A DNA stretch of 64,000 nucleotides from Microvirga soli (GTDB lineage: Bacteria > Pseudomonadota > Alphaproteobacteria > Rhizobiales > Beijerinckiaceae). This document shows, piece by piece, positions 1 through 64,000 of this stretch. Below the pieces are notes generated by a model. That model was not told where the DNA came from. It saw nothing but the letters and a program-made list of their open reading frames with translations, and searched no databases. The stretch lies in contig NZ_JAERQE010000022.1 of assembly GCF_016734765.1 (NCBI RefSeq), positions 1 through 64,000 of the forward strand, given 5' to 3'. The stretch's first letter is position 1. Every line of letters starts with the position of its first letter. A program made the position numbers and the translations under genes.

Positions 1-81
1 CAGTTTGAGGATCAACACGCCCGCCAGACGGTCAATCCCGCGGCATGATCACTGCACACTCCAAAGGGCGCAATCCAATTG

Positions 82-759
82 TCATCCAAGTTTGACTGTC
101 CGTGCACTGGGATCGTAGTAACGGGCATCCGGCTCAGCAGACACTACCGGTTTTGACAGCTCTGGCTCGGCCTTCGTTGCGGCCTGCTGGGGCTCGGGTC
201 CCGCGCCAAACTGCTTCACAGCGATGCCAAGGGCTTCAGCCTTCTGGAAGCTCAGGAACTCGGCCTCATCCGGGGCCGCGCTGGTGATGAAAACGATGGC
301 CTCGTCCGTCAGCCCAAGGGTGTTCAGATACGCGCCGACGAGGGCATTTCCGGAACCCGTCTCTTGCTTCTTGCCGTTTTTGAACATCCAGGCGGCGTGG
401 ACTGCAATCTTTGCCCGAGGCGCTGCCCAGCGCGTCTTGCCGCCCAGCCAGGCCAGCGCACAGGCGGAGGCACACAGCGCGTCGTCCAAAACAAGGGTGT
501 TGAACCCCTTTAGCCGGATAGCCTTGCCAATCTCTATCCCCGCAACGAGGTTGCCCCCGACACTATCGAACACCACCACAGCGTCTTTGAGGCGCAGAAC
601 TGTATCTGCGAAGGCTTCCTCGTCCCGGAAGTTGCGTCCGCCCGCGACCGAAACAACCGTGAGCTCCTTTTCTGAGATGACCTTAATGTCAGCGGCTTGA
701 GCGGGCGCACAGGCAGCCAGGATCATACCTGCGATGGTCCCGCCCCTCAGCCCCTTCAT
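82..759 (-). CDS. Exported ClpP-like (crotonase-fold) protein
   Basis: A 225-residue protein with a signal peptide (basic start, hydrophobic stretch, cleavage near APAQAA at about residue 22), so it is probably periplasmic. Residues about 55-130 resemble the ClpP/crotonase fold of predicted periplasmic proteins: an FDSVGGNL strand-turn, an ALCASACALAWLGG segment that could carry a nucleophilic serine (CASAC), and a following IAVHAAW that could supply the histidine. The C-terminal 40 residues look disordered. The start is the ATG before the signal peptide; its ribosome binding site is weak. No neighbour explains its role. Serine protease activity is only an inference; a non-catalytic member of the fold is equally possible. 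Confidence 0.7.
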   Translation of the reverse strand: MKGLRGGTIAGMILAACAPAQAADIKVISEKELTVVSVAGGRNFRDEEAFADTVLRLKDAVVVFDSVGGNLVAGIEIGKAIRLKGFNTLVLDDALCASACALAWLGGKTRWAAPRAKIAVHAAWMFKNGKKQETGSGNALVGAYLNTLGLTDEAIVFITSAAPDEAEFLSFQKAEALGIAVKQFGAGPEPQQAATKAEPELSKPVVSAEPDARYYDPSARTVKLG

Positions 760-1319
760 TGTTCCAGCCCCACAACACGTTCCCCGTGAACTCTATCGCG
801 AACTCCAAGGGTAGGTCATTCCACAATAAGTAGGCTCACGTTGGGCTTCCAGGCTACACCACCCAGCTGTTTTGGTCACAGCCTAAAGGTCGCCGTGCGG
901 GAGAGCGATCTGCGGGAGGCGTTGGACCGGGCAAGCACACTCGGTCCGGTGATAAAGGGCACGTATGCCGGCAGTGGTTCGCCAGGTAGAAGATTGCTGT
1001 TTTTTGCTAGCTCTACTAAATGAACAGTCCTGCTCACTAATACTGACGTAACTTGAACCGCGGCGCTCGCACAATCAGGATGATCCCATCGAGCAGATAA
1101 CCACGGTGCTCAACATCAAAACACAAGAGCGAAGGACCGCCCCACGATATTTTGCAGTCTGGCAGGTTCATCGTTGTCGAACCCGTTGATATGCTACTAA
1201 AGCATAAGTGCCCTCAGGAATCCCTGTTCCTCAAGGCGTCTGCGCACCCCTATATGCTGCGTCGCAACAAGAGCAATGATTGTTGGTCACTATGGCCAGC
1301 CACCTGCTGGGGAAATTAC
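760..1319. other. Intergenic stretch with no supported gene
   Basis: 560 bases between the ClpP-like gene and the small DUF1127 gene. Short open frames occur on both strands, but none has a convincing ribosome binding site, recognisable motif or coding-like composition. The stretch probably carries the promoters of both flanking genes. Confidence 0.5.
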
Positions 1320-1475
1320 ATGTTCGTTACCTACATCTTGTCCAAGATCCGCGCCTACCAGCTCTACCGTCAGACCGTACGGGAATTGTCGGAACTCTCT
1401 GATCATGAGTTGGCCGATTTGGGCGTTGCCCGTTTCGATATCGCCCGCGTGGCCCGCGAGGGCGCCTTCGCGTAA
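1320..1475 (+). CDS. DUF1127 (YjiS-like) small protein
   Basis: A 51-residue basic protein with the typical DUF1127 pattern: an amphipathic helix, then LSDHELADLGVARFDI at residues 26-41, in which the Leu-x-Asp-Leu-Gly-Ile/Val core is diagnostic. Alphaproteobacterial DUF1127 proteins are often stress-responsive, and some bind RNA or tune phosphate and carbon metabolism; which applies here is unknown. The frame is open further upstream, but the DUF1127 domain fills the product from the ATG at 1320, which is preceded by GGGGAA. A hairpin terminator lies downstream at 1571-1600. Confidence 0.8.
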   Translation: MFVTYILSKIRAYQLYRQTVRELSELSDHELADLGVARFDIARVAREGAFA

Positions 1476-1570
1476 GTAGCCACGGTTTTCGCTCAAAGAC
1501 GTGCCCTCCCTATGGCGGGCGTTTACTTGACGGGTCCACAACCTGCCCCCTCAACAAAGAAGATACGAAT

Positions 1571-1600
1571 GGGGCCGCGTCCTAATCAGGATACGGCCCC
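1571..1600. terminator. Hairpin terminator after the DUF1127 gene
   Basis: GGGGCCGCGTCCT (1571-1583) pairs with AGGATACGGCCCC (1588-1600) around a 4-base loop; two of 13 positions do not pair. It lies between the DUF1127 gene and the convergent aminotransferase gene, so it may stop transcription from both sides. The T-tract is poor on the plus strand. Confidence 0.55.
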
Positions 1601-1643
1601 ATTGGTTATGTGCTGAAATCAGTTCGGCTCGCCGACATGCAAT

Positions 1644-2981
1644 TCAGTCGACCCGCCTTAAGGCATCAGACAAGGTGTCAATGATGGTGTCGATCTGAGA
1701 GGTCTCGATGAGCAGGGGCGGCGATAGCGCGATGATGTCGCCTGTGACACGGATCAACAGACCTCTCTCAAAGCAATCAACGAAAGCATCATAGGCCCTG
1801 CTGCCTGGAGTTCCGGCACGGCTGCCCAACTCGATGCCCGCAATCAGACCAATGGTGCGAATGTCGATGACGTTCGGCAGTCCCTTCAGCCTGTGGATGG
1901 CATCATGCCAGTAGGTCTCAATCTCCGCCGCCCGGGTGAGCAGGCCTTCTTCGCGATAGATCGAGAGGGTCGCCAGTCCCGCAGCACAAGCGGCCGGATG
2001 ACCGGAGTACGTGTAGCCGTGGAAGAGTTCGATCTGGTTCTCGGGCCCGTGCATCAGCGCGTCATGGACCTTCCGGCTGGCAAACACGGCACCCATCGGA
2101 ATGGCCCCATTGGTCAGCCCTTTCGCTGCCGTCACGAGGTCCGGAATGACGCCGAAGTGGTCCACCGCGAACGGTGCGCCAAGACGGCCGAAGCCCGTGA
2201 TGACCTCGTCGAAGATCAACAGGATGCCGTGCTTGTCGCAGATTGCTCGCAGCCGCTCGAGATAGCCCTTAGGCGGAATGAGAACGCCAGTGGAGCCGGC
2301 TACGGGCTCGACGATAACGGCTGCAATCGTTTCCACCCCATGTAGGGCAACAAGACGCTCAAGATCATCGGCAAGTTCAGCACCATGCTCGGGCTGGCCC
2401 TTCACGAAGGCATTGCGTGCCGGATCGTGGGTGTGCCGCAGATGATCCGCACCAGGAAGCTGCGGGAACACGCGGCGATTGTTCAGAATGCCGCCAACGG
2501 TGATGCCCCCGAAGCCGACCCCATGGTAGCCGCGCTCACGTCCAATAAATCGTGTTCTCGTGCCCTGACCAATCGCACGCTGATAGGCGACGGCCATCTT
2601 GAGTGCCGTATCGACAGATTCCGATCCGGACCCGGTGAAGAACACACGGTCGAGGCCTGCGCTCGGTCCACCTGGCGCGATCTCGGCCAGACGTTCCGCG
2701 AACTCGAAGGCAATAGGATGGCCCATCTGGAAGGATGGGGCATAGTCCATGGTGGAGAGTTGCCGGCCCACTGCGTCAGCAATTTCGCGGCGGCCATGAC
2801 CGGCGTTCACGCACCACAGACCTGCGGTGCCGTCGAGGACCTGACGGTTGTCATCGCTCGTGTAGTACATCCCTTCGGCCCGCGTGAGCAGGCGAGGCGA
2901 GGCCTTGAACTGGCGGTTAGCCGTAAAAGGCATCCAGTAGCTGTCGAGCTGGAAGCTATTTGGTCTCTGGGGAGCGTTCAT
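1644..2981 (-). CDS. Class III omega-aminotransferase (beta-alanine:pyruvate type)
   Basis: A 445-residue fold-type I PLP enzyme, the usual length for omega-amino acid:pyruvate transaminases. Visible motifs: cofactor phosphate loop FTGSGSESVDTALKMA (115-130), RGYHGVGFGG (150-159), IFDEVITGFGR with Asp258 facing the pyridine nitrogen, and Lys287 in TAAKGLTNGAIPMGAV as the Schiff-base lysine. The N-terminal SYWMPFTANRQFK is typical of the beta-alanine/pyruvate branch. It moves an amino group from an omega-amino acid or amine to pyruvate, giving alanine, in the cytoplasm. It is divergent from an XRE-cupin regulator gene (3135), the likely controller, and lies close to dadA, which would use the D-isomer of its product. 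Exact substrate unknown. Confidence 0.88.
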   Translation of the reverse strand: MNAPQRPNSFQLDSYWMPFTANRQFKASPRLLTRAEGMYYTSDDNRQVLDGTAGLWCVNAGHGRREIADAVGRQLSTMDYAPSFQMGHPIAFEFAERLAEIAPGGPSAGLDRVFFTGSGSESVDTALKMAVAYQRAIGQGTRTRFIGRERGYHGVGFGGITVGGILNNRRVFPQLPGADHLRHTHDPARNAFVKGQPEHGAELADDLERLVALHGVETIAAVIVEPVAGSTGVLIPPKGYLERLRAICDKHGILLIFDEVITGFGRLGAPFAVDHFGVIPDLVTAAKGLTNGAIPMGAVFASRKVHDALMHGPENQIELFHGYTYSGHPAACAAGLATLSIYREEGLLTRAAEIETYWHDAIHRLKGLPNVIDIRTIGLIAGIELGSRAGTPGSRAYDAFVDCFERGLLIRVTGDIIALSPPLLIETSQIDTIIDTLSDALRRVD

Positions 2982-2985
2982 GACC

Positions 2986-3029
2986 GGGTTCCTTTCGCTA
3001 GAGCAGCATGGCCATGATCGAAGGAACCC
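2986..3029 (-). promoter_or_regulatory. Inverted repeat in the aminotransferase leader overlapping its SD
   Basis: GGGTTCCTT (2986-2994) and AAGGAACCC (3021-3029) are perfect 9-base inverted arms 26 bases apart. On the minus-strand transcript the 3' arm contains the AAAGGAA ribosome binding site just before the ATG at 2981. A folded leader could therefore hide the SD; alternatively the repeat is a DNA operator. The loop holds a five-codon frame (Met-Ala-Met-Leu-Leu-stop). Confidence 0.4.
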
Positions 3030-3044
3030 AACAAGTCCTTTTCT

Positions 3045-3107
3045 TTGTTCTGCTAAGTGACTGATATTGCTTGGAGCTAACGAGTGTGTTTGTCTTATTC
3101 AGAACAA
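3045..3107. promoter_or_regulatory. Candidate XRE-cupin operator half-sites
   Basis: TTGTTCTG (3045-3052) and CAGAACAA (3100-3107) form a perfect 8-base inverted pair with centres 55 bases apart, about five helical turns. They lie in the divergent promoter region between the aminotransferase and XRE-cupin genes. This fits looping or cooperative binding by the dimeric regulator, but chance is not excluded. Confidence 0.3.
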
Positions 3108-3134
3108 CTCAAACACATGGGGCACGGGGCTGCG

Positions 3135-3683
3135 ATGGAATTTGATCTGGGCGGACGACTCCGCTATGTCCGCGGGCTGCACAACCTGTCCCAGCGTGAG
3201 CTTGCCAAACGCGCGGGGATTACCAACTCGACCATTTCGCTGATCGAGTCCAACCAGACCAATCCCTCGGTCGGTGCGTTGAAGCGCATCCTCGACGGCA
3301 TCCCAATCGGACTGGCGGAGTTCTTTGCGCTGGAGCCGGAGAAGCCGAAGCAGGCCTTCTATCGCGGGGAAGAACTGGTCGAGATCGGCAAGGGCAAGAT
3401 CTCGTACCGCCAAATCGGCAACAACCTGTTCGGTCGTGCGCTTCAGATCCTGAAGGAACGCTACGAACCCGGCGCGGATACCGGCAAGGTTCCCCTCACG
3501 CACCACGGTGAGGAGGGCGGGATCATCCTGAGCGGAAGGCTGGAGGTCACGGTCGAGGGCGAGCGGCGAATCCTGGGGCCAGGTGATGCGTACTACTTCG
3601 AGAGCTGGCGGCCCCACCGGTTCCGCTGCGTCGGTCCGGTGCCCTGCGAGGTCGTCAGCGCCTGCACACCGCCGACCTTCTGA
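3135..3683 (+). CDS. XRE-family regulator with C-terminal cupin
   Basis: A 182-residue protein with an N-terminal helix-turn-helix (LSQRELAKRAGITNSTISLIESN, about residues 19-42) and a C-terminal small-molecule cupin (about 110-178, with THHGEEGGIILSG, LGPGDAYYFESWRPHRF). This is the PuuR-like arrangement, in which the cupin senses an amine or amino acid. The frame opens upstream, but the ATG at 3135 places the HTH at the usual distance from the N-terminus. It is transcribed away from the omega-aminotransferase gene and probably controls it together with itself. Effector unknown; polyamine, beta-alanine or a related amine is plausible. Confidence 0.85.
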   Translation: MEFDLGGRLRYVRGLHNLSQRELAKRAGITNSTISLIESNQTNPSVGALKRILDGIPIGLAEFFALEPEKPKQAFYRGEELVEIGKGKISYRQIGNNLFGRALQILKERYEPGADTGKVPLTHHGEEGGIILSGRLEVTVEGERRILGPGDAYYFESWRPHRFRCVGPVPCEVVSACTPPTF

Positions 3684-3729
3684 CTTTGTGAGGGGCGTCC
3701 AACCTTGAAGCGGCTGGCGTTAGGTAGGT

Positions 3730-5010
3730 TTACGCGGCTTGGAAGCGCCACTCGTCCCTGTAACGATCGGCGGCGAGATACTTGTGAGAAACCTCCGGAA
3801 CCCGGTTAGAGATCAGGTCGGCGAGCACACGCCCGGAGCCGCAGGCCATCGTCCAACCAAGGGTGCCATGACCGGTGTTCGTGTATAGGTTCTTGTATCG
3901 TGTCGGGCCGACCACCGGAGTGCCGTCTGGCGTCATCGGCCGCAGTCCCGTCCAGAAGCTGCCTTGCCTGACGTCGCCGCCCTGCGGAAAGAGGTCAGTA
4001 ACCGAGTGCTCAAGTGTCGCCCGCCGCGGCCCCCGTAGGCGCTGGCTGAAGCCGGCCAGTTCCGCCGTTCCGCCAACCCGGATCCGGTCGCCCAGGCGGG
4101 TGATCCCGACCTTGAAGGTCTCGTCCATCACGGTCGAGACCGGCGCTGCGTCCGGGTTAATGATCGGCATGGTCAACGAGTAGCCCTTCACCGGATACAC
4201 CGGCAGGTGAATACCCAAGGGCTTCACCAGATGGGGCGTAAAGCTGCCCATGGCCGCCACATAGGCATCCGCAGTGAGCACCTCATCGCCGCTGATCTGC
4301 ACGCCGGCAATGCGATCGCCGTCGGTGAGCAGCCTCTGGACCGATGTGCCGTATCGGAACCGGACTCCCAGCTGCTCCGCAAGGGCAGCCAGCCGCTGCG
4401 TGAACAGGTGAGCATCCCCGGTTTCGTCGCCCAGGAGGCGCAGGCCTCCAGCGACCTTGCCGCTCACCAGACCCAGCGCCGGTTCGACACTGACACATCC
4501 TGTGGGGTCAAGGATTTCGTAGGGCACGCCATAGGCATCGAGAACAGCCGTGTCCTCCCCGATCCCGTCAAGCTGCTTTTGCGTGCGTAACAGCTGAAGT
4601 AGCCCCTGCTCCCGATGGTCATAGGTGATGCCGGTCTCCTGCCGTAGCTCGCGCAGGCAGTCTCGGCTGTATTCGGCGAGAGCGACCATCCGGCTCTTGT
4701 TGCGTCGGTAGGCGTCCTCGGTGCAGTTGGCTAGCATATGGGCGAGCCAGCCCCAAAGGCGCAACTCGGTGCGGGGCCAGAGCACCAGCGGCCGGTGCTT
4801 CATCAGCAGCCACTTCATCGCCTTAATCGGAATGCCCGGAGCCGCCCACGGAGCGGAGTAGCCGGGTGAGACCTGTCCTGCATTGGCAAAGCTCGTCTCC
4901 ATGCCGGCGGCGGGCTGGCGGTCCACCACTGTCACCTCATGACCTTGCCTGGCGAGATAGTAGGCGGACGTGACGCCGACGACGCCGCTGCCGAGAACGA
5001 GAACGCGCAT
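3730..5010 (-). CDS. dadA: D-amino acid dehydrogenase, small subunit type
   Basis: A 426-residue FAD-dependent oxidoreductase. The N-terminus [20 protein letters not shown] is the dinucleotide-binding fold (GxGxxG at 7-12); [22 protein letters not shown] near residue 40 and [20 protein letters not shown] near the C-terminus are typical DadA signatures. It deaminates D-amino acids to 2-oxo acids, passing electrons to the respiratory chain at the inner face of the membrane. No alr/dadX racemase follows, unlike the enterobacterial dad operon. An Lrp/AsnC gene lies upstream on the same strand, and a perfect 15-bp palindrome sits between them at 5267-5281, the expected arrangement for Lrp control. 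Confidence 0.9.
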
Positions 5011-5370
5011 GGTGTGTAACCCTCAAGAATGGATGTACTGACGGTAGTAGCGGGCACCTAAGCTGTTGAGCAGTTCGTAGCCGATCGTGCCGGAACGGCC
5101 AGAAGCCGTCGCCGGCGGGACAGAATGAGCCACTGCAAAAGGCATCGAACGGAAAAGCTGCACTGCGCGCACCTCTAAGGATGCCCTAAAGTGACGTAAA
5201 TCGTCCTGAACATCCTGCCGAAGCGTCGTAGGATTCGCGTATTTGCCTGATGACGGCTTTATAAAATTCGATGCAATCGAACTTCCTGTCCTTATGGATA
5301 ACGTCCTGCAATCTTCCTCAAGGAAAGCCAAGGTCAGCCATGTGGCTGCCGCTCGTGTCCGGATTGAGCA
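5011..5370. other. Intergenic region, promoter of dadA
   Basis: 360 bases between dadA and the upstream Lrp-family gene. The only structure I can support is the Lrp-like palindrome at 5267-5281 inside an AT-rich patch; no credible gene is present. Confidence 0.5.
5267..5281. promoter_or_regulatory. Lrp/AsnC-type operator palindrome
   Basis: TTCGATGCAATCGAA is a perfect 6+3+6 palindrome. Its length (15 bp) and AT-rich flanks (TTTATAAAA just before) match the general form of Lrp-family sites. It lies 257 bases upstream of the dadA start and just downstream of the Lrp-type gene, so the likely target is dadA. Confidence 0.5.
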
Positions 5371-5817
5371 TTAAAGATCCGGCGGCTTGATTACAGCCCG
5401 GATCGCGAAACTCGATTGAATACGGGCGACGCCCGGCAGGCAGGATAGTACGTCCGTGTGAATGCGCTCGTAGCTCGCCGCGTCGGGCACGGCCACACGG
5501 AGAAGGTAGTCCGACGTTCCGGTCATGAGATAGCACTCCCGGATGTCAGGACATTGGCAGGCGGCCTTCTCGAAGCGCCTGAGATACTCGTCCGTCTGCC
5601 GTTCCAGGGTGATCTGCACGATGACGACCGTTTCCGATGCTGCGGCCCGATCATTGATTAGTGCGGAATATCCGCGGATCGTTCCGCTCTCCTCAAGAAG
5701 CCGAACACGACGCAGGCACGCCGACGGAGATAACCCGACCTTCTCGGCCAAGTCGGCATTCGTGATACGGCCGTCGGTTCGGAGAATGCTGATGATGCGC
5801 TGGTCTATCGCGTCCAT
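5371..5817 (-). CDS. Lrp/AsnC-family transcriptional regulator
   Basis: 148 residues, typical for the family. The N-terminal winged HTH is clear (ITNADLAEKVGLSPSACLRRVRLLEESGTIRGYSAL, about residues 18-53), followed by an RAM/AsnC ligand-binding domain (VVIVQITLERQT to ECYLMTGTSDYLLRV). Lrp-type proteins form octamers and sense amino acids. The gene lies upstream of and parallel to dadA, and a matching palindrome sits in the gap, so activation of dadA in response to an amino acid is the simplest model. It is 86 bases downstream of a GntR gene on the same strand, and a separate promoter is likely. Confidence 0.9.
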   Translation of the reverse strand: MDAIDQRIISILRTDGRITNADLAEKVGLSPSACLRRVRLLEESGTIRGYSALINDRAAASETVVIVQITLERQTDEYLRRFEKAACQCPDIRECYLMTGTSDYLLRVAVPDAASYERIHTDVLSCLPGVARIQSSFAIRAVIKPPDL

Positions 5818-5903
5818 GGCGGCTCAAGGATCGGTGACATTGAACGACTGCAACTGAGACGGCGTCATCGCACAGCTCAGTCGCCTGCGCAAAGTGACCG
5901 ATC

Positions 5904-6683
5904 TCAGCCGGTGCTCAGCAAATCGGAGCGGAATGATGCATCGAGGCGCTGCATGAAGCTTTCCGCGCAGCACATGTGCTCGCGCATGATCCGGCTGACG
6001 CCACTGCGATCCTTGACTCGGAAGGCCGCCACGAGATCCCGGTGGCTCGCCACGTTGTGCTGACCAAAAGCCTCGTGCTCGTCGTAGCGGTCGCTGCGGA
6101 ACTCGACGAGATCGCGCAGGAGCCCGTTCAGGAAACGGCAGATGAAGGCGAGCAGAGGATTGTCGCAGCTCTCGCAGAGAATGTCGTGGAATTCAATCTC
6201 GAGCCGACGGCCCGTGACACGGTCGCCGCTGTCGCGGGCTTCGACGCATTGCTCGATATTGGTCTCGAGCCTCTGCAACTGGTCCTCCGTCAGGCGACCG
6301 ACGACGCTTTCCGCGAGAGAAACCTCAAGGCCGCGTCGAAGCACGTAGATTTGTTCGAAATCCAACACTTGGAAATGGAGGTAGCTGCGCAACTGCTGCA
6401 TGGCCGCGTCGATGGAAACGGGTTGAATCTCAGCGCCGCCGTTCGGGCCAGTCTGCATCTTCACAAGCCCCTGGACTTCAAGGGCCTTCAGCGCTTCGCG
6501 AAGAGTACCCTTCGCGCAGCCGTAATGCTGCATCAGGGTCTTCTCGTTGGGGAGCCGGTCACCCGGCTTAAGGCCCTCCCGTGCGATCCAGCGCCTCAGG
6601 TCTTCGGCGATCTGATCCGAGAGTTTCGTGCGCTGCATCCGTCCGCGCCCGCGGGCCAGAACGCCTTCATTGTCGCTTCTCAT
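5904..6683 (-). CDS. GntR/FCD-family regulator of the LIV-amidohydrolase operon
   Basis: A 259-residue FadR-subfamily regulator. The winged HTH covers about residues 20-88 (KLSDQIAEDLRRWI, LPNEKTLMQHYGCAKGTLREALKALEVQGLV), followed by an all-helical FCD effector domain with likely metal ligands (EIEFHDILCESCDNPLL, then a HRDLVAAF segment). The ATG overlaps the stop of the M81 peptidase gene by four bases (ATGA) and GAGGCGG precedes it, so it is the last gene of the operon that begins at 14160. It probably controls its own operon, with the inverted repeat at 14186-14201 as a candidate site. Effector unknown. Confidence 0.88.
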   Translation of the reverse strand: MRSDNEGVLARGRGRMQRTKLSDQIAEDLRRWIAREGLKPGDRLPNEKTLMQHYGCAKGTLREALKALEVQGLVKMQTGPNGGAEIQPVSIDAAMQQLRSYLHFQVLDFEQIYVLRRGLEVSLAESVVGRLTEDQLQRLETNIEQCVEARDSGDRVTGRRLEIEFHDILCESCDNPLLAFICRFLNGLLRDLVEFRSDRYDEHEAFGQHNVASHRDLVAAFRVKDRSGVSRIMREHMCCAESFMQRLDASFRSDLLSTG

Positions 6684-8182
6684 AGTCGAACCGCCTCAGG
6701 TTTCCACGGGATATCTTCCTGGAGAGGATATACCGGGCGGGCGAGCTTTTCGAAATGAAATAACTCGTAGTCAGAGCTCGTCACCCCACGGCTCGCACAC
6801 TCGACGACGGCCCTCGCGATGGGCTCGAACATGGGACGGCAATACATGCGGGATTTCAGGATCAGGTAGCGGCACGCACGGGGGTCGAGACCGACGCTCG
6901 TGAACACTGCAAGGTCCCAAGGCTCGTGAGGCTGCTCGGTGACGAGTACCCGCGCCCGGCCGGTGTCCAGCACGGCAGCACGCCCCATGAGGCAGCGCAT
7001 GCCCGTATAGGTCGGCCCGCTGATCGTATATTCGCCGTCGCCCAGAACGCGAATTACCCCGGCGAGCTCCAGCGGGCGCTTGGAGACGCCGATGCGCGGC
7101 ATCGCCACGCGGTTTCCGATCCCAATGTCGATCCGGGCGCCGACTCCTGCGGCTATCATCGCCGCCACGGCTTCAGGATCGCAGATTGGACCAACGACGA
7201 TGTCGTCGAGCTCCTGCGCCAGCGCCTCGTCGAGTACGTCCATAGTGTCGCAGGTGCCCCCGGACATGCAGTTGTCTCCATGATCGAGCAGCAGCACGGG
7301 GCCTTGCCCCGCTCCTTCGGCGGCGGCGCGCGCCGCGGCGACCGACTGGTGGAGCGGCTCCTCGTGGTACACGAACTCGGCTCGGCGTTCCCACAAGAGG
7401 CCGCCGATCTCGCGCGCGGCCTCTGCGGCGAGATCGGCCGTTTCCGCGACCGTGATCACCGATACACCGGCATCCGCGATGTCGGCGATGGGAAAGCCGC
7501 CGAAAACGCTGACAGCCAGCACGCCTGGCCTCTCCTCCGCGGCTCTCGCAGCCTTGATTGCATCCTGCATGGCTCCGGGAGCGCCAGTGTTCATCTTCAA
7601 GGTATGGGCCAGTTGTGGCGGATGGCACCAGGCCCGCTTCGGCGCCAGCCCCTCGTCGAGCATGCGTCCAACGAGCCGCACCGCATGAGCACCGGTTTCG
7701 TACATGTCCACATGCGGATAGGTCTTGAAGCCGACGAGCACGTCGGCATTCGCAACCATTCGTTCAGTGATATTGCCGTGGAGGTCGAGGGCGACGCCGA
7801 GCGGCACGTCGGGCGCGACGGTACGGATGCGGGCGAGGAGCTCGCCCTCTCCATCCTCTAAGCTCTCGGTCACCATCGCCCCGTGAAGATCTAGGAGAAC
7901 GGCGTCACATCCATTCCGGACCGCGTCGACAATGGCTGCCGCCATGGCCTCGAAGGCGTCGTCCGCCACGGGACCACTCGGGTTGGCGGTGGCGAAGACC
8001 GGCGTCGCCACCTCTGCCCCGCGCTCTTCCGCAGAGGCGAGAAAGGCCCCCATGGCCGTGCGCGATCCCCTGCCGGCTTGCAGGGCATCCGCTCCCCAGC
8101 GGGGAGCAAAGGATGCAAGCGGCGTCGGCACCGGCGAGAACGTGTTGGTTTCATGATTCATGCGGGCGACAACGAAGCGCAT
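6680..8182 (-). CDS. M81-family metallopeptidase (MlrC-like)
   Basis: A 500-residue protein with the M81 family start RFVVARMNHETNTFSP and further family motifs: VLLDLHGAMVTE, GVALDLHGNITERM, GFKTYPHVDMYETG, VLLLDHGDNCMSGG and GPTYTGMRCLMGR. The Asp/His in these motifs are the expected zinc ligands. The founding member MlrC cleaves linear microcystin products, but most bacterial members sit with amide-compound importers and have unknown substrates. Here it follows a LIV-type ABC importer and an M20 amidohydrolase and overlaps the GntR gene by four bases, so it likely hydrolyses an amide bond in the imported compound. Cytoplasmic; no signal peptide. Confidence 0.85.
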   Translation of the reverse strand: MRFVVARMNHETNTFSPVPTPLASFAPRWGADALQAGRGSRTAMGAFLASAEERGAEVATPVFATANPSGPVADDAFEAMAAAIVDAVRNGCDAVLLDLHGAMVTESLEDGEGELLARIRTVAPDVPLGVALDLHGNITERMVANADVLVGFKTYPHVDMYETGAHAVRLVGRMLDEGLAPKRAWCHPPQLAHTLKMNTGAPGAMQDAIKAARAAEERPGVLAVSVFGGFPIADIADAGVSVITVAETADLAAEAAREIGGLLWERRAEFVYHEEPLHQSVAAARAAAEGAGQGPVLLLDHGDNCMSGGTCDTMDVLDEALAQELDDIVVGPICDPEAVAAMIAAGVGARIDIGIGNRVAMPRIGVSKRPLELAGVIRVLGDGEYTISGPTYTGMRCLMGRAAVLDTGRARVLVTEQPHEPWDLAVFTSVGLDPRACRYLILKSRMYCRPMFEPIARAVVECASRGVTSSDYELFHFEKLARPVYPLQEDIPWKPEAVRL

Positions 8183-8266
8183 GCCTGTCTATCCTTGTGA
8201 AGGCGCCGGCCAGCGCCATGAAGTCCATGCATCCGGACGAACCCGGAGCGGTTGGTTCGAGATGCG

Positions 8267-9520
8267 TCAACTCAGGCGTTCCGTCCCGCGCTCGTCGTAG
8301 TCGAGAACAGCGCCGAGGAGCACCTGCACCCCGGCAGCGCATTCCTCGAAGGAGGTGCTTTCTTCCTCGTTGTGGCTCAGCCCGCCCGCACAGGGCACGA
8401 AGATCATGGCGGTCGGCGCGACACGGGCGATGTAGGCCGCATCGTGACCTGCGCCCGAGATCATGTCGCGCGCCGGATACCCAGCTGCCTGCACGCTCTT
8501 TTTCACGGAAGCCAGGCAATCGGTATCGAACCTGACGGCGGGCGATTCCCAGACCTTCTTGAATTCCATACCGAGGCTTCCCCTGCCGGCCATCTCGTCG
8601 ATCGCGGCCAGGAGCTTGCGCTCCATGATGTCGAGGACGTCATCCTGCGGATGGCGGAAATCCACCGTGAAGAACACGTGACCCGGCACGACGTTTCGCG
8701 AATTGGGCTGAACTTCGATCAGTCCAACGGAGCCCACAGCGGAAGGAGCATGCTCCAGGGCAATGCCCTCAACCCGATCGATAAGCCGTGCCGCCCCCAC
8801 GAGGGCGTCGTGCCGCATGGGCATCGGGGTCGAGCCTGTATGCGCTTCTCTTCCTGTGACGGAGATCTCGTACCAGCGCATGCCTTGGACGCCTTCGACG
8901 ACTCCGATGATCTTCTCCTCCTGTTCGAGGATGGGGCCCTGCTCAATATGCAGTTCGAACATCGCTCCGAACGTGACCGATCCGGCCTTGGTGGCGCCCC
9001 GATAGCCGATCGCCTCGATGGCATCGCCGAACGTGACGCCCTGACGATCTTCCCGGCTGTCTGCATAGGTCCGGTCGAAGACCCCCGCATAGACGCCGGA
9101 CCCGAGCATCGCGGGTGCGAAGCGCGAACCCTCCTCATTGGTCCAGTTCACCAGCATGAGAGGTGCGTTCGTCTCATAGTCGGAATCCTGAAGGGCCTTG
9201 AACACCTCCAGGCCGCCAAGCACCCCGAGAATCCCGTCGAACTTTCCGCCCGTGGGCTGCGTGTCGAGGTGGCTGCCAATCGCGATGGGAGGAAGGTCGG
9301 CGCGCCTGCCGGGGCGAACGGCGAACATGTTGCCGACCTCGTCGACGGTCACAGTGCAGCCGAGCCTCTCACATTCACTTTTCAGCCAGTCGCGCACCTG
9401 CCTGTCGGCATCCGTAAGGGTAAGGCGCGACACGCCACCCTTCGCGGTTCCGCCGATCCTGGCAGTTTCCATCAAACTGTCCCAGAGACGCTGAGGATTG
9501 ATCTGAAGATTGGGAATCAT
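8267..9520 (-). CDS. M20-family amidohydrolase (N-carbamoyl-L-amino acid hydrolase / allantoate amidohydrolase type)
   Basis: A 417-residue binuclear-metal hydrolase of the AmaB/AllC/HyuC group. Motifs: GSHLDTQPTGGKFDGILGVL (His and Asp metal ligands), NWTNEEGSRFAP (catalytic and metal glutamates), ELHIEQGPIL, an inserted dimerisation lid (YEISVTGREAHTGSTPM) and SGAGHDAAYIA. Members remove a carbamoyl or ureido group from an amino acid, releasing ammonia and CO2. The ATG at 9520 is chosen; a TTG at 9532 in the same frame is possible. LivF ends 21 bases upstream. With the hydantoinase at 25.5 kb it could complete hydantoin breakdown, but its direct neighbours suggest it acts on the LIV-imported compound. 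Confidence 0.87.
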   Translation of the reverse strand: MIPNLQINPQRLWDSLMETARIGGTAKGGVSRLTLTDADRQVRDWLKSECERLGCTVTVDEVGNMFAVRPGRRADLPPIAIGSHLDTQPTGGKFDGILGVLGGLEVFKALQDSDYETNAPLMLVNWTNEEGSRFAPAMLGSGVYAGVFDRTYADSREDRQGVTFGDAIEAIGYRGATKAGSVTFGAMFELHIEQGPILEQEEKIIGVVEGVQGMRWYEISVTGREAHTGSTPMPMRHDALVGAARLIDRVEGIALEHAPSAVGSVGLIEVQPNSRNVVPGHVFFTVDFRHPQDDVLDIMERKLLAAIDEMAGRGSLGMEFKKVWESPAVRFDTDCLASVKKSVQAAGYPARDMISGAGHDAAYIARVAPTAMIFVPCAGGLSHNEEESTSFEECAAGVQVLLGAVLDYDERGTERLS

Positions 9521-9541
9521 TGATTTTACCAAATCGCGGGG

Positions 9542-10252
9542 TCAGTGGGCCTTCACGCCCAGGTAGCGGTCCTTCGTCGCCTCATCGGCCGCGAACTCGT
9601 CATGCGTGCCGTGGTAGACGACACGGCCGAGCTCCAAGATGTAATGGCGGTCGGCGAGTTCGGTGCAGACGGCAAGGTTCTGCTCGACGAGCAGGATCGG
9701 TACACCGGTCGCGCGGATCTTCTTGATCTGGTCGACGATCTCATCGACGATGACGGGAGCCAGTCCTTCGACGGGCTCGTCTAGCATCAGTAGCTTCGGC
9801 GCATTGAGAAGGGCCCGGGCAATCGACAACATCTGCTGCTCGCCGCCAGAGAGCTGGCCGCCTCCGTTGCGGCGGCGCTCTTCGAGGCGCGGGAAGATCC
9901 TGTATACGTCCTTCAGCGACCAAGGTGAGCCCTTCCGCTCCGCGATGCGCAGGTTCTCCTCGACGGTGAGCAATCCAAAGATGCCGCGGTTTTCGGGTAC
10001 AAGGGCGAGGCCGCGTTGAGCGATTTTGTGAGGACGCCATCCCGTGACGTCCGTTCCGGCGAAGCGCACGCGTCCGTCGCTCGGCGAGAGCAGGCCGCTG
10101 ATGCTCTTCAGGGTCGATGTCTTCCCGGCCCCGTTCCGGCCGAGCAGCGTTACAACCTCGCCAGCCCGCACCTCGAGGTTCACTCCCTGAAGGATATGGC
10201 TCTTGCCGTAATAGCCATGCACGTTTTCGATCTCGAGCAATGCCGTGGTCAT
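9542..10252 (-). CDS. livF: Branched-chain-type ABC importer ATPase LivF
   Basis: A 236-residue ATPase with Walker A GRNGAGKTS (about 38-46), signature LSGGEQQMLSIARAL, Walker B KLLMLDEPVEGLAP and the LivF-type EQNLAVC switch region. It energises import with LivG at the membrane face of the LivHM channel. It overlaps LivG by four bases (ATGA), and the M20 amidohydrolase follows after a short gap, so all are translated from one message. The transported substrate is not necessarily a branched-chain amino acid; the downstream hydrolases point to an amide or ureido compound. Confidence 0.92.
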   Translation of the reverse strand: MTTALLEIENVHGYYGKSHILQGVNLEVRAGEVVTLLGRNGAGKTSTLKSISGLLSPSDGRVRFAGTDVTGWRPHKIAQRGLALVPENRGIFGLLTVEENLRIAERKGSPWSLKDVYRIFPRLEERRRNGGGQLSGGEQQMLSIARALLNAPKLLMLDEPVEGLAPVIVDEIVDQIKKIRATGVPILLVEQNLAVCTELADRHYILELGRVVYHGTHDEFAADEATKDRYLGVKAH

Positions 10253-11022
10253 GCGATATCACCCGTGATCATGTTACCGAGATAGGCGCGCCGCACTTCC
10301 GGATCGTCTCGCACCACGGCAGGTGGCCCCTCTACCAGCACGCGCCCCGCACGCATAACCGTCACGGTGTCGCTGATGTTCATGACGATGCCCATGTTGT
10401 GCTCGATGAAGAGCACCGTGTGGTCGCGGCCCAGATTGCGGATCAGGGCCTTCATCGCCTCTACGTCGTCGATGCCCATTCCGGATGTCGGTTCGTCGAG
10501 TAGGATCAGCCGCGGCTTCGCGGCGACCGCCATCCCGACTTCGAGCCGCCGCTGCTGCCCGTGTGAGAGTTCGCCCGCCGCCCTGTCCGACACATGGGTC
10601 AGCTCTAGGCGCTCCATCACTTCGCCCGCGACGGCGAGCGCGTGGTCACGCGGATCGACTCCACGCCAGGGTGCGAGAGCCTGAAGAGGATTGCGCCCCT
10701 GAGCCGCCAGGCGCAGGTTCTCGCGAACGTTCAGGTTCTGGAACAGGCTCGTCACTTGGAAGGAGCGCGCGATGCCCAGAGGCACCCTCTTGTCGTCGGA
10801 CACATGGGTGATGTCCCGTCCGTCGAGAGTGATCTGCCCGCTCGATGCTCGCACGCGGCCGGTGAGGGCATGGAACAGGGTGGTCTTTCCTGCTCCGTTC
10901 GGGCCGATCACGGAATGAATCGTGTTGGGCTTAATCGACAGGGTGACGTCCGAGAGGGCGAGGAAGCTGCCATATCGGACGCTGAGTTTGTCGGCTGCAA
11001 GGATCGGAGTCTGGGTGCTCAT
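10249..11022 (-). CDS. livG: Branched-chain-type ABC importer ATPase LivG
   Basis: A 257-residue ATPase. Walker A GPNGAGKTTLFHALTG, signature LSHGQQRRLEVGMAVA, Walker B RLILLDEPTSGMG and switch EHNMGIV are all present. The same frame is open far upstream through the livM gene, but that part is not coding: the ATG at 11022 overlaps the livM stop by four bases (ATGA) and gives the normal LivG start (TPILAADKLSVRYGSF). It partners LivF in the importer read from the promoter near 14180. Confidence 0.92.
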   Translation of the reverse strand: MSTQTPILAADKLSVRYGSFLALSDVTLSIKPNTIHSVIGPNGAGKTTLFHALTGRVRASSGQITLDGRDITHVSDDKRVPLGIARSFQVTSLFQNLNVRENLRLAAQGRNPLQALAPWRGVDPRDHALAVAGEVMERLELTHVSDRAAGELSHGQQRRLEVGMAVAAKPRLILLDEPTSGMGIDDVEAMKALIRNLGRDHTVLFIEHNMGIVMNISDTVTVMRAGRVLVEGPPAVVRDDPEVRRAYLGNMITGDIA

Positions 11023-12029
11023 ATACCCCTCCCCTCGGATTCCGGCTGGATGGGCGGTTCGATGGAGGAGTTGATGGACGACTTGCGGCCCATGGGCAGG
11101 GCCTCGACCAGCCGTTCGAGGAGGCCCCAAAGACCCTTCTGCATGAAGAGCGCTACCACGATGAGGAGCCCGCCGAGAAGGAGAAGCCAGCGCGGCCAGA
11201 TCGACGAGAGCAGATCCGAGACGATCACGTAGAACCCTGCTCCAAGCACGGAGGCGAACAGGTTTCCGGTGCCGCCGATAATCGTCATGATCAGGATGCT
11301 CTCGCTCATGTGGTAATCGATGTTCGACAGAGGCGCGACGCCGATGAGGAGAGCATGGAGCGCGCCGGCAAGCCCTGTCACCGCGCCGGAGATTGCAAAG
11401 GCCGTGATCTTGAAGTTGCGGACGGGGAAGCCGATGGCGCGCGCGCGTTCCTCGTTGTCGCGAACTGCCAGCAGGGTACGCCCAAACGTGGAGCTCGCAA
11501 CCCGCTGCAGAGCCGCGAAGAGGAGTAGAAAGAGCACCGCCACGAAGGCGTAGTAGGTCCAGGACTCTCCCAGAGAGAAGGGTCCGATGGCCGGCCGGGG
11601 AATATTGAGCAGGCCGTTGTCGCCGCCGGTGATGTCCTTGAACGTGTAGGCGAGAAAGTAGAAGAACTGGGAGAAGGCGAGCGTCAGCATGACGAAATAG
11701 ACGCCTTGCCGGCGGATCGAGAGCCAGCCGACTCCCGTAGCGACGACGGCTCCCGTGATCGCCGAGAGCACGAGCGCCAGAGCGAGCGGGACTGAGGTGT
11801 GCAGCAAGGTCAGTCCGGCAGCGTAGCTCCCGAGTCCGAAGAAGATTCCCTGGCCGAAGGATAAAAGACCTGTATAGCCGAGGAGGAGATTGCATGCGGC
11901 CGCCGCCATGGCGAAGATCAGCACCTCGGACGCAAGCGTGCCAGACCGCATGAAGAGCGGGAGCGCAATGGCCACAAGAGCAGCGAGAAGAAAATGTAGA
12001 GAGGCGCGGTTCATGATGGCAGCCCTCAT
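11019..12029 (-). CDS. livM: Branched-chain-type ABC importer permease LivM
   Basis: A 336-residue integral membrane protein with about eight to ten hydrophobic segments and the LivM core (NLLLGYTGLLSFGQGIFFGLGSY rendered around residues 47-69; a later RDNEERARAIGFP coupling motif contacts the ATPases). It forms the channel with LivH. The start overlaps the livH stop and the stop overlaps the livG start, four bases each, so the genes are translationally coupled. The C-terminal 25 residues after the last helix (SSINSSIEPPIQPESEG) are polar and not conserved. Confidence 0.92.
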   Translation of the reverse strand: MRAAIMNRASLHFLLAALVAIALPLFMRSGTLASEVLIFAMAAAACNLLLGYTGLLSFGQGIFFGLGSYAAGLTLLHTSVPLALALVLSAITGAVVATGVGWLSIRRQGVYFVMLTLAFSQFFYFLAYTFKDITGGDNGLLNIPRPAIGPFSLGESWTYYAFVAVLFLLLFAALQRVASSTFGRTLLAVRDNEERARAIGFPVRNFKITAFAISGAVTGLAGALHALLIGVAPLSNIDYHMSESILIMTIIGGTGNLFASVLGAGFYVIVSDLLSSIWPRWLLLLGGLLIVVALFMQKGLWGLLERLVEALPMGRKSSINSSIEPPIQPESEGRGI

Positions 12030-12880
12030 GCCCGGCCGAGCAGGCCGCGCGGCATCGTCAGGATGACGAGCCCCATACCGAGATAGATCATCAAGCGGGC
12101 GCCCTCGGGCCAGAGCGTCGTCATGATGCTCTGCACGATCCCCACCAGAAGCCCTGCGATGAGCGCGCCCGTGTAGCTGCCCATGCCGCCGATGACGACG
12201 ACCACGAAGGCGATGCCGAGAGCCTCGACACCCATGAAGGGCTCGACGCCGCGGATCGGTGCCGCGAGGGCTCCGGCGAGGCCCGCGAGGCCCGCGCCGA
12301 GGGCGAAGACGGCCGTGTTCACCCGCAGGATGTCGATGCCGAGCAACGAGACCATGTCAGTCGATTCCGAGCCTGCGCGCACCACTGCGCCGAGCCGCGT
12401 GCCCTCCAGAAGCCACCAGAGGCCGATGGCAAGCACGAGGGTCAGCCCGATGACGAAGAGGCGGTACTGAGGATAAATGAAATCGCCCAGCATAAGCACG
12501 CCACTGAGCGCGCCCGGAGTCGAGACATTGCCGCCCACCGGCCCCCAAAGGATGATGACCAGCTCCTGCACCATCAGGGCGAGTCCGACGGTCACGAGGA
12601 TGTGGAACGTATGCGGCAAGTGATAGATGCGCCGCAGCAGTACAGATTCCGTCAGGGCCGCGAGCCCCGCAACGATGAATGGCGCAACAAGAAGCGCCGC
12701 CCAGAAATTTAGGCCGCGCTCGGTCATGTCATAAACGAAATAGGCGCCCAGAAGATAAAATGTGCCGTGGGCGAAATTCACGAAATGAAGCAGCCCGAAG
12801 ATGATGCTCAATCCCACCGCGAGCAGGAAGTAGAGCATTCCCAGGCCGATGCCGTTCACCAGCTGAAACAGATATATCAC
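12026..12880 (-). CDS. livH: Branched-chain-type ABC importer permease LivH
   Basis: A 284-residue membrane protein with the typical LivH opening (YLFQLVNGIGLGMLYFLLAVG) and the GLLHFVNFAHGTFYLLGAY core; a GSESTDMVSLLGID coupling motif is near residue 185. A GTG at 12880 preceded by AGGTG is the preferred start because family members begin just before the first helix; a TTG at 12904 would add eight residues. A strong terminator-like hairpin (12924-12946) lies between it and the upstream binding-protein gene. Confidence 0.9.
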   Translation of the reverse strand: MIYLFQLVNGIGLGMLYFLLAVGLSIIFGLLHFVNFAHGTFYLLGAYFVYDMTERGLNFWAALLVAPFIVAGLAALTESVLLRRIYHLPHTFHILVTVGLALMVQELVIILWGPVGGNVSTPGALSGVLMLGDFIYPQYRLFVIGLTLVLAIGLWWLLEGTRLGAVVRAGSESTDMVSLLGIDILRVNTAVFALGAGLAGLAGALAAPIRGVEPFMGVEALGIAFVVVVIGGMGSYTGALIAGLLVGIVQSIMTTLWPEGARLMIYLGMGLVILTMPRGLLGRA

Positions 12881-12923
12881 TCGGGCACCTGACGTTGGAG
12901 CCAATCAATAGTTGCAAGAAAAA

Positions 12924-12946
12924 GGGGACGGCCGCGTGCCGTCCCC
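12924..12946 (-). terminator. Intrinsic (partial) terminator after the binding-protein gene
   Basis: GGGGACGGC and GCCGTCCCC pair perfectly around a 5-base loop. On the minus strand the hairpin is followed by CCCCTTTTTCTTG, a proper T-tract. It lies inside the operon, after the solute-binding protein gene and before livH, so it probably lets only part of the transcripts through and gives an excess of binding protein over membrane components. Confidence 0.75.
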
Positions 12947-12954
12947 GCCGATGG

Positions 12955-14160
12955 TCAGGCCATCTTGCACTGGGCTTGCTCCGGAGATTGGAACGACTTG
13001 CCGAAGCTGATGATGTCGGCGTAGTCGTCCTTGTCCTTCATGGCACTCTTGGCCTTCCCCTTCAGCAGGTAATAGTTCTTGATCACCTGGTGGTCCGCCG
13101 CGCGGATCTCCTCGTCGCCTGTGAGGCCAGCATACTTCATGCCCTCCATTGCCTGGGTGACCGCCGGGCCGTCCGCGCTTCCTGCCTTCGCGGCCGCGTC
13201 GATCAGGATCTTCGTGGTCAGGTAGGCGCTGGCGAAGGCGTAATTCGGGTTCATCTTGTGCTTGGTCTGCACCTTGGCGACCAGCTCGCGGTTAAACGGC
13301 GAGTCGATGCCGTGCCAGTACTGAGCCCCGAAGTAGACGCCCTCCATCAGCTCAGGGCCTAAGGCTTCAAACTGTTCAAGTCCCGAAGCCCAAGCCAGCA
13401 GGATCGTCATGCGATTCTTCATGCCGAAGCTGACGGCCTGACGAAGAGTATCGGACGACTGGGAGCCAAAGTTGAGGATGAGGAGAGCATCGGGCTTGGC
13501 CGCCATGGCATTGGTCAGATAGCCGCTGAATTCTTTTTCCGTGAGGGAGTGATAGCTGTTGCCGACATGCTCGATCCCCTTCTCCTTGAAGATCGCTTTC
13601 GCGGCGTTGAGCAGGCCGTCGCCGAACACGTATTGCGGCGTGATCGTGTACCAGCGCTTCGCGTTGGGAAGCTGCTCGATGAGCGGACGCACGGTCTGCT
13701 CGATGGCGCCAAACGTCGGCACGCTCCACCGGAACGTACTCTTGTTGCACTCCGAGCCGGTGATCTCATCGGCGCCTGCTGTGGTGATGAAGACCCCTTT
13801 CCCTTTCGCGACTTCCTTGCCCATGGCAAGGGCCTCGGACGACAGGATGCCGCCGGAGAACAGCGTTACTCCGCGCTCCATCGCCTCCTGAACTTTGCGA
13901 ACGGCTGTGGCCGGTTTTCCTTCCGTGTCGATCTCGAGATAGCTCAGCTTACGGTCTAAGACCTTGCCGACCTCCTCAACAAGCATTGCGGTACCCATGG
14001 AGCCAAACTTACCATTGGCAGCGAAGGGCCCCGACATTGGAAGCGGCGCGCCAATGGTTATGTCCCCGCCGGCAGCGAAGGCCGGCCGGAGCCCCGTAGG
14101 GAGGAGCAGTGAGCCCACGGCGACGGATGAGAGTTTCAGCAGATCACGACGGTTGAGCAT
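12955..14160 (-). CDS. ABC importer solute-binding protein (branched-chain amino acid / amide type)
   Basis: A 401-residue periplasmic type I binding protein (Peripla_BP_6, LivK-like): GDITIGAPLPMSGPFAANG begins the mature part, followed by AVRKVQEAMERGV and a long Leu/Ile/Val-receptor fold. The start at 14160 gives NRRDLLKLSSVAVGSLLLP, a twin-arginine-like signal, ending near PAFAAG (about residue 31). The frame is open 28 codons further up, but that addition lacks any signal character. It is the first gene of the operon and is followed by a terminator hairpin before livH. Substrate unknown, likely an amide or ureido amino acid given the enzymes downstream. Confidence 0.9.
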   Translation of the reverse strand: MLNRRDLLKLSSVAVGSLLLPTGLRPAFAAGGDITIGAPLPMSGPFAANGKFGSMGTAMLVEEVGKVLDRKLSYLEIDTEGKPATAVRKVQEAMERGVTLFSGGILSSEALAMGKEVAKGKGVFITTAGADEITGSECNKSTFRWSVPTFGAIEQTVRPLIEQLPNAKRWYTITPQYVFGDGLLNAAKAIFKEKGIEHVGNSYHSLTEKEFSGYLTNAMAAKPDALLILNFGSQSSDTLRQAVSFGMKNRMTILLAWASGLEQFEALGPELMEGVYFGAQYWHGIDSPFNRELVAKVQTKHKMNPNYAFASAYLTTKILIDAAAKAGSADGPAVTQAMEGMKYAGLTGDEEIRAADHQVIKNYYLLKGKAKSAMKDKDDYADIISFGKSFQSPEQAQCKMA

Positions 14161-14185
14161 GGATACCTCTGGGCGGCTATTTGTT

Positions 14186-14201
14186 CTATTTATACGAATA
14201 G
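14186..14201. promoter_or_regulatory. Candidate GntR operator upstream of the LIV operon
   Basis: CTATT (14186-14190) and AATAG (14197-14201) form an inverted repeat with a 6-base AT-rich spacer, 26 bases upstream of the binding-protein ATG in an AT-rich stretch. Size and position suit a FadR-subfamily repressor; the operon's own GntR (5904-6683) is the obvious candidate. Confidence 0.45.
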
Positions 14202-14327
14202 TTATTATAGAATTGAGCCTGTCAAGGGGCATCGGGATGGCCACTACGGGTCGCTGGGCACTAGTAGGGCTTCGAGGGCGGGTAAGACCCGAGCCGAGCG
14301 AGACACCGTTCTTAGAGTCGTCCCGTC

Positions 14328-14936
14328 GTGAAACGCGCTTGCCTGGCCCACAATGGGCTGATGGTAGCCCTGCTCGCGGTTCGCCCTCTCCGCCACAAGA
14401 ACTTTGGCGAGCTGACTCTGGGAACCAGCTTCCGCCGTGTTGACAGTAGCGGGTGGATCATCCTTGAGGCTGAGGACACAAAGGGCGGCCGAGTGGACGA
14501 GCGGCAGGTGCCGGAATATCTCAATCCGCTGGTGGAGCGATATCTCGCCACCTACCGACCTATTCTGCTGGCCCGACGGGCTGCCATGTCTGATTGTGAA
14601 GAGGCGGAAGCTACGCGATCCCGTCCGGACTGCTCATTAGAGGACATATCAGGCCCGTTGTGGATCGCAGTCACGGGGGTGCCCCTCACCTACTCGGCTG
14701 TTGGTGCTGCTATTACTGACACCGTCGAAGCCACGATAGGGGTCCGGCTGAGCCCGCATGCGTTCCGCCGCGCCGTAAGAACAACTGTGACGTACACTGG
14801 CGGGGAGCATCGCGGCCTCACGCAAGGGGTACTGCAACACAACAGCGCGCGTGTCGGGGACGAGCATTACGACAGCGACTCAACCCGGCGAGCAGGCCTT
14901 GAGCTGACCGCAATCATACGGGGGCTCACGAAATAG
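14328..14936 (+). pseudogene. Truncated tyrosine recombinase (integrase), catalytic domain only
   Basis: The 202 residues match the catalytic half of a phage-type integrase: arm-type box with Arg in ALLAVRPLRHKNFGELTLG (residues 15-33), a likely beta-strand Lys in EDTKGGR, HAFRRAVRTT (His-x-x-Arg), and LQHNSARVGDEHYD carrying the last His and a candidate nucleophilic Tyr. All six catalytic positions seem present, but the N-terminal DNA-binding half is missing. The frame begins at a GTG only 15 bases after an in-frame TAG, while the adjacent frame before it reads like continuing coding sequence, which suggests a frameshift or truncation. No partner attachment repeats were seen. Probably a relic of an old integration next to the LIV operon. 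Confidence 0.65.
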
Positions 14937-15178
14937 CCCTCTGTGTGTTCTGAGGAGCCCCTTCAAGTTAGGACCGAAGCTGCTGATCTACTTGGTAAGT
15001 GGATTGACACTACCACAGGCCTCTGAAGGAAGGCGGAGCAAGGGAAATTCTTCGTCCTTTCAGATGTCCGCTTTACGCCTCTAACCTGACCAAGGCCTTA
15101 GGTCTCAGATCTGCCAAAAGGAGACATTCATACTTCTCAGAGCCGCGGGTCTCGTTCGCTTAAGGCCATCGACGAGGA

Positions 15179-16375
15179 TCAAGGGGCAGCGACCAACGCA
15201 GTGCCATCACGAGCGATCACCTTCCCGCCCTTGACTACCATTCTGCGTGGACGTCGGTCTACGACGGCCTCCGCCAGGGTTTCGCCGTCGAGCAGGACGA
15301 GATCCGCCTTGCAGCCGAGATCCAGGCCGTAATCATTGAGACCCATCATCCGCGCACCGCCAAAGGTGCAGGTGTCGAGCGCCAGAGCGACCTCATCGTC
15401 GCGACGCAGATTATTGCGCAGGCCGACGAGAACGGCCCTCTCCAGCATGTCGGGATTGTTGTAGGGTCCCCAGGTGTCGCGCACGCCGTCAGTGCCCGCT
15501 GCGACCACGATGCCTGCCTCAACGAGCCGCTTGACGGCAGGGGCCGGTCTCGAGGCAGGGGCTGTCGTGAGAATGTGAATCTGTGCCTGAGCCAATGCGT
15601 CGATCAGCGCGGCGACATAATCCTGATCGGTCATGCCCAGGCAGAACGCATGGCTGATCGTCACCTTGCCCTGAAGGCCCAGAACCTTTGTGCGTTCGAT
15701 GATGAGCTCCATAGAGAAGGCTCCCAGCTCCGCCGGCTCATGGAGATGGATGTCGACCGGGACGCCATAGCGGTCGGCAAGATCGAAGACGACATCGAGA
15801 TGCCCCTTCGGATCGCGATCAATCCCTGCAGGGTCGAGCCCGCCGACGACCTGGGCGCCGAGTTGAAGCGCCCTCTCCATCAGTTCGACGGTACCGGACC
15901 GAATGAGCATGCCGCTCTGCGGGAAGGCGACGAGCTCGATATCAACCATGTTCCGATAGCGCTCCCGGGTTTCCAGAACGCCCTCAATGCCGGCGACGCC
16001 GACCTCCGTATCCACATCCACATGGGTCCGGATATGCGTCGTGCCGAGGGAGGCGGCGAGCACGGTCTGCCAGGCGGATTGGCGGGCGGGATCGATGCCG
16101 AGGACCCGCCGCTGCATTCGCTCGTTCTCGATCTTGTCGATAAGGCGTGGCCCCACCTCGTTGCGGTACCAGCCCATACCGAGGAGGGTCTTGTCCATAT
16201 GCGTATGGGCTTCGACGAGACCGGGAATCAGGATCGCTCCGCCGCCGTCGAGGCTCTCCTGGCTATCCTGGACATCCTCGCCATAACTTGCGATCCGCCC
16301 GTCGCGGATTGCAATAGAAGTCGTCTCTCCGCCCATCGGACGCACATTGCGGATCACCAAGTTGTTCACGAGCAT
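15179..16375 (-). CDS. Amidohydrolase, cytosine-deaminase (CodA)-like
   Basis: A 398-residue metal-dependent hydrolase. The metal-site motifs are EAHTHMDKTLLG (His-x-His), HLHEPAELGAFSME with the preceding VDIHLHE strand, ITISHAFCLG-like VTISHAFCLGM and GTDGVRDTWGPY (catalytic Asp). The Asp-Lys after the HxH motif and THIRTHVDVD are typical of the CodA/isocytosine-deaminase branch, so hydrolytic deamination of a pyrimidine-like or other N-heterocycle is likely. The frame is open to 16525, but the ATG at 16375 is chosen because the preceding part is an AT-rich promoter with a GntR-type palindrome. It is divergent from the GntR gene at 16538. Confidence 0.82.
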   Translation of the reverse strand: MLVNNLVIRNVRPMGGETTSIAIRDGRIASYGEDVQDSQESLDGGGAILIPGLVEAHTHMDKTLLGMGWYRNEVGPRLIDKIENERMQRRVLGIDPARQSAWQTVLAASLGTTHIRTHVDVDTEVGVAGIEGVLETRERYRNMVDIELVAFPQSGMLIRSGTVELMERALQLGAQVVGGLDPAGIDRDPKGHLDVVFDLADRYGVPVDIHLHEPAELGAFSMELIIERTKVLGLQGKVTISHAFCLGMTDQDYVAALIDALAQAQIHILTTAPASRPAPAVKRLVEAGIVVAAGTDGVRDTWGPYNNPDMLERAVLVGLRNNLRRDDEVALALDTCTFGGARMMGLNDYGLDLGCKADLVLLDGETLAEAVVDRRPRRMVVKGGKVIARDGTALVAAP

Positions 16376-16436
16376 CCTCCCCCTTCGGGTCCGAACCAGA
16401 ACAGCATTGTCAGAACATATTGCCGTACCGATTTGT

Positions 16437-16446
16437 TTGTATACAA
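16437..16446. promoter_or_regulatory. GntR-type operator, copy 1 (perfect palindrome)
   Basis: TTGTATACAA, a perfect 10-bp palindrome between the divergent amidohydrolase and GntR genes. Near-copies TTGTATGCAA (17384-17393) and TTGTATCCAA (17406-17415) lie before the peptide ABC operon, and a weaker match (8 of 10) is at 16449-16458. The repetition at both borders of the regulator gene marks this as its probable binding site. Confidence 0.6.
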
Positions 16447-16537
16447 TAATGCATACGAAATGCCAACGAGTTTCGCCTTCCTGAGTCAGTTGATTTGTGG
16501 AACATAGTTCATTGCCCGAACCCATTCGTAAGAACCG

Positions 16538-17245
16538 ATGACCCCTCCCCTCAGAAAACCTAAATCAGCCCCAGGCAGCCGAAGCGACTTTGTTTATGGT
16601 GGGCTTCGCCGCGCAATCATCGAGCAAGCCTTAATGCCGGGAGACAAGCTGACCGAGGATGTGATCGGCGATCGGTTCGGCGTCAGCCGGACTATCGTCA
16701 GGACTGTTCTTGCGCGCCTGTATGCCGAGGGCCTCGTCGATATGCAGCCGAACAAGGGCGCGACCATCGCGCAACCGAGCCTGTCGGAGGCACAGGACGT
16801 TTTCGAGACGCGAATGTGCCTGGAACGCCAAGTCATTGCCCGGCTTGCAGAAAAAGTCACCGAAGATGATATGGAGAGCCTCCAACGGCATGTTGAGTTG
16901 GAAACTAAAGCCAATATCCATGACGGCTCCGCCGCCATTCGGCTGGCAGGAGAATTTCACATTCTCCTAGCCTCCCTTTCGGGCAACAAGGTTCTCGCGC
17001 GGTATGTCGATGAGGTGGTTTCCCGCAGCTCGCTGATCCTCGCGCTCTATAGCCGGCCTCATTCCTCCGATTGCTCGATAAATGAGCACCAGCAGATCAT
17101 CGATGCCCTGCGACAGGGGGATGGCCAAGCGGCTATTGACGCGATGGATCACCACCTCAAAGCGGTAGCGGACAGAGCTCTCCTATCCTCCACCTCTGAC
17201 AAGCATCGCGATATCCGGTCCATTCTGGACCGCTACGCTTCCTGA
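16538..17245 (+). CDS. GntR/FCD-family regulator
   Basis: A 235-residue regulator: winged HTH at about residues 15-80 (SDFVYGGLRRAIIEQALMPG, IGDRFGVSRTIVRTVLARLYAEGLV, PNKGATIAQP) and an FCD ligand domain (ETRMCLERQVIARLAEKV; GEFHILLASLSGN with a metal-binding His; final HHLKAVADRALL). It sits between a CodA-like amidohydrolase gene (divergent) and the five-part peptide ABC operon (same direction). Copies of TTGTATNCAA precede both, so it probably represses the two sides together until the imported compound or a product binds. Confidence 0.88.
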   Translation: MTPPLRKPKSAPGSRSDFVYGGLRRAIIEQALMPGDKLTEDVIGDRFGVSRTIVRTVLARLYAEGLVDMQPNKGATIAQPSLSEAQDVFETRMCLERQVIARLAEKVTEDDMESLQRHVELETKANIHDGSAAIRLAGEFHILLASLSGNKVLARYVDEVVSRSSLILALYSRPHSSDCSINEHQQIIDALRQGDGQAAIDAMDHHLKAVADRALLSSTSDKHRDIRSILDRYAS

Positions 17246-17383
17246 CGGCCTAGCTAAGCGTCCGCCACACAATCGTTTCACAATGAAACCTATCCCCTGA
17301 GCGCCGGCATCGGCCCTCCAGCGCCTATGTTTTGCTCAGAGAAGATGAAATTTCAATCAAAGGCGGAATTGACGCTCCTAGTT

Positions 17384-17393
17384 TTGTATGCAA
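17384..17393. promoter_or_regulatory. GntR-type operator, copy 2
   Basis: TTGTATGCAA, 9 of 10 bases identical to the perfect palindrome at 16437-16446. It lies 57 bases before the binding-protein ATG, and its centre is 22 bases from copy 3, about two helical turns, so two dimers could bind on one face of the DNA. Confidence 0.55.
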
Positions 17394-17405
17394 CTTTTTC
17401 TTTTA

Positions 17406-17415
17406 TTGTATCCAA
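17406..17415. promoter_or_regulatory. GntR-type operator, copy 3
   Basis: TTGTATCCAA, 9 of 10 bases identical to the palindrome at 16437-16446. It is 35 bases before the ATG at 17450, within an AT-rich stretch that probably contains the promoter of the peptide ABC operon; binding here should block transcription. Confidence 0.55.
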
Positions 17416-17449
17416 TAAAAATCCATTCCAAAGGATTGTGGAGGTCACG

Positions 17450-19018
17450 ATGAGAGCCAAACTTGCCGCCAGCCTGACTGTTGCCGCCAGTACCCTTGTC
17501 GGAATGCCGGCCGACGCCAAGACCCTGAGGTGGGCCTCGCCTACCGACATCACGACGCTAGACCCGTATGCGCATACGGAAAGCTTCACGACGAGCATGC
17601 TGCACCATGTCTTCGACCCGCTGGTGCGTCGCGGCCGGACTCTTGAGCTGGAGCCTGCGCTGGCGATGAGTTGGAAGACGGTGAAGCCCGATACCTGGCG
17701 TTTCGAGCTGCGCCGGAACGTGAAGTTCCATAACGGCAACCCCTTCACGGCAGACGACGTAGTCGCCTCAATCAGCCGCATTCTCGATCCCGGCGCCCGG
17801 GCCCGCGGCAACCTCGCAACGGTGGTCAAGGCAGAAAAGGTCGACGACTTCACGGTCGATATCGTCACCAACGGCCCTTACCCGCTTCTTCTCAACGATC
17901 TCGCCGGCATCTACATCCTCGACAAGGAATGGATGGAGGTTAACGGCGCCCTGAAGCCTGGCAATATCGCAACCGGCGTTACCACCGCGGCATCGACCAA
18001 TGCCATCGGCACGGGGCCCTTCAAGGTTGAATCCTACAAGCCCGACGCCGGCACGACCTTCGTGGTCAATCCCGATTGGTGGGACAAGCCCCAGCACAAC
18101 CTCACCCGCATCGAGTTCAAACCGGTGAAGTCGGACGCCACGCGCGTTGCCGCCCTGCTGTCGGGCGAGCTGGATCTGATCGCGCCCGCGCCTCTCCAGG
18201 ATCTCCAGCGCATCTCGTCGTCCCAAGGCTTCAAGGTCATCGAGGAGCCGTCTCTACGCCTGATCATGCTTTCGCTCAACTTCCGTCCCGAGCTAAAAGC
18301 GATGCCCGGACAGAAGAACCCGCTGCTCGACGTCAAGGTGCGTCAGGCCATGTGGCATGCCATCGACCTCGACACGATCAAGAAACGCGTGATGCGCGAC
18401 AAGTCGCGCAATACCGGCACGCTCGTCGCTCCGCCCGTGCCCGGCTACGCAAAGGACAACGATACGCCGCTCGCCTATGACCAGAGCAAGGCGAAAGAGC
18501 TCCTCGCGGAGGCCGGCTTTCCGAACGGCTTCAAGACCAAGCTGAACTGCCCGAACGATCGCTACATCAACGACGAGCAGACCTGCGTCGCGATTGCATC
18601 CATGTGGGCGAAGGTCGGCATCCAGGCAGAACTCCAGACCGAGTCCCGGGCGACATACTTCCCGCGTCAGGACCGCGGCGAGTTCGATGTGTCCATGGTC
18701 GGCTGGGCGACCCTGCCGCCGATGGATGGGTTCAGCGTGCTCTCATCCCTGCTCACGGAGCAGAAGGACGGATATGGCGGCTCCAATGCCGGCAAATACA
18801 GCAATCCCAAGATCGAGGAGCTGACACGCAAGGCCGCCGTCGAGCTCGATGAAGCCAGGCGCCGCGACATGCTCGCCGAGGCGCTCAAGGTCGCGCGCGA
18901 TACAGTTGCCTACATTCCACTCCATCAGCAGCCCGTGGCCTGGGCTGTCCGAGACGGCGTCGAGGTCCCGCAGTTCCCGGACGAATACGTCCGCCTGTGG
19001 TTCGCCACCGTCAAGTAA
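17450..19018 (+). CDS. Peptide/nickel-type ABC importer solute-binding protein (family 5)
   Basis: A 522-residue periplasmic protein with signal peptide (MRAKLAASLTVAASTLVGMP, cleavage near ADAK) and the SBP_bac_5 signature: LRWASPTDITTLDPYAH, then LALSWKTVKPDTWRFELR-like region with FHNGNPFTADDVV at about residue 103. The ATG at 17450 has a strong GGAGG six bases upstream; the frame opens 41 codons earlier across the operator sites and is not coding there. First gene of an operon with DppB, DppC, fused DppDF and an amidohydrolase. Family members bind oligopeptides but also many other solutes; the company of deaminases suggests an N-rich small molecule. Confidence 0.9.
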   Translation: MRAKLAASLTVAASTLVGMPADAKTLRWASPTDITTLDPYAHTESFTTSMLHHVFDPLVRRGRTLELEPALAMSWKTVKPDTWRFELRRNVKFHNGNPFTADDVVASISRILDPGARARGNLATVVKAEKVDDFTVDIVTNGPYPLLLNDLAGIYILDKEWMEVNGALKPGNIATGVTTAASTNAIGTGPFKVESYKPDAGTTFVVNPDWWDKPQHNLTRIEFKPVKSDATRVAALLSGELDLIAPAPLQDLQRISSSQGFKVIEEPSLRLIMLSLNFRPELKAMPGQKNPLLDVKVRQAMWHAIDLDTIKKRVMRDKSRNTGTLVAPPVPGYAKDNDTPLAYDQSKAKELLAEAGFPNGFKTKLNCPNDRYINDEQTCVAIASMWAKVGIQAELQTESRATYFPRQDRGEFDVSMVGWATLPPMDGFSVLSSLLTEQKDGYGGSNAGKYSNPKIEELTRKAAVELDEARRRDMLAEALKVARDTVAYIPLHQQPVAWAVRDGVEVPQFPDEYVRLWFATVK

Positions 19019-19076
19019 ACCTGCAGCAGGAGACGAGCGGCTCGTCCGATTGCGGCGAGCCGCCGGGGAAACGGTC

Positions 19077-20048
19077 ATGTTCAAAGTCCTCCTCTCCCGG
19101 CTGGGCCAAGCCGCCCTTGTTATGCTCGTCGTGTCGGCCGTGTCCTTCGTGATGTTCCGATATGTCGGCGACCCCGTAGCGACCATGTCGCGCGAAAACG
19201 CCTCCGTAGAGGAGAAGGCGGAACTCCGGCGCTCCCTCGGTCTCGATCAGCCGCTGGTGGTCCAGTACGGCCGCTTCCTGACCCGCACCCTCAGCGGCGA
19301 TCTCGGCATCAGCTACCGCAATCAGCGTCCCGTGACGGAGCTGATCGCAGAACGGCTTCCCGCAACGCTGGAACTCGTGATCGTTGCGACGATCCTGTCG
19401 CTCGCTCTCGGCATTCCACTCGGTGTGCTGTGTGCGCTTAAGCCGGATGGCGTCGCCGCGCGGCTGGTGCAAGCCCTCTCTCTCGTCGGCATCTCGACAC
19501 CGACCTTCGTGACGGGCATCGTGCTTATTCTCGTCTTCGCCGTGTCTCTCGGCTGGCTGCCCTCCTTCGGACGCGGCCAAGTGGTCGATCTCGGCTGGTG
19601 GTCGACGGGCTTTCTGACAATCAGCGGTCTGAAATCGTTCATCCTGCCCGGCATTACGCTCGCTCTCTACCAGCTTACCCTCATCATGCGTCTGGTGAGA
19701 GCCGAGATGATCGATGTTCTGTCGAGCGATTACATCCGTTTCGCCAAGGCCCGAGGATTGCCGACCCGCTATATCCACTTCCGGCTCGCCTTGAGAAACG
19801 CGCTCATGCCGGTCATCACGGTCACGGGCCTCCAGATCGGCTCGCTCATCGCCTTCGCAATCGTGACCGAGACAGTCTTCCAATGGCCGGGCATGGGCCT
19901 TCTCTTCATCCAGGCCGTGAGCTTCGTCGATATTCCCGTCATGGCGGCCTATCTGCTCTTCGTCGGTCTGCTTTTCGTCCTCATCAACACCGTCGTCGAC
20001 ATTCTCTACGCCGTCGTTGATCCCCGTCTTCGCGCGAGGTCCGCATGA
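19077..20048 (+). CDS. Peptide-type ABC importer permease DppB
   Basis: A 323-residue permease with six predicted membrane helices. Typical DppB features: FRYVGDPVATM after the first helix, LRRSLGLDQPLVVQYGRFL, GDLGISYRNQRPVTELI and the EAA-loop coupling motif IRFAKARGLPTRYIHFRLALRNA. The start at 19077 is 58 bases after the binding-protein stop; a longer open frame upstream overlaps that gene and is rejected. It overlaps DppC by four bases (ATGA). Confidence 0.92.
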   Translation: MFKVLLSRLGQAALVMLVVSAVSFVMFRYVGDPVATMSRENASVEEKAELRRSLGLDQPLVVQYGRFLTRTLSGDLGISYRNQRPVTELIAERLPATLELVIVATILSLALGIPLGVLCALKPDGVAARLVQALSLVGISTPTFVTGIVLILVFAVSLGWLPSFGRGQVVDLGWWSTGFLTISGLKSFILPGITLALYQLTLIMRLVRAEMIDVLSSDYIRFAKARGLPTRYIHFRLALRNALMPVITVTGLQIGSLIAFAIVTETVFQWPGMGLLFIQAVSFVDIPVMAAYLLFVGLLFVLINTVVDILYAVVDPRLRARSA

Positions 20049-20959
20049 AAACGCTCGCTCCCACTCCTGGCCTGTTCATGCGACTGGGCGCCCCACCCTC
20101 GGCGATCGTCGCTGGAGCCCTGGCTTTGATCCTTGTGGCCTGCGCGCTGCTCGCTTCCTGGATCGCGCCTTACGACCCAACGGACCTCTCGTCGTTCGAG
20201 CTCATCAATGCCGAGCTGCCGCCTGCCTTCACGGCCGATGGCGATCCGAACTTTCTTCTCGGCACGGACAACCAAGGCCGCGATCTGCTCTCGGCCATGC
20301 TCTACGGTGCGCGCGTCTCCATCGCCATCGGCGGCGGTGCGGTCCTGCTCGCAGCCACCCTCGGCGTCTCTCTGGGCCTGCTTGCCGGCTATTTCGGCGG
20401 CAAGGTCGATGCCTTGATCATGCGGATCGCCGATGTGATCTTGAGCTTTCCTACGATCTTGCTTGCGCTCCTGGTGAGCGGCATCGCGCGGGCGCTCATT
20501 CCCGGCGCGGCGACGGCGGAATGGGCGCCGGTCATCCTGATCTGCGCCATCGCCATCCATGAATGGGTGCAGTACGCCCGAACCGTTCGCGCCGCCACCA
20601 TGGTCGAGACGGCGAAGGATTATGTCCGGGCGGCCAAAGTTATCGGCCTGCCGCCTTGGCGTATCATGCTGCGGCATATCCTGCCGAATGTGATGAGCCC
20701 TGTCCTCGTCATTTCCACCATCAATCTGGCGGCGGCCGTGCTCACCGAGGCGACCTTGTCCTTCCTCGGGGTCGGGATGCCCCCCACCTATCCCTCGCTC
20801 GGCACGCTCATCCGAATCGGCAACGAGTTCGTCTTCTCGGGGATCTGGTGGATCGCCCTATTCCCGGCTCTTGCCCTTGTGATCCTTGTGCTAGCCGTCA
20901 ACATCGTCGGCGACTGGCTCCGCGATCGCTTCAATCCCAAGCTGAGGGTGAAACGATGA
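20045..20959 (+). CDS. Peptide-type ABC importer permease DppC
   Basis: A 304-residue permease with the DppC N-terminal domain (WIAPYDPTDLSSFE, FLLGTDNQGRDLLSAMLYGARVS) and the coupling motif YVRAAKVIGLPPWRIMLRHILPN. It pairs with DppB to form the channel. The start overlaps the dppB stop and the stop overlaps the start of the ATPase gene, four bases each, so expression is tightly coupled. Confidence 0.92.
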   Translation: MKTLAPTPGLFMRLGAPPSAIVAGALALILVACALLASWIAPYDPTDLSSFELINAELPPAFTADGDPNFLLGTDNQGRDLLSAMLYGARVSIAIGGGAVLLAATLGVSLGLLAGYFGGKVDALIMRIADVILSFPTILLALLVSGIARALIPGAATAEWAPVILICAIAIHEWVQYARTVRAATMVETAKDYVRAAKVIGLPPWRIMLRHILPNVMSPVLVISTINLAAAVLTEATLSFLGVGMPPTYPSLGTLIRIGNEFVFSGIWWIALFPALALVILVLAVNIVGDWLRDRFNPKLRVKR

Positions 20960-22686
20960 ACGCGCAATCCGCTCCCGCTCTCGCTATCGACGGCCTGCGG
21001 GTCGAATATCCCCTCGCCAATGGCAGCGTCTTCACCGCCGTCGAGAACGCGTCTCTCGTCATCCAACCAGGCGAGATCCATGCGCTGGTGGGGGAATCCG
21101 GCGCCGGGAAGACGACCATCGGCAACACGGTGATGGGGCTGCTCGAGAAGCCCGGACGCGTTGCCGCCGGCAGCATCCATATCGATGGCAAGAAGTTCGA
21201 TGCTGTCAAGGGTTCGGCAACCGGCATCGTGCTCGGCCGCGATGTCGGAGCCATCTTTCAGGATCCGATGACGAGTCTGAATCCACTCTTCGCGGTAGAG
21301 AGCCAACTCACGGAGGCGATGCGCTTTCACCTCAAGCTTGACAAGGGAGATGCGCGGTCGCGCGCACTGGAACTCCTCGAATCCGTCGGAATCCCCGAGC
21401 CGAAGCGACGCCTCAAGGCGTATCCCCACCAATTGTCCGGCGGCCAGCGCCAGCGCGTCGTGATCGCGGCCGCCTTGTCATGCAATCCCAAGCTCGTAGT
21501 CGCGGATGAACCGACGACGGCGCTTGACGTCTCGGTGCAGGCGCAGATCCTCAAGCTCCTGCGTGACCTGGCCGACAGCCGCGGCATCGGCATCCTGCTC
21601 GTCACGCACAATATGGGCGTCGTCGCCCAGATTGCCGACCATGTCACCATCATGCATCGGGGCAAGGTGGTCGAGACCGGATCGACGCAAGAGGTTTTGC
21701 GCCATCCCAAGGCAGCCTATGCCAGGGCGCTGATCGGCGCCGTCCCACGCATCGACCAGCGCCTCGACCGCTTCCCAGTCCTCGGCGACGAGGGTAAGGG
21801 GCGCGCGGAGAGCGCCCGTGCGGAACTGCGCGCGAAGGCCGGGCGCTCTGAGGCCAATGCCGACGAGACCCCTATCCTCTCGATCGAGAACCTGTGCGTC
21901 GATTACACCACCAGTGGTTGGCTTCCGGGCTCGACAGGCCATCGCTTCCGCGCGGTTGACGATGTCTCCTTCTCCCTCCGAAGCGGCGAAGTGTTCGGGC
22001 TCGTCGGTGAATCCGGCTGCGGCAAGACTACGATCGCCAACGTCGTGTCAGGGCTGGTGCGTCCCAGTGCGGGCCGTGTGCTCTACCGGGGGCAGAGCAT
22101 CGCTGGCGAAGGCGCGACCCGCCGGGTCGGGCCGCTGCGCCAAGCGATTCAAATGATCTTCCAGGATCCCTATTCCTCTCTCAACAGCCGGATGCGCATC
22201 GGTTCGATCCTATCGGAGCCGATCCTCTTCTACCGTCTCGCCACCTCCCGCGCCGAGGCAGAGACCGACGTCACGCGTCTGATCGAAGCCGTCGGCTTGG
22301 ACGCGGATGCCTCCCAGCGTTTCCCGCATGCATTCTCGGGCGGTCAGAGGCAACGCCTGTCGATCGCGCGGGCGCTCGGGGCGCGACCCAAGCTGATCGT
22401 CTGCGATGAGCCGACCTCGTCCCTGGACGTGTCGGTGCAGGCTCAGATCCTGAACCTGCTGAAGGATTTGCGCGATGCCACTGGCCTGACCCTCCTGCTC
22501 ATCAGCCACGACCTCGCCGTGGTGCGGCAGATGTGCGATCGCGTGGCCGTGATGAGACAGGGGCAGCTCCTGGAGCAGGCCGATTCCGAAACTCTCTTCG
22601 ACAAGCCGCAGCATCCCTACACGCAGGAACTGCTGTCGCTTGTTCCGACCCTCGACCGCATTCGCGGCGAAACCCAAGCCGCCTGA
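20956..22686 (+). CDS. Fused DppD-DppF-type ABC ATPase (two nucleotide-binding domains)
   Basis: A 576-residue protein with two complete ATPase domains: the first (about 8-265) has GESGAGKTT, LSGGQRQRVVIAAAL and LVVADEPTTALDV; the second (about 312-565) has GESGCGKTT, FSGGQRQRLSIARALG and LIVCDEPTSSLDV. Both carry the oligopeptide-ATPase tail that holds an iron-sulphur or structural motif in some relatives, here without obvious Cys clusters. A linker rich in Glu, Ala and Arg (about 270-300) joins them. GsiA-like fusion makes a separate second ATPase unnecessary. It starts at the ATG overlapping dppC (ATGA); an in-frame extension further upstream is a non-coding overlap. Confidence 0.92.
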   Translation: MNAQSAPALAIDGLRVEYPLANGSVFTAVENASLVIQPGEIHALVGESGAGKTTIGNTVMGLLEKPGRVAAGSIHIDGKKFDAVKGSATGIVLGRDVGAIFQDPMTSLNPLFAVESQLTEAMRFHLKLDKGDARSRALELLESVGIPEPKRRLKAYPHQLSGGQRQRVVIAAALSCNPKLVVADEPTTALDVSVQAQILKLLRDLADSRGIGILLVTHNMGVVAQIADHVTIMHRGKVVETGSTQEVLRHPKAAYARALIGAVPRIDQRLDRFPVLGDEGKGRAESARAELRAKAGRSEANADETPILSIENLCVDYTTSGWLPGSTGHRFRAVDDVSFSLRSGEVFGLVGESGCGKTTIANVVSGLVRPSAGRVLYRGQSIAGEGATRRVGPLRQAIQMIFQDPYSSLNSRMRIGSILSEPILFYRLATSRAEAETDVTRLIEAVGLDADASQRFPHAFSGGQRQRLSIARALGARPKLIVCDEPTSSLDVSVQAQILNLLKDLRDATGLTLLLISHDLAVVRQMCDRVAVMRQGQLLEQADSETLFDKPQHPYTQELLSLVPTLDRIRGETQAA

Positions 22687-22704
22687 CCGACCGGAGTGTA
22701 CCGC

Positions 22705-24159
22705 ATGGCCGACATCATCATCACCAACGGCATCGTCGTGACGATGGACCCGCAACGCAGGGTCATCGAGAACGGTGCCGTCGCCATCGAAAAGGATCGG
22801 ATCGTCGCAGTCGGGACGACCGAGGAGGTGCTGGAGGCCCATCAGGCGCCCACGATGATCGACGCCAGCCGTAAGATCGTCATGCCCGGCCTGATCGATG
22901 GGCATGCCCATGCGGGTCACGGCCTGATCAAAACCATGGGGGGAGGTGATAGCAACGCTTGGTACGAAGCCTGCCACCAAGCGTATACGGTGGCTTCGAC
23001 ACCCGAGTTCTGGCGCGCGGAATCGCGTCTCGCAGCGCTCGAGCGTCTACGCTTCGGCGTGACCACGGGAGTTTCCCTGCTGGGCGGTGGCGATACGATT
23101 CTTCGTACCGATGAGCCCATGTACGGTGATGCTCATTGTGAAGGCGTGCGGGAAGTCGGAACCCGTTCTGTCGTCGCCGTCGGGCCGACCCGCCCACCTC
23201 ATCCCCGCACCTATGCGCGTTTCGTCGATGGAAAGGCCGTCGAGCGGTCCGTCACGTTCGAAGAGCAGTTCGAAACGTGTCTCTCCCTCATCAGAACCTG
23301 GCACGGCAAAGAAGGCGGCCGCCTGAATATCGCGCTCATCACGCCGACCCTTCGCGCTGAGCATGTCGAAGAGCTTGGGCAGGCGAACCTTGAGGAAGCC
23401 ATCCGTCAGGCCCGCATGACCGCGGATCTCGCCCGCGAGGCCGGCCTCGTCTTCACCCAGGACGGACATACCAAAGGCAGCGTCGCCTATGCCAATGAGC
23501 TCGGCATCCTGGGGCCGAACGCTCTCTTGTCGCATTCCACTAATCTTACGGAGGATGAGATCCGGATCGTCGCCGACACCGGAACGAACATCGCTCACAA
23601 CCCAAGCGCGATTGCCTCAATCCTCGGCCGCTGCCCGGTTCCCGAACTCTTGGAGGCCGGCGCCAATGTCTGCCTCGGTTCCGATGCGACTGCCCCGGAC
23701 CGCTCCGGCGACATGTTCCGGCACATGCAACAATGCATGCACTACCACCGGACGTATTTCAAAGACCCCACCTGGCTGCCGCCAGGGCGCGTGCTGGAGA
23801 TGTGCACCATTGATGCCGCCAAGGCGCTCGGGATGGAGAAGGATATCGGCTCCCTTGAAGTCGGCAAGAAGGCGGACGTGGTGCTGCTTGACCTGAGGCG
23901 GCCCCATCTCTACCCGCTCAACATGGCTGTCTTCCGGCTGATTTATTTCGCTAATGGCAATGATGTCGACACCGTCATCGTCGATGGCCGAATTGCCCTG
24001 CAAAATCGCGAGGCCGTCTTTGTCGATGAAGATGAGATCCTCGACGAGGCTCAGCGCGAGACCGAGGCCATGCTCGACCGCACCGGCTTCCGGTACATGC
24101 TCGAAACGCCGAAGATGTTCTGGCGCCACGTGAGGGCAACCGACCAGATCGAAGGTTGA
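22705..24159 (+). CDS. Amidohydrolase, S-adenosylhomocysteine deaminase / chlorohydrolase-like
   Basis: A 484-residue binuclear-fold hydrolase of the TrzN/AtzA/MtaD group. Motifs: VMPGLIDGHAHAGHGLIK (the HxH metal pair), FTQDGHTKGS (metal His), LSHSTNLTEDEI (His) and CLGSDATAPDRSGDMF (catalytic Asp). Members deaminate or dechlorinate N-heterocycles such as guanine, triazines or adenosine derivatives. ATG at 22705 preceded by CCGGAG; a GTG three codons earlier is less likely. The gene follows the ABC ATPase after 18 bases and is the likely first catabolic enzyme for the imported solute. Confidence 0.83.
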   Translation: MADIIITNGIVVTMDPQRRVIENGAVAIEKDRIVAVGTTEEVLEAHQAPTMIDASRKIVMPGLIDGHAHAGHGLIKTMGGGDSNAWYEACHQAYTVASTPEFWRAESRLAALERLRFGVTTGVSLLGGGDTILRTDEPMYGDAHCEGVREVGTRSVVAVGPTRPPHPRTYARFVDGKAVERSVTFEEQFETCLSLIRTWHGKEGGRLNIALITPTLRAEHVEELGQANLEEAIRQARMTADLAREAGLVFTQDGHTKGSVAYANELGILGPNALLSHSTNLTEDEIRIVADTGTNIAHNPSAIASILGRCPVPELLEAGANVCLGSDATAPDRSGDMFRHMQQCMHYHRTYFKDPTWLPPGRVLEMCTIDAAKALGMEKDIGSLEVGKKADVVLLDLRRPHLYPLNMAVFRLIYFANGNDVDTVIVDGRIALQNREAVFVDEDEILDEAQRETEAMLDRTGFRYMLETPKMFWRHVRATDQIEG

Positions 24160-24246
24160 TGAGCCGGAGCGCGGCGGGCTCCTACCCAGTCCACTATTGT
24201 CACGATCATTGTGCCAACCGCTTCCACGCGGATGGAAGGACAAGGA

Positions 24247-25488
24247 ATGCTGACTGTACACGAGCGGAAGACGAACGAGGTGCAGACGCCCCGCAGCAGC
24301 ATGCGGTCCGGGTCTGCCCTCGCTGGCTTCGTCGTGGCCTGCATCATGGTGGCGGCGCTCAACCTTCGCCCTGCCCTCACATCCGCTGCGACCATGCTGG
24401 CCGAGATTCAGGCGAGCCTTGGACTCGGCGATGTGTGGATTGGCGTTTTGACCACCATGCCTGTGCTTTGCTTCGGCGCGTTTGGTCCGCTCGCACCGCT
24501 CCTCTCCGCCAGGCTTGGCCTCGAACGGACGATCGCGATCCTGCTCATATGCCTTGCGGCTGGGCTTGCCCTTCGCGCTGTACCGGCAAGTCTCGCCCTG
24601 TTCACGGGCACCCTCGTGGCAGGAGCAGCTATAGGCATGGCGGGCGTGCTCTTGCCGGTGGTAATCCGACGGCGTTTTCCCGAGCGGATCGGCTTGATGA
24701 CAGGTCTTTACACGATGATCCTCAGCGTCGGCGGAGCCAGCGCTGCGGGACTGACGCCGCTTCTCGAAGGGGCGTGGCGCTCCTGGACCCTGGCCCTGGC
24801 GTGCTGGAGCCTTCTTGCATTGGCCGGCGGCATCATGTGGAGTGCCCTGGCCGCGGCCGAACCTTCCTCCGTTGGCACTGCGCCCCTACCGCGTTTCGCG
24901 CTTCTCCTGCGTGACCGCCTAGCCTGGTCGGTCACGGCCTTCATGGGACTGCAGGCAGGCCTGGCCTTCATTGTGCTCGGCTGGCTGCCGACGCTGCTGC
25001 GTGATCGAGGGCTCGATGTGCTGGACGCCGGCATCGTCACTTCCGTCTCGATCCTGTCGCAGACCGCCACTGCGCTGCTCGTGCCCTCGCTCGCCACGCG
25101 ACGGGCGTCACCGCGCCTTCTGGTCCTGCTGGTTCTCCTGGCCACCGGAACGGGATTTCTCGGCCTGCTCTATGCGCCGCTCCAATCCCGCCTCCTGTGG
25201 GCGCTCATCCTTGGCCTCGGTCAGGGCGGTCTCTTCGGCCTCGCACTTCTTTTCATCTCGCTGCGCTCTCCGACAGCGGAGGTCACGGGGATGCTGTCGG
25301 GCATGTCGCAGAGCATAGGCTATCTCGGTGCGTCCCTGTGCCCCTTTGCAGTCAGTATGCTACGCAACGGTCGGGACCCATTTCTAGGCCCTGCCGTCAT
25401 CGTTGTCGCGATCACGATGGGCTGCATCTGGTCCGGCCTGCGAGCGGCAGCACCCGCGTATGTGCTTCCGCATCTCAAGAAAGACTAG
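24247..25488 (+). CDS. MFS transporter, CynX/NimT family
   Basis: A 413-residue, 12-helix major facilitator. AALNLRPALTSAATMLAEI in helix 1 and VWIGVLTTMPVLCFG are the CynX/NimT (cyanate or 2-nitroimidazole permease-like) signature. GGAAGGA seven bases before the ATG at 24247 favours this start over an upstream GTG at 24211. It is 87 bases after the amidohydrolase gene, same strand, and faces the convergent hydantoinase gene. It may export a toxic or waste product (for example cyanate-like or an amine) or import a related substrate; direction cannot be read from sequence. Confidence 0.82.
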   Translation: MLTVHERKTNEVQTPRSSMRSGSALAGFVVACIMVAALNLRPALTSAATMLAEIQASLGLGDVWIGVLTTMPVLCFGAFGPLAPLLSARLGLERTIAILLICLAAGLALRAVPASLALFTGTLVAGAAIGMAGVLLPVVIRRRFPERIGLMTGLYTMILSVGGASAAGLTPLLEGAWRSWTLALACWSLLALAGGIMWSALAAAEPSSVGTAPLPRFALLLRDRLAWSVTAFMGLQAGLAFIVLGWLPTLLRDRGLDVLDAGIVTSVSILSQTATALLVPSLATRRASPRLLVLLVLLATGTGFLGLLYAPLQSRLLWALILGLGQGGLFGLALLFISLRSPTAEVTGMLSGMSQSIGYLGASLCPFAVSMLRNGRDPFLGPAVIVVAITMGCIWSGLRAAAPAYVLPHLKKD

Positions 25489-25502
25489 CGGCCTCGCTTC
25501 TA

Positions 25503-26930
25503 TCAGCCCTGGGCGGGCGCAGCATAAGCCGATACGTCTCGGGCGAGGATGCGGCCAGCCCCCTTTGCACCGACGATGCGTCCGCCTTCGGCCACGATTT
25601 GACCGCGCAGCAGCGTTGTCACCGGCCAACCGGTGACCTCAAATCCTTCCCACGGCGTGTAGTCGGCCCCATGATGAAGGATCTCTTGGCGGATGATCTC
25701 ACGGCGATTCGGATCCCACAGCACGATATCCGCGTCGAAGCCCACGCCAATGGAGCCCTTGCGCGGATAGAGGCCGTAGATCTTGGCGTGATTGGTGGCC
25801 GTCAGTTCCACGAAGCGGTTGAGGGAGATACGGCCCTTAGAAACACCTTCCGAGAACAGGATGGGCAGGCGGGTCTCGACGCCGGGAATGCCGTTCGGCA
25901 CCCACCGGAAAGAGGATCTGCCATTCGGGTAGAGCTTGCCGTCTGGGCTGTCATAGCGGAACGGGCAATGATCCGACGAGAACGTCTGGAACACACCGCT
26001 GCGCAGCCCTTCCCAGATGGCCGCCTGGCTCTCTGTATCCCGTGGCGGAGGCGAGCAGACGTACTTTGCACCAGTCATGTCCATGTCCGGACCCTGCAAG
26101 TCCTCGGCGGTGAGCGTGATGTATTGCGGACAGGTCTCGGCGTAGACCTTGAGGCCACGGGACTGCGCCCAGCGAATCTGCTCCATGGCCTCGCGTCCGG
26201 ACACATGCACGATCATGATCGGCACGTCGACAAGCTCCGCATGGCTGATCGCCCTATGGGTTGCTTCGCGCTCCACGATTTCGGGACGGGAGACTGCATG
26301 GTAGTAGGGTGCAGTCCGGCCCGCCCTTTCGAGGCGCTCGGTCATGTAGCGGATGGCATCATAGCCTTCGGCATGAACCATTACGAGGGCTCGCTCCCGT
26401 CGGGCAACCTCGAACACGTCAAGAAGTTCGTTGTCCTTGAGCACGAGATCATCGTAGGTCATGAAAACCTTGAACGACGTATAGCCATCCTTGAGCAGCG
26501 CGGGGAGTTCCTGCCCCAGAACCTCAGGCGTCGGATCGGAAATGATCAGGTGGAAGGCCGTGTCGACATAGCACTCGTTCTCGGCCTTCCGCCGATACTC
26601 TTCGACACAGGCGCGCAGGGACGTGCCCCGCTGCTGGAGCGCAAAGGGAAGCACCGTTGTGTTGCCGCCGGCTGCAGCGGAGGCCGTGGCAGAGGCGAAG
26701 TCGTCCGCCATGACGATTCCGGGCCCGGAAGGTTGAGCGATGTGAACATGGCTGTCGATGCCTCCTGGGAGCACGAGCAGTCCGGTGGCGTCGATTTCTC
26801 TCGGAGCGCGAAGACTCTCACCCAGCACGACGATGCGTTCGCCCCTGACGCCAACGTCGCAGCGAAACGTGTCGGAGGCCGTGACAACGGTGCCGCCGCG
26901 AATTGCAAGATCGAGCTCCATCTCCACCAT
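25503..26930 (-). CDS. Dihydropyrimidinase / hydantoinase
   Basis: A 475-residue cyclic amidase. LVLPGGIDSHVHIAQP (HxH), TSFKVFMTYDD with the carboxylated lysine bridging two metals, MVHAEGYDAI and IVHVSGREAMEQI (two metal His) and SSDHCPF (catalytic Asp) are all in place. It opens dihydropyrimidine or hydantoin rings to N-carbamoyl amino acids in the cytoplasm. The M20 amidohydrolase at 8.3 kb could take the next step. It lies two bases after the class V aminotransferase-like gene and ends the leftward operon that begins near 30970. Confidence 0.9.
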   Translation of the reverse strand: MVEMELDLAIRGGTVVTASDTFRCDVGVRGERIVVLGESLRAPREIDATGLLVLPGGIDSHVHIAQPSGPGIVMADDFASATASAAAGGNTTVLPFALQQRGTSLRACVEEYRRKAENECYVDTAFHLIISDPTPEVLGQELPALLKDGYTSFKVFMTYDDLVLKDNELLDVFEVARRERALVMVHAEGYDAIRYMTERLERAGRTAPYYHAVSRPEIVEREATHRAISHAELVDVPIMIVHVSGREAMEQIRWAQSRGLKVYAETCPQYITLTAEDLQGPDMDMTGAKYVCSPPPRDTESQAAIWEGLRSGVFQTFSSDHCPFRYDSPDGKLYPNGRSSFRWVPNGIPGVETRLPILFSEGVSKGRISLNRFVELTATNHAKIYGLYPRKGSIGVGFDADIVLWDPNRREIIRQEILHHGADYTPWEGFEVTGWPVTTLLRGQIVAEGGRIVGAKGAGRILARDVSAYAAPAQG

Positions 26931-26932
26931 CC

Positions 26933-28147
26933 TCAGGCAAGCGCTCGGTCGAGGCTCGCTATAAGCCGATCAACTTCCTCGGGGGTATTGTAGTGCACCA
27001 TGGAAACGCGCACTACGCCATTGCGGTCTGCGAGGCCCAAATGTTCGATCAGCCGCCGGGAGTGGAAATCACCGAAGCGGATGCCGATCCGGTCGGCTTC
27101 GGTCGAACGCACGATTTCCGCCGAGTCGCGCCCGTCGACCTTGAAAGCGACGGTCGGCACGCGGTGCTGCGTGGCACTGTCGCGGCGCCCGACGATCCTC
27201 ACGTCGTTGCGGTCCCTCAGATAGGTAAGAAGTTTTTCTCCCAAAAGCGTTTCATGCGACGCGATCTTGTCGAATGCACGATCGATCGCAGCGCGGTCCC
27301 CCGTCGACCCGCCAAGGGCGTCGATGTAATCGACGATGCCAGCCGATCCCCAGGCGAGCTCATAGTTGGTATTGCCGGGCTCTAGTTTCATCGGCACCTT
27401 CTCGCGACCGTAGAAATAGTGATAGAGCCCGTCGAGTTCGAGCAACTTCTCATACTTGCCGTACATCACCGCGAAGTGAGGACCGTAGGTCTTGTAGAAG
27501 CTGAAGATGTAGTAATCGACATCGAGATCTCTCACGTTCACGGCCCGATGAGGCGCATAGGCAACGGCATCGACGACGATTTCGGCGCCACGCTCGTGGA
27601 CGCGGCGTGCGATCTCCTTGATTGGATTGATGGTGCCCAGAATATTTGAGGCATGGGTCACCGCCACGAGCCGGGTCCGCTCCGTCATGAGGCGATCAAG
27701 TTCATCCAGGTCGATCTCGAAGCTCTCGCGGTCGATGGACCATTCCTTGATGACGATGCCGCGCTTCTCCAGGGCGCGCCAGGGACCGATATTCGACTCG
27801 TGATCGAAATTCGTGACGACAATCTCGTCGCCGGGTTTGAGCCCGCCTTCCATGGCACGGCTGAGAAACTGGGCGAGGACGGTAGTCGAGGGGCCCAGCA
27901 CAATCTCCTCCGCCCGCTCTGCCCCCAGTAGCCGCGCGATCTTGGCGCGGGCCTCCATCAGTCGGCTCGTCGCCCGTTGGGAATGCTCATAGCTGGCGCC
28001 GGTCTGCACGCTCGTGGTGAGGAGATATTCCGAAACGCGCTCAGCGACATTGCGCAGAACAAGGGAGCCTCCCGCGTTATCGAAATACGCGAACCCGTCC
28101 GCTAGGGCGGGAAATTGGGAGCGAACGAAGGCAAGATCGAGAGACAT
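26933..28147 (-). CDS. Cysteine-desulfurase-like class V aminotransferase
   Basis: A 404-residue PLP enzyme. YFDNAGGSLVLRNVAERV opens the fold; VTNFDHESNIGPW, AVTHASNILGTINPI and VDAVAYAPH bind PLP, and the Schiff-base lysine is in FSFYKTYGPHFAVMYG. This subgroup is annotated as cysteine desulfurase-like but lacks the mobile catalytic-Cys loop of NifS/IscS as far as I can see, so a lyase or aminotransferase role on a catabolic amino acid is more likely. The start at 28147 gives MSLDLAFVRSQFPAL; upstream open frame overlaps the AllA-like gene. Flanked by AllA-like and hydantoinase genes in one operon. Confidence 0.82.
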   Translation of the reverse strand: MSLDLAFVRSQFPALADGFAYFDNAGGSLVLRNVAERVSEYLLTTSVQTGASYEHSQRATSRLMEARAKIARLLGAERAEEIVLGPSTTVLAQFLSRAMEGGLKPGDEIVVTNFDHESNIGPWRALEKRGIVIKEWSIDRESFEIDLDELDRLMTERTRLVAVTHASNILGTINPIKEIARRVHERGAEIVVDAVAYAPHRAVNVRDLDVDYYIFSFYKTYGPHFAVMYGKYEKLLELDGLYHYFYGREKVPMKLEPGNTNYELAWGSAGIVDYIDALGGSTGDRAAIDRAFDKIASHETLLGEKLLTYLRDRNDVRIVGRRDSATQHRVPTVAFKVDGRDSAEIVRSTEADRIGIRFGDFHSRRLIEHLGLADRNGVVRVSMVHYNTPEEVDRLIASLDRALA

Positions 28148-28155
28148 GAATGCAC

Positions 28156-28674
28156 CTACTCTGCAGGAGATTGGAATGTGCCGACAACGAGCGGCTCTGG
28201 AAGCGGATGAACAATGCAGTCCACGGAGGAGCCGCTTTCCCACATGAACATGAGAAAATCACCGCCTGGGCCGATTGCCGCGATCGGAGCGTGCCAGAGG
28301 TTGCGGGTGTAGTTGACGCCCTCACCCCGGTGTCCGACGAATGCTTCGGCGCGGGCAAGATCAGGCAGCCCTTTTCGGTCCTCGGGCGCGACGACGATCA
28401 GGAAGGACTCGGCCGAGAGTGCTACGAACGCCTGAGACGACAGCGGGTGCCGCTCAAAGGTCACGAGTCTCGTCGGCAGAGGCCCACCCTCGGCTCGGTA
28501 GATCGAAAGCACGGGCTCGCCATCAGGACTTGCGTGGTCGAAGCGGGTGTCGGTGTCGAAACGCAGTGCCCGTCCATCATTGACCAAGCGGCTGCGATCT
28601 GGATCGAAGAACAGCACCTCGCCGAAGGGACTGAAGGCTGAGGGCGTCAGGCGTTTGGGAAGCAGGGTCTGCAC
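28156..28674 (-). CDS. Ureidoglycolate lyase (AllA)-like protein
   Basis: A 172-residue cupin-fold protein. LTPSAFSPFGEVL at the start, ERHPLSSQAFVALSAESFLIVVAP, GVNYTRNLWHAPIAAIG and FMWESGSSVDCIVHPL match the AllA family. AllA splits ureidoglycolate into glyoxylate and urea in purine breakdown. GTG start at 28674 because the family starts TLLPKRLTPSAF; no ATG fits. It lies between the amino-acid ABC ATPase and the class V gene. No allantoinase or allantoicase is nearby, so the substrate may be another ureido acid. Confidence 0.82.
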   Translation of the reverse strand: MQTLLPKRLTPSAFSPFGEVLFFDPDRSRLVNDGRALRFDTDTRFDHASPDGEPVLSIYRAEGGPLPTRLVTFERHPLSSQAFVALSAESFLIVVAPEDRKGLPDLARAEAFVGHRGEGVNYTRNLWHAPIAAIGPGGDFLMFMWESGSSVDCIVHPLPEPLVVGTFQSPAE

Positions 28675-28686
28675 GGATGTGTAAGC

Positions 28687-29421
28687 CTAATGAGACAAGA
28701 CGGCCTGAAGAAAGCTTCTGAGACGTGGATCGCGTGGCGTGTTGAAGATCTCGTCGGGAGGCCCCTCCTCGACGATCCGCCCCCCATCCATGAACACCAC
28801 CCTGTCGGCGACCTTGCGGGCAAATCCCATCTCGTGGGTCACGACGACCATGGTGACCCCGGTCTTGGCAAGCTGCTGCATCACGTCCAGGACCTCGCCC
28901 ACCATTTCCGGATCAAGCGCCGAGGTCGGCTCGTCGAAGAGCAAAACCTTCGGCTCCATGGCGAGTGCCCTGGCGATTCCGACTCGCTGCTGCTGCCCGC
29001 CGGAGAGTTGCGCCGGGTATTTCGCCGCCTGATCCGCGAGCCCGACACGGGTCAGAAGACGCTGAGCGCGCTCCTCCGCTTCCGCCCAGGACAGGCCCCG
29101 CACGCGGACGGGGCCAAGCGCAACATTGCGGAGCACGGACATATGCGGAAAGAGGTTGAAGCTCTGGAACACCATGCCCACCTCGGTGAGCACGGTGCTC
29201 TTGCGGCCGTGGCCGACCTCCGCTCCGTCGACGATGATCTCACCGCCGTTGTGCTCCTCAAGCTGGTTTATGCAGCGGATCAGCGTTGACTTGCCCGAGC
29301 CGGACGGACCGATGACGACGACGATCTCGCCTTCTTTTACCTGGAGGTCGACGCCATGCAGCGCCTTGAAATGTCCGAACGACTTGACGACGTTCTTCAT
29401 CTCGATGATTGGGCGCATCAT
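28687..29421 (-). CDS. Polar amino-acid ABC importer ATPase (GlnQ/HisP type)
   Basis: A 244-residue ATPase: Walker [16 protein letters not shown], signature [19 protein letters not shown], Walker [16 protein letters not shown] and switch [15 protein letters not shown]. The start ATGATG overlaps the permease stop by four bases. It drives the importer formed with the permease and binding protein upstream. Confidence 0.92.
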
Positions 29422-30119
29422 CGTCCCCTCACAGCTAGTCGCTTTTCGAAAACCCCGACAAGGCGCACGAGCGGCATCAGTATCAGGATGTAGATGACGG
29501 CCGCACTAATGAGGGGTGTCGGGTTCGCCGCCAGCGCCTGCGCTTGGGTGGCCTGCTTGAGCAGATCGGGCATCGCCACCACGGATGCGAGAGCCGTGTC
29601 CTTCATCACGTTGATCGAGTTCGACGTGATCGGCGGGATCACGATCCGCAGTGCCTGTGGCAGCACCACGTCGCTCATGAGCCGCCAGGGGCTGAGGCCC
29701 AGAGCGCGGGCGGCCTCGAACTGGCCCTTCGGCACGGCCTCGATGCCGGCCCGGAAGATCTCAGCGGAATAGGCGGCAGACACGAGGCTCAACGCCGAGG
29801 CGGCGGCACCGAAGGAGGAAAGCCGCAGCCCGACGAAAGGCAGTGCATAGTAGATGACGACGAGCAGCACCAGGATCGGGATGGAGCGGAAGATGTCGAT
29901 GTAGGCGACGGCGATCTGCCTCAGGGGTGAACTGGCATAGAGCCGGAGCAGCGCGAGAACCAAGCCGCCGATGAAGCCCAGGATGATGGCTGTCACTCCC
30001 AGGGTCAGCGTGGTGGTCAGGCCCGAGAGCAGAAGCGGAAGGGTTTGGACGAAAACCTTCCAGTTCAGGAAGGTGTCGAAGATGGACATGATGGACAGCG
30101 CCTCAACATTCGTGGCCAT
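29418..30119 (-). CDS. Polar amino-acid ABC importer permease (HisM/GlnP type)
   Basis: A 233-residue permease of about five helices. [22 protein letters not shown] is the family core and [30 protein letters not shown] is the coupling motif. Only one permease gene is present, so the channel is probably a homodimer. Start ATG at 30119; an inner ATG (residue 11) lacks a better binding site. A perfect hairpin separates it from the binding-protein gene. Confidence 0.9.
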
Positions 30120-30120
30120 G

Positions 30121-30152
30121 CCGAGCGTCCGGCACCTGTGCCGGACGCTCGG
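30121..30152. repeat. Perfect 14-bp hairpin between binding-protein and permease genes
   Basis: CCGAGCGTCCGGCA (30121-30134) and TGCCGGACGCTCGG (30139-30152) pair perfectly around CCTG. There is no T-tract on either strand. Its position after the binding-protein gene suggests an mRNA-stabilising or attenuating hairpin, keeping the binding protein in excess. Confidence 0.65.
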
Positions 30153-30165
30153 GGAGAGTTGCTCG

Positions 30166-30969
30166 TCAGAGCTTGGGCATCTCCATGACCTTGATGGTCG
30201 TCGAGTTCGGCTCGGCCTTGGCGCCGAACCACTGCTCGTGGATCTTAGCCAAAGTTCCGTCCTGCTTCATCTTCGTGATCTCGGCGTTGACCTTTTCCGC
30301 CAGCGGGCTGTTCTTGGCGAACATCATCGAGTACTGCTCGCCGGTCGGGATGCGCTCCACCACCTGATAGATCGGCTTATCCTTGATGTAGTATTGTACG
30401 GCCGGGATGTCGCTGACATAGCCGTCGATGCGGCCTGCTGCAAGGTCGAGCATCGCAGGGGCCAAGCCCTCATAGCGGCGGATATCAGAGAATTTGTACT
30501 TCTGCTGGTTCTGAGTCGACCACATGTCACCGGTCGAACCGGTATCAACTGCGGCCACCTTGCTTGCCATCCCTTCCAGGTTTTTAATGCCTGAGTTGGC
30601 TCGCACCGCCAGCGATTGGTCGCTATCGTAATAAGGCTGGGCAAAGGATACCGACTCGAGACGCTTCTTCGTGATGGTGATCGAGGATACGGCGGCATCC
30701 ACCTGACCTGATTGTACCGCAGCAAATAGCCCGTTGAACGGAATGTTCACGAAGGACACGTTCATGTTGAGGCGCTTGCCGACTTCTTTGGCGACGTCAA
30801 CCTCGAAACCCACGATCTCGCCCTTCTCGTTCTGAAACTCCCATGGAACGTTGCCGACGTTCGCTCCAACCTTCATGTCGGCAGCATAGGCCATTGTTCC
30901 TGCTGACATGGCCAACACGGCGGTTAATGTTGCGGCGAATGTGCCGCGCCGGGTGAATTTCGCTGACAT
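30166..30969 (-). CDS. Polar amino-acid ABC importer solute-binding protein
   Basis: A 267-residue SBP_bac_3 protein with a signal peptide (FTRRGTFAATLTAVLAMSAGT, cleavage near AYAAD). VGANVGNVPWEFQNEKGEIVGFEVDVAKEVGK and GQVDAAVSSITITKKRLESVSFAQPYYDSDQ are classic family 3 motifs; the YYDSDQ stretch contacts ligand. GGAGGA precedes the ATG at 30969; ten codons upstream from another ATG are rejected. It is the first gene of the leftward operon (ABC importer, AllA-like, class V enzyme, hydantoinase), divergent from the FadR-type regulator gene at 31159. Confidence 0.92.
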   Translation of the reverse strand: MSAKFTRRGTFAATLTAVLAMSAGTMAYAADMKVGANVGNVPWEFQNEKGEIVGFEVDVAKEVGKRLNMNVSFVNIPFNGLFAAVQSGQVDAAVSSITITKKRLESVSFAQPYYDSDQSLAVRANSGIKNLEGMASKVAAVDTGSTGDMWSTQNQQKYKFSDIRRYEGLAPAMLDLAAGRIDGYVSDIPAVQYYIKDKPIYQVVERIPTGEQYSMMFAKNSPLAEKVNAEITKMKQDGTLAKIHEQWFGAKAEPNSTTIKVMEMPKL

Positions 30970-31057
30970 CTGGTCCTCCATCCTGCGCGCCGGGCTCATA
31001 GCCGGCGATCATATTCTGCTGCCATCTGCTAGCCAGCTCATTTGACACTTGTGCAAG

Positions 31058-31097
31058 CCGGTCAGATTGGTCAAACTGGTCTTACCAATCTGACCGG
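31058..31097. promoter_or_regulatory. FadR/PdhR-type operator within a perfect inverted repeat
   Basis: CCGGTCAGATTGGT (31058-31071) and ACCAATCTGACCGG (31084-31097) are perfect 14-base inverted arms with a 12-base spacer. Inside lies TGGTCTTACCA (31077-31087), which fits the TGGT-N3-ACCA consensus of FadR-subfamily GntR proteins such as FadR, PdhR and LldR. It sits between the divergent binding-protein and GntR genes, so that GntR is the likely ligand. Confidence 0.7.
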
Positions 31098-31158
31098 TTG
31101 ATCCTGCAGCGATCCTGACGCATGGTCAAGGCCAATCATGGCCTTGAGGTGATCAAAA

Positions 31159-31920
31159 ATGAGCCTCATAGGCACGGGCCGAGGCGATATGAGGATGAGG
31201 TGGGGCCAGCAGATGACGAGTGATCCAGTAAACCTGTCGGAATTGGAACTCGCCAACCGCACTCCCGTGCCACGCGGCATTGTCGAACATATCCAGCGCC
31301 TGATCCTGAAGGGCGGCCTTAAGGCTGGCCAGCGTCTTCCTTCCCAGCGAGAGCTGGCTGAGCAGCTCGGCGTAAGCCGGCCGTCGGTGCGAGAGGCGCT
31401 GACTGTGCTCGAAACGATGGGTCTTCTGACTGTGCGGGCAGGTAGTGGGGTATTCGTCGCAAAATCCAATGCACGCAGGCCGTTGTGGCGCTACTCCGAC
31501 CGCTGCACGCCCGCCGATGTCTACGAGGCGCGCCTGGGATTGGAAGGTTACGCGGCGAGGCTCGCAGCCGCTCGCATTGACAAACCCGCCGAGGAACGCC
31601 TCAGACGGTGTACGAACTCCATGCATGAAGCTCTCAAGGCAGGCGACGTGATTAGCCTCGCCGTCAACGACACGGAGTTTCACGATCTGATCTTTGAACT
31701 CTCCGGCAACCCTGTTCTCGCCGCCATGTACCGGCCAGTGCGTGAATTGCTCGTCGAGAGTCAACGACTTCCCATGGCGCAGCTCGATCGCCTGAGTGAA
31801 ACCGTGCGTGAGCATGAGGCCATTCTGGAGGGTATAGCCAGCCAAGATCCCGACACGGCCGAAGCGGCAATGCAAAGCCATATCCGCTCGGCCGCAGGCC
31901 GTTACGGCATCTCGCTCTGA
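31159..31920 (+). CDS. FadR-subfamily GntR regulator
   Basis: A 253-residue regulator with winged HTH at about residues 38-102 (GIVEHIQRLILKGGLKAGQRLPSQ then RELAEQLGVSRPSVREALTVLETMGLLTVRAGSGVFV) and an FCD domain (LGLEGYAARLAAARI, NDTEFHDLIFELSGNPVL, REHEAILEGI, AMQSHIRSA) with the metal-binding Asp/His set. ATG at 31159 has a near-ideal GAGGTGAT binding site; internal ATGs exist at 31189-31213. Divergent from the amino-acid ABC/AllA/hydantoinase operon, with a matching operator between (31058-31097), so it likely represses that operon. Confidence 0.88.
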   Translation: MSLIGTGRGDMRMRWGQQMTSDPVNLSELELANRTPVPRGIVEHIQRLILKGGLKAGQRLPSQRELAEQLGVSRPSVREALTVLETMGLLTVRAGSGVFVAKSNARRPLWRYSDRCTPADVYEARLGLEGYAARLAAARIDKPAEERLRRCTNSMHEALKAGDVISLAVNDTEFHDLIFELSGNPVLAAMYRPVRELLVESQRLPMAQLDRLSETVREHEAILEGIASQDPDTAEAAMQSHIRSAAGRYGISL

Positions 31921-32230
31921 AACATGCGCCGCTGAGGCCGGAGGTGACTCAACGGCAATCCAACAACCAAAATCAGGTTAAGCAGCGCCTTAAGTCCGGG
32001 AGCGTACCCCCCAAAGGTCCCCTTCAGGTCAACCTTTCACCTTCTGGCTAATCCAACGAAGGTCAGCTCCTAAGAGCCGAAGCGGATTAAGCTCTTTAGT
32101 CCTGGGTGTGCCAAAGCCGGACGTTGCAGGAGGATATTCAAACATCCGCTAGAATTGCTTCTCGACAACGGGGAAAGGACTCCTAGAGCTTGAACCGACG
32201 GAAGCCGCTCAGCCAACGCCCGGAAGCCCG
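31921..32230. other. Gene-free stretch before the island boundary
   Basis: 310 bases with no credible gene. The base composition is lower in GC than either flank by eye, and no tRNA-like cloverleaf or att-like repeat was recognised. Confidence 0.4.
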
Positions 32231-33112
32231 TCACCGCGCCCAGCAATACCCGAATGCGCAACCGGAAATCGCGACCTTCTGCGAGACGGCGAAAGGGTTC
32301 TTGTCATCGAGCGTGATGCGGGCCAGTCGCGAGCGGTCGCGTGGACGGAACATGTTCTGGAACTCTGCAGGAAGCGCATCGGCAACCGTCAGGATGGCAT
32401 CGATCCGTCCCTTCGCCGACAAGGCTCCACCCTTCACGTTCACGGCCATGCCCTCCGAGATGTCGAACAGATAATCGTCGGGCAGGTAGGCGAGAATATA
32501 AGATTTGCTGCCGTTGATCTGCATCAGCTCGTCGCCGAACTTCATGATCTGTCCTGGAATCGGCACCTTCGCGCCGACGATGCCCGGCACGCCGGCCCGC
32601 AGATAGCCGTCGTCATAGATGCCGTTGAGCTTGCCGATGGCTTCGCTGAAGATTGCGCGCGACTGCCGGAGAAGCTTCAGCTCGTTCTCGGTGGACAGCT
32701 TCTCGCTCTGCATCTGCGCCACCCGTTCGGCGGCCTGCAGGCTGTTGCGCAGGGCATCGTCCTTGGAGAGCGACGACACGATGCCCTTGCCCATCACGGT
32801 GTCGAACTGGCTTGCCGTCACCATGGTTTCGCGCGCCGTGCGCTGTGCCAAGGGGGAAACCGCCTCGAAGGCCGTCAGCTTGCCGCCAAGCTGACCCTCA
32901 CGAATGGAAAGCTCACTGTCCCGCAGGGCGAAGTTGGCAAGCTCCTGTACCATCTCAAAAGATTCCAGGCGCAGCAGCGGCGTCCCAGCCTCTACCCGGT
33001 CTCCTTCGTTCACATAGACGTCCACCACCTTGCCTGGATAGCTTGCGCCGACAGAGTAGCGGTCGTTGAGCACCGTGCCGTCGATGGCCAGCACAACCAT
33101 GCCGCCGACCAA
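32231..33112 (-). CDS. HlyD-like membrane-fusion protein, N-terminally truncated
   Basis: 293 residues from a poor TTG start. The frame continues open upstream and encodes a membrane helix (ALVVLFLGSLAYYLVGG at about 33153-33101), so the natural start has been lost. After it come a biotinyl-lipoyl-like half motif (SYPGKVVDVYVNEGDRVEAGTPLLRLES), a coiled-coil region and a second half (PGIVGAKVPIPGQIMKFGDELMQI), then a beta-barrel. These are HlyD/Alg44-type adaptors that usually serve exporters or polysaccharide synthases; no partner gene is nearby. No start codon with a ribosome binding site was found before the helix. Probably a decaying gene. Confidence 0.6.
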   Translation of the reverse strand: MVGGMVVLAIDGTVLNDRYSVGASYPGKVVDVYVNEGDRVEAGTPLLRLESFEMVQELANFALRDSELSIREGQLGGKLTAFEAVSPLAQRTARETMVTASQFDTVMGKGIVSSLSKDDALRNSLQAAERVAQMQSEKLSTENELKLLRQSRAIFSEAIGKLNGIYDDGYLRAGVPGIVGAKVPIPGQIMKFGDELMQINGSKSYILAYLPDDYLFDISEGMAVNVKGGALSAKGRIDAILTVADALPAEFQNMFRPRDRSRLARITLDDKNPFAVSQKVAISGCAFGYCWAR

Positions 33113-33198
33113 GTAATAGGCGAGGGAGCCCAGGAAGAGAACGACCAGCGCGAGATATGCCCGAAAAAGTTGTCCTCCTAATGGACCAGTTTGCTGGG

Positions 33199-33456
33199 TC
33201 AGGACCAGTTGCGCAGGCGTGTGCCCTGTTCCTGGTAGCGGCCCGTCTCGCGCACGGCGGCAAGCTCCCGTACCGGCTTGCCGCCCGCGATGTCCTCCGG
33301 AGGATGGAAGATCGAGAAGTGCTCCCCGAGAACCTCCTCCTCGCGAAAGCCGCTGATATGCTCCGCGCCCGCATTCCAGCCCGTGATCCGTCCGTCCGGG
33401 TCCAGCACCACGAGGGCGACCTCGGTGACGGCGTCAAGCAGGAGTTCAGCCATCCT
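33199..33456 (-). CDS. PAS-domain fragment
   Basis: 85 residues from the ATG at 33456 make one PAS domain start: LLLDAVTEVALVVLDPDGRITGWNAGAEHISGFREEEVLGEHFS rendered in part here as ALVVLDPDGRITGWNAGAE, then EEEVLGEHFSIFHPPEDI. The second half of the fold (after GRYQEQGTRLR) is missing and no kinase or HTH follows, so this is a fragment of a longer sensor. A TTG at 33513 could add 19 residues. It directly abuts the truncated HlyD-like gene, and the two broken ends meet at about 33165-33205, marking a rearrangement point. Confidence 0.5.
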   Translation of the reverse strand, partial: RMAELLLDAVTEVALVVLDPDGRITGWNAGAEHISGFREEEVLGEHFSIFHPPEDIAGGKPVRELAAVRETGRYQEQGTRLRNWS

Positions 33457-33805
33457 CGGATGTGCATGGAGGCCCCTTCGTCCTCCGGCTCCGCAACTCA
33501 AGCATTCCTCCAATGGTTCATGGGGACATCCTCGTCGACCTGCACCGACCAGGCGCTCCGGTCATATTGCGGTGCTGGGATCGAGGTCACTGGCGTTGAC
33601 GGACATTCGGCTCCTTGGACCGTCGAGCTTGCGACGGCCCGCCTTCCTGCGGGTACGGGCGTGGCTTGTGTTGCCCGGGGATATAGGTCTGCTGGCGGAT
33701 ATTTTTAAGACGTGCGGGCCTGCCGGGTTGCAGCCGGATGCATCGACGTCACCGCATGCCATGTCGAAATCCGATCCGGCTTGCTTGAGGATCCTTGCAG
33801 TCCTC

Positions 33806-34990
33806 TCAGGACTTTACCCGCGGGCGGGTGAACACGTTCCAGTACGCCAGTGCGAAGCCGACGAAGGCTGCGGCCCATGCGGCACCCGCCACGTGCAGCA
33901 GCATGCTGCTCCAGGCGGGATGGATTGCCGCGCAGATCCGGGCAAGGGCGGCCGCGACGATCAACCCGTAGAGAAGCTGGACGGGGGCCGTGGCGACGAG
34001 CGCCCTTCCCGTATGGCCAAGGCTCGCCCGGGACATCACCGCCAGCGTCGTCACACCCATGGCGCCGCCCGTCCAGGCGTGGATACCCGCGCCGCTGGAG
34101 ATCAGGCCCAGGGATGCCAGGCCGCTCAGCACGAAGCCGAGCGGCACGAATCCATAGGCCACGTGCAGGATCAGGACGAGACGGTCCCTCCAGGTACGCT
34201 CGCCTGCCCAGCGGCCAAGCCGCATCGCCTGGAGCAGCCCGGCGATGATCAGGGCTGCGCCGGTGACGGGCAGGTCCGGTACGGCGACCCATGCCAGGAG
34301 CGCGCAGCCGGCCGCGGCCATGGAGACCACGTCGAAGCGACCGAACGATGCCGGCAGGCGGCCTGGGTTCTCCCGTGCGAGCCAGTTGCGGGTGAAGCTC
34401 GGGATGATGCGGCCGCCGATCAGCATGATCAGCATCATGGTGGCGGCGATCCCGAAGCGGATGCCGTAGTCGGCGGCACCGAGGACATTGGCCTCGATGT
34501 GGAAGACGATGTTGCCGATCGTGAGAACCCCCAGCGCGATCAGCACCTTGAGGTTGCGCCAGTTCCTTCCCCTGACGATCTCGCGGGCCATGGCGGCGGC
34601 AACGAGGAGCAGGAACGCGTTGTCGACGAGCGCCGCGGACTGCCAGCCGATCCAGGCCGAGGTGGTGACGGCCATGCGGCCGGCGACCCATGCCAGGACC
34701 AGGACAAGCAGAGGCACCCCCTGGAGCGGCATGCGCCCGGTCCAGTTCGGGACCGCCGTCAGCAGGAAGCCGGTGATCACGGCCGGGAGATAGCCGTACA
34801 GCATCTCGTGAATGTGCCAGTCGCGCGGTGCGAAGGCAGTCGCCAGTTCCAGTTCGCCGTGGAACATCGGCAGCCATGCCAGGATCGCGAGCCCGGCATA
34901 GAGGGAGCCGAAGAGGAAGAACGGCCGGAAACCGTAGGACAGGAGCGCGGGTCCCTCGTAATCGCGCAGGCGTGGGATCGGAGCCATCAT
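33806..34990 (-). CDS. nnrS: NnrS family haem-copper membrane protein
   Basis: A 394-residue protein of about 12 membrane helices. The start LLSYGFRPFFLFGSLYAGLAI, FAPRDWHIHEMLYGYLPAVITGFLLTAVPNWTG and FHIEANVL carry the His residues typical of NnrS, which is linked to protection from nitric oxide and iron-nitrosyl damage. ATG at 34990 overlaps the ccoG stop (ATGATGA, preceded by AAGGAGG); 34987 is equally possible. Third gene after pseudoazurin and ccoG, under the NNR box at 37040-37053. Confidence 0.88.
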   Translation of the reverse strand: MMAPIPRLRDYEGPALLSYGFRPFFLFGSLYAGLAILAWLPMFHGELELATAFAPRDWHIHEMLYGYLPAVITGFLLTAVPNWTGRMPLQGVPLLVLVLAWVAGRMAVTTSAWIGWQSAALVDNAFLLLVAAAMAREIVRGRNWRNLKVLIALGVLTIGNIVFHIEANVLGAADYGIRFGIAATMMLIMLIGGRIIPSFTRNWLARENPGRLPASFGRFDVVSMAAAGCALLAWVAVPDLPVTGAALIIAGLLQAMRLGRWAGERTWRDRLVLILHVAYGFVPLGFVLSGLASLGLISSGAGIHAWTGGAMGVTTLAVMSRASLGHTGRALVATAPVQLLYGLIVAAALARICAAIHPAWSSMLLHVAGAAWAAAFVGFALAYWNVFTRPRVKS

Positions 34991-36432
34991 CGGCCTCCTT
35001 CGACTGGAATGAAAACGTCCTGCGCCATCACCGGGTGACCCGATGCGACGTCGGTCGCAGTGAATGCAATTGGCTGCCTGTCGTCGGCAGGAGCCGTGAC
35101 GAGCACGCGCCATTCGCGGGTCGTGTCAGGGGCGACCCTCACCGGGCCGTCCTCGCCGACGGTCTCGACGGTTGCGGCATGCAACCCGGAGACCTCCAGC
35201 CGGAATGAGCGTTCGACGCCAGCCTTGTTGTAGACCCGGACCGCGTAGCCGTTCCGGGTCCGTCCGTTGGAGAGCTTTACGGCAACCGGGTTGCGGTCGT
35301 GGATGACGGTGACCTTGGCGTCGCCCCTCGTCGAGAGGCCGACGCCCATGATGCCGATGAGCGCAATGACGGACAGACCGAGGCCGACGGTCTTCGGCCT
35401 GATCACCCGGCTGCGGACGAACTCCTTCCGGCGCTCCCGCTCGATGTTGGACCAAGCCACGTAGTCGATCAGGCCGCGAGGTCGGCCGAGCCTGGCCATC
35501 GTCGTGTCGCAGGCATCCACACACAGGCCGCAGTTGATGCAGGCGAAGTTCGGGCCCTCGCGGATGTCGATTCCGATCGGGCAGACGGTCACGCACTGCA
35601 TGCAGTCGACGCAGTCCCCGGCGGGTTCGCCCTTCGCCCTCAGCTCGGCCGCCTTCTTGGCGGATACGCGCGGCTCGCCCCGGTGGTCGCGGTAGTTGAC
35701 GGTCAGCGCCTCGGGATCCCAGATCGCGCCCTGGAGACGCGGCCACGGGCACATCCACGTGCAGACCTGTTCACGGGCAAAGCCGGCCAGGGTGTAGGTG
35801 GCGCAGGTCAGGATGCCGACCCACGCATAGGCGAGCACGGAGGCGCGGCCGGTCGCGAGATCGGCCAGAAGCGTCGGTGCGTCGGTGAAGTAGAGGACGA
35901 AGGCTCCCCCGGTGAGCATGGCGATGAGAAGCCAGGTCGCGTGCTTGAGCCCGATCTCGAGGATGCGCCTCGGCGTGAGCGGCGCCCCTTGCTTTCTCAG
36001 GCGCTCCCTGCGGTCGCCCTCGATCCAGCGCTCGACGAGAAGGAACAAGTCGGTCCAGACGGTCTGCGGACAGAAGTAGCCGCACCAGACGCGGCCCGCG
36101 ACGGCGTTGAGCCAGACGAGGACCAGGGTCGCCAAGACCAGCACGCCCGTGAGGTAGTACACCTCCTGGGGCCAGATCTCGATGAAGAAGAAATGAAGGC
36201 GTCCACGCTCGAGGTCGAGGAGCACGGCCTGGTTGGGCTGGCCGGGACCGCGGGACCATCGGATGAACGGCAGGACGTAATAGACGGCCAGGCAGACGAT
36301 CAGCGCGATCCACTTCAGGCGGCGGTAGCGGCCGGAAACGGACTGGGGAACGACCCGCTCCGTGATGACACCGCGCTTCGGCTTGCGAAGGTGGGCCCGT
36401 TCGGGCTTGAAGCTGATGTCGAGGGTGGCCAT
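34987..36432 (-). CDS. ccoG: CcoG/FixG-type ferredoxin-like membrane protein
   Basis: A 481-residue membrane protein: several helices, GYFCPQTVWTDLF (membrane Cys-Pro motif), CTWMCPWPRLQ, then two 4Fe-4S binding sites in CVDCMQCVTVCPIGIDI and CINCGLCVDACDTTM, and a C-terminal immunoglobulin-like FixG domain. CcoG reduces Cu(II) to Cu(I) for cytochrome cbb3 assembly in related bacteria. Here no cbb3 genes are nearby; it sits between pseudoazurin and nnrS, so supply of Cu(I) to NirK, NosZ or pseudoazurin is an attractive inference. ATG at 36432 gives the family start; a perfect hairpin (36453-36484) precedes it. Confidence 0.9.
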   Translation of the reverse strand: MATLDISFKPERAHLRKPKRGVITERVVPQSVSGRYRRLKWIALIVCLAVYYVLPFIRWSRGPGQPNQAVLLDLERGRLHFFFIEIWPQEVYYLTGVLVLATLVLVWLNAVAGRVWCGYFCPQTVWTDLFLLVERWIEGDRRERLRKQGAPLTPRRILEIGLKHATWLLIAMLTGGAFVLYFTDAPTLLADLATGRASVLAYAWVGILTCATYTLAGFAREQVCTWMCPWPRLQGAIWDPEALTVNYRDHRGEPRVSAKKAAELRAKGEPAGDCVDCMQCVTVCPIGIDIREGPNFACINCGLCVDACDTTMARLGRPRGLIDYVAWSNIERERRKEFVRSRVIRPKTVGLGLSVIALIGIMGVGLSTRGDAKVTVIHDRNPVAVKLSNGRTRNGYAVRVYNKAGVERSFRLEVSGLHAATVETVGEDGPVRVAPDTTREWRVLVTAPADDRQPIAFTATDVASGHPVMAQDVFIPVEGGR

Positions 36433-36452
36433 TGGGCGCTGCAAGGATGTTG

Positions 36453-36484
36453 GCGCCGCCGCGGCGTGATCGCCGCGGCGGCGC
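36453..36484. repeat. Perfect 14-bp GC hairpin between pseudoazurin and ccoG
   Basis: GCGCCGCCGCGGCG and CGCCGCGGCGGCGC pair perfectly around TGAT. No T-tract follows, so it is likely a stabiliser or partial terminator that keeps pseudoazurin mRNA more abundant than ccoG-nnrS. Confidence 0.7.
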
Positions 36485-36504
36485 AAGGGCCTCAAGGCAC
36501 GCCG

Positions 36505-36960
36505 TTACTTGGCGGCAGTCGTCGTCGAGGCGAGCTTGTCGAACAGGTTGGCGAAGGCCTGCTTGGCCTTGCCGGGGTGCGTGGCGGCCTTGGCCTGATC
36601 CACGTTGGCCGCATCCCCGACTACGATCATTCCGACCATGCCCATGCCGTAGTGCGGCTTGCACTTGTAGCCGTACACGCCCGGCTTGTCGAAGGTGACG
36701 GCCAGTTCCTCGTTGACCTTGCCGACGAACTTCTGCCCGCCTTCCGGCACCATGGCATCGACGGTCTCGACGTTGTGGCCCTTGTCGGCGGCCACGAACT
36801 TCACCGTGTCGCCGGGATTGATCTTCACGAACGCGGGCTCGAACACCATGACGCCTTCGGTGCCCTTGTTGAGCATCTTCACCTCGACCTCGGCGGCGCC
36901 GGCCGCACTTGCGAATCCGAGGGCCGCCACGAGAGCGCCGAGCACGACAACCTTTTTCAT
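36505..36960 (-). CDS. Pseudoazurin
   Basis: A 151-residue periplasmic blue copper protein with a signal peptide (cleavage near AGAAE, residue 23). Type 1 copper ligands are visible: His62 (GHNVET), Cys100, His103 and Met108 in YKCKPHYGMGM. Pseudoazurin gives electrons to NirK and NosZ. The C-terminus (PGKAKQAFANLFDKLAS) is typical. The ATG at 36960 is about 45 bases downstream of the transcription start predicted from the NNR box at 37040-37053, with TATGAC as -10 (37012-37017). Confidence 0.93.
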   Translation of the reverse strand: MKKVVVLGALVAALGFASAAGAAEVEVKMLNKGTEGVMVFEPAFVKINPGDTVKFVAADKGHNVETVDAMVPEGGQKFVGKVNEELAVTFDKPGVYGYKCKPHYGMGMVGMIVVGDAANVDQAKAATHPGKAKQAFANLFDKLASTTTAAK

Positions 36961-37039
36961 GGTCCTTCTCCTTGGTTGAGACCTGCGAGCCTCACCGGCT
37001 CTTGAGGAAAAGTCATACGCCTCCTTGTGGCGGACCTGT

Positions 37040-37053
37040 TTGATCTGACGCAA
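37040..37053. promoter_or_regulatory. NNR-type box, pseudoazurin-ccoG-nnrS promoter
   Basis: TTGATCTGACGCAA fits TTG-N8-CAA. Its centre is 41.5 bases from the expected leftward transcription start (about 37005), and TATGAC lies exactly at -10 on the minus strand. Class II activation by the adjacent Crp/FNR protein is likely. Confidence 0.7.
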
Positions 37054-37306
37054 ACTGGGAGACGTTCTTCGTCGAAACCTCCGGAAGCGTGCTCCATTCC
37101 CATGACAAGGATGCGCGGCCTTGAGGTGCATCAATTCGGCAGGGTCGGCACCATGGTAAGTGATGCTGGGCAACGATTACGGTGATGGTCCTCGTCCAAG
37201 TCGGCCTGAGGTGGATCCGTGAGATCCACGCACGGCCGGGGCGTGATCTCCCTCCACCCTGAGATACCATTGACCTGACGCTCGAATGAGAAATGGAAGC
37301 CGCAGA

Positions 37307-38005
37307 ATGCCGAACCTGGACAAGTCGCTCGTGGCCGATCTTCCGATGTTCGCGGGCGTGGAGCCGGACGATCTCAACGACATCCTCCGGGAAGCGCAAT
37401 CGATCCGCTACCAGAAGGGGACGAGCGTCTTCCAGCAGGACGAGGAGGCACGCTCCTTCTTCATCCTTCTCCATGGGCACTTGAGGGTCATGAAGGTCAC
37501 ACCCGACGGGCAGCAGGTCGTGGTCCGTTACGTGACGCCCGGCGAGATCTTCGGGATCGCCATGGCCATGGGGCGCACCACTTACCCGGCCACGGCCCTC
37601 GCGGTCGTGGACAGCCTCGCCCTCGTTTGGCCGTCTGCGGCCTGGCCCCGCCTCGTCGCGAAGAATCCTTCGCTCGCCGTCAATACGATCCAGACCGTCG
37701 GAAGCCGCCTTCAGGACGCCCACACCCGGGTCGTCGAGATGTCGACCGAGCAGGTCGAGAGGCGCGTCGCCCACGCGCTCCTGCGCCTCGCCAAGCAGGC
37801 CGGGCGCAAGGGCGAGGATGGAATCCAGATCGATTTTCCGATCTCACGTCAGGACGTCGCGGAGATGACGGGAACCACGCTGCACACGGTCAGCCGCATC
37901 CTGAGCGCGTGGGAGGACCAGGGCCTCGTCGAGAGCGGACGGCAAAGGATCTCGATCCGCGACCCGCACAAGCTGTTCATCCTTGCCGAGCGCCCGTCGG
38001 ACTGA
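37307..38005 (+). CDS. Crp/FNR-family regulator of denitrification (NnrR/DNR type)
   Basis: A 232-residue protein: cyclic-nucleotide-binding-like beta-roll (about 10-125, LPMFAGVEPDDLNDIL, GEIFGIAMAMG), dimer helix, and a winged HTH (ISRQDVAEMTGTTLHTVSRILSAWEDQGLV). It lacks the N-terminal cysteine cluster of FNR, which fits the NO-sensing NNR/DNR groups that bind haem. ATG at 37307 preceded by GGAAG; an ATG at 37286 has no binding site. It lies in the middle of the island, and nine TTG-N8-CAA sites around it are its probable targets. Divergent from pseudoazurin. Confidence 0.88.
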   Translation: MPNLDKSLVADLPMFAGVEPDDLNDILREAQSIRYQKGTSVFQQDEEARSFFILLHGHLRVMKVTPDGQQVVVRYVTPGEIFGIAMAMGRTTYPATALAVVDSLALVWPSAAWPRLVAKNPSLAVNTIQTVGSRLQDAHTRVVEMSTEQVERRVAHALLRLAKQAGRKGEDGIQIDFPISRQDVAEMTGTTLHTVSRILSAWEDQGLVESGRQRISIRDPHKLFILAERPSD

Positions 38006-38017
38006 GTCCCTCTCACC

Positions 38018-38272
38018 TCATGTGGGCCAGCGGGCAGTAATGGGTGTGGACCCGTCCCGGGCTGGGGGAACGGACCCCTGCGCGATGATGGCCCTCAGGT
38101 CGGCCAGGAATTCCGCCTGATCGACGCCATGCTCGCGGCAGGCGTCGGCCACGGTGTGGAAGCAGGCAATCGGGCAGCCGACGCAATGCATCCTGTGGTT
38201 CAAGAAGGCCCGGATCGTCATGGGCCAGCGCCGCATGATGTCGTCGACGAGCTGGGTGGGTTCAAGGGGCAT
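38018..38272 (-). CDS. DUF1858 domain protein
   Basis: An 84-residue cytoplasmic protein with the DUF1858 pattern: RRWPMTIRAFLNHRMHCVGCPIACFHTV with the CxxC pair, then VADACREHGVDQAEFLADL. These small proteins accompany hybrid-cluster proteins and denitrification genes and may bind a metal or sulphur ligand. The ATG at 38272 is chosen: it has GGAGG five bases upstream, and the promoter set by the NNR box at 38338-38351 would start transcription near 38303, too close to a second ATG at 38305. It is divergent from the DUF2249-nnrU genes. Confidence 0.82.
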   Translation of the reverse strand: MPLEPTQLVDDIMRRWPMTIRAFLNHRMHCVGCPIACFHTVADACREHGVDQAEFLADLRAIIAQGSVPPARDGSTPITARWPT

Positions 38273-38337
38273 GATGGCCTCCGCGCCGATGGTTCGATTG
38301 GACATGCCCCATCCTGCCGGTTTTCCGCTGCCATTCT

Positions 38338-38351
38338 TTGCGCGGCATCAA
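38338..38351. promoter_or_regulatory. NNR-type box, DUF1858 promoter
   Basis: TTGCGCGGCATCAA fits TTG-N8-CAA. It is one of two sites in the divergent gap between the DUF1858 and DUF2249 genes; spacing to the DUF1858 ATG suits a class II promoter. Confidence 0.6.
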
Positions 38352-38386
38352 CGAGGCGAAGGAAGCGGACACGCCGGCGCCATTGT

Positions 38387-38400
38387 TTGAGGTGGAGCAA
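38387..38400. promoter_or_regulatory. NNR-type box, DUF2249-nnrU promoter
   Basis: TTGAGGTGGAGCAA fits TTG-N8-CAA and is almost the same as the norE site (39876-39889). It is the likely activator site for the rightward DUF2249-nnrU transcript; the leader would be about 165 bases. Confidence 0.6.
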
Positions 38401-38600
38401 AGAAGCGGAAGCGCTGATGGGCGAGGGTCCCGGCCGTCGAAGGAGGGCCGTCATCGCGGATGCGCGGGAGCGCTCCTACCCGGTTCGGGAATGCACCCTC
38501 CATCGAGGCCACCCTCGCCCGGGATCCGCAGGGGTACCCGGACCTCACCAACCGACCGCGGCCGGGACCTGCCCGGCTGCCTGCCAAGGAACGCTTGCCG

Positions 38601-38849
38601 ATGTGCAGTTGCAACGTCACCGAGACCGTCATCGATCTCCGCCAGATCATGCCGCGGATGCGGCACTCCCTGATCTTCGGAACCTTCGACCAGTTGGACG
38701 AGGGAGAGAGCTTCCTGCTCGTGAACGATCATGACCCGAGGCCCCTCCTCTACCAGTTCGGCGTCAACTGTCCGGGTGCCTTCGACTGGGACTACGTCGC
38801 GAAGGGACCCGATCTATGGAAGGTGCGCATCAGCCGCGAAGCGGCCTGA
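38601..38849 (+). CDS. DUF2249 domain protein
   Basis: An 82-residue small soluble protein: VIDLRQIMPRMRHSLIFGTFDQLDEGESFLLVNDHDPRPLLYQF reads as the DUF2249 start, then PGAFDWDYVAKGPDLWKVRISR, the typical TusA-like ending. The family is common in nor/nnr clusters; its exact work is unknown. ATG at 38601 has AAGGA ten bases upstream. The nnrU gene follows after 90 bases. Confidence 0.83.
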   Translation: MCSCNVTETVIDLRQIMPRMRHSLIFGTFDQLDEGESFLLVNDHDPRPLLYQFGVNCPGAFDWDYVAKGPDLWKVRISREAA

Positions 38850-38939
38850 GGCAGCATGCCCGCAAGCAGCCCCAACGCGGAGCCTCGAGCGGCTCCGCGT
38901 CACCTCTCCCTTGCCGGACACAACCCGGAAGCGTCGCCC

Positions 38940-39632
38940 ATGACCGAGTTTCACATTGCCATGGCCGTCTTCCTCGCGGCTCACCTGATACCGGCCAGCC
39001 CCGGCCTTCGGTCGCGCCTGATCGGCTTGATGGGAAGAGCGACCTACCTCACCGCCTACTCGCTCCTGTCCCTCGGACTGCTCGCATGGCTCACCCTGGC
39101 TGCCCAGCCGGCGGTGACGGTCCTGCTCTGGGATCCCGCTCCCTGGCAGCGGCATGTGCCCTTCCTCGCCATGCCGGTCGCCGCGTTCCTCCTGATCGCC
39201 GGTCTCGCGTGGCCCAATCCGCTCTCGATCTCGCTGCGGAGCGGCGAGGAGCCCGGCCCGATCGTCGCCGTCACGCACCATCCCGTCCTCTGGGGTTTCC
39301 TGATCTGGGCGGCATCGCACGTCCCGCCGAACGGAAGCCTCGTCGTGGTCCTCCTTTTCAGCGGGATGGCCGCGTTCTCGATCCTGGGTTTCTTCCTGCT
39401 TGACCTCAATGCCCGCAGGCGCATGGGCGCCAACCGTTGGCACGCCCGAAGCGCCGGGACGTCGATAATCCCGTTCACGGCACTATTGCAGTGGCGGTCT
39501 TCATGGACATCGCTGCGTCCCCAGAGGCTGCCCGCCCTGATCGCAGTCGGCGCCTGTGCCTGGTTCATCCTCCAGGGCCATGCGCTCCTCATCGGACCCG
39601 ACCCCCTCGCGGGCCTTCTCGCAATGCGGTAG
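38940..39632 (+). CDS. nnrU: NnrU family membrane protein
   Basis: A 230-residue protein with about six helices and the NnrU core (LIPASPGLRSRLIGLMGRATYLTAYSLLSL, RNPLS-like WPNPLSISL, VAVTHHPVLWGFLIWAASHV). NnrU is required for nitrite and NO reduction in Rhodobacter, and relatives act in haem or NO handling. The start ATG at 38940 gives the family N-terminus; an upstream open frame is not coding. It likely shares the NNR-driven transcript with the DUF2249 gene. Confidence 0.86.
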   Translation: MTEFHIAMAVFLAAHLIPASPGLRSRLIGLMGRATYLTAYSLLSLGLLAWLTLAAQPAVTVLLWDPAPWQRHVPFLAMPVAAFLLIAGLAWPNPLSISLRSGEEPGPIVAVTHHPVLWGFLIWAASHVPPNGSLVVVLLFSGMAAFSILGFFLLDLNARRRMGANRWHARSAGTSIIPFTALLQWRSSWTSLRPQRLPALIAVGACAWFILQGHALLIGPDPLAGLLAMR

Positions 39633-39658
39633 GCATCGCCAGTCCCGCGGGAACCTCG

Positions 39659-39814
39659 CTACTGGGTCAGGAACAGGGTGACCGCGATGGCTACCGACAT
39701 CGTCACCGCCGCGACGGTGCCGCTCAGGCGCAGCACGCCCATCCTGTGAAGCATCACCGCGAAGATGACGATGAGCGGTGTCGCCATCACCAGTCCGACC
39801 TGTGCATCCGTCAT
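39659..39814 (-). CDS. Small 51-residue membrane protein divergent from norE
   Basis: A short protein, VGLVMATPLIVIFAVMLHRMGVLRL then TVAAVTMSVAIAVTLFL, which is two hydrophobic helices with a short basic hinge and no signal cleavage site. AGGAGAG lies eight bases before the ATG. It is transcribed away from norE and shares the NNR box at 39876-39889; the predicted transcription start near 39841 lies 27 bases before the ATG. No family recognised; a small Nor assembly or stabilising subunit is possible. Confidence 0.6.
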   Translation of the reverse strand: MTDAQVGLVMATPLIVIFAVMLHRMGVLRLSGTVAAVTMSVAIAVTLFLTQ

Positions 39815-39875
39815 GATTGCTCTCTCCTGTTCATGGGTTTCCATCCCTCTATGGACCGGAACGTCAGTACGTTGT

Positions 39876-39889
39876 TTGAGGCAGCGCAA
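39876..39889. promoter_or_regulatory. NNR-type box, norEF / small membrane protein divergon
   Basis: TTGAGGCAGCGCAA fits TTG-N8-CAA. A single box serves both directions: leftward to the 51-residue protein, rightward to norE (TAAGGA at -10, 39912-39917). Confidence 0.65.
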
Positions 39890-39920
39890 CGAGAATGTCG
39901 GATGGGCGCCGTAAGGATCG

Positions 39921-40517
39921 ATGTCGGCAAGTACGGAATGGCTGGAAACGATGGACGCTGCGCGAGAGGACAGGCCCTGGGGGGCGCTGTCCGACCTGCC
40001 GGGACACCCGATGATGTGGGTGCTCATCCTGACTGAGGTCGTCACCTTCGGACTTCTTCTTGCGACGTTCGCCGTCACGGGAGCCGTTCGGCCCGGCGTC
40101 TTCGCGGCCGGCCGGGCGCAGCTCGATCCCGTCCTCGGCGGCGTGAACACCATCGTCCTGATCACCAGCGGTTGGCTGGCCGCATTGGCCGTCGAGGCCC
40201 GCATGATCGAACGCCGGAGGTCGGCGCGGCTGCTGCTCGCCGGAGCGGCGGCCCTGGGCTGCGTCTTCATCGCCGTCAAGGTCGTGGAATACGCGGCCAA
40301 GGTCCAGGCCGGCATCGGCCTGGAGACCGACACGTTCTTCACGCTCTACTTCCTGATCACCGGATTCCACCTTCTCCACGTCGTGCTCGGGATCGTCATG
40401 ATCGCGGCAGTCGTGTTGCACGACAGCCCGGAGAACCTGAAGACCGGCACGGCCTTCTGGCACATGGTCGACCTCGTCTGGGTCGTGATGTACCCGCTGG
40501 TCTACCTGGTCGGATGA
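39921..40517 (+). CDS. norE: NorE, cytochrome c oxidase subunit III-like
   Basis: A 198-residue protein with five helices: HPMMWVLILTEVVTFGLLLATFAV, IVLITSGWLAALAVEA, LYFLITGFHLLHVVLGIVM (oxidase III motif) and WHMVDLVWVVMYPLVY. NorE is not part of the purified NO reductase but is needed for full activity. ATG at 39921 has AGGA, but the rightward transcription start predicted from the NNR box (about 39924) makes the ATG at 39951 (188 residues) a serious alternative. norF follows four bases later. Confidence 0.88.
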   Translation: MSASTEWLETMDAAREDRPWGALSDLPGHPMMWVLILTEVVTFGLLLATFAVTGAVRPGVFAAGRAQLDPVLGGVNTIVLITSGWLAALAVEARMIERRRSARLLLAGAAALGCVFIAVKVVEYAAKVQAGIGLETDTFFTLYFLITGFHLLHVVLGIVMIAAVVLHDSPENLKTGTAFWHMVDLVWVVMYPLVYLVG

Positions 40518-40521
40518 CGCC

Positions 40522-40797
40522 ATGACCTGCATTGCCGCACGCCGGGCGACACGCGCTTGGATCCTGCTCGTCCTGCTCACCATCCTCAGCATGATCGCCG
40601 GGCATGCGGGAGCGGGAGGCCTCGTCGGCAGCGGCATCGTGCTGACGGCGACCGTCGCCAAGGGACGGTGGATGCTGATGGACTTCCTCAAGCTCCGTGA
40701 TGTTCCGCCCGGCTGGCGGATCGCGCTGTCGTCGTGGCTCATCCTGGTTGCCGCCTTGGCCTGGATCGCCGCGGCGGCCCCCCTGTTGCACGGCTGA
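40522..40797 (+). CDS. norF: NorF-like subunit (cytochrome oxidase subunit IV family)
   Basis: A 91-residue protein with three hydrophobic helices, RAWILLVLLTILSMIAGHAG, GSGIVLTATVAKGRWMLMDFLKLRDVPPGW (with a charged loop) and SSWLILVAALAWIAAAAP. The FMDFLKLR-type loop is typical of NorF/COX4 proteins. Four bases separate it from norE. It probably assists NO reductase assembly. Confidence 0.82.
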   Translation: MTCIAARRATRAWILLVLLTILSMIAGHAGAGGLVGSGIVLTATVAKGRWMLMDFLKLRDVPPGWRIALSSWLILVAALAWIAAAAPLLHG

Positions 40798-40819
40798 CGA
40801 GGGCACTCCCCTCCGGAGC

Positions 40820-40833
40820 TTGTGCCAGAGCAA
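40820..40833. promoter_or_regulatory. NNR-type box, norCBQD promoter
   Basis: TTGTGCCAGAGCAA fits TTG-N8-CAA. TACGTT lies at the expected -10 (40855-40860), giving a start near 40868 and a 156-base leader before norC. Confidence 0.7.
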
Positions 40834-41023
40834 AGAACGCTCCGTCCGCTCCTGTACGTTGCCGACCATCCGCTCCGCGCGGCAAGCGACTTCACTGCCA
40901 GGCATCAGCCATGTTCACCCGTTTCCTTCAGATGGCCCATTCCCGGAGCCCGCCCCGGCACCTCCGACACGGCGGCCCGCACCGCACCTCCTACCTCCCT
41001 GCCCGATCAAGAAGGATCGCGTG

Positions 41024-41476
41024 ATGGCTGAAGTCCTCACCAAATCGGCGGCAAGAAACGTGTTCTACGGGGGCTCGTTCTTCTTCTTCGCCATCTTCGT
41101 GGGCCTGACCGCCCACAGCCACTACTACATGAACACCACATCGACGGACGTCTCGACGCTGACGTCCTCCGTCGCCCGCGGCAAGCACGTGTGGGAGAGG
41201 AACTCCTGCATCAACTGCCATTCGATCCTCGGCGAAGGCGCCTACTTCGCCCCCGAGCTCGGCAACGTCTGGGACCGCTACGGCGGCAGGGAGGATCCGG
41301 CAGGAGCTCGCGAGACCCTGAAGGCCTGGATGGGCGCACAGCCCACCGGGATCGAGGGCCGGCGCCAGATGCCGCAGTTCAACCTGACCGACCAGGAACT
41401 CAACGATCTCGCAGACTTCCTGGAATGGACCGACCGCATCAAGACCCAGAACTGGCCACCCAACAAAGCCGGCTGA
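41024..41476 (+). CDS. norC: Nitric oxide reductase subunit C
   Basis: A 150-residue membrane-anchored cytochrome c: one N-terminal helix (VFYGGSFFFFAIFVGL), haem motif CINCH (Cys62, Cys65, His66) and the distal Met in RRQMPQFNL. It carries electrons to NorB on the periplasmic side. AAGGA precedes the ATG; norB starts 16 bases later. Confidence 0.95.
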   Translation: MAEVLTKSAARNVFYGGSFFFFAIFVGLTAHSHYYMNTTSTDVSTLTSSVARGKHVWERNSCINCHSILGEGAYFAPELGNVWDRYGGREDPAGARETLKAWMGAQPTGIEGRRQMPQFNLTDQELNDLADFLEWTDRIKTQNWPPNKAG

Positions 41477-41492
41477 GAGGGGAATCGTCATC

Positions 41493-42839
41493 ATGAAATA
41501 CCAGACGCAAAAGGTGGCCCTGCTCTATTTCTACGGAGCGCTGGCCCTGTTCATCGCCCAGGTCCTGTTCGGCGTCCTCGCCGGCACGATCTATGTCCTG
41601 CCCAATACCCTGTCCGAGCTTCTGCCGTTCAACGTCGTCAGGATGATCCACACCAACGCGCTGATCGTGTGGCTGCTGATCGGGTTCATGGGCGCGACCT
41701 ACTACCTGATCCCGGAGGAGACCGAGAACGAGCTCTTCAGCCCGCTTCTTGCGAAAATCCAGTTCTGGATGTTCTTCGGCGCAGCAGGCGTCGCGGTGGT
41801 GGGATACCTGTTCAAGATCCACGAGGGCCGCGAGTTCCTGGAGCAGCCCTTCATCATCAAGGTCGGCATCGTCGTCGTGTGCCTCATGTTCCTGTTCAAC
41901 ATCACCATGACGGCGCTCAAGGGACGCAAGACGGTGGTGACCAACATCCTGCTCTTCGGGCTGTGGGGCGTGGCGATCTTCTTCCTGTTCTCCTTCTACA
42001 ACCCCTCGAACCTTGCGGTGGACAAGATGTACTGGTGGTACGTCGTGCACCTGTGGGTCGAGGGCGTGTGGGAGCTGATCATGGCCTCCGTGCTCGCCTT
42101 CCTGATGATCAAGCTCAACGGCATCGACCGCGAGGTCGTCGAGAAGTGGCTCTACGTCATCGTCGGCATGGCGCTGTTCTCCGGCATCCTGGGCACCGGC
42201 CACCACTTCTACTGGATCGGCGCTCCCGGCTACTGGCAGTGGATCGGCTCGCTGTTCTCGACGCTTGAGGTCGCACCCTTCTTCACCATGGTCATCTTCA
42301 CCGTCCAGATGACCTGGAAGGCGGGCCGCAAGCACCCGAACCGCGCGGCCCTGCTGTGGTCGATCGGCTGCTCGGTGATGGCATTCTTCGGCGCGGGCGT
42401 CTGGGGCTTCCTGCACACCCTATCGTCGGTGAACTACTACACCCATGGCACGCAGGTCACCGCCGCCCATGGCCACCTCGCCTTCTTCGGTGCGTACGTG
42501 ATGCTGAACCTCGCCGTGATGACCTATGCCATGCCGCAGATCCTTGGCCGCGCTCCGTACAATCAGATGCTGTGCATCGTTAGCTTCTGGATCATGTGCA
42601 CGGCGATGTCGGTGATGACCTTCGCGCTCACCTTCGCGGGCGTCATCCAGGTCCACCTGCAACGCGTGCTCGGGCAGTCGTACATGGACGTCCAGGATCA
42701 GCTCGCGCTGTTCTACTGGATCCGCCTCGGCTCCGGCGTGTTCGTGCTGATCTCGGCGATCATGTTCGTCTACGCGGTGTTCGTTCCCGGCCGCGAGAAG
42801 GCCCCGCGCCTGACGCAAGGTCTCCAGCCTGCCGAGTAA
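41493..42839 (+). CDS. norB: Nitric oxide reductase subunit B
   Basis: A 448-residue, 12-helix haem-copper oxidase relative. Metal-ligand regions are visible: RMIHTNALIVW (haem His), HLWVEGVWEL with the NOR glutamate, TGHHFYWIGAP (FeB histidines), and HGTQVTAAHGHLAFFGAY. With NorC it reduces NO to N2O. The length and C-terminus match cNorB rather than the quinol-type fusion. norQ begins 63 bases downstream. Confidence 0.97.
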   Translation: MKYQTQKVALLYFYGALALFIAQVLFGVLAGTIYVLPNTLSELLPFNVVRMIHTNALIVWLLIGFMGATYYLIPEETENELFSPLLAKIQFWMFFGAAGVAVVGYLFKIHEGREFLEQPFIIKVGIVVVCLMFLFNITMTALKGRKTVVTNILLFGLWGVAIFFLFSFYNPSNLAVDKMYWWYVVHLWVEGVWELIMASVLAFLMIKLNGIDREVVEKWLYVIVGMALFSGILGTGHHFYWIGAPGYWQWIGSLFSTLEVAPFFTMVIFTVQMTWKAGRKHPNRAALLWSIGCSVMAFFGAGVWGFLHTLSSVNYYTHGTQVTAAHGHLAFFGAYVMLNLAVMTYAMPQILGRAPYNQMLCIVSFWIMCTAMSVMTFALTFAGVIQVHLQRVLGQSYMDVQDQLALFYWIRLGSGVFVLISAIMFVYAVFVPGREKAPRLTQGLQPAE

Positions 42840-42902
42840 GCCCTCCGGGGCGGCCGGCCCGTGGTTGCCCCGAACTCCCCACCATGTTTTGAGGATTGAT
42901 CG

Positions 42903-43715
42903 ATGAAGTCCCTTCTCCACGCCGTGCCGCAATTCGCCGTCGAACTTCCCTACTACGTCCCTGCCGGCAACGAGTGCGTCCTCTTCGAGCTCGCCTGGCG
43001 CAAGCGCCTGCCGCTGCTCCTGAAGGGTCCGACGGGCTGCGGCAAGACCCGGTTCGTGGCGTACATGGCATCCCGCCTCGGCCTGCCGCTGCATACCGTG
43101 TCCTGCCATGACGATCTCACCGCCGCCGACTTGACGGGACGTTACCTTCTCAAGGGCGGCGACACGGTCTGGGCTGATGGCCCGCTGACCTGCGCCGTGC
43201 GCGAGGGCGGCATCTGCTACCTCGACGAGATCGTGGAGGCGCGCAAGGACGTGACCGTCGTGCTCCATCCGCTGACGGACGACCGCCGCATCCTTCCCCT
43301 CGACCGCACGGGCGAGGAATTGCAGGCGCCGGACTCCTTCATGCTCGTGGTCTCCTACAACCCTGGTTACCAGACCCTGCTCAAGTCCCTGAAGCCTTCG
43401 ACCCGCCAGCGCTTCGTCGCCATAGAGTTCGACTTCCTTCCCATCGATCAGGAGATCGCCGTCGTTGTCTCGGAGAGCGGTTTGTCGGCGGAGCGCGTTC
43501 GTCCCCTTCTCCTGCTGGCCCGCCGTCTGCGCGCGCTGAAAGGCCAGGACCTGGAGGAAGGCGTCTCGACGCGGCTGCTGGTCTACTGCGCCTCCCTGAT
43601 CGCGGCGGGCGTCAATCCGGAGGAGGCAGTCACCGCGACCATGATCGAGCCGCTCACCGACGATCTCGACGTCAAGAAAGCCCTGCTCGAGGTCGCCCGC
43701 GCGACGCTCGCCTGA
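42903..43715 (+). CDS. norQ: MoxR-type AAA ATPase NorQ
   Basis: A 270-residue AAA+ protein: Walker A LKGPTGCGKTRFVAYMA, Walker B GICYLDEIVEARKDV and sensor I SYNPGYQTL. With NorD it inserts non-haem iron into NorB. It follows norB after 63 bases and precedes norD by 14. Confidence 0.93.
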   Translation: MKSLLHAVPQFAVELPYYVPAGNECVLFELAWRKRLPLLLKGPTGCGKTRFVAYMASRLGLPLHTVSCHDDLTAADLTGRYLLKGGDTVWADGPLTCAVREGGICYLDEIVEARKDVTVVLHPLTDDRRILPLDRTGEELQAPDSFMLVVSYNPGYQTLLKSLKPSTRQRFVAIEFDFLPIDQEIAVVVSESGLSAERVRPLLLLARRLRALKGQDLEEGVSTRLLVYCASLIAAGVNPEEAVTATMIEPLTDDLDVKKALLEVARATLA

Positions 43716-43729
43716 CCTGGAGACCCGCC

Positions 43730-45643
43730 ATGCTCGACTTCCTGGAACTCGAGGAGACCGTCGGCCAGTTCTGGCACCGTCTGGTCGGACGCGCGGTGAC
43801 CTATCCGCACCATCCCGGGCTTGGTGTCTCGCTCGACGAAGTCCGCGCCTCCCTCCCGGTCTTCTTTCGCGGCCTCGGCGGCGAGGCCGGCGTGCAGTTG
43901 GCCGGCACCGCGTCCCGAGCCTCGTCCCACCGCTTGAACCTTCTCCAACGGATCGGCGTCGCCGAGGAGCGGCTAGAGCAGCCGGGGCGCAATGCGGCCA
44001 CCCTCTTCCTCCCACCGAAGATCGAGATCTTTCCTTCGAGCGCGCTGAACCGCTCGCTCTATTTCTGGCTGGCGGCCTACTTCGCCTATGTCCCGACCGA
44101 AACGATCAACGAGGCCGATCCGCTGCGCCGGGATCTTCTGGTTCTCCGGAGGGTGCAGGAGACGGTCGCCACCGTTCTGGCGGAGTGCCCCGGTCTGACA
44201 AGGACCTACACCGAGCTTTGCGCTGCAATGCGCGAGGCCCGGCCTCAGCGGCCCCTCCCGGCATCCGAAGGCAAGGTTGAGAGCATTGTCCTCTCGCTTT
44301 TGGGCGACAACACCGCGACGCTGCCTCCCCTTTGGGACATGATGATTGACGACGCCGGTTTGCCGTTTCAAGCCCCTGCGGGCTATCAGCCGTTCCTGCC
44401 GGTTCCGCTCTGGGGCGACACCTGGACCCGCACAGCCGGGGCGGCAAACCGCAACGGCGATGAGCCTGCGGGACAGGGCGACCTTGCCGCATCGGACACG
44501 CGCAAGCGCTTCGCAGCACGGCGCGAAGCGGACCAGGCCCAGCGCAGCGATCCGTTCATCCTGAACCGCTTCGAGAAGATCCTGGCCATGGCGGAGATGG
44601 TCAACGTCAACCGGCCCTCGGACGATGACGAGGACGAAAACGCCGAGAAAGCCTTGGAAGAGATGGAGGAGATTCCGCTCTCCAATCACAAGGGCAAGCC
44701 GGCGACCAAGCTCAAGTTCGACCTCGACCTGCCCCCCGAAGCCGTGGACACCACGAGCCTGACGGCGGATCTGACCTATCCGGAGTGGGACTACACCCGC
44801 AAGGCCTATCTGCCGGGTCACTGTCGCGTGCTGGCAGCCCGGGCCTCGGATGAGGGTGAGGCCTGGGAGGCTGACGACGAGGCCCGTCGGCTGATCCGAC
44901 GTGTCCGCCGGCAGTTCGAGGCGCTGCGGCCGAAGCATGAGATCCTGCGGGCGCAGCCGGATGGTGAGGAAATCGACATCGACGCACTGGTGCGCGCCCG
45001 CAGCGACCTGCTTTCGGGGGGATCCGGCTCTGAGCGCGTTCACCTCGCCAGCAGGCGTCAGGCTCATGATCTCGCCGTGACGCTCTTGGTCGACGTCTCG
45101 CTTTCGACGGATGCATGGATCGACAACCGACGCGTGCTCGACGTGGAAAAGGAGGCGCTGTTGGTGCTGGCACACGGACTGGCCGCCTGCGGCGACTCCC
45201 ATTCCATCCTGACCTTTACCTCGCGCCGCCGTTCCTGGGTGCGTGTGGAGACTGTCAAGGACTTCGACGAACCCATGAGCCAGGCCGTCGAGCGGCGCAT
45301 CGCGTCCCTGAAGCCGGGCTACTACACCCGCATCGGTGCGGGAATCCGCCATGCAACGGCCAAACTGGCGGAGCGTCCGAACCGCCAGCGCCTGTTGCTT
45401 GTGCTGACCGATGGCAAGCCGAACGACGTCGACTACTACGAGGGCCGCTTTGGCATCGAGGACACCCGCCGCGCCGTCATGGAAGCTCGCCGCGCCGGGA
45501 TCACCGTCTTCGGCGTGACGGTGGACCGGGAAGCGCAGTCGTACTTCCCGACGCTCTTCGGCCGCGGCGGCTACGCAATCGTCGGCGAGATAGCGAGGCT
45601 GCCCTCGGCCCTGCCGTCCATTTACCGCCAACTCCTCAGGTAG
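43730..45643 (+). CDS. norD: NorD, VWA-domain protein
   Basis: A 637-residue protein with an acidic linker (DDDEDENAEKALEEMEEI, around residue 303-320) and a C-terminal von Willebrand A domain (TLLVDVSLSTDAWI with the MIDAS DxSxS, and LVLTDGKPNDVDYY). It partners NorQ in maturing NO reductase. It ends the norCBQD operon; a strong terminator follows at 45659-45696. Confidence 0.93.
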   Translation: MLDFLELEETVGQFWHRLVGRAVTYPHHPGLGVSLDEVRASLPVFFRGLGGEAGVQLAGTASRASSHRLNLLQRIGVAEERLEQPGRNAATLFLPPKIEIFPSSALNRSLYFWLAAYFAYVPTETINEADPLRRDLLVLRRVQETVATVLAECPGLTRTYTELCAAMREARPQRPLPASEGKVESIVLSLLGDNTATLPPLWDMMIDDAGLPFQAPAGYQPFLPVPLWGDTWTRTAGAANRNGDEPAGQGDLAASDTRKRFAARREADQAQRSDPFILNRFEKILAMAEMVNVNRPSDDDEDENAEKALEEMEEIPLSNHKGKPATKLKFDLDLPPEAVDTTSLTADLTYPEWDYTRKAYLPGHCRVLAARASDEGEAWEADDEARRLIRRVRRQFEALRPKHEILRAQPDGEEIDIDALVRARSDLLSGGSGSERVHLASRRQAHDLAVTLLVDVSLSTDAWIDNRRVLDVEKEALLVLAHGLAACGDSHSILTFTSRRRSWVRVETVKDFDEPMSQAVERRIASLKPGYYTRIGAGIRHATAKLAERPNRQRLLLVLTDGKPNDVDYYEGRFGIEDTRRAVMEARRAGITVFGVTVDREAQSYFPTLFGRGGYAIVGEIARLPSALPSIYRQLLR

Positions 45644-45658
45644 ACAGCACCGCGATAC

Positions 45659-45696
45659 GAAAGGAGCGGCCATCCGGATCGATGGCCGCTCCTTTC
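45659..45696. terminator. Bidirectional terminator between norD and hemN
   Basis: GAAAGGAGCGGCCAT (45659-45673) and ATGGCCGCTCCTTTC (45682-45696) pair perfectly, 15 bp, around an 8-base loop. The outer A and T runs serve as tracts in both directions for the convergent genes. Confidence 0.8.
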
Positions 45697-45715
45697 ACCT
45701 TTTCCGGGACATCCT

Positions 45716-47068
45716 TCACACGGCGCGGCTGTGCGTTCGCCCCGACGCTCCGAGATAGACGTCAAACGCGGATGCGACGGTCCTGACCAGGAAACGCGTG
45801 TCGTCGTTCACCGACAGCAGGTTTCCGTCGAAACGGATGATACCGTCCTGCTCCAGCACTCGAAGCCGGGGAATTGCTTGCAGGATGGTCTCCGGAGCGG
45901 TGCCGTGCCGGCTGCACACCTCCTGCACGTCGACCCGGAAGTCGCACATCACCCGCTCGATCAGGTCGGCCCTGAGACGGTCGTCCGCAGTCAGCGCATA
46001 GCCCTTCGCCGTCCCCAGCTCTCCTCGCGAGATGCGTTCGGCATAGCGTCCCAGCACGACCTCGTTCTGGGCGTAGCCCTGCGTCAGCCGTCCGATGGCG
46101 GAAGCGCCGAAGCCGATCAGCACATCGCTCGGATCGGTGGTGTAACCCTGGAAGTTGCGGTGCAGGACGCCGTCGGCCTGGGCCTGCACCATCGAATCCT
46201 CCGGCAGCGCGTAATGATCGAGCCCGATCCGGCGGTATCCGGCCTGGATCAATGCCCCGGCAATCGCCTCGGCCTGCTCGTAGCGGGCAGCGCCGTTCGG
46301 CAGTGCGGACTCGTCGATCCTGCGCTGGTGCTTCTTGAACGTCGGGACATGCGCATAGCCGAAGACGGAGAAGCGCTCGGGGCGGAGTTGGATGCTCTGC
46401 CGCACGGTCTCGATGCAGGACTCGACCGTCTGGTGCGGCAGGCCATAGATGAGATCGAAGTTGACCCCGCGGATGCCCGCCTCCCTCAGGCCAGTCGTGG
46501 CCCTCGCCGTCTGCTCGAAGCTCTGGATGCGGTTGATCGCGCGCTGCACGACCGGATCGAAGCTCTGCACGCCGAGGCTGGCACGGGTCACGCCCGCCTC
46601 GCCCAGGGCGGCGGTCATGGTGCGGGTGAGCGTGCGCGGATCGATCTCGACGGCGATCTCCGCGCCGTCACCAAGGGAGAACCTCTGCCGCATGAGATCG
46701 ATCAGGCCGATGAACTCGGCGGGTTCCATGATGGTCGGCGTGCCTCCACCGAAGTGCACGTGACCCACCGGCAGTGGAGCGCTCAGGCGGTCGGCGGCGA
46801 GGCCGATCTCACGGCGGAGGACGTCCAGATAGTCGACGATGGGTGCGTCCCGCTGCGTGATCGTGGTGTGACAACCGCAATACCAGCACATGGAGCGGCA
46901 GAAGGGCACGTGAAGGTACAGCGATGCCGTCGTTCCGCCCGGGATGGCGGAGAGCCACTCCCCGTAAGCCTCATGCCGTATGGCGTCCGAGAACTGCGGC
47001 GCTGTCGGGTAGCTCGTGTAGCGGGGAAGCCGCTCCTCCCCGTATCGCGCTCTCAGGTCGTCTCTCAT
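45716..47068 (-). CDS. hemN: Oxygen-independent coproporphyrinogen III oxidase
   Basis: A 450-residue radical SAM enzyme, with PFCRSMCWYCGC (CxxxCxxC for the 4Fe-4S cluster), VHFGGGTPTIM and GFGASAIG. It makes protoporphyrinogen without oxygen and supplies haem for the nitrate, nitrite and NO enzymes. ATG at 47068 (GGGAG eight bases upstream) is chosen; an ATG-like start near 47134 would lie before the transcription start (about 47125) set by the NNR box. Convergent with norD and divergent from nirK. Confidence 0.93.
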   Translation of the reverse strand: MRDDLRARYGEERLPRYTSYPTAPQFSDAIRHEAYGEWLSAIPGGTTASLYLHVPFCRSMCWYCGCHTTITQRDAPIVDYLDVLRREIGLAADRLSAPLPVGHVHFGGGTPTIMEPAEFIGLIDLMRQRFSLGDGAEIAVEIDPRTLTRTMTAALGEAGVTRASLGVQSFDPVVQRAINRIQSFEQTARATTGLREAGIRGVNFDLIYGLPHQTVESCIETVRQSIQLRPERFSVFGYAHVPTFKKHQRRIDESALPNGAARYEQAEAIAGALIQAGYRRIGLDHYALPEDSMVQAQADGVLHRNFQGYTTDPSDVLIGFGASAIGRLTQGYAQNEVVLGRYAERISRGELGTAKGYALTADDRLRADLIERVMCDFRVDVQEVCSRHGTAPETILQAIPRLRVLEQDGIIRFDGNLLSVNDDTRFLVRTVASAFDVYLGASGRTHSRAV

Positions 47069-47159
47069 CGCGATGGCTCCCATTGGAGACGCTGTCCACG
47101 TCGGGTGCGTCGGGTCGATGGCTTGCGAGTACATCTACGGCCGTTTGTCGCCGCCTTCA

Positions 47160-47173
47160 TTGAGCTTGCTCAA
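47160..47173. promoter_or_regulatory. NNR-type box, hemN promoter (perfect palindrome)
   Basis: TTGAGCTTGCTCAA is a perfect 14-bp palindrome. Its centre lies 41.5 bases from the predicted leftward start (47125), with TAGATG at -10. Confidence 0.75.
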
Positions 47174-47217
47174 TTTATCCGAAAGCCATTCGCCAGGCTT
47201 TGCATTCGTCCCGTTAT

Positions 47218-47231
47218 TTGCGTTGCAACAA
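47218..47231. promoter_or_regulatory. NNR-type box, nirK promoter
   Basis: TTGCGTTGCAACAA fits TTG-N8-CAA. TACAGC lies at the expected -10 (47253-47258), giving a start near 47266 and a 54-base leader before nirK. Confidence 0.75.
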
Positions 47232-47319
47232 ATTACCCCTGCCCCAGGAGTGTACAGCTTAAGCATCCGATGACGGACCAATTCCGATCCGCCAGGCGGT
47301 CCCACGAAGGAGGGTTACG

Positions 47320-48432
47320 ATGAAAGCTCTGAAGATCTCGGGACGCCGGCCGCTGCTTGCGACCGTTGCGGTTCTCGCCCTGGGCGCGGCGGCCCTGCTC
47401 GCCCAGCCCCTGCCCGCCAATGCCGGCGACAAGTACGCCGCTGCCACACCGCACGTGCACAGCCACTCGGATGCCAGCGGCACCGTGGCGGCCCCAATCA
47501 ACGTGGTGCGCCTGCCTACCGACTTGCCCGGTCCCATCGGCAAGCGTGGCCCGCAGCGCGTGAAGGTCGACCTGGACACCACAGAGGTAACGGGCCAGTT
47601 GGCGGACGGGACGACCTACCACTACTGGACCTTCAACAACAAGGTTCCGGGTCCCTTCGTCCGGGTGAGGGTTGGCGACACGGTCGAGGTCAAGCTGAAG
47701 AACGACGACGACAGCCTCATGATGCACAACGTCGACTTCCATGCGGTCACCGGCCCCGGCGGCGGCGCCAAGGCCACGGAAGCGGCTCCCGGCGAGACCC
47801 GCGGCTTCGAGTTCAAGGCGCTCAACCCCGGCCTCTACGTCTATCACTGCGCAACACCCACGGTCGCCCAGCACATCGCCAACGGCATGTACGGACTGAT
47901 CCTGGTGGAGCCGGAAGAGGGCTTGCCGAAGGTCGACCGTGAGTTCTACGTCATGCAGGGCGAGATCTACACCGAGCAGGCCTACGGCACGAAGGGCCAT
48001 GCCGAGGAGAGCATCGACAAGCTCCTCAGCGAGCGCCCCGAGTACTTCATCTTCAACGGCAGCACCGACGCCCTGAAGAAGAACCCGCTCAAGGCGAACG
48101 TCGGCGAGATGGTGCGGATCTACTTCGGCGTCGGCGGCCCGAACTACACCTCGTCCTTCCACGTGATCGGCGAGATCTTCGACAAGGCCTATCCGATGGC
48201 TTCGCTCAGCTCGCCGCTGAAGGACGTCCAGACAATCACCACGCCTCCCGGAGGAGCCAGCGTCGTCGACTTCAAGCTCGAGGTGCCCGGCAACTACATC
48301 CTGGTCGACCATGCCCTGAGTCGCGTCGAGCGCGGACTGGCCGGCATCCTCCAAGTCGAGGGCCCGCAGAACGAGGCGGTCTTCAAGGACTACAACCCGC
48401 AGAAATCGGCACAGTCGACCGGCGGCCACTAG
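47320..48432 (+). CDS. nirK: Copper-containing nitrite reductase
   Basis: A 370-residue periplasmic trimeric enzyme reducing nitrite to NO. Signal peptide ends near PANAG (about 36). Type 1 copper ligands His136, Cys177, His185 and Met190; type 2 site His141, His176 and a C-terminal domain His (SSFHVIG); catalytic Asp139 in HNVDFH. A His-rich N-terminal HVHSHSD (about 45-51) after the signal may bind copper. GGAGG precedes the ATG. Pseudoazurin (36.5 kb) is its likely donor. Confidence 0.96.
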   Translation: MKALKISGRRPLLATVAVLALGAAALLAQPLPANAGDKYAAATPHVHSHSDASGTVAAPINVVRLPTDLPGPIGKRGPQRVKVDLDTTEVTGQLADGTTYHYWTFNNKVPGPFVRVRVGDTVEVKLKNDDDSLMMHNVDFHAVTGPGGGAKATEAAPGETRGFEFKALNPGLYVYHCATPTVAQHIANGMYGLILVEPEEGLPKVDREFYVMQGEIYTEQAYGTKGHAEESIDKLLSERPEYFIFNGSTDALKKNPLKANVGEMVRIYFGVGGPNYTSSFHVIGEIFDKAYPMASLSSPLKDVQTITTPPGGASVVDFKLEVPGNYILVDHALSRVERGLAGILQVEGPQNEAVFKDYNPQKSAQSTGGH

Positions 48433-48459
48433 AACGAACGATAAGAAGCGGCCGCATCC

Positions 48460-48483
48460 TGGCCCGGGCGCAAGCCCGGGCCA
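48460..48483. terminator. Bidirectional terminator between nirK and moeA
   Basis: TGGCCCGGGC and GCCCGGGCCA pair perfectly around GCAA. It lies between the convergent nirK and moeA genes. No T-tract is visible, so efficiency rests on the GC stem. Confidence 0.65.
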
Positions 48484-48498
48484 CTTCGTTCGAGGGCA

Positions 48499-49734
48499 TC
48501 AAACCGAGAAGCCGTCCCGGAACGGATGGAACATGACTTCGTCTCCCTGCTCCACCGGAGCATGAAGCGGCTCGATGCGCACGAGTCCGTCCGCTGCGCC
48601 GATAGGCTTGAGGCGGGCCGAGCCTCCGCGGCCGAGGATCTCGACCGCCCAGCCGCCGTTGACCTGGACGATGCGGGCGGGCGCGAACTCGGTTCGTCCC
48701 GGTCGTCGGTTGAAGGCATGCATCAGCGGAAGACGCATGACGGATAGAGGAAGTGCCCGGCGTCCGTCCAACGCGGCCAATACGGCACTTCCGAGGAGCA
48801 GCCACGACACGAGGGCAGCCACCGGGTTCCCCGGAAGACCAAGGTAGGTCGTTGGACCGATGGAGCCGATCACGGCAGGCTTGCCGGGCTTGAGCGCGAC
48901 CTTGAGGGTTTCGCCTCTTCCCCTAGCCCCGACGAGCGCAACCATCGAATGGTCCTCGTCGCCGACCGAGACACCGCCCGTCGTGACGATCAGGTCGCAG
49001 CGGCGGGCAAGCTCAGAGAGGGCTCCGGCAATCAGTTGCGGGTCGTCTCCCACGATTCCCCCGTCCACGACGTCTGCCCCCGACTGGCGCGCAAGCGCAA
49101 GGATCATCGGGCGGTTGGAATCGAAGAACGAAGCCTCAGACAGCCGCTCGCCCTGGGAGCGAAGTTCGTTGCCCGTCGAGAGGACGCCGATCCGTACCTT
49201 GCGTCGTACGCAGGTCCGTTCGAAGCCTTGTGCGGCGAGCAGGGCGACGTGACGCGCATCGATGCGCTCGCCCCGCTGGAGCAGCACCTCCCCAGCCTGA
49301 ACGTCCTCGCCCCGCCGACGGATGTTGTCGCCGGATCTGGCCATCCGGGTTAGGACGATCCTGCCGCCGCCATGGACGACATGCTCCTGCATCACCACGG
49401 CATCGGCACCATGGGGGATCCTCGCGCCCGTGAGAACGCGCAAGGCACTTCCCTGCGGCAGGGGCAGTTCCTCGTCACCCGCCGCCATGCGCCCTGCGAT
49501 GCCCAGGGCAGTGCCCGATGGCAACCCGTCACCTGCCGTCAGGGCATAGCCGTCCATGGCCGACTGGTCGAACGGTGGCAGCGGCAGGACCGACATCACC
49601 GGCAACGCCAATGTCCGACCGATGGCATCGCCCAGGGAAACCTCCTCATGCTCCTCGATGACGGAAGCATATGCCGCTGCCCGGGAGCAGGCCTGCTCGA
49701 TCGGGATCAGGCCATCGGGCGAGTCGCAGGACAT
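48499..49734 (-). CDS. moeA: Molybdopterin molybdenumtransferase MoeA
   Basis: A 411-residue protein in the MoeA fold: PPFDQSAMDGYAL, AGDEELPLPQGSALRVLTGARIPHGADAVVMQE, GVLSTGNEL and TTGGVSVGDEDHS. It inserts molybdate into adenylated molybdopterin. It sits at the end of the nap operon, 29 bases after the DUF4142 gene, so it likely supplies cofactor to NapA. ATG at 49734 gives the family start; an upstream extension overlaps the DUF4142 gene. It converges on nirK. Confidence 0.9.
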   Translation of the reverse strand: MSCDSPDGLIPIEQACSRAAAYASVIEEHEEVSLGDAIGRTLALPVMSVLPLPPFDQSAMDGYALTAGDGLPSGTALGIAGRMAAGDEELPLPQGSALRVLTGARIPHGADAVVMQEHVVHGGGRIVLTRMARSGDNIRRRGEDVQAGEVLLQRGERIDARHVALLAAQGFERTCVRRKVRIGVLSTGNELRSQGERLSEASFFDSNRPMILALARQSGADVVDGGIVGDDPQLIAGALSELARRCDLIVTTGGVSVGDEDHSMVALVGARGRGETLKVALKPGKPAVIGSIGPTTYLGLPGNPVAALVSWLLLGSAVLAALDGRRALPLSVMRLPLMHAFNRRPGRTEFAPARIVQVNGGWAVEILGRGGSARLKPIGAADGLVRIEPLHAPVEQGDEVMFHPFRDGFSV

Positions 49735-49763
49735 GGCTTGGGCGGACTCCGTCGCGATCCCGC

Positions 49764-50312
49764 TCAAGGCGTGACCGCCTCGTACATCCTCTGCGCGCCT
49801 TCCTGCTGCCGCTGCAACTCGGGAAGGACCTGCTCGGCGAACGCCTTGATCTCCGCTGACGGACTGCGAGCTGCCGCACGGTAGATCCCGATCTCCTGCC
49901 CGAGCGCCTGGAGCTGGATTTCCGCGTAGCGTCGGCTCAGCGCGAGGTAGTCGAGAGGCTCGAGGTTCTCGATGATGACCTGGTGCTCGAACTCCTTCAC
50001 GGACGGGAGCGGCAGGCTGCGCTCCTTGGCGAAGGCCTCGATCCTTTGCAGGAGCCCGAGGCGAAAGTCGGCGGCCGCGGCCGCGAAGTTCCTGACCTCC
50101 GGCCTCGTCTCGCGGTTGGCTGCCAGCTTGGCGGCCTGGCCCTGGAGTGTGGCGGAGCTGTAGGCCAGCCGCAGGAACTCCTGCGGCTCGATGGCGCGGG
50201 TCTGGGCAGGAGCGCTGGATGTCCCCTGTGCTTGCGCCCAAGCGGCCGGGCTTGCGCCGGAAAGCGCGACCCCGATGGTCAGGGCGAAAATGAGTGGCCT
50301 CTGGGCTATCAT
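49764..50312 (-). CDS. DUF4142 exported protein
   Basis: A 182-residue protein with a signal peptide (ending near AWAQAQ, about 28) and the helical DUF4142 fold: FLRLAYSSATLQGQAAKLAANRE rendered partly here, FAAAAADFRLGLLQRIEAF, and LGQEIGIYRAAARSPSAEIKAFAEQVLPEL. The family is often ferritin-like and linked to oxidative stress. It lies four bases after napC and before moeA, so it is part of the nap transcript. Function unknown. Confidence 0.8.
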   Translation of the reverse strand: MIAQRPLIFALTIGVALSGASPAAWAQAQGTSSAPAQTRAIEPQEFLRLAYSSATLQGQAAKLAANRETRPEVRNFAAAAADFRLGLLQRIEAFAKERSLPLPSVKEFEHQVIIENLEPLDYLALSRRYAEIQLQALGQEIGIYRAAARSPSAEIKAFAEQVLPELQRQQEGAQRMYEAVTP

Positions 50313-50316
50313 GCGT

Positions 50317-50934
50317 TTACTGCCATCCCGGGACGCCCGACATGTCGGGTAGTTTGTGCGCGATGCCCTTGTGGCAATCGATACAGGTCTTTTCTCCAGA
50401 GAACAGGAAGCGCTCGTGTGCCGACGCCGCGCGCGGGTTCTGCTTCACAAGATCCATGGATTCCGAACTGTGGCAGTTGCGGCATTCGAGCGAGTCGTTG
50501 GCCTTCATGCGCTCCCATTCGCGCTCGGCGAGATGCTTGCGCATGGCCAGGAACTTGTCCCGCGTGTCGATGGACCCGAAGATGTGGCCCCAGACCTCCT
50601 TCGAGGCCTGCATTTTGCGGGCGATCTTGTTGGTCCACTCATGGGGGACGTGACAGTCGGGGCATCCCGCCCGTACGCCGGACCGGTTGGTGAAGTGGAT
50701 CGTGCCCTTGAGTTCCTCGAAGACGTTGGCCTGCATTTCATGGCAGCCCACGCAGAACTTTTCCGTGTTGGTGTATTCGAGCGCGGTGTTGAACCCGCCC
50801 CAGAAGATGACACCTGCCACAAATCCTCCAAGCGTGAGGAAGGCAAGACTGAGATAGGCGGGCGGGCTCAGTGCCGTCCTGACCCAGCGATTTCCCCGGA
50901 ACCAGCCCCAAGCCCGCGCGATCCCAGCCGCCAT
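50317..50934 (-). CDS. napC: Tetrahaem quinol dehydrogenase NapC
   Basis: A 205-residue NapC/NirT protein with one N-terminal membrane helix and four haem motifs: CVGCHE, CPDCH, CRNCHS and CIDCHK. It passes electrons from quinol to NapAB. Its ATG overlaps the napB stop (TGATG). Confidence 0.94.
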
Positions 50935-51407
50935 CAGTGCCTCCCCCGTGCAGGCTGCCGTTCAGGCTCCGTGATGGCATCCATATCGGTGAAGATGTTA
51001 TCGACGAGAGGCTTTGCGGTGGTCTGCGGGACGTGACAGGCGACGCACACGTAGCGCCGCGGGGCCAGGCCGCCGAGGGTGTTGCCGGCACGGTCCTGGT
51101 AGTGCGTGACGCTGATCATCGGGGCTTGGCTCTGCTCGGTGAACTTGCGCGCATGGCACGACATGCACTTGTTGGCGTTAAGGTCGACGGCATAGCCCTC
51201 GATGGAGTGTGGGATCACGGGAGGCTGGTCGGGATAGTTGCGGCCCACGCGCACGTCATCGGTGACCTGTCGCTGCATCGGCGGAGCCGGAACTTCCCTC
51301 GTGAAGGGCTCAGGCCCGCGCAGGCGCGGCGCATCCTGAGCAAGGATCGCCCCCGCAGCCAGGCAGGGCACGATGCTGATCAGTCCCAGGAAAACACCAC
51401 GCCTCAT
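50934..51407 (-). CDS. napB: Dihaem cytochrome NapB
   Basis: A 157-residue periplasmic small subunit. Signal peptide about residues 1-23; haem motifs CMSCHARKF and [10 protein letters not shown]; the axial-ligand stretch [11 protein letters not shown] is typical. ATG at 51407 overlaps the napA stop by four bases (ATGA); a longer open frame upstream lies within napA. Confidence 0.94.
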
Positions 51408-53923
51408 TGCTGCCCCCCTGCATCGGCCGTTGCGGCCGAGACGATCTTGACGGCGCACTTCTTGAAGTCGGTCTGTTTCGAGATCGGGTCCGTCGCGTCG
51501 AGCGTGACCTTGTTGATGAGCTGGCTGGCGTCGAAGAACGGAACGAAGACCAGGCCGGGTGGCACCTTGTTGCGCCCGCGTGTCTCGACCCGGCTGCGGA
51601 TCTCGCCACGCCGGGAGACGACGCGCACTTCCTGGCCGCGTCGCAGGTTGCGCTTGGCGGCGTCGTCCGGATGCATGAACAGCACGGCGCCCGGGAAGGC
51701 CTTGTAGAGTTCGGGAACGCGCAGGGTCATCGAGCCGGAGTGCCAATGCTCGAGCACGCGGCCCGTCACGAGCCAGAGGTCGTACTCCGCATCCGGGGAT
51801 TCGGCGGGCGGCTCATACGGCGCGCCCATGATGTTGGCCTTCTTGTCGGGGTTGCCGTAGAACTGCACCCCGCTGCCCTTCTCGACGTAGGGATCATGGC
51901 CTTCCCGGTAACGCCAGCGCGTTTCCTGCCCGTTCACCACCGGCCAGCGCAGTCCCCTCACCTGATGGTATGTCTCGAACGGGGCGAGGTCGTGCCCGTG
52001 GCCGCGGCCGAAGGCGGCATACTCCTCGAACAGGCCTTTCTGGACGTAGAAGCCGAACGCCTTCGACTCCCGGTTCTCGTAGGCGGGATTGATCTCCGAC
52101 AGCGGGAACTTGTTCACTTCGCCATTGGCATAGAGCACGTCGAACAGGCTCTTGCCCTTGTACTCCGGATGGGCGTCGAGGATCTCGGCCGGCCAGACCT
52201 CGTCCGTGGTGAAGCGCTTGGAGAACTCCATCAACTGCCAGAGGTCTGAGCGGGCATCCCCCGGTGCGTTGACGAGCTGATGCCAGAAGTGGGTGCGGCG
52301 TTCCGCATTGCCGTAGGCCCCCTCCTTCTCCACCCACATGGCGGTCGGCAGGATCAGGTCCGCCGCCATGGCAGTCACCGTGGGATAGGGATCCGAGACG
52401 ACGACGAAGTTCGCGGGATTGCGGTAGCCGGGATAGGTCTCGTTGTTGGTGTTCGGCGCCGTCTGGAGATTGTTGTTGCACATAATCCAGTAGGCGTTGA
52501 GCTTGCCGTCCTTCAGCATCCGGTCCTGCTGCACGGCGTGGTAGCCGGCCTTGTCGGGCAGGAGGCCGTGAGGAAGCTTCCAGATCTCCTCCGCGTGCTT
52601 GCGATGCTCAGGGTTCGTCACCTGCATGTCGGCGGGCAAACGGTGGCTGAAGGTGCCGACCTCGCGCGCCGTGCCGCAGGCCGAGGGCTGGCCCGTGAGC
52701 GAGAAGGGCGAGTTGCCGGGCTCCGCGATCTTCCCAGTGAGCAGGTGCAGGTTGTAGACCATGTGGTTGGCCCAGACGCCGCGGACGTGCTGGTTGAACC
52801 CCATGGTCCAGAGCGACATCACCTTGACCTTCGGATCGGCATAGAGCTTCGCGAGCGCCTCGAGCCGCTCCTTCGGGACCCCGGACAGCTCCGAGGCCTT
52901 CTCGACCGTGTACTGGCTCATGAGCTTCGCATAGTCCGAGAAGCTCGATGGGTTCGATACCTGGGCATCGTTGGCGTGCTGCGCCCGCTGCTCAAGCACG
53001 TGGTCAGGCCGCAGGCCGTAGCCGATGTCGGTGTTCGCCAGCCTGAAGTTGCAGTGCTTCTCGATGAACTCGCGGTTCACCGCCCCGTTCTGGATGATGT
53101 AGTTCGCGATGTAGTTCAGGATCGCCAGGTCCGAGTTCGGCTTGAAGATCAAGGCCATGTCGGACAGGTCCGTCGTCCGGTGCTCGTAGGTGGACAGCGT
53201 CGCGATCCTCACGTGCGGATGGCTGAGGCGCCGATCCGTAATCCGGGTCCAGAGGATCGGATGCATCTCGGCCATGTTCGAGCCCCAGAGCACGAAGGCG
53301 TCGGCATGCTCGAAGTCGTCGTAGCATCCCATCGGCTCGTCCATGCCGAAGGTGCGGATGAAGGTGACGGCGGCGGACGCCATACAATGGCGGGCGTTCG
53401 GGTCGAGGTTGTTGGTGCGGAAGCCGGCGCGCATCAGCTTGGAGGCCGCGTACCCTTCCCAGATGGTCCACTGGCCCGAGCCGAACATGCCGACGGCTTC
53501 TGGTCCGTTCTCCTTGAGCACGCGCTTCCACTGTTTCGCCATCTCGTCGAAGGCGCGGTCCCAGGAGATGGGCTGGAGTTCGCCGTCCTTGGCGAACTGC
53601 CCGTTTTTCATCCGCATGAGCGGCTGGGTGAGGCGGTCGTTGCCGTACATGATCTTCGAGAGGAAGTAGCCCTTCACGCAGTTGAGGCCGCGATTGACCT
53701 CCGCCTGCATGTCACCGTGGGTGGCGACGACGCGGCCGTCCTTCACCCCGACCATCACGCCGCAGCCGGTGCCGCAGAAGCGGCAAGGTGCCTTCGACCA
53801 CTGGAGGTGAAGATCCTCGCCCGTCAGGATGTTCTGGGCCTCGGCGGGAAGGGAAACGCCGGCTGCGGCGGCGGCGGCGGCTGCGGCCTGGGTTTTGAGG
53901 AGGGTGCGGCGCGTGAGGTCCAT
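51404..53923 (-). CDS. napA: Periplasmic nitrate reductase catalytic subunit NapA
   Basis: An 839-residue molybdoenzyme with a Tat signal ([13 protein letters not shown]). The 4Fe-4S cysteines are Cys47, Cys50, Cys54 (CRFCGTGC) and Cys82 (LNCVKGY); the Mo-ligand Cys180 is in [10 protein letters not shown]. The mature protein is exported folded and reduces nitrate with electrons from NapB. The signal peptide has an Ala run, fitting GC-rich coding. Start ATG at 53923, four bases after napD. Confidence 0.96.
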
Positions 53924-53927
53924 GAAT

Positions 53928-54185
53928 CTACTCCCGCTCTTGAACAGGCTCGAAGTGATGGAAGACGAGGGCGGTGGCGAGGACGCCGTCGAGAAGCTGA
54001 ATTGCGTTGATCCGTTCGACGACCTGGCTCTCGGTGTCCGTCTCGAGGGTGACGATCAGCTTGCCCGTTTCCGCGCCGCCGTGAACCTCGGCACCCTCGA
54101 TCGAGGAAAGGCTTTCGACAATCGACGAAACTCGATCAGGACGACTGTGAACGACGAGGCTGGAGATGTGACATTCGCCGGTCAT
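53928..54185 (-). CDS. napD: NapD, Tat chaperone
   Basis: An 85-residue small protein: [32 protein letters not shown] and [38 protein letters not shown] in summary form matches NapD. It binds the NapA signal peptide before export. Its start overlaps the napF stop by four bases. Confidence 0.9.
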
Positions 54186-54478
54186 GAAGCGGCCTCCGGT
54201 GCGGAGATCTGGATGGTGTCGGCAGGACAGGCATTGGAGCAGTCGCCGCAGCCGGTGCAGGCATCAAGATTGATCCTGGGGCGGGCGCCGCCGATGGCAA
54301 GCTCAAAGCGCACGGCACCTGTCGGACAGGCGTCCCGGCAGCTCATGCAGGCAATTCCCCGAAAGGCGAAGCACGACTGGCCGATCACGGCCACCGGAGG
54401 CCCGACAGGCTCGAGCGGTTCGGCGGCATACCTGCCGAGAACGAAGTTGCGGCGCCTGAGGTCCGGGGTCTCGGCCAT
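54182..54478 (-). CDS. napF: NapF, shortened ferredoxin-type protein
   Basis: 98 residues against about 160 for usual NapF. The NapF-type start LRRRNFVLGR is present, then ACMSCRDACPTGAVRF and CTGCGDCSNACPADTIQI give two cysteine-rich clusters, and the first cluster region between them and the start is absent. It acts in cytoplasmic maturation of NapA. ATG at 54478 begins the family motif; the frame opens upstream into napE. Either a natural short form or an internal deletion. Confidence 0.82.
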   Translation of the reverse strand: MAETPDLRRRNFVLGRYAAEPLEPVGPPVAVIGQSCFAFRGIACMSCRDACPTGAVRFELAIGGARPRINLDACTGCGDCSNACPADTIQISAPEAAS

Positions 54479-54491
54479 CGCCAGGTTCCCG

Positions 54492-54656
54492 TCAGACCGG
54501 ACCGGGCGGTCCGGTGAACAGGTAGTACATCCAGACCAGGAAGCCCCAACCCGAGACGATACCAACGGCAATGAAGGGCCAGATCAGGACGGCAAGAACG
54601 AGGAACGTGAGTGCCTCACGCTTTTTCGTGCCGGTCTCCAGTGGATCCGATTGCAT
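54492..54656 (-). CDS. napE: NapE small membrane protein
   Basis: 54 residues: KKREALTFLVLAVLIWPFIAVGIVSGWGFLVWMYYL is one membrane helix with basic N-terminus, typical of NapE. The ATG at 54656 gives MQSDPLETG; a TTG at 54695 with GGAG would add 13 residues. First gene of the nap operon. No NNR box was found upstream, so nap may be controlled by other signals. Confidence 0.8.
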   Translation of the reverse strand: MQSDPLETGTKKREALTFLVLAVLIWPFIAVGIVSGWGFLVWMYYLFTGPPGPV

Positions 54657-55172
54657 TCGGAGATGCTCAGGAGGTAGATCGCGGGTTACCGACAACGCTT
54701 AAGCTCCATTGAGGTTCCGGCTTAGGACGAGGCTGGGACAGGCCACGACGCTGACTCGACGGCGAACCTCAAGGAGGCTCGTGGATGGGGCATGGGCAGC
54801 CTTGCCTGCTTCTTCCGGCAGGATGCGGCTTGCCCTTGAGTGAATCTGCCAGGGGCGTCGGGAGCGCTCCACTCAGGAATTGTACCTAGGTAGCCGACAG
54901 TGGAGGCATGCGGATGCCCTGATCGCGTACGCGGCAACGCGACCACTGAAATGGTTCTGGTCGGGAACGCCCCTCATCCCGCAGGATTGAGGCGCCGGTA
55001 CCGACGACAAATGCCCAAGGTCAGGTGTGGTGATCCGCGCGAATTAGCCGGAAACCATATACCAGACATACATGCGTCCTGTTTGCGCGATGTCAAAGAC
55101 GACCTTCATCCGATGGGCCATGGTCGCACTATCGTTAGCCGTCACGCGTCAATGCAATCCGCAGGGTCCCTA
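54657..55172. other. Divergent control region of nap and the NnrS-like gene
   Basis: 516 bases between the nap operon (left) and the NnrS-like gene (right). Only one NNR-type box was found, at 55083-55096, placed for the rightward gene. No credible gene is inside. Confidence 0.5.
55083..55096. promoter_or_regulatory. NNR-type box, NnrS-like gene promoter
   Basis: TTGCGCGATGTCAA fits TTG-N8-CAA. It would set a rightward start near 55131; the -10 is weak. It probably drives the NnrS-like gene and the copper genes after it. Confidence 0.6.
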
Positions 55173-56360
55173 ATGTGCGCCGTATCCTCATCCAGCACGG
55201 GCTCGCATGACGCCTCGGTTCCGCAAGGATCCACAAGGGGAACCAAGGGGATCCGCCTTGTCCTGCTGGCCTTCGGAGTCCTTGCCCTGATCGCTGGCCT
55301 GTGCGGAGCGCTGTGGCGGGTCGGTTGGACGCTGCCCCACGGGTCATCGCTTGCCACCGTGCACGGGCCCCTGATGATCTCGGGTATGTTCGGAACGCTG
55401 ATCAGCCTGGAGCGCGCCGTCGCCCTCGGTCGCCAATGGGCCTACGCAGCCCCGGCTCTCGCTGGTGTCGGATCACTTGCCTTAGTCGCAGGCGCTCCGG
55501 TTGAATACGGGGCTGGCGCCTACGTGGCGGCCGCGGCGGCGCTGGCAGGGGCATCGCTGTTGGCCACGATCCGGCAGCCCGCCCTTTCCACGGGCGCCCT
55601 CCTGTTCGGTGCGCTGGCATGGCTCGCCGGAAACGTGCTCTGGCTTGCAGGCTTGGCGGCATCCGATGCGGCGGGCTGGTGGATGACCTTCCTGGTCGTC
55701 ACCGTTGTCGGCGAACGCATGGAACTCAGCCAGTCGATGCCGCAGCGGCGTGGCGGCGAGGCGTTGTTCCTGTTCGCCGTCGGCCTGCTCATCGTTGGCG
55801 CACGCAATGGGCTCCCGACGGGAAACGGCGCGATCCTGTTCGGGATCGCCCTGCTCGTCACCGCCATCTGGCTGCTGCGGCATGACACTGCCCGCAAGGA
55901 CGTACGCGGAACGGGGCAGGATCGCTACACGGCCGCGTGCATGCTCGCAGGGCATGCATGGATGGCCGTGGCTGGCCTCGTCCTGGTCGCCTCCCCGCCT
56001 GAGGGCACCTTCGGGTACGACATCGCGCTGCACGCGGTCCTGATCGGGTTCGTCCTGTCGATGGTGTTCGGGCACGCGCTCACTATCCTGCCAACGCTTG
56101 CTCAAATCCGGGTGCACTATACCCTGCTTCTTTACGGCCCCTTGCTCCTTCTTCATGCGTCAGTGGCCCTGCGCGTCGGAAGCGGCATCGCCGGCTGGGA
56201 TGCCGGGCGGAAGGGGAGCGGCATCGTCACGCTTGCGTCACTCATGACCTTCTTCGTCAGCCTGGTTCTGTCCCGGCGGCAGGATCGGGTCGCTTCCGTG
56301 TCCAATGGGATCCCTGGGGCCGGGACCGCCATTGATCCGATTGCCTGCGAACCGAGGTAG
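55173..56360 (+). CDS. NnrS-like multi-span membrane protein
   Basis: A 395-residue protein of about 11-12 helices. HGPLMISGMFGTLISLERAVALGRQWAY and HAVLIGFVLSMVFGHALTILPTLAQIRVHYT, seen in summary, carry His residues in membrane context, as in NnrS and haem-binding relatives. ATG at 55173 with AGGG six bases upstream fits the promoter; earlier in-frame ATGs (such as 55113) precede the predicted transcription start. Eight bases separate it from the next gene. Family assignment is tentative. Confidence 0.6.
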   Translation: MCAVSSSSTGSHDASVPQGSTRGTKGIRLVLLAFGVLALIAGLCGALWRVGWTLPHGSSLATVHGPLMISGMFGTLISLERAVALGRQWAYAAPALAGVGSLALVAGAPVEYGAGAYVAAAAALAGASLLATIRQPALSTGALLFGALAWLAGNVLWLAGLAASDAAGWWMTFLVVTVVGERMELSQSMPQRRGGEALFLFAVGLLIVGARNGLPTGNGAILFGIALLVTAIWLLRHDTARKDVRGTGQDRYTAACMLAGHAWMAVAGLVLVASPPEGTFGYDIALHAVLIGFVLSMVFGHALTILPTLAQIRVHYTLLLYGPLLLLHASVALRVGSGIAGWDAGRKGSGIVTLASLMTFFVSLVLSRRQDRVASVSNGIPGAGTAIDPIACEPR

Positions 56361-56368
56361 CAGGGGCC

Positions 56369-56755
56369 ATGAGGCAGGCTCGGAAAGCGACCATCTGGAT
56401 CCGGCAGGCAACCGCTCTGGCTTCCGCCCTGTCCCTGTTTGTCCATATCGGCCTAATGGCCCTCGGGACGCAGCCACAGCCGAGGATCGTCCGTGATTCC
56501 GAGGCGCGCCACCTGCACCATTCCGATGCTGCGGGCGGCTGCGTCCCGAGCGAACCGGGGAAGGTTGCCGGACATCCCCAGCCCTGCTGCATCCTGAGTT
56601 TCCTTCACGGATTGCCTTCGTCGCCGGACGGCGTCCGAACCCCGCCGCGCCGCGTCTCGGCCATCCTGAACTTCGGGGACGGCACGGGGTCCGCAGGAAT
56701 CCGGCCCTCTCCGCCCTATCCCGTCGGTGCGAGGGCACCGCCCGCGTCGGCCTGA
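56369..56755 (+). CDS. Small exported Cys/His-containing protein, possibly DUF2946-like
   Basis: 128 residues with an N-terminal helix (ALASALSLFVHIGLMALG) followed by a soluble region with RHLHHSDAAGGC and PCCILSFLHGLP, a CC pair and His groups that could bind copper. AGGGG precedes the ATG and it starts eight bases after the NnrS-like stop. The position next to YcnI and CopCD genes suggests copper handling. No firm family match. Confidence 0.55.
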   Translation: MRQARKATIWIRQATALASALSLFVHIGLMALGTQPQPRIVRDSEARHLHHSDAAGGCVPSEPGKVAGHPQPCCILSFLHGLPSSPDGVRTPPRRVSAILNFGDGTGSAGIRPSPPYPVGARAPPASA

Positions 56756-56796
56756 CCGGAACGACACGACAACCCTCCTACAGATAGGACAAGACC

Positions 56797-57330
56797 ATGA
56801 TTACGATCCATTCCCGCGGGGCGCTCGCCGCCGCATTCCTCTCGCTCGCCTTTGCGGCACAGGCCCACACCACCCTCGAGAGCCAGAGCGCTCCCGTATC
56901 GTCGACCTACAAGGCGGTTCTGCGCGTCGGCCACGGCTGCGAGGGCGAACCGACCCTGAAGCTGCGTGTCCGCATCCCGGACGGCGTCATCAACGTCAAG
57001 CCGATGCCCAAGGCCGGCTGGGAGATGGAGACCGTCAAGGCTCCATACGGCAAGACCTACGACTACTATGGCACTGCGATGTCGGAGGGCGTGCGGGAGA
57101 TCGTGTGGACCGGCAGGCTGCTCGACGAGCACTACGACGAGTTCGTCTTCCGTGCATACCTGACCGACAGCCTCAGGCCGGACGCCGCGCTCCACTTCCC
57201 GACCGTGCAGGAATGCGGGGGCGGCAAGGCGGACCGTTGGATCGAGATCCCGGCCGAGGGCAAGAGCGCCGACGACTACGAGTACCCCGCCCCGGGGCTG
57301 AAGTTGATGCCCGCCAAGGCCACGCACTGA
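56797..57330 (+). CDS. YcnI-like DUF1775 copper-binding protein
   Basis: A 177-residue exported protein: signal peptide to about residue 22, then AHTTLESQSAPV with the N-terminal His that binds copper in YcnI, and KLRVRIPDGVINVKPMPKAGWEMETVK, WTGRLLDEHYDEFVFRAYLT and FPTVQECGGG. YcnI proteins bind Cu(II) and accompany CopC/CopD. GGACAAGACC lies upstream of the ATG. Likely a copper chaperone for NirK or NosZ. Confidence 0.83.
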   Translation: MITIHSRGALAAAFLSLAFAAQAHTTLESQSAPVSSTYKAVLRVGHGCEGEPTLKLRVRIPDGVINVKPMPKAGWEMETVKAPYGKTYDYYGTAMSEGVREIVWTGRLLDEHYDEFVFRAYLTDSLRPDAALHFPTVQECGGGKADRWIEIPAEGKSADDYEYPAPGLKLMPAKATH

Positions 57331-57370
57331 CAAGGGAGCGGGGTCCCGTCACACGGAACCCCGCGAATCC

Positions 57371-58972
57371 ATGATGCGTGCCATCATCATCACGCTCTGG
57401 CTGGCGCTCGCCGGACTGTGGGGCAGCGATGCAGCCCTCGCCCATGCGGCGCTGGTCGAGACACATCCCGCGGACGGCGCCGTCGTCGAGGACGGGCCAG
57501 CCGCCGTGCGCCTGCGCTTCAATGAGCCCGTATCGCCCCTGGTCATCGGCCTGACCGATGCACGAGGCCGGTCGCATCCCGGCCTCAGGACCATCGCCCG
57601 CAACGAGTTGCTCGAGATATTCCTGCCGCCGGACCTGCCGAGGGGCACCCACGTCCTGAGCTACCGCGTGAATTCCGGCGACGGCCATCCGATCGGCGGA
57701 GCCGTCGTGTTCTCGATCGGCGCACCGACCGAGGCCGGCAACCGCTCCGGCGAGACAGGAACGGGAGAGGGCGCCGGCACCGTCCTCTGGCTGGCACGGG
57801 TAACCCTCTACCTCGGCCTGTTCGCCGGAGTGGGAGGCGCGTTCTTCCGTGCCTGGCTCGCCCACGGCCTGCCGGGGGTTGCGGTGGATCGCGTGCTCCA
57901 TGCCTCCATTGCGGTGGGCATCGTCGCTTCCGCTGCATCGCTGGGCTTGCAGGGTATCGATGCCTTGGGGGGTACCCTCGCCGACATGGCAGCTCCGGCC
58001 GCGTGGGCGGCGGGATGGGGAACCTCCTACGGCCAAACGACAGCCGCCGGAACGGCGGCGCTCATCCTTGGATGGCTTTCGATGCACGGACCCGATGGCT
58101 GGCGAAGGGCAGGAAGCGTGTCGGGGATGGGCGCGGTCGGACTGTCCTTCGCCTTGAGCGGCCATGCCAGCGCAGCGGATCCGCAATGGCTGACGCGTCC
58201 CGCAGTCTTCGTCCATGCCGTCGGCATCGCCTACTGGATCGGGGCCCTCATTCCGCTTGCGATCATCATCCGCAAGGCGCCGGGAGCGGCGTTCCCGGTC
58301 GTACGCCGCTTCTCCACGGGTGCGCTCGTTACGGTCGCGGCCATTACGCTCGCCGGGATTGCCCTGGCCGTGATCCAGGTGGAGTCCACCGCGAACCTGA
58401 TCGGCACCGCCTATGGCCAGGTTCTTGTCGCCAAGACCCTGCTGGCAGGCGCATTGCTCGGCTTGGCCGCCCTGAACCGTCGCTGGCTCACGCCTGCCAT
58501 GACCGCCCCGGAAGGCTCCGGCGCCAAGTGGCTGGTGCGCTCGGTCAAGGCCGAGATCGTCCTTTGCCTCGCAATCCTCGCGCTGGTCGGACTCTGGAGG
58601 TTCACCCCGCCTCCAAGGGCGCTCGCATCCTCCGCGGAGGCTTCGAGGCCCGCGAGCGTTCACCTGCACTCGAACAGGCTCATGGCCCAGGTCACGATGT
58701 CTCCCGGCAGGGTCGGCCCCACGCGAGCGAGGATCGTCGTCGCGACGGGACAGGCGGAACCGATCGACGCGAAGGAAGTGACCCTCCGGCTCGCACGGCC
58801 CGATGCCGGCATCGAGCCCATCGTCCGCAAGGCGAGGAAGGTGGGGTCCTGCGCGTGGGAGGTGGATTCCCTGGTCCTGCCCCTGGCGGGGGCCTGGAAG
58901 GCGACGGTGGATGTCCTCGTCGACGACTTCGAGAAGGTCAGCCTCGGAGGATCCCTGACCGTGAAGCCGTGA
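57371..58972 (+). CDS. CopC-CopD fusion, copper uptake protein
   Basis: A 533-residue protein. Signal peptide about residues 1-24, then a CopC domain (HAALVETHPADGAVVEDGPAAVRLRFNEPVSPL, with N-terminal His as a copper ligand; GTHVLSYRVNSGDGHPIGG), then eight membrane helices of CopD (SLGLQGIDALGG, RRFSTGALVTVAAITLAGIAL) and a further soluble domain (about 430-533). Such fusions import copper into the cytoplasm or hold it in the periplasm. Follows ycnI after 40 bases; likely feeds copper to NirK and NosZ. Confidence 0.85.
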   Translation: MMRAIIITLWLALAGLWGSDAALAHAALVETHPADGAVVEDGPAAVRLRFNEPVSPLVIGLTDARGRSHPGLRTIARNELLEIFLPPDLPRGTHVLSYRVNSGDGHPIGGAVVFSIGAPTEAGNRSGETGTGEGAGTVLWLARVTLYLGLFAGVGGAFFRAWLAHGLPGVAVDRVLHASIAVGIVASAASLGLQGIDALGGTLADMAAPAAWAAGWGTSYGQTTAAGTAALILGWLSMHGPDGWRRAGSVSGMGAVGLSFALSGHASAADPQWLTRPAVFVHAVGIAYWIGALIPLAIIIRKAPGAAFPVVRRFSTGALVTVAAITLAGIALAVIQVESTANLIGTAYGQVLVAKTLLAGALLGLAALNRRWLTPAMTAPEGSGAKWLVRSVKAEIVLCLAILALVGLWRFTPPPRALASSAEASRPASVHLHSNRLMAQVTMSPGRVGPTRARIVVATGQAEPIDAKEVTLRLARPDAGIEPIVRKARKVGSCAWEVDSLVLPLAGAWKATVDVLVDDFEKVSLGGSLTVKP

Positions 58973-58991
58973 GCCGCCCGGAAGTCGGCAT

Positions 58992-59864
58992 CTAGCCGTG
59001 CAGCTCGGGCAGGTCGTCCCTCAGCCATGCAAGGCGGGAGATGGCGTCTCCGGCCAGGGACTGCATACGGTCCAGCGTGGCCTCGTCGCCGGCGAGGTCT
59101 CCGACCTCGAGGTAACGCTCGGCCAGCAACTCGGCCAGCACCACCGGATCCTCCGGGAGCCTCTCTCCCGCCCCTACGCCCTTGAGGGGAACGGATGCAC
59201 GGTCGAGTTCCCGGGCGGTGCGCCTCGCTCCCTCGATGAAGTCCGTCAGCCGTGTCCGTTCCGGTTCAGGGGACTGGTGCGTGAGAGGCTCGAGAAGGTC
59301 GGCGAGATGCCGCTCGAGGTCGGCGAGATCCGTCGCACCCTCACCGTCGCCTCCACCCGTGCGCCTGCGTTCGGTATGGAAGGCCTGCCGGCGCTCCCGC
59401 CGGAGGATCGCCACATGTCCCAGCTCCTCGTGCGCCATGGTCTCGGCGGCCTGCCTGACGTCATCCGTCTTCGCATGGGCAGCGACGTAGCTCCAGAAGG
59501 CGAAGGCGCGCTCCTCGTTGCGCACCGCCATCGAAAGGGCACGGTAGGCATTGAACAGCCGGGGATGCGCCGTCGCGGAGCCCTCGTCATCGAACGTCTC
59601 CGAGGCGTTCCAGCGGATCGTCGCCGGATCGACGCCCTTGCCGTTCGTCCTCCGCGACCAGTCATGGACACTCTCGAGGTGATGCCTTTCGCCGGCGGAC
59701 AGGCGGTCGAACACGTCCGCCAGTGCCGGATCGCCCTCATGCCTCATCCTTTCGGCGATCTCGGCATAGCGCGTGGCGGCCTCGTCCTCCATGGCGGCAG
59801 CGAGGGCCATCAGCTCCTCGATCGACTCCACGGTCCCGGCGGGCTCGTTCCTCAAAAGAGACAT
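58992..59864 (-). CDS. Rubrerythrin-like ferritin-fold protein
   Basis: A 290-residue protein with a di-iron four-helix pattern: AAAMEDEAATRYAEIAERM, SAGERHHLESVHDWS, AVRNEERAFAFWSYVAAHA and ETMAHEELGHVAILRRER hold the expected Glu and ExxH ligands. A second, Glu/Arg/Leu-rich part (about 190-290) is helical and unassigned. GGAGA precedes the ATG at 59864. It is divergent from nosR and shares one NNR box (59931-59944); the predicted start near 59896 is 32 bases before the ATG. Perhaps protection from nitrosative stress or an iron store. Confidence 0.72.
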   Translation of the reverse strand: MSLLRNEPAGTVESIEELMALAAAMEDEAATRYAEIAERMRHEGDPALADVFDRLSAGERHHLESVHDWSRRTNGKGVDPATIRWNASETFDDEGSATAHPRLFNAYRALSMAVRNEERAFAFWSYVAAHAKTDDVRQAAETMAHEELGHVAILRRERRQAFHTERRRTGGGDGEGATDLADLERHLADLLEPLTHQSPEPERTRLTDFIEGARRTARELDRASVPLKGVGAGERLPEDPVVLAELLAERYLEVGDLAGDEATLDRMQSLAGDAISRLAWLRDDLPELHG

Positions 59865-59930
59865 CTCGTTCTCCGCGTCATGCAGGAATTTGGTACGCAG
59901 GGTTGATATGGCAACTTGGGTCCGTCCGGT

Positions 59931-59944
59931 TTGACACACATCAA
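59931..59944. promoter_or_regulatory. NNR-type box, nosR / rubrerythrin-like divergon
   Basis: TTGACACACATCAA fits TTG-N8-CAA. A single box lies between nosR and the rubrerythrin-like gene; TATCAA fits the leftward -10 and CAGGAT the rightward -10. Confidence 0.65.
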
Positions 59945-60169
59945 TGCGCCACCGCCGTCCTTCATCAGGATGCTTTCGGGCCATCCGACATTCTTGCCGA
60001 CGGCCTGAGAAGAACCGCAGCGCCTCAACCGAGCAGTTCGGTCCTGGAGTCGTTACGGTCCTTCTGTTCAGAAACAACAAGAATCCGCCTGGACGGTCCC
60101 CTGTTGGAAACGCTGCATCCGCCTGCATCCGCCCGACGCCTTGCCAATGCCGGCTTTCGACTGCTGTGC

Positions 60170-62482
60170 ATGGTGAGCTTGCTATGGATAGTAGCCGCCC
60201 TCTGGATCGGCGACGCCTTCGCGGCAGGCCGGGTGCAGGAATTCCTTCCGAAGGCTCAACCCGCTGACTTCTTCCCCGGAGCCGACCGCTTCGGTACGCC
60301 CCAGGGCGATCCGCCGCTCGTGCCCGTCCAGCAGGGCGACCGCCTGCTCGGCCACGTCTACCTCAACTCCGACGTCACGAGCGCCACCGGCTATTCCGGC
60401 AAGCCGATCCACATGCTGGTCGGCATCGATCCGAACGGTGTCATCACCGGGATCAACCTCGTCGACCACAAGGAGCCCATCGTCCTCATCGGTATCCCGG
60501 AGCGCCGCATCGTCGATGCGATGAATGCACTCATCGGCAAAGACATGCGGCCGATCTCATCAGGCGCCGAACGGCCGCCCCAGGTCGACATCGTCAGCGG
60601 TGCCACCGTGACGGTCCTGGTGATGGGCGACAGCGTCGTACGGTCCGCCGTGCGCCTCATCCGCAGCGGCCGCCTCGGTGCAGGGAGTCCGGCCGCCGCA
60701 GCGGCCGCGCCGACCGCCGTGAAGACGGTCGACCTGTCGAAGAGCGAGGTCCGCGACTGGCAGACCCTCCTCGGCGACGGCTCGGTTCGGCGCCTGTCTC
60801 TCACCGTCGGCGAGGTCAGCGAGGCCTTCGCCACGGCGGGCAACCAAGAGGCAGCGAACAACCCGGAAACGGGAGAGCCGACCGATCCGTTCATCGATCT
60901 GTACCTCGCCCCGGTGAGCGTGCCCACCATCGGGCGCAGCCTGCTCGGCGACGCGGCGTACGAGCAGCTCAAGACAAGGCTCAAGCCGGGGCAACAGGCC
61001 ATCGTGGTGGCGGGAGAAGGTGCCTACTCGTTCAAGGGCTCCGGCTATGTCCGCGGCGGCATCTTTGATCGCATCGAGCTTCTCCAGGACGGCCAGAGCA
61101 CCCGCTTCCGCGACCGCAACCACACCCGCCTCGGCGATCTCGCGGCGGAGGGTGCTCCGGCCCTGCGCGAGATCGCCCTGTACGTAGTGCCCGAGGACTT
61201 CAAGCTCGACCTCACCGGGCCATGGCAACTGCAACTCCTCGTCCAGAGGAACGTCGGCGCGCGCGACAAGGCGTTCCTGAACTACGATATCGAGTACACG
61301 CTGCCGGACCAGTACCTGCGGATCGAGCAGCCTCCCGCACAACCGCAAGCCCAAGTCCAAGTCCAAGACCAAGCGAGCGCGCCACCCGTTGCCGCAGCTA
61401 CCGCCGTGCAGTCCCTCAACGATGCCGATGCGCTCGCGGCGGGGGAAATCGAGGAGGCGCTCTGGCTCAAGATCTGGAAGACCAACACCGTCTCCATCGG
61501 CATCGCCGCCGTCGCGCTTCTGGTCCTCACCGCCATCTTCTTCTTCCAGGACACCTTGGTCCGCCGTCCCAAGGTCTATGTCTGGGTGCGGCGCGCCTAC
61601 CTGACGTTCACGCTGGTCTGGCTCGGCTGGTACGCCAACGCCCAGCTCTCGGTGGTCAACGTCCTCACCTTCACCAACTCCCTCGTCACCGACTTCAACT
61701 GGGAGTTCTTCCTCGCCGCGCCGCTGATCTTCATCCTGTGGGCGGCGGTCGCCGCGGCGCTGCTGTTCTGGGGCCGCGGCCCCTTCTGCGGCTGGCTCTG
61801 CCCCTTCGGCGCCCTTCAGGAACTGACCAACAACATCGCCCAGTGGCTGAAGGTGCCGCAGGTCAAGGTACCCTGGGGGCTGCATGAGCGCCTCTGGCCG
61901 GTCAAGTACATCATCTTCCTGGGACTGTTCGGGCTGTCCCTCTACTCCGTCGCGCTGGCCGAGGTCTTCGCCGAGGTCGAGCCGTTCAAGACCGCCATCA
62001 TCCTCAAGTTCGCGCGTGACTGGCCGTTCGTGATCTACGCCCTGACGCTGCTCACGGCAGGCCTGTTCATCGAGCGCTTCTTCTGTCGCTATCTCTGCCC
62101 GCTCGGCGCGGCGCTCGCCATTCCCGGCAAGATCCGGATGTTCGAGTGGCTCAAGCGCTGGCCGGAGTGCGGCTCGCCCTGCCAGCGTTGCGCCAAGGAA
62201 TGCCCGGTGCAGTCGATCCACCCCGAGGGCTTCATCAACGTCAACGAGTGCATCTACTGCATGCATTGCCAGGAGCTGTACCACGACGACCAGCGCTGCC
62301 CGCACATGATCCAGGTGCGGCTCAAGCGCGAGAAGCGCGAGGCACTTTCTTCGCCTTCCATGAGCCAGATCAAAGACGGCGGCAAGGGACCCGCTAAAAC
62401 TGTCATCACCCACAAGGGCAAGGTCATCGGAAAGCCCATGGTAGAGCCGACCCCGGCCGACGTTCCGACAACCGTTTCATGA
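60170..62482 (+). CDS. nosR: NosR, membrane flavoprotein for N2O reduction
   Basis: About 770 residues. A signal-like helix comes first, followed by a periplasmic FMN domain with the flavinylation motif SGATVT, several helices, two membrane CX3CP motifs ([23 protein letters not shown]) and two 4Fe-4S sites ([20 protein letters not shown]). NosR passes electrons to NosZ. The ATG at 60170 has no clear ribosome binding site and gives a signal without basic residues; an upstream non-ATG start (giving RRLANAGFRLL before it) is more natural, so the true start is uncertain. The stop overlaps nosZ's ATG. Confidence 0.9.
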
Positions 62483-62496
62483 GCAAGGAGAATCAC

Positions 62497-64000
62497 GTGT
62501 CACAAGAGGAAAAGAAAAGCGGCTTCAGCCGTCGCCAGTTACTCGGGACGACCGCCGCCGCCGCTGCGGCCGGGGCCGCGGGCGTCGCCGGCGGCGTGTC
62601 CCTGGGCGGCACGGGCCTGATCACGGCGGCCGAGGCGCAGACGGCTCCAGCGGCCCCGGCGGCGCGTCCCGCCGTCGCCAGCAAGTACGAGGTCAAGCCC
62701 GGCGAGCTCGACGAGTACTACGTGTTCTTCTCCAGCGGGCAGAGTGGCGAGGTCCGCATCGTCGGCCTGCCGTCCATGCGCGAGCTGATGCGCGTTCCCG
62801 TGTTCAACCGCGACAGCGCCACCGGCTGGGGCCAGACCGACCAGAGCCGCAAGATCCTCACCGAGGGACTGACGCCCCAGACCGTCGAGTACCTGAAGGA
62901 CAAGGGCGGGGTCTACACCGCCGGCGACCTGCACCATCCGCATCTGTCCTTCACGGACGGCACCTACGACGGCCGCTACCTCTTCGTGAACGACAAGCTG
63001 AACACCCGCGTCGCGCGCATCCGTCTCGACGTCATGAAGTGCGACAAGATCATCCAGCTCCCCAACCAGCACACGGTGCATGGCCTGCGCGTGCAGAAGT
63101 ACCCGCGCACGGGCTACGTGTTCTGCAACGGCGAGGACCGCGTGCCGATCCCGAACGACGGCAAGATCCTGGACGACCCGAAGCAGTACTCGTCGATCTA
63201 CACGGCGGTCGACGGCGACACCATGAAGGTCGCCTGGCAGATCAGGGTCGACGGAAACCTCGACAACACCGACGCGGACTACCAGGGCAAGTACTCCTTC
63301 GCCACCTGCTACAACTCGGAGGAAGGCGTGACGCTAGCCGAGATGATGGCCAAGGAACAGGACTGGGTCGTCATCTTCAACCTCAAGCGCATCGAGGATG
63401 CGGTGAAGGCCGGCAAGGCCGAGATGATCGGCGGAGTGCCCGTTCTCGACGGCAGGAAGGGTTCCCCATACACCCGCTACGTCCCGGTCGCCAATAGCCC
63501 GCACGGCATCAACACCGCGCCTGACGGCATCCACTTCGTGGTCAACGGCAAGCTGTCGCCCACCGTCTCGGTGTTCGACGTGCGCAAGCTCGACGACCTG
63601 TTCGCGGATAAGATCCAGCCACGCGACGTCATCGTGGCGGAGCCGGAACTCGGCCTTGGGCCGTTGCACACCGCCTACGACGGCAAGGGCAACGCCTACA
63701 CGACGCTGTTCCTCGACAGCCAGGTGGTGAAGTGGAACATCGACGCGGCCAAGCGCGCGTTCAAGGGCGAGAAGGTCAACCCGGTGATCCAGAAGCTCGA
63801 CGTGCACTACCAGCCGGGGCACAACCACACCTCCATGGGCCAGACCAAGGACGCGGACGGCAAGTGGCTCATCTCGCTGAACAAGTTCTCGAAGGACCGC
63901 TACCTCAACGTCGGCCCGCTCAAGCCCGAGAACGACCAGCTCATCGACATCTCGGGCGACCGGATGGTGCTCGTGCACGACAGCCCGAGCTTCGCCGAGC
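62497..64000 (+). CDS. nosZ: Nitrous oxide reductase NosZ (partial, runs off the window)
   Basis: The first 501 residues of the usual 630-650 lie in the window. A GTG at 62497 with AAGGAG six bases upstream is preferred; an ATG at 62479 overlapping the nosR stop is the alternative. A Tat signal follows ([11 protein letters not shown], then a long Ala-Gly run). [27 protein letters not shown] and [12 protein letters not shown] provide copper-Z histidines. The CuA domain and the end of the gene are outside. It reduces N2O to N2 in the periplasm. Confidence 0.95.

What the first reader, a model, noticed from the sequence alone, without database searches (positions are those of the whole stretch)
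37040..59944. A compact NNR regulon: nine TTG-N8-CAA boxes around one Crp/FNR gene
Nine 14-bp sites (37040, 38338, 38387, 39876, 40820, 47160, 47218, 55083, 59931) of the form TTG-N8-CAA lie upstream of pseudoazurin, DUF1858, DUF2249-nnrU, norEF, norC, hemN, nirK, the NnrS-like gene and nosR. Several have a -10 at the distance expected for class II activation. This makes one regulator (37307-38005) the likely switch for nearly the whole island and allows start codons to be checked against promoters.
Basis: partly seen in the sequence, partly recalled or inferred. Interest (0 to 1): 0.75.

Follow-up and report, generated by a model that had tools for sequence, protein, structure and literature searches.

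The report
Denitrification island with conserved NnrR boxes
A soil bacterium's denitrification genes carry real, well conserved switch sites of a known kind, but the neighbouring regulator is probably not the only switch and is itself probably turned on by an oxygen-response regulator.

Summary
All nine TTG-N8-CAA boxes are there. With a missed tenth (37121) they fall in 2,648 intergenic bases where 0.36 are expected. In 28 stretches from 21 genomes of the same genus (Microvirga), a box lies within 300 bases upstream of eight target genes in 123 of 123 regions, against 6 of 137 control regions. A -10 "TA" sits where class II activation (box centre at -41.5) requires, in most groups far above the 1% background. 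This is an NnrR-type denitrification regulon: a known kind.

"One regulator" is not supported. The genome has a second, diverged denitrification island with two more NnrR copies (79 and 82% identical, same recognition helix) and a fixLJ-fixK cluster. Box 37121 is FixK/FNR-like (TTGA-N6-TCAA) and faces nnrR at class II distance in 12 of the 14 closest copies; boxes before ccoN and ccoG have the same form. Best reading: FixLJ-FixK (oxygen) raises nnrR, and NnrR (NO) drives the island.

Corrections: 59931 fits the divergent rubrerythrin-like gene better than nosR; 39876 also faces a 51-aa membrane protein; nap operon genes lack boxes; the 55173 gene has no NnrS match. Nothing was tested experimentally.

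The parts
37040..37053 (-). box for pseudoazurin; predicted +1 at 37005
   Evidence: box in 24 of 24 paz upstream regions; TA at -12/-11 in 20 of 24
37121..37134 (+). missed box, FixK/FNR type (A at position 4 of both half-sites), facing nnrR; predicted +1 at 37169
   Evidence: same type in 12 of 31 nnrR copies, all among the 14 closest; TA at -12/-11 in 11 of 12; one of 29 such sites in the genome against 3 for the control
37307..38005 (+). nnrR, Crp/Fnr regulator of the NnrR type
   Evidence: PF00027 and PF13545 above cut-off; no NCBIfam equivalog above cut-off; recognition helix HTVSR
38018..38272 (-). DUF1858 protein (start 38272 preferred to 38305)
   Evidence: PF08984 47.0 bits, cut-off 32.2; paralogue on C11 starts at the matching Met
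38338..38351 (-). box for DUF1858; predicted +1 at 38303
   Evidence: at -60 to -90 in 21 of 22 upstream regions; TA at -12/-11 in 12 of 21
38387..38400 (+). box for DUF2249-nnrU; predicted +1 at 38435
   Evidence: 6 of 14 DUF2249 upstream regions within 300 bases; 18 boxes at the matching place when measured from DUF1858; no TA at -12/-11 (0 of 6)
38601..38849 (+). DUF2249 protein
   Evidence: PF10006 94.3 bits
38940..39632 (+). NnrU
   Evidence: PF07298 139.5 bits
39659..39814 (-). conserved 51-aa membrane protein, unnamed, divergent from norE
   Evidence: found in 15 stretches; 264 of 408 substitutions at codon position 3; no Pfam or NCBIfam match
39876..39889 (.). box shared by the 51-aa gene (-) and norE (+); predicted +1 at 39841 and 39924
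   Evidence: 15 of 15 and 11 of 11; -10-like CATAGA on one side, TA on the other
39951..40517 (+). norE (start 39951 preferred to 39921)
   Evidence: COX3 family; predicted +1 lies downstream of 39921; C11 paralogue starts at the matching Met
40820..40833 (+). box for norC; predicted +1 about 40868
   Evidence: 15 of 15; TA one base off -12/-11, 12 of 15 within one base
41024..45643 (+). norC, norB, norQ, norD (names by position and recall)
   Evidence: ORFs; conserved order
45716..47068 (-). hemN (start 47068 or 47083 preferred to 47134)
   Evidence: TIGR00538 above cut-off
47160..47173 (-). box for hemN, FixK/FNR-like half-sites; predicted +1 at 47125
   Evidence: 10 of 10; TA at -12/-11 in 10 of 10; A/A in 6 of 10
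47218..47231 (+). box for nirK; predicted +1 at 47266
   Evidence: 15 of 15 at -92.5 to -96.5; TA within one base in 15 of 15
47320..48432 (+). nirK, copper nitrite reductase
   Evidence: TIGR02376 319.5 bits, cut-off 296.3
55083..55096 (+). box for the membrane protein gene at 55173; predicted +1 at 55131
   Evidence: same place in 3 stretches only (G000, G031, G032); C11 paralogue has an aligned box before the DUF59-type gene ahead of it
   Evidence: no Pfam or NCBIfam match
58992..59864 (-). rubrerythrin-like protein
   Evidence: PF02915 50.7 bits, cut-off 22.8
59931..59944 (.). box between the rubrerythrin-like gene (-) and nosR (+); predicted +1 at 59896 and 59979
   Evidence: 11 of 11 on both sides; -10 score at the expected place ranks 1st for the rubrerythrin side and 2nd for nosR
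60105..62482 (+). nosR (start uncertain)
   Evidence: NF046105 821 bits, below its cut-off of 1000 for the part from 60170

Best explanation
The island is an NnrR-type denitrification regulon of class II promoters with two tiers. The boxes are binding sites for Crp/Fnr-family dimers whose centre lies 41.5 bases before the transcript start. Most boxes have at least one half-site that is not TTGA (NnrR form, TTGcg-like) and are read by NnrR-lineage proteins in response to nitric oxide; at 39876, and probably 59931, one symmetric box serves two divergent promoters. The box before nnrR itself (37121), and in part those before hemN and the rubrerythrin-like gene, have the FixK/FNR form (TTGA-N6-TCAA) and are probably read by FixK under low oxygen. 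Shown here: sites, conservation, spacing, the two box forms, the regulator genes. Inferred: which protein binds which box, the NO and oxygen signals, activation rather than repression, and sharing of boxes among the three NnrR copies.
For: Placement and conservation. Of 64 possible 3-base dyads with an 8-base spacer TTG is far ahead (134 of 149 against 39 of 149 for the next). -10 at the class II place. Second island with diverged copies keeps aligned boxes. nirK co-occurs with nnrR in 18 of 19 genomes and norB in 17 of 19 (Fisher P 3e-9 and 2e-7, not corrected for relatedness). Box forms: nirK and norC have no TTGA half-site in 14 of 15 each, 37121-type boxes have two in 12 of 12 of the closest copies. 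TTGA-form sites are 29 in the genome against 3 for the control and include the sites before ccoN and ccoG. FixJ passes its NCBIfam cut-off. Recognition helix HTVSR in the three NnrR copies, ETVSR in FixK. Published: NnrR consensus ctTTGcgnnnncgCAAag (PMC1274295, passages) and a FixLJ-FixK2-NnrR cascade in Bradyrhizobium (PMC6710368, passages).
Against: In Bradyrhizobium diazoefficiens FixK2 transcribes nnrR and nnrS in vitro from one shared box, and the box listed for nnrR is TTGCGCTATCGCAA, so box form does not cleanly tell FixK from NnrR sites. hemN boxes are pure TTGA form in only 6 of 10 and rubrerythrin/nosR boxes in 7 of 11. FixK and FixL are best hits but below their NCBIfam cut-offs (232 of 300, 602 of 850). 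A TTGYG-N5-GCAA pattern is not enriched genome-wide (36 forward, control 45). One norE copy with full upstream has no box (L215). norB occurs without a detected nnrR in 2 genomes, one of which (G046) keeps the norC box.
Confidence: 0.7

Rival explanations
1. One reading: the single local regulator (37307-38005) reads all the boxes and switches the island.
For: It lies in the middle of the island; in 12 of 21 nnrR-bearing genomes of the genus only one copy is found.
Against: Two further copies with the same recognition helix in this genome; its own box is of another type; FixK present.
Confidence: 0.12
2. Box 37121 is an autoregulation site read by NnrR, with no FixK step.
For: NnrR may tolerate TTGA half-sites, since most other boxes have one; nnrR transcript falls in a Bradyrhizobium nnrR mutant.
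Against: 37121-type boxes have two TTGA half-sites in 12 of 12, whereas paz, norE, norC, nirK, DUF1858 and DUF2249-side boxes have two in 0 of 104 (24, 11, 15, 15, 21, 18); the form matches the ccoN and ccoG boxes.
Confidence: 0.25
3. FixK acts directly at most boxes and NnrR only at a few such as norC.
For: In Bradyrhizobium napEDABC, nirK and nosRZDFYLX depend directly on FixK2, and NnrR acts directly on norCBQD (PMC6710368 passages); FixK2 consensus there is TTGA/C-N6-T/GCAA.
Against: nirK boxes lack TTGA half-sites in 14 of 15; nnrR and nirK co-occur in 18 of 19 genomes.
Confidence: 0.15
4. Chance matches of a short pattern in an AT-richer intergenic sequence.
For: The pattern has no genome-wide enrichment.
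Against: Conservation, fixed spacing and -10 position.
Confidence: 0.01

Closest known systems
NnrR regulon of alphaproteobacteria (Rodionov 2005, PMC1274295; passages and section 8 seen)
   Same: Crp/Fnr activator of the NnrR branch next to nir, nor, nnrS, hemN; half-site TTGcg; targets nir, nor, nnrS, hemN and a gene co-transcribed with nor
   Different: Here three near copies in one genome, two islands, boxes often with one TTGA half-site, boxes also before a rubrerythrin-like gene and a 51-aa membrane protein
FixLJ-FixK2-NnrR cascade of Bradyrhizobium diazoefficiens (PMC6710368; passages seen)
   Same: FixK tier above nnrR; nnrR, DUF1858, hemN and nirK genes near one another with boxes; one box shared by two divergent promoters (nnrR/nnrS), shown there in vitro
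   Different: nnrR box there is TTGCGCTATCGCAA; here TTGAGGTGCATCAA. In 69 of 79 named nnrR loci examined no TTGA-form box lies within 300 bases; the 10 that have one are all Microvirga
Multiple Dnr regulators in Dinoroseobacter shibae (PMC5398030; listing and start of abstract only)
   Same: One Fnr-type and three Dnr regulators in a cascade
   Different: Dnr branch, not NnrR; not compared in sequence here

Membership tests
NnrR regulon | Crp/Fnr regulator of the NnrR branch | tested here: inconclusive
   Cyclic-nucleotide-binding and Crp HTH domains above cut-off; homologues beside nir and nor in many alphaproteobacteria; no characterised NnrR was placed in the tree and no NCBIfam equivalog passes
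NnrR regulon | TTGcg-like dyad before nir, nor and accessory genes | tested here: met
   consensus from PMC1274295
NnrR regulon | response to nitric oxide | not testable with these tools
   needs expression data
Class II Crp/Fnr promoter | box centre at -41.5 with a -10 at fixed distance | tested here: met
   sequence geometry only; no transcript start was measured
FixLJ-FixK-NnrR cascade | fixL, fixJ and fixK genes present | tested here: met
   L193; FixJ above cut-off, FixL and FixK best hits below theirs
FixLJ-FixK-NnrR cascade | FixK site in the nnrR promoter | tested here: inconclusive
   FixK/FNR-form box at class II distance; binding not tested
One-regulator island (reader) | no second regulator able to read the boxes | tested here: not met
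   two near copies, same helix

The most novel reading that the evidence does not exclude
One genome keeps three old NnrR lineages on two diverged denitrification islands that share one box code but have different inputs: the window copy has a FixK-form class II promoter, one C11 copy has NnrR-form boxes upstream, the other has no box within 300 bases. In the window lineage the nnrR promoter has been rewired from an NnrR-form box to a FixK-form box, putting oxygen control above NO control.
Probability: 0.45. Interest if true: 0.5.

Novelty: new member of a known kind. Interest (0 to 1): 0.35.

Why it matters
It gives a well supported promoter map for denitrification in Microvirga, where the one paper found by searching 'Microvirga' with 'NnrR' is a general review. 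It shows that a genome can keep two islands and three near-identical regulators, so single knock-outs may mislead, and it offers a natural pair of promoter types for testing how FixK and NnrR tell their sites apart.

Tried and rejected
Tried: genome-wide enrichment of the bare motif (none) and of TTGYG-N5-GCAA (none). The -10 scan of the window alone is weak site by site and needed orthologues. The spacing control TTG-N12-CAA is also raised (55 of 149); I did not work out why. The control regions are mostly inside operons, hence largely coding sequence. Rows left out: G036's second nnrR copy (31 of 32 copies examined); one extra box in G006 was dropped by hand, and spacing ranges for the groups were set; one of 80 loci (L100) had too little upstream; seven of eight norE rows were cut by locus ends and not counted. 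19 of the 29 FixK-form sites were in stretches I fetched, and two of those lie inside predicted genes. norB, norQ, norD, napB, C, D, F and the nos genes after nosR were named by position and recall.

Full report
Observation. The nine sites are real and an intergenic tenth, 37121, was missed. The pattern by itself is common in the genome (842 sites, 826 for the reversed control), but 10 of the 11 sites in the stretch lie in 2,648 intergenic bases where 0.36 are expected.

Conservation. The regulator was found in 21 of 48 genomes of the genus at E of 1e-60 or better; the named relatives are Microvirga. I took 28 stretches from these 21 genomes, located orthologues and searched 300 bases upstream. 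Eight target genes have a box in 123 of 123 regions; with DUF2249 (6 of 14) and the gene at 55173 (5 of 12) the figure is 134 of 149. Control regions gave 6 of 137. Among 64 dyads with the same spacer the next best reached 39 of 149; among spacers 4 to 13, N12 reached 55 and N5 20, the others 9 or fewer, all of 149. Further loci added later also have boxes: norC 8 of 8 (one already counted), nirK 11 of 11 and hemN 7 of 7 (some already counted).

Promoter geometry. Averaged over orthologues, the -10 score peaks 36 bases after the start of the box, where -12 falls if the box centre is at -41.5. This offset ranks first of offsets 20-55 in 8 of 12 promoter groups, second in 3, and norC peaks one base away. 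TA at -12/-11 is seen in 10 of 10 hemN, 20 of 24 paz and 11 of 12 nnrR (37121) promoters against 1% elsewhere; five groups (DUF2249, 51-aa gene, 55173 gene, rubrerythrin-like, nosR) mostly use other letters. The predicted starts fall inside the longest ORFs of norE, hemN and DUF1858; the C11 paralogues begin at later Met codons, so 39951, 47068 or 47083, and 38272 are the better starts.

Which gene does a box serve? Box 59931 keeps -71.5 to -77.5 to the rubrerythrin-like gene in 10 of 11 and -214.5 to -239.5 to my nosR reference point, and the -10 on the rubrerythrin side scores better; nosR may still be served. Box 39876 faces norE and, on the other side, a 51-aa membrane protein present in 15 stretches with third-position-biased substitutions (264 of 408). 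Shared boxes have a tested precedent at nnrR/nnrS in Bradyrhizobium.

Which regulator? The genome holds 27 Crp-type HTH proteins above the Pfam cut-off. Two are close copies of the window regulator, on contig C11 (82% and 79%), within a second denitrification island whose genes are about 58 to 99% identical to the window's and whose boxes align with the window's in several intergenic regions. In a 48-row tree each of the three copies pairs with its own counterpart in G007 (support 96/93, 100/100, 100/93), so they are separately inherited. All three share HTVSR; FixK and one other regulator have ETVSR. Two more distant relatives (37% and 39%) lie after the nos genes of each island.

Box forms. 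Box 37121 has A at position 4 of both half-sites. So do 12 of 31 nnrR-proximal places, all within the 14 copies at 83% identity or more; of the other 19, 8 have no box and 11 another form. Strict FixK/FNR-form sites number 29 in the genome against 3 for the control and include sites before ccoN and ccoG and one near fixK. Boxes of nirK and norC lack TTGA half-sites in 14 of 15 each. Published work links the residue at CRP position 181 with the base at that place (PMC1274295, section 8); mapping H and E here to that position is from my alignment and recall. Against a clean split, FixK2 of Bradyrhizobium accepts TTGA or TTGC.

Verdict. It is a new member of a known kind with an interesting two-tier, three-copy arrangement.

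Noticed in passing
window 39659-39814 (-): Unannotated 51-aa membrane protein, conserved between nnrU and norE, also found in 11 of 80 named loci; role unknown.
   Followed up: partly
window about 60061-60072: TTCTGTTCAGAA dyad upstream of nosR, also present in the C11 island alignment; could be another control site.
   Followed up: no
L046:12323-12790: Rrf2-family regulator (closest to RirA and NsrR models, below both cut-offs) inside the C11 island only, with a TTG-N8-CAA site just upstream.
   Followed up: no
L046:14663-14676: FixK-form box between hemN and nirK on C11, present in 6 of 10 hemN regions but absent from the window.
   Followed up: partly
window 16433-16446: TTGTTTGTATACAA box-like site upstream of a GntR-like gene, outside the island.
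   Followed up: no
L193:4005-7350: fixL, fixJ, a receiver-only protein and fixK in a row downstream of cco genes, with a FixK-form box at 6102.
   Followed up: partly
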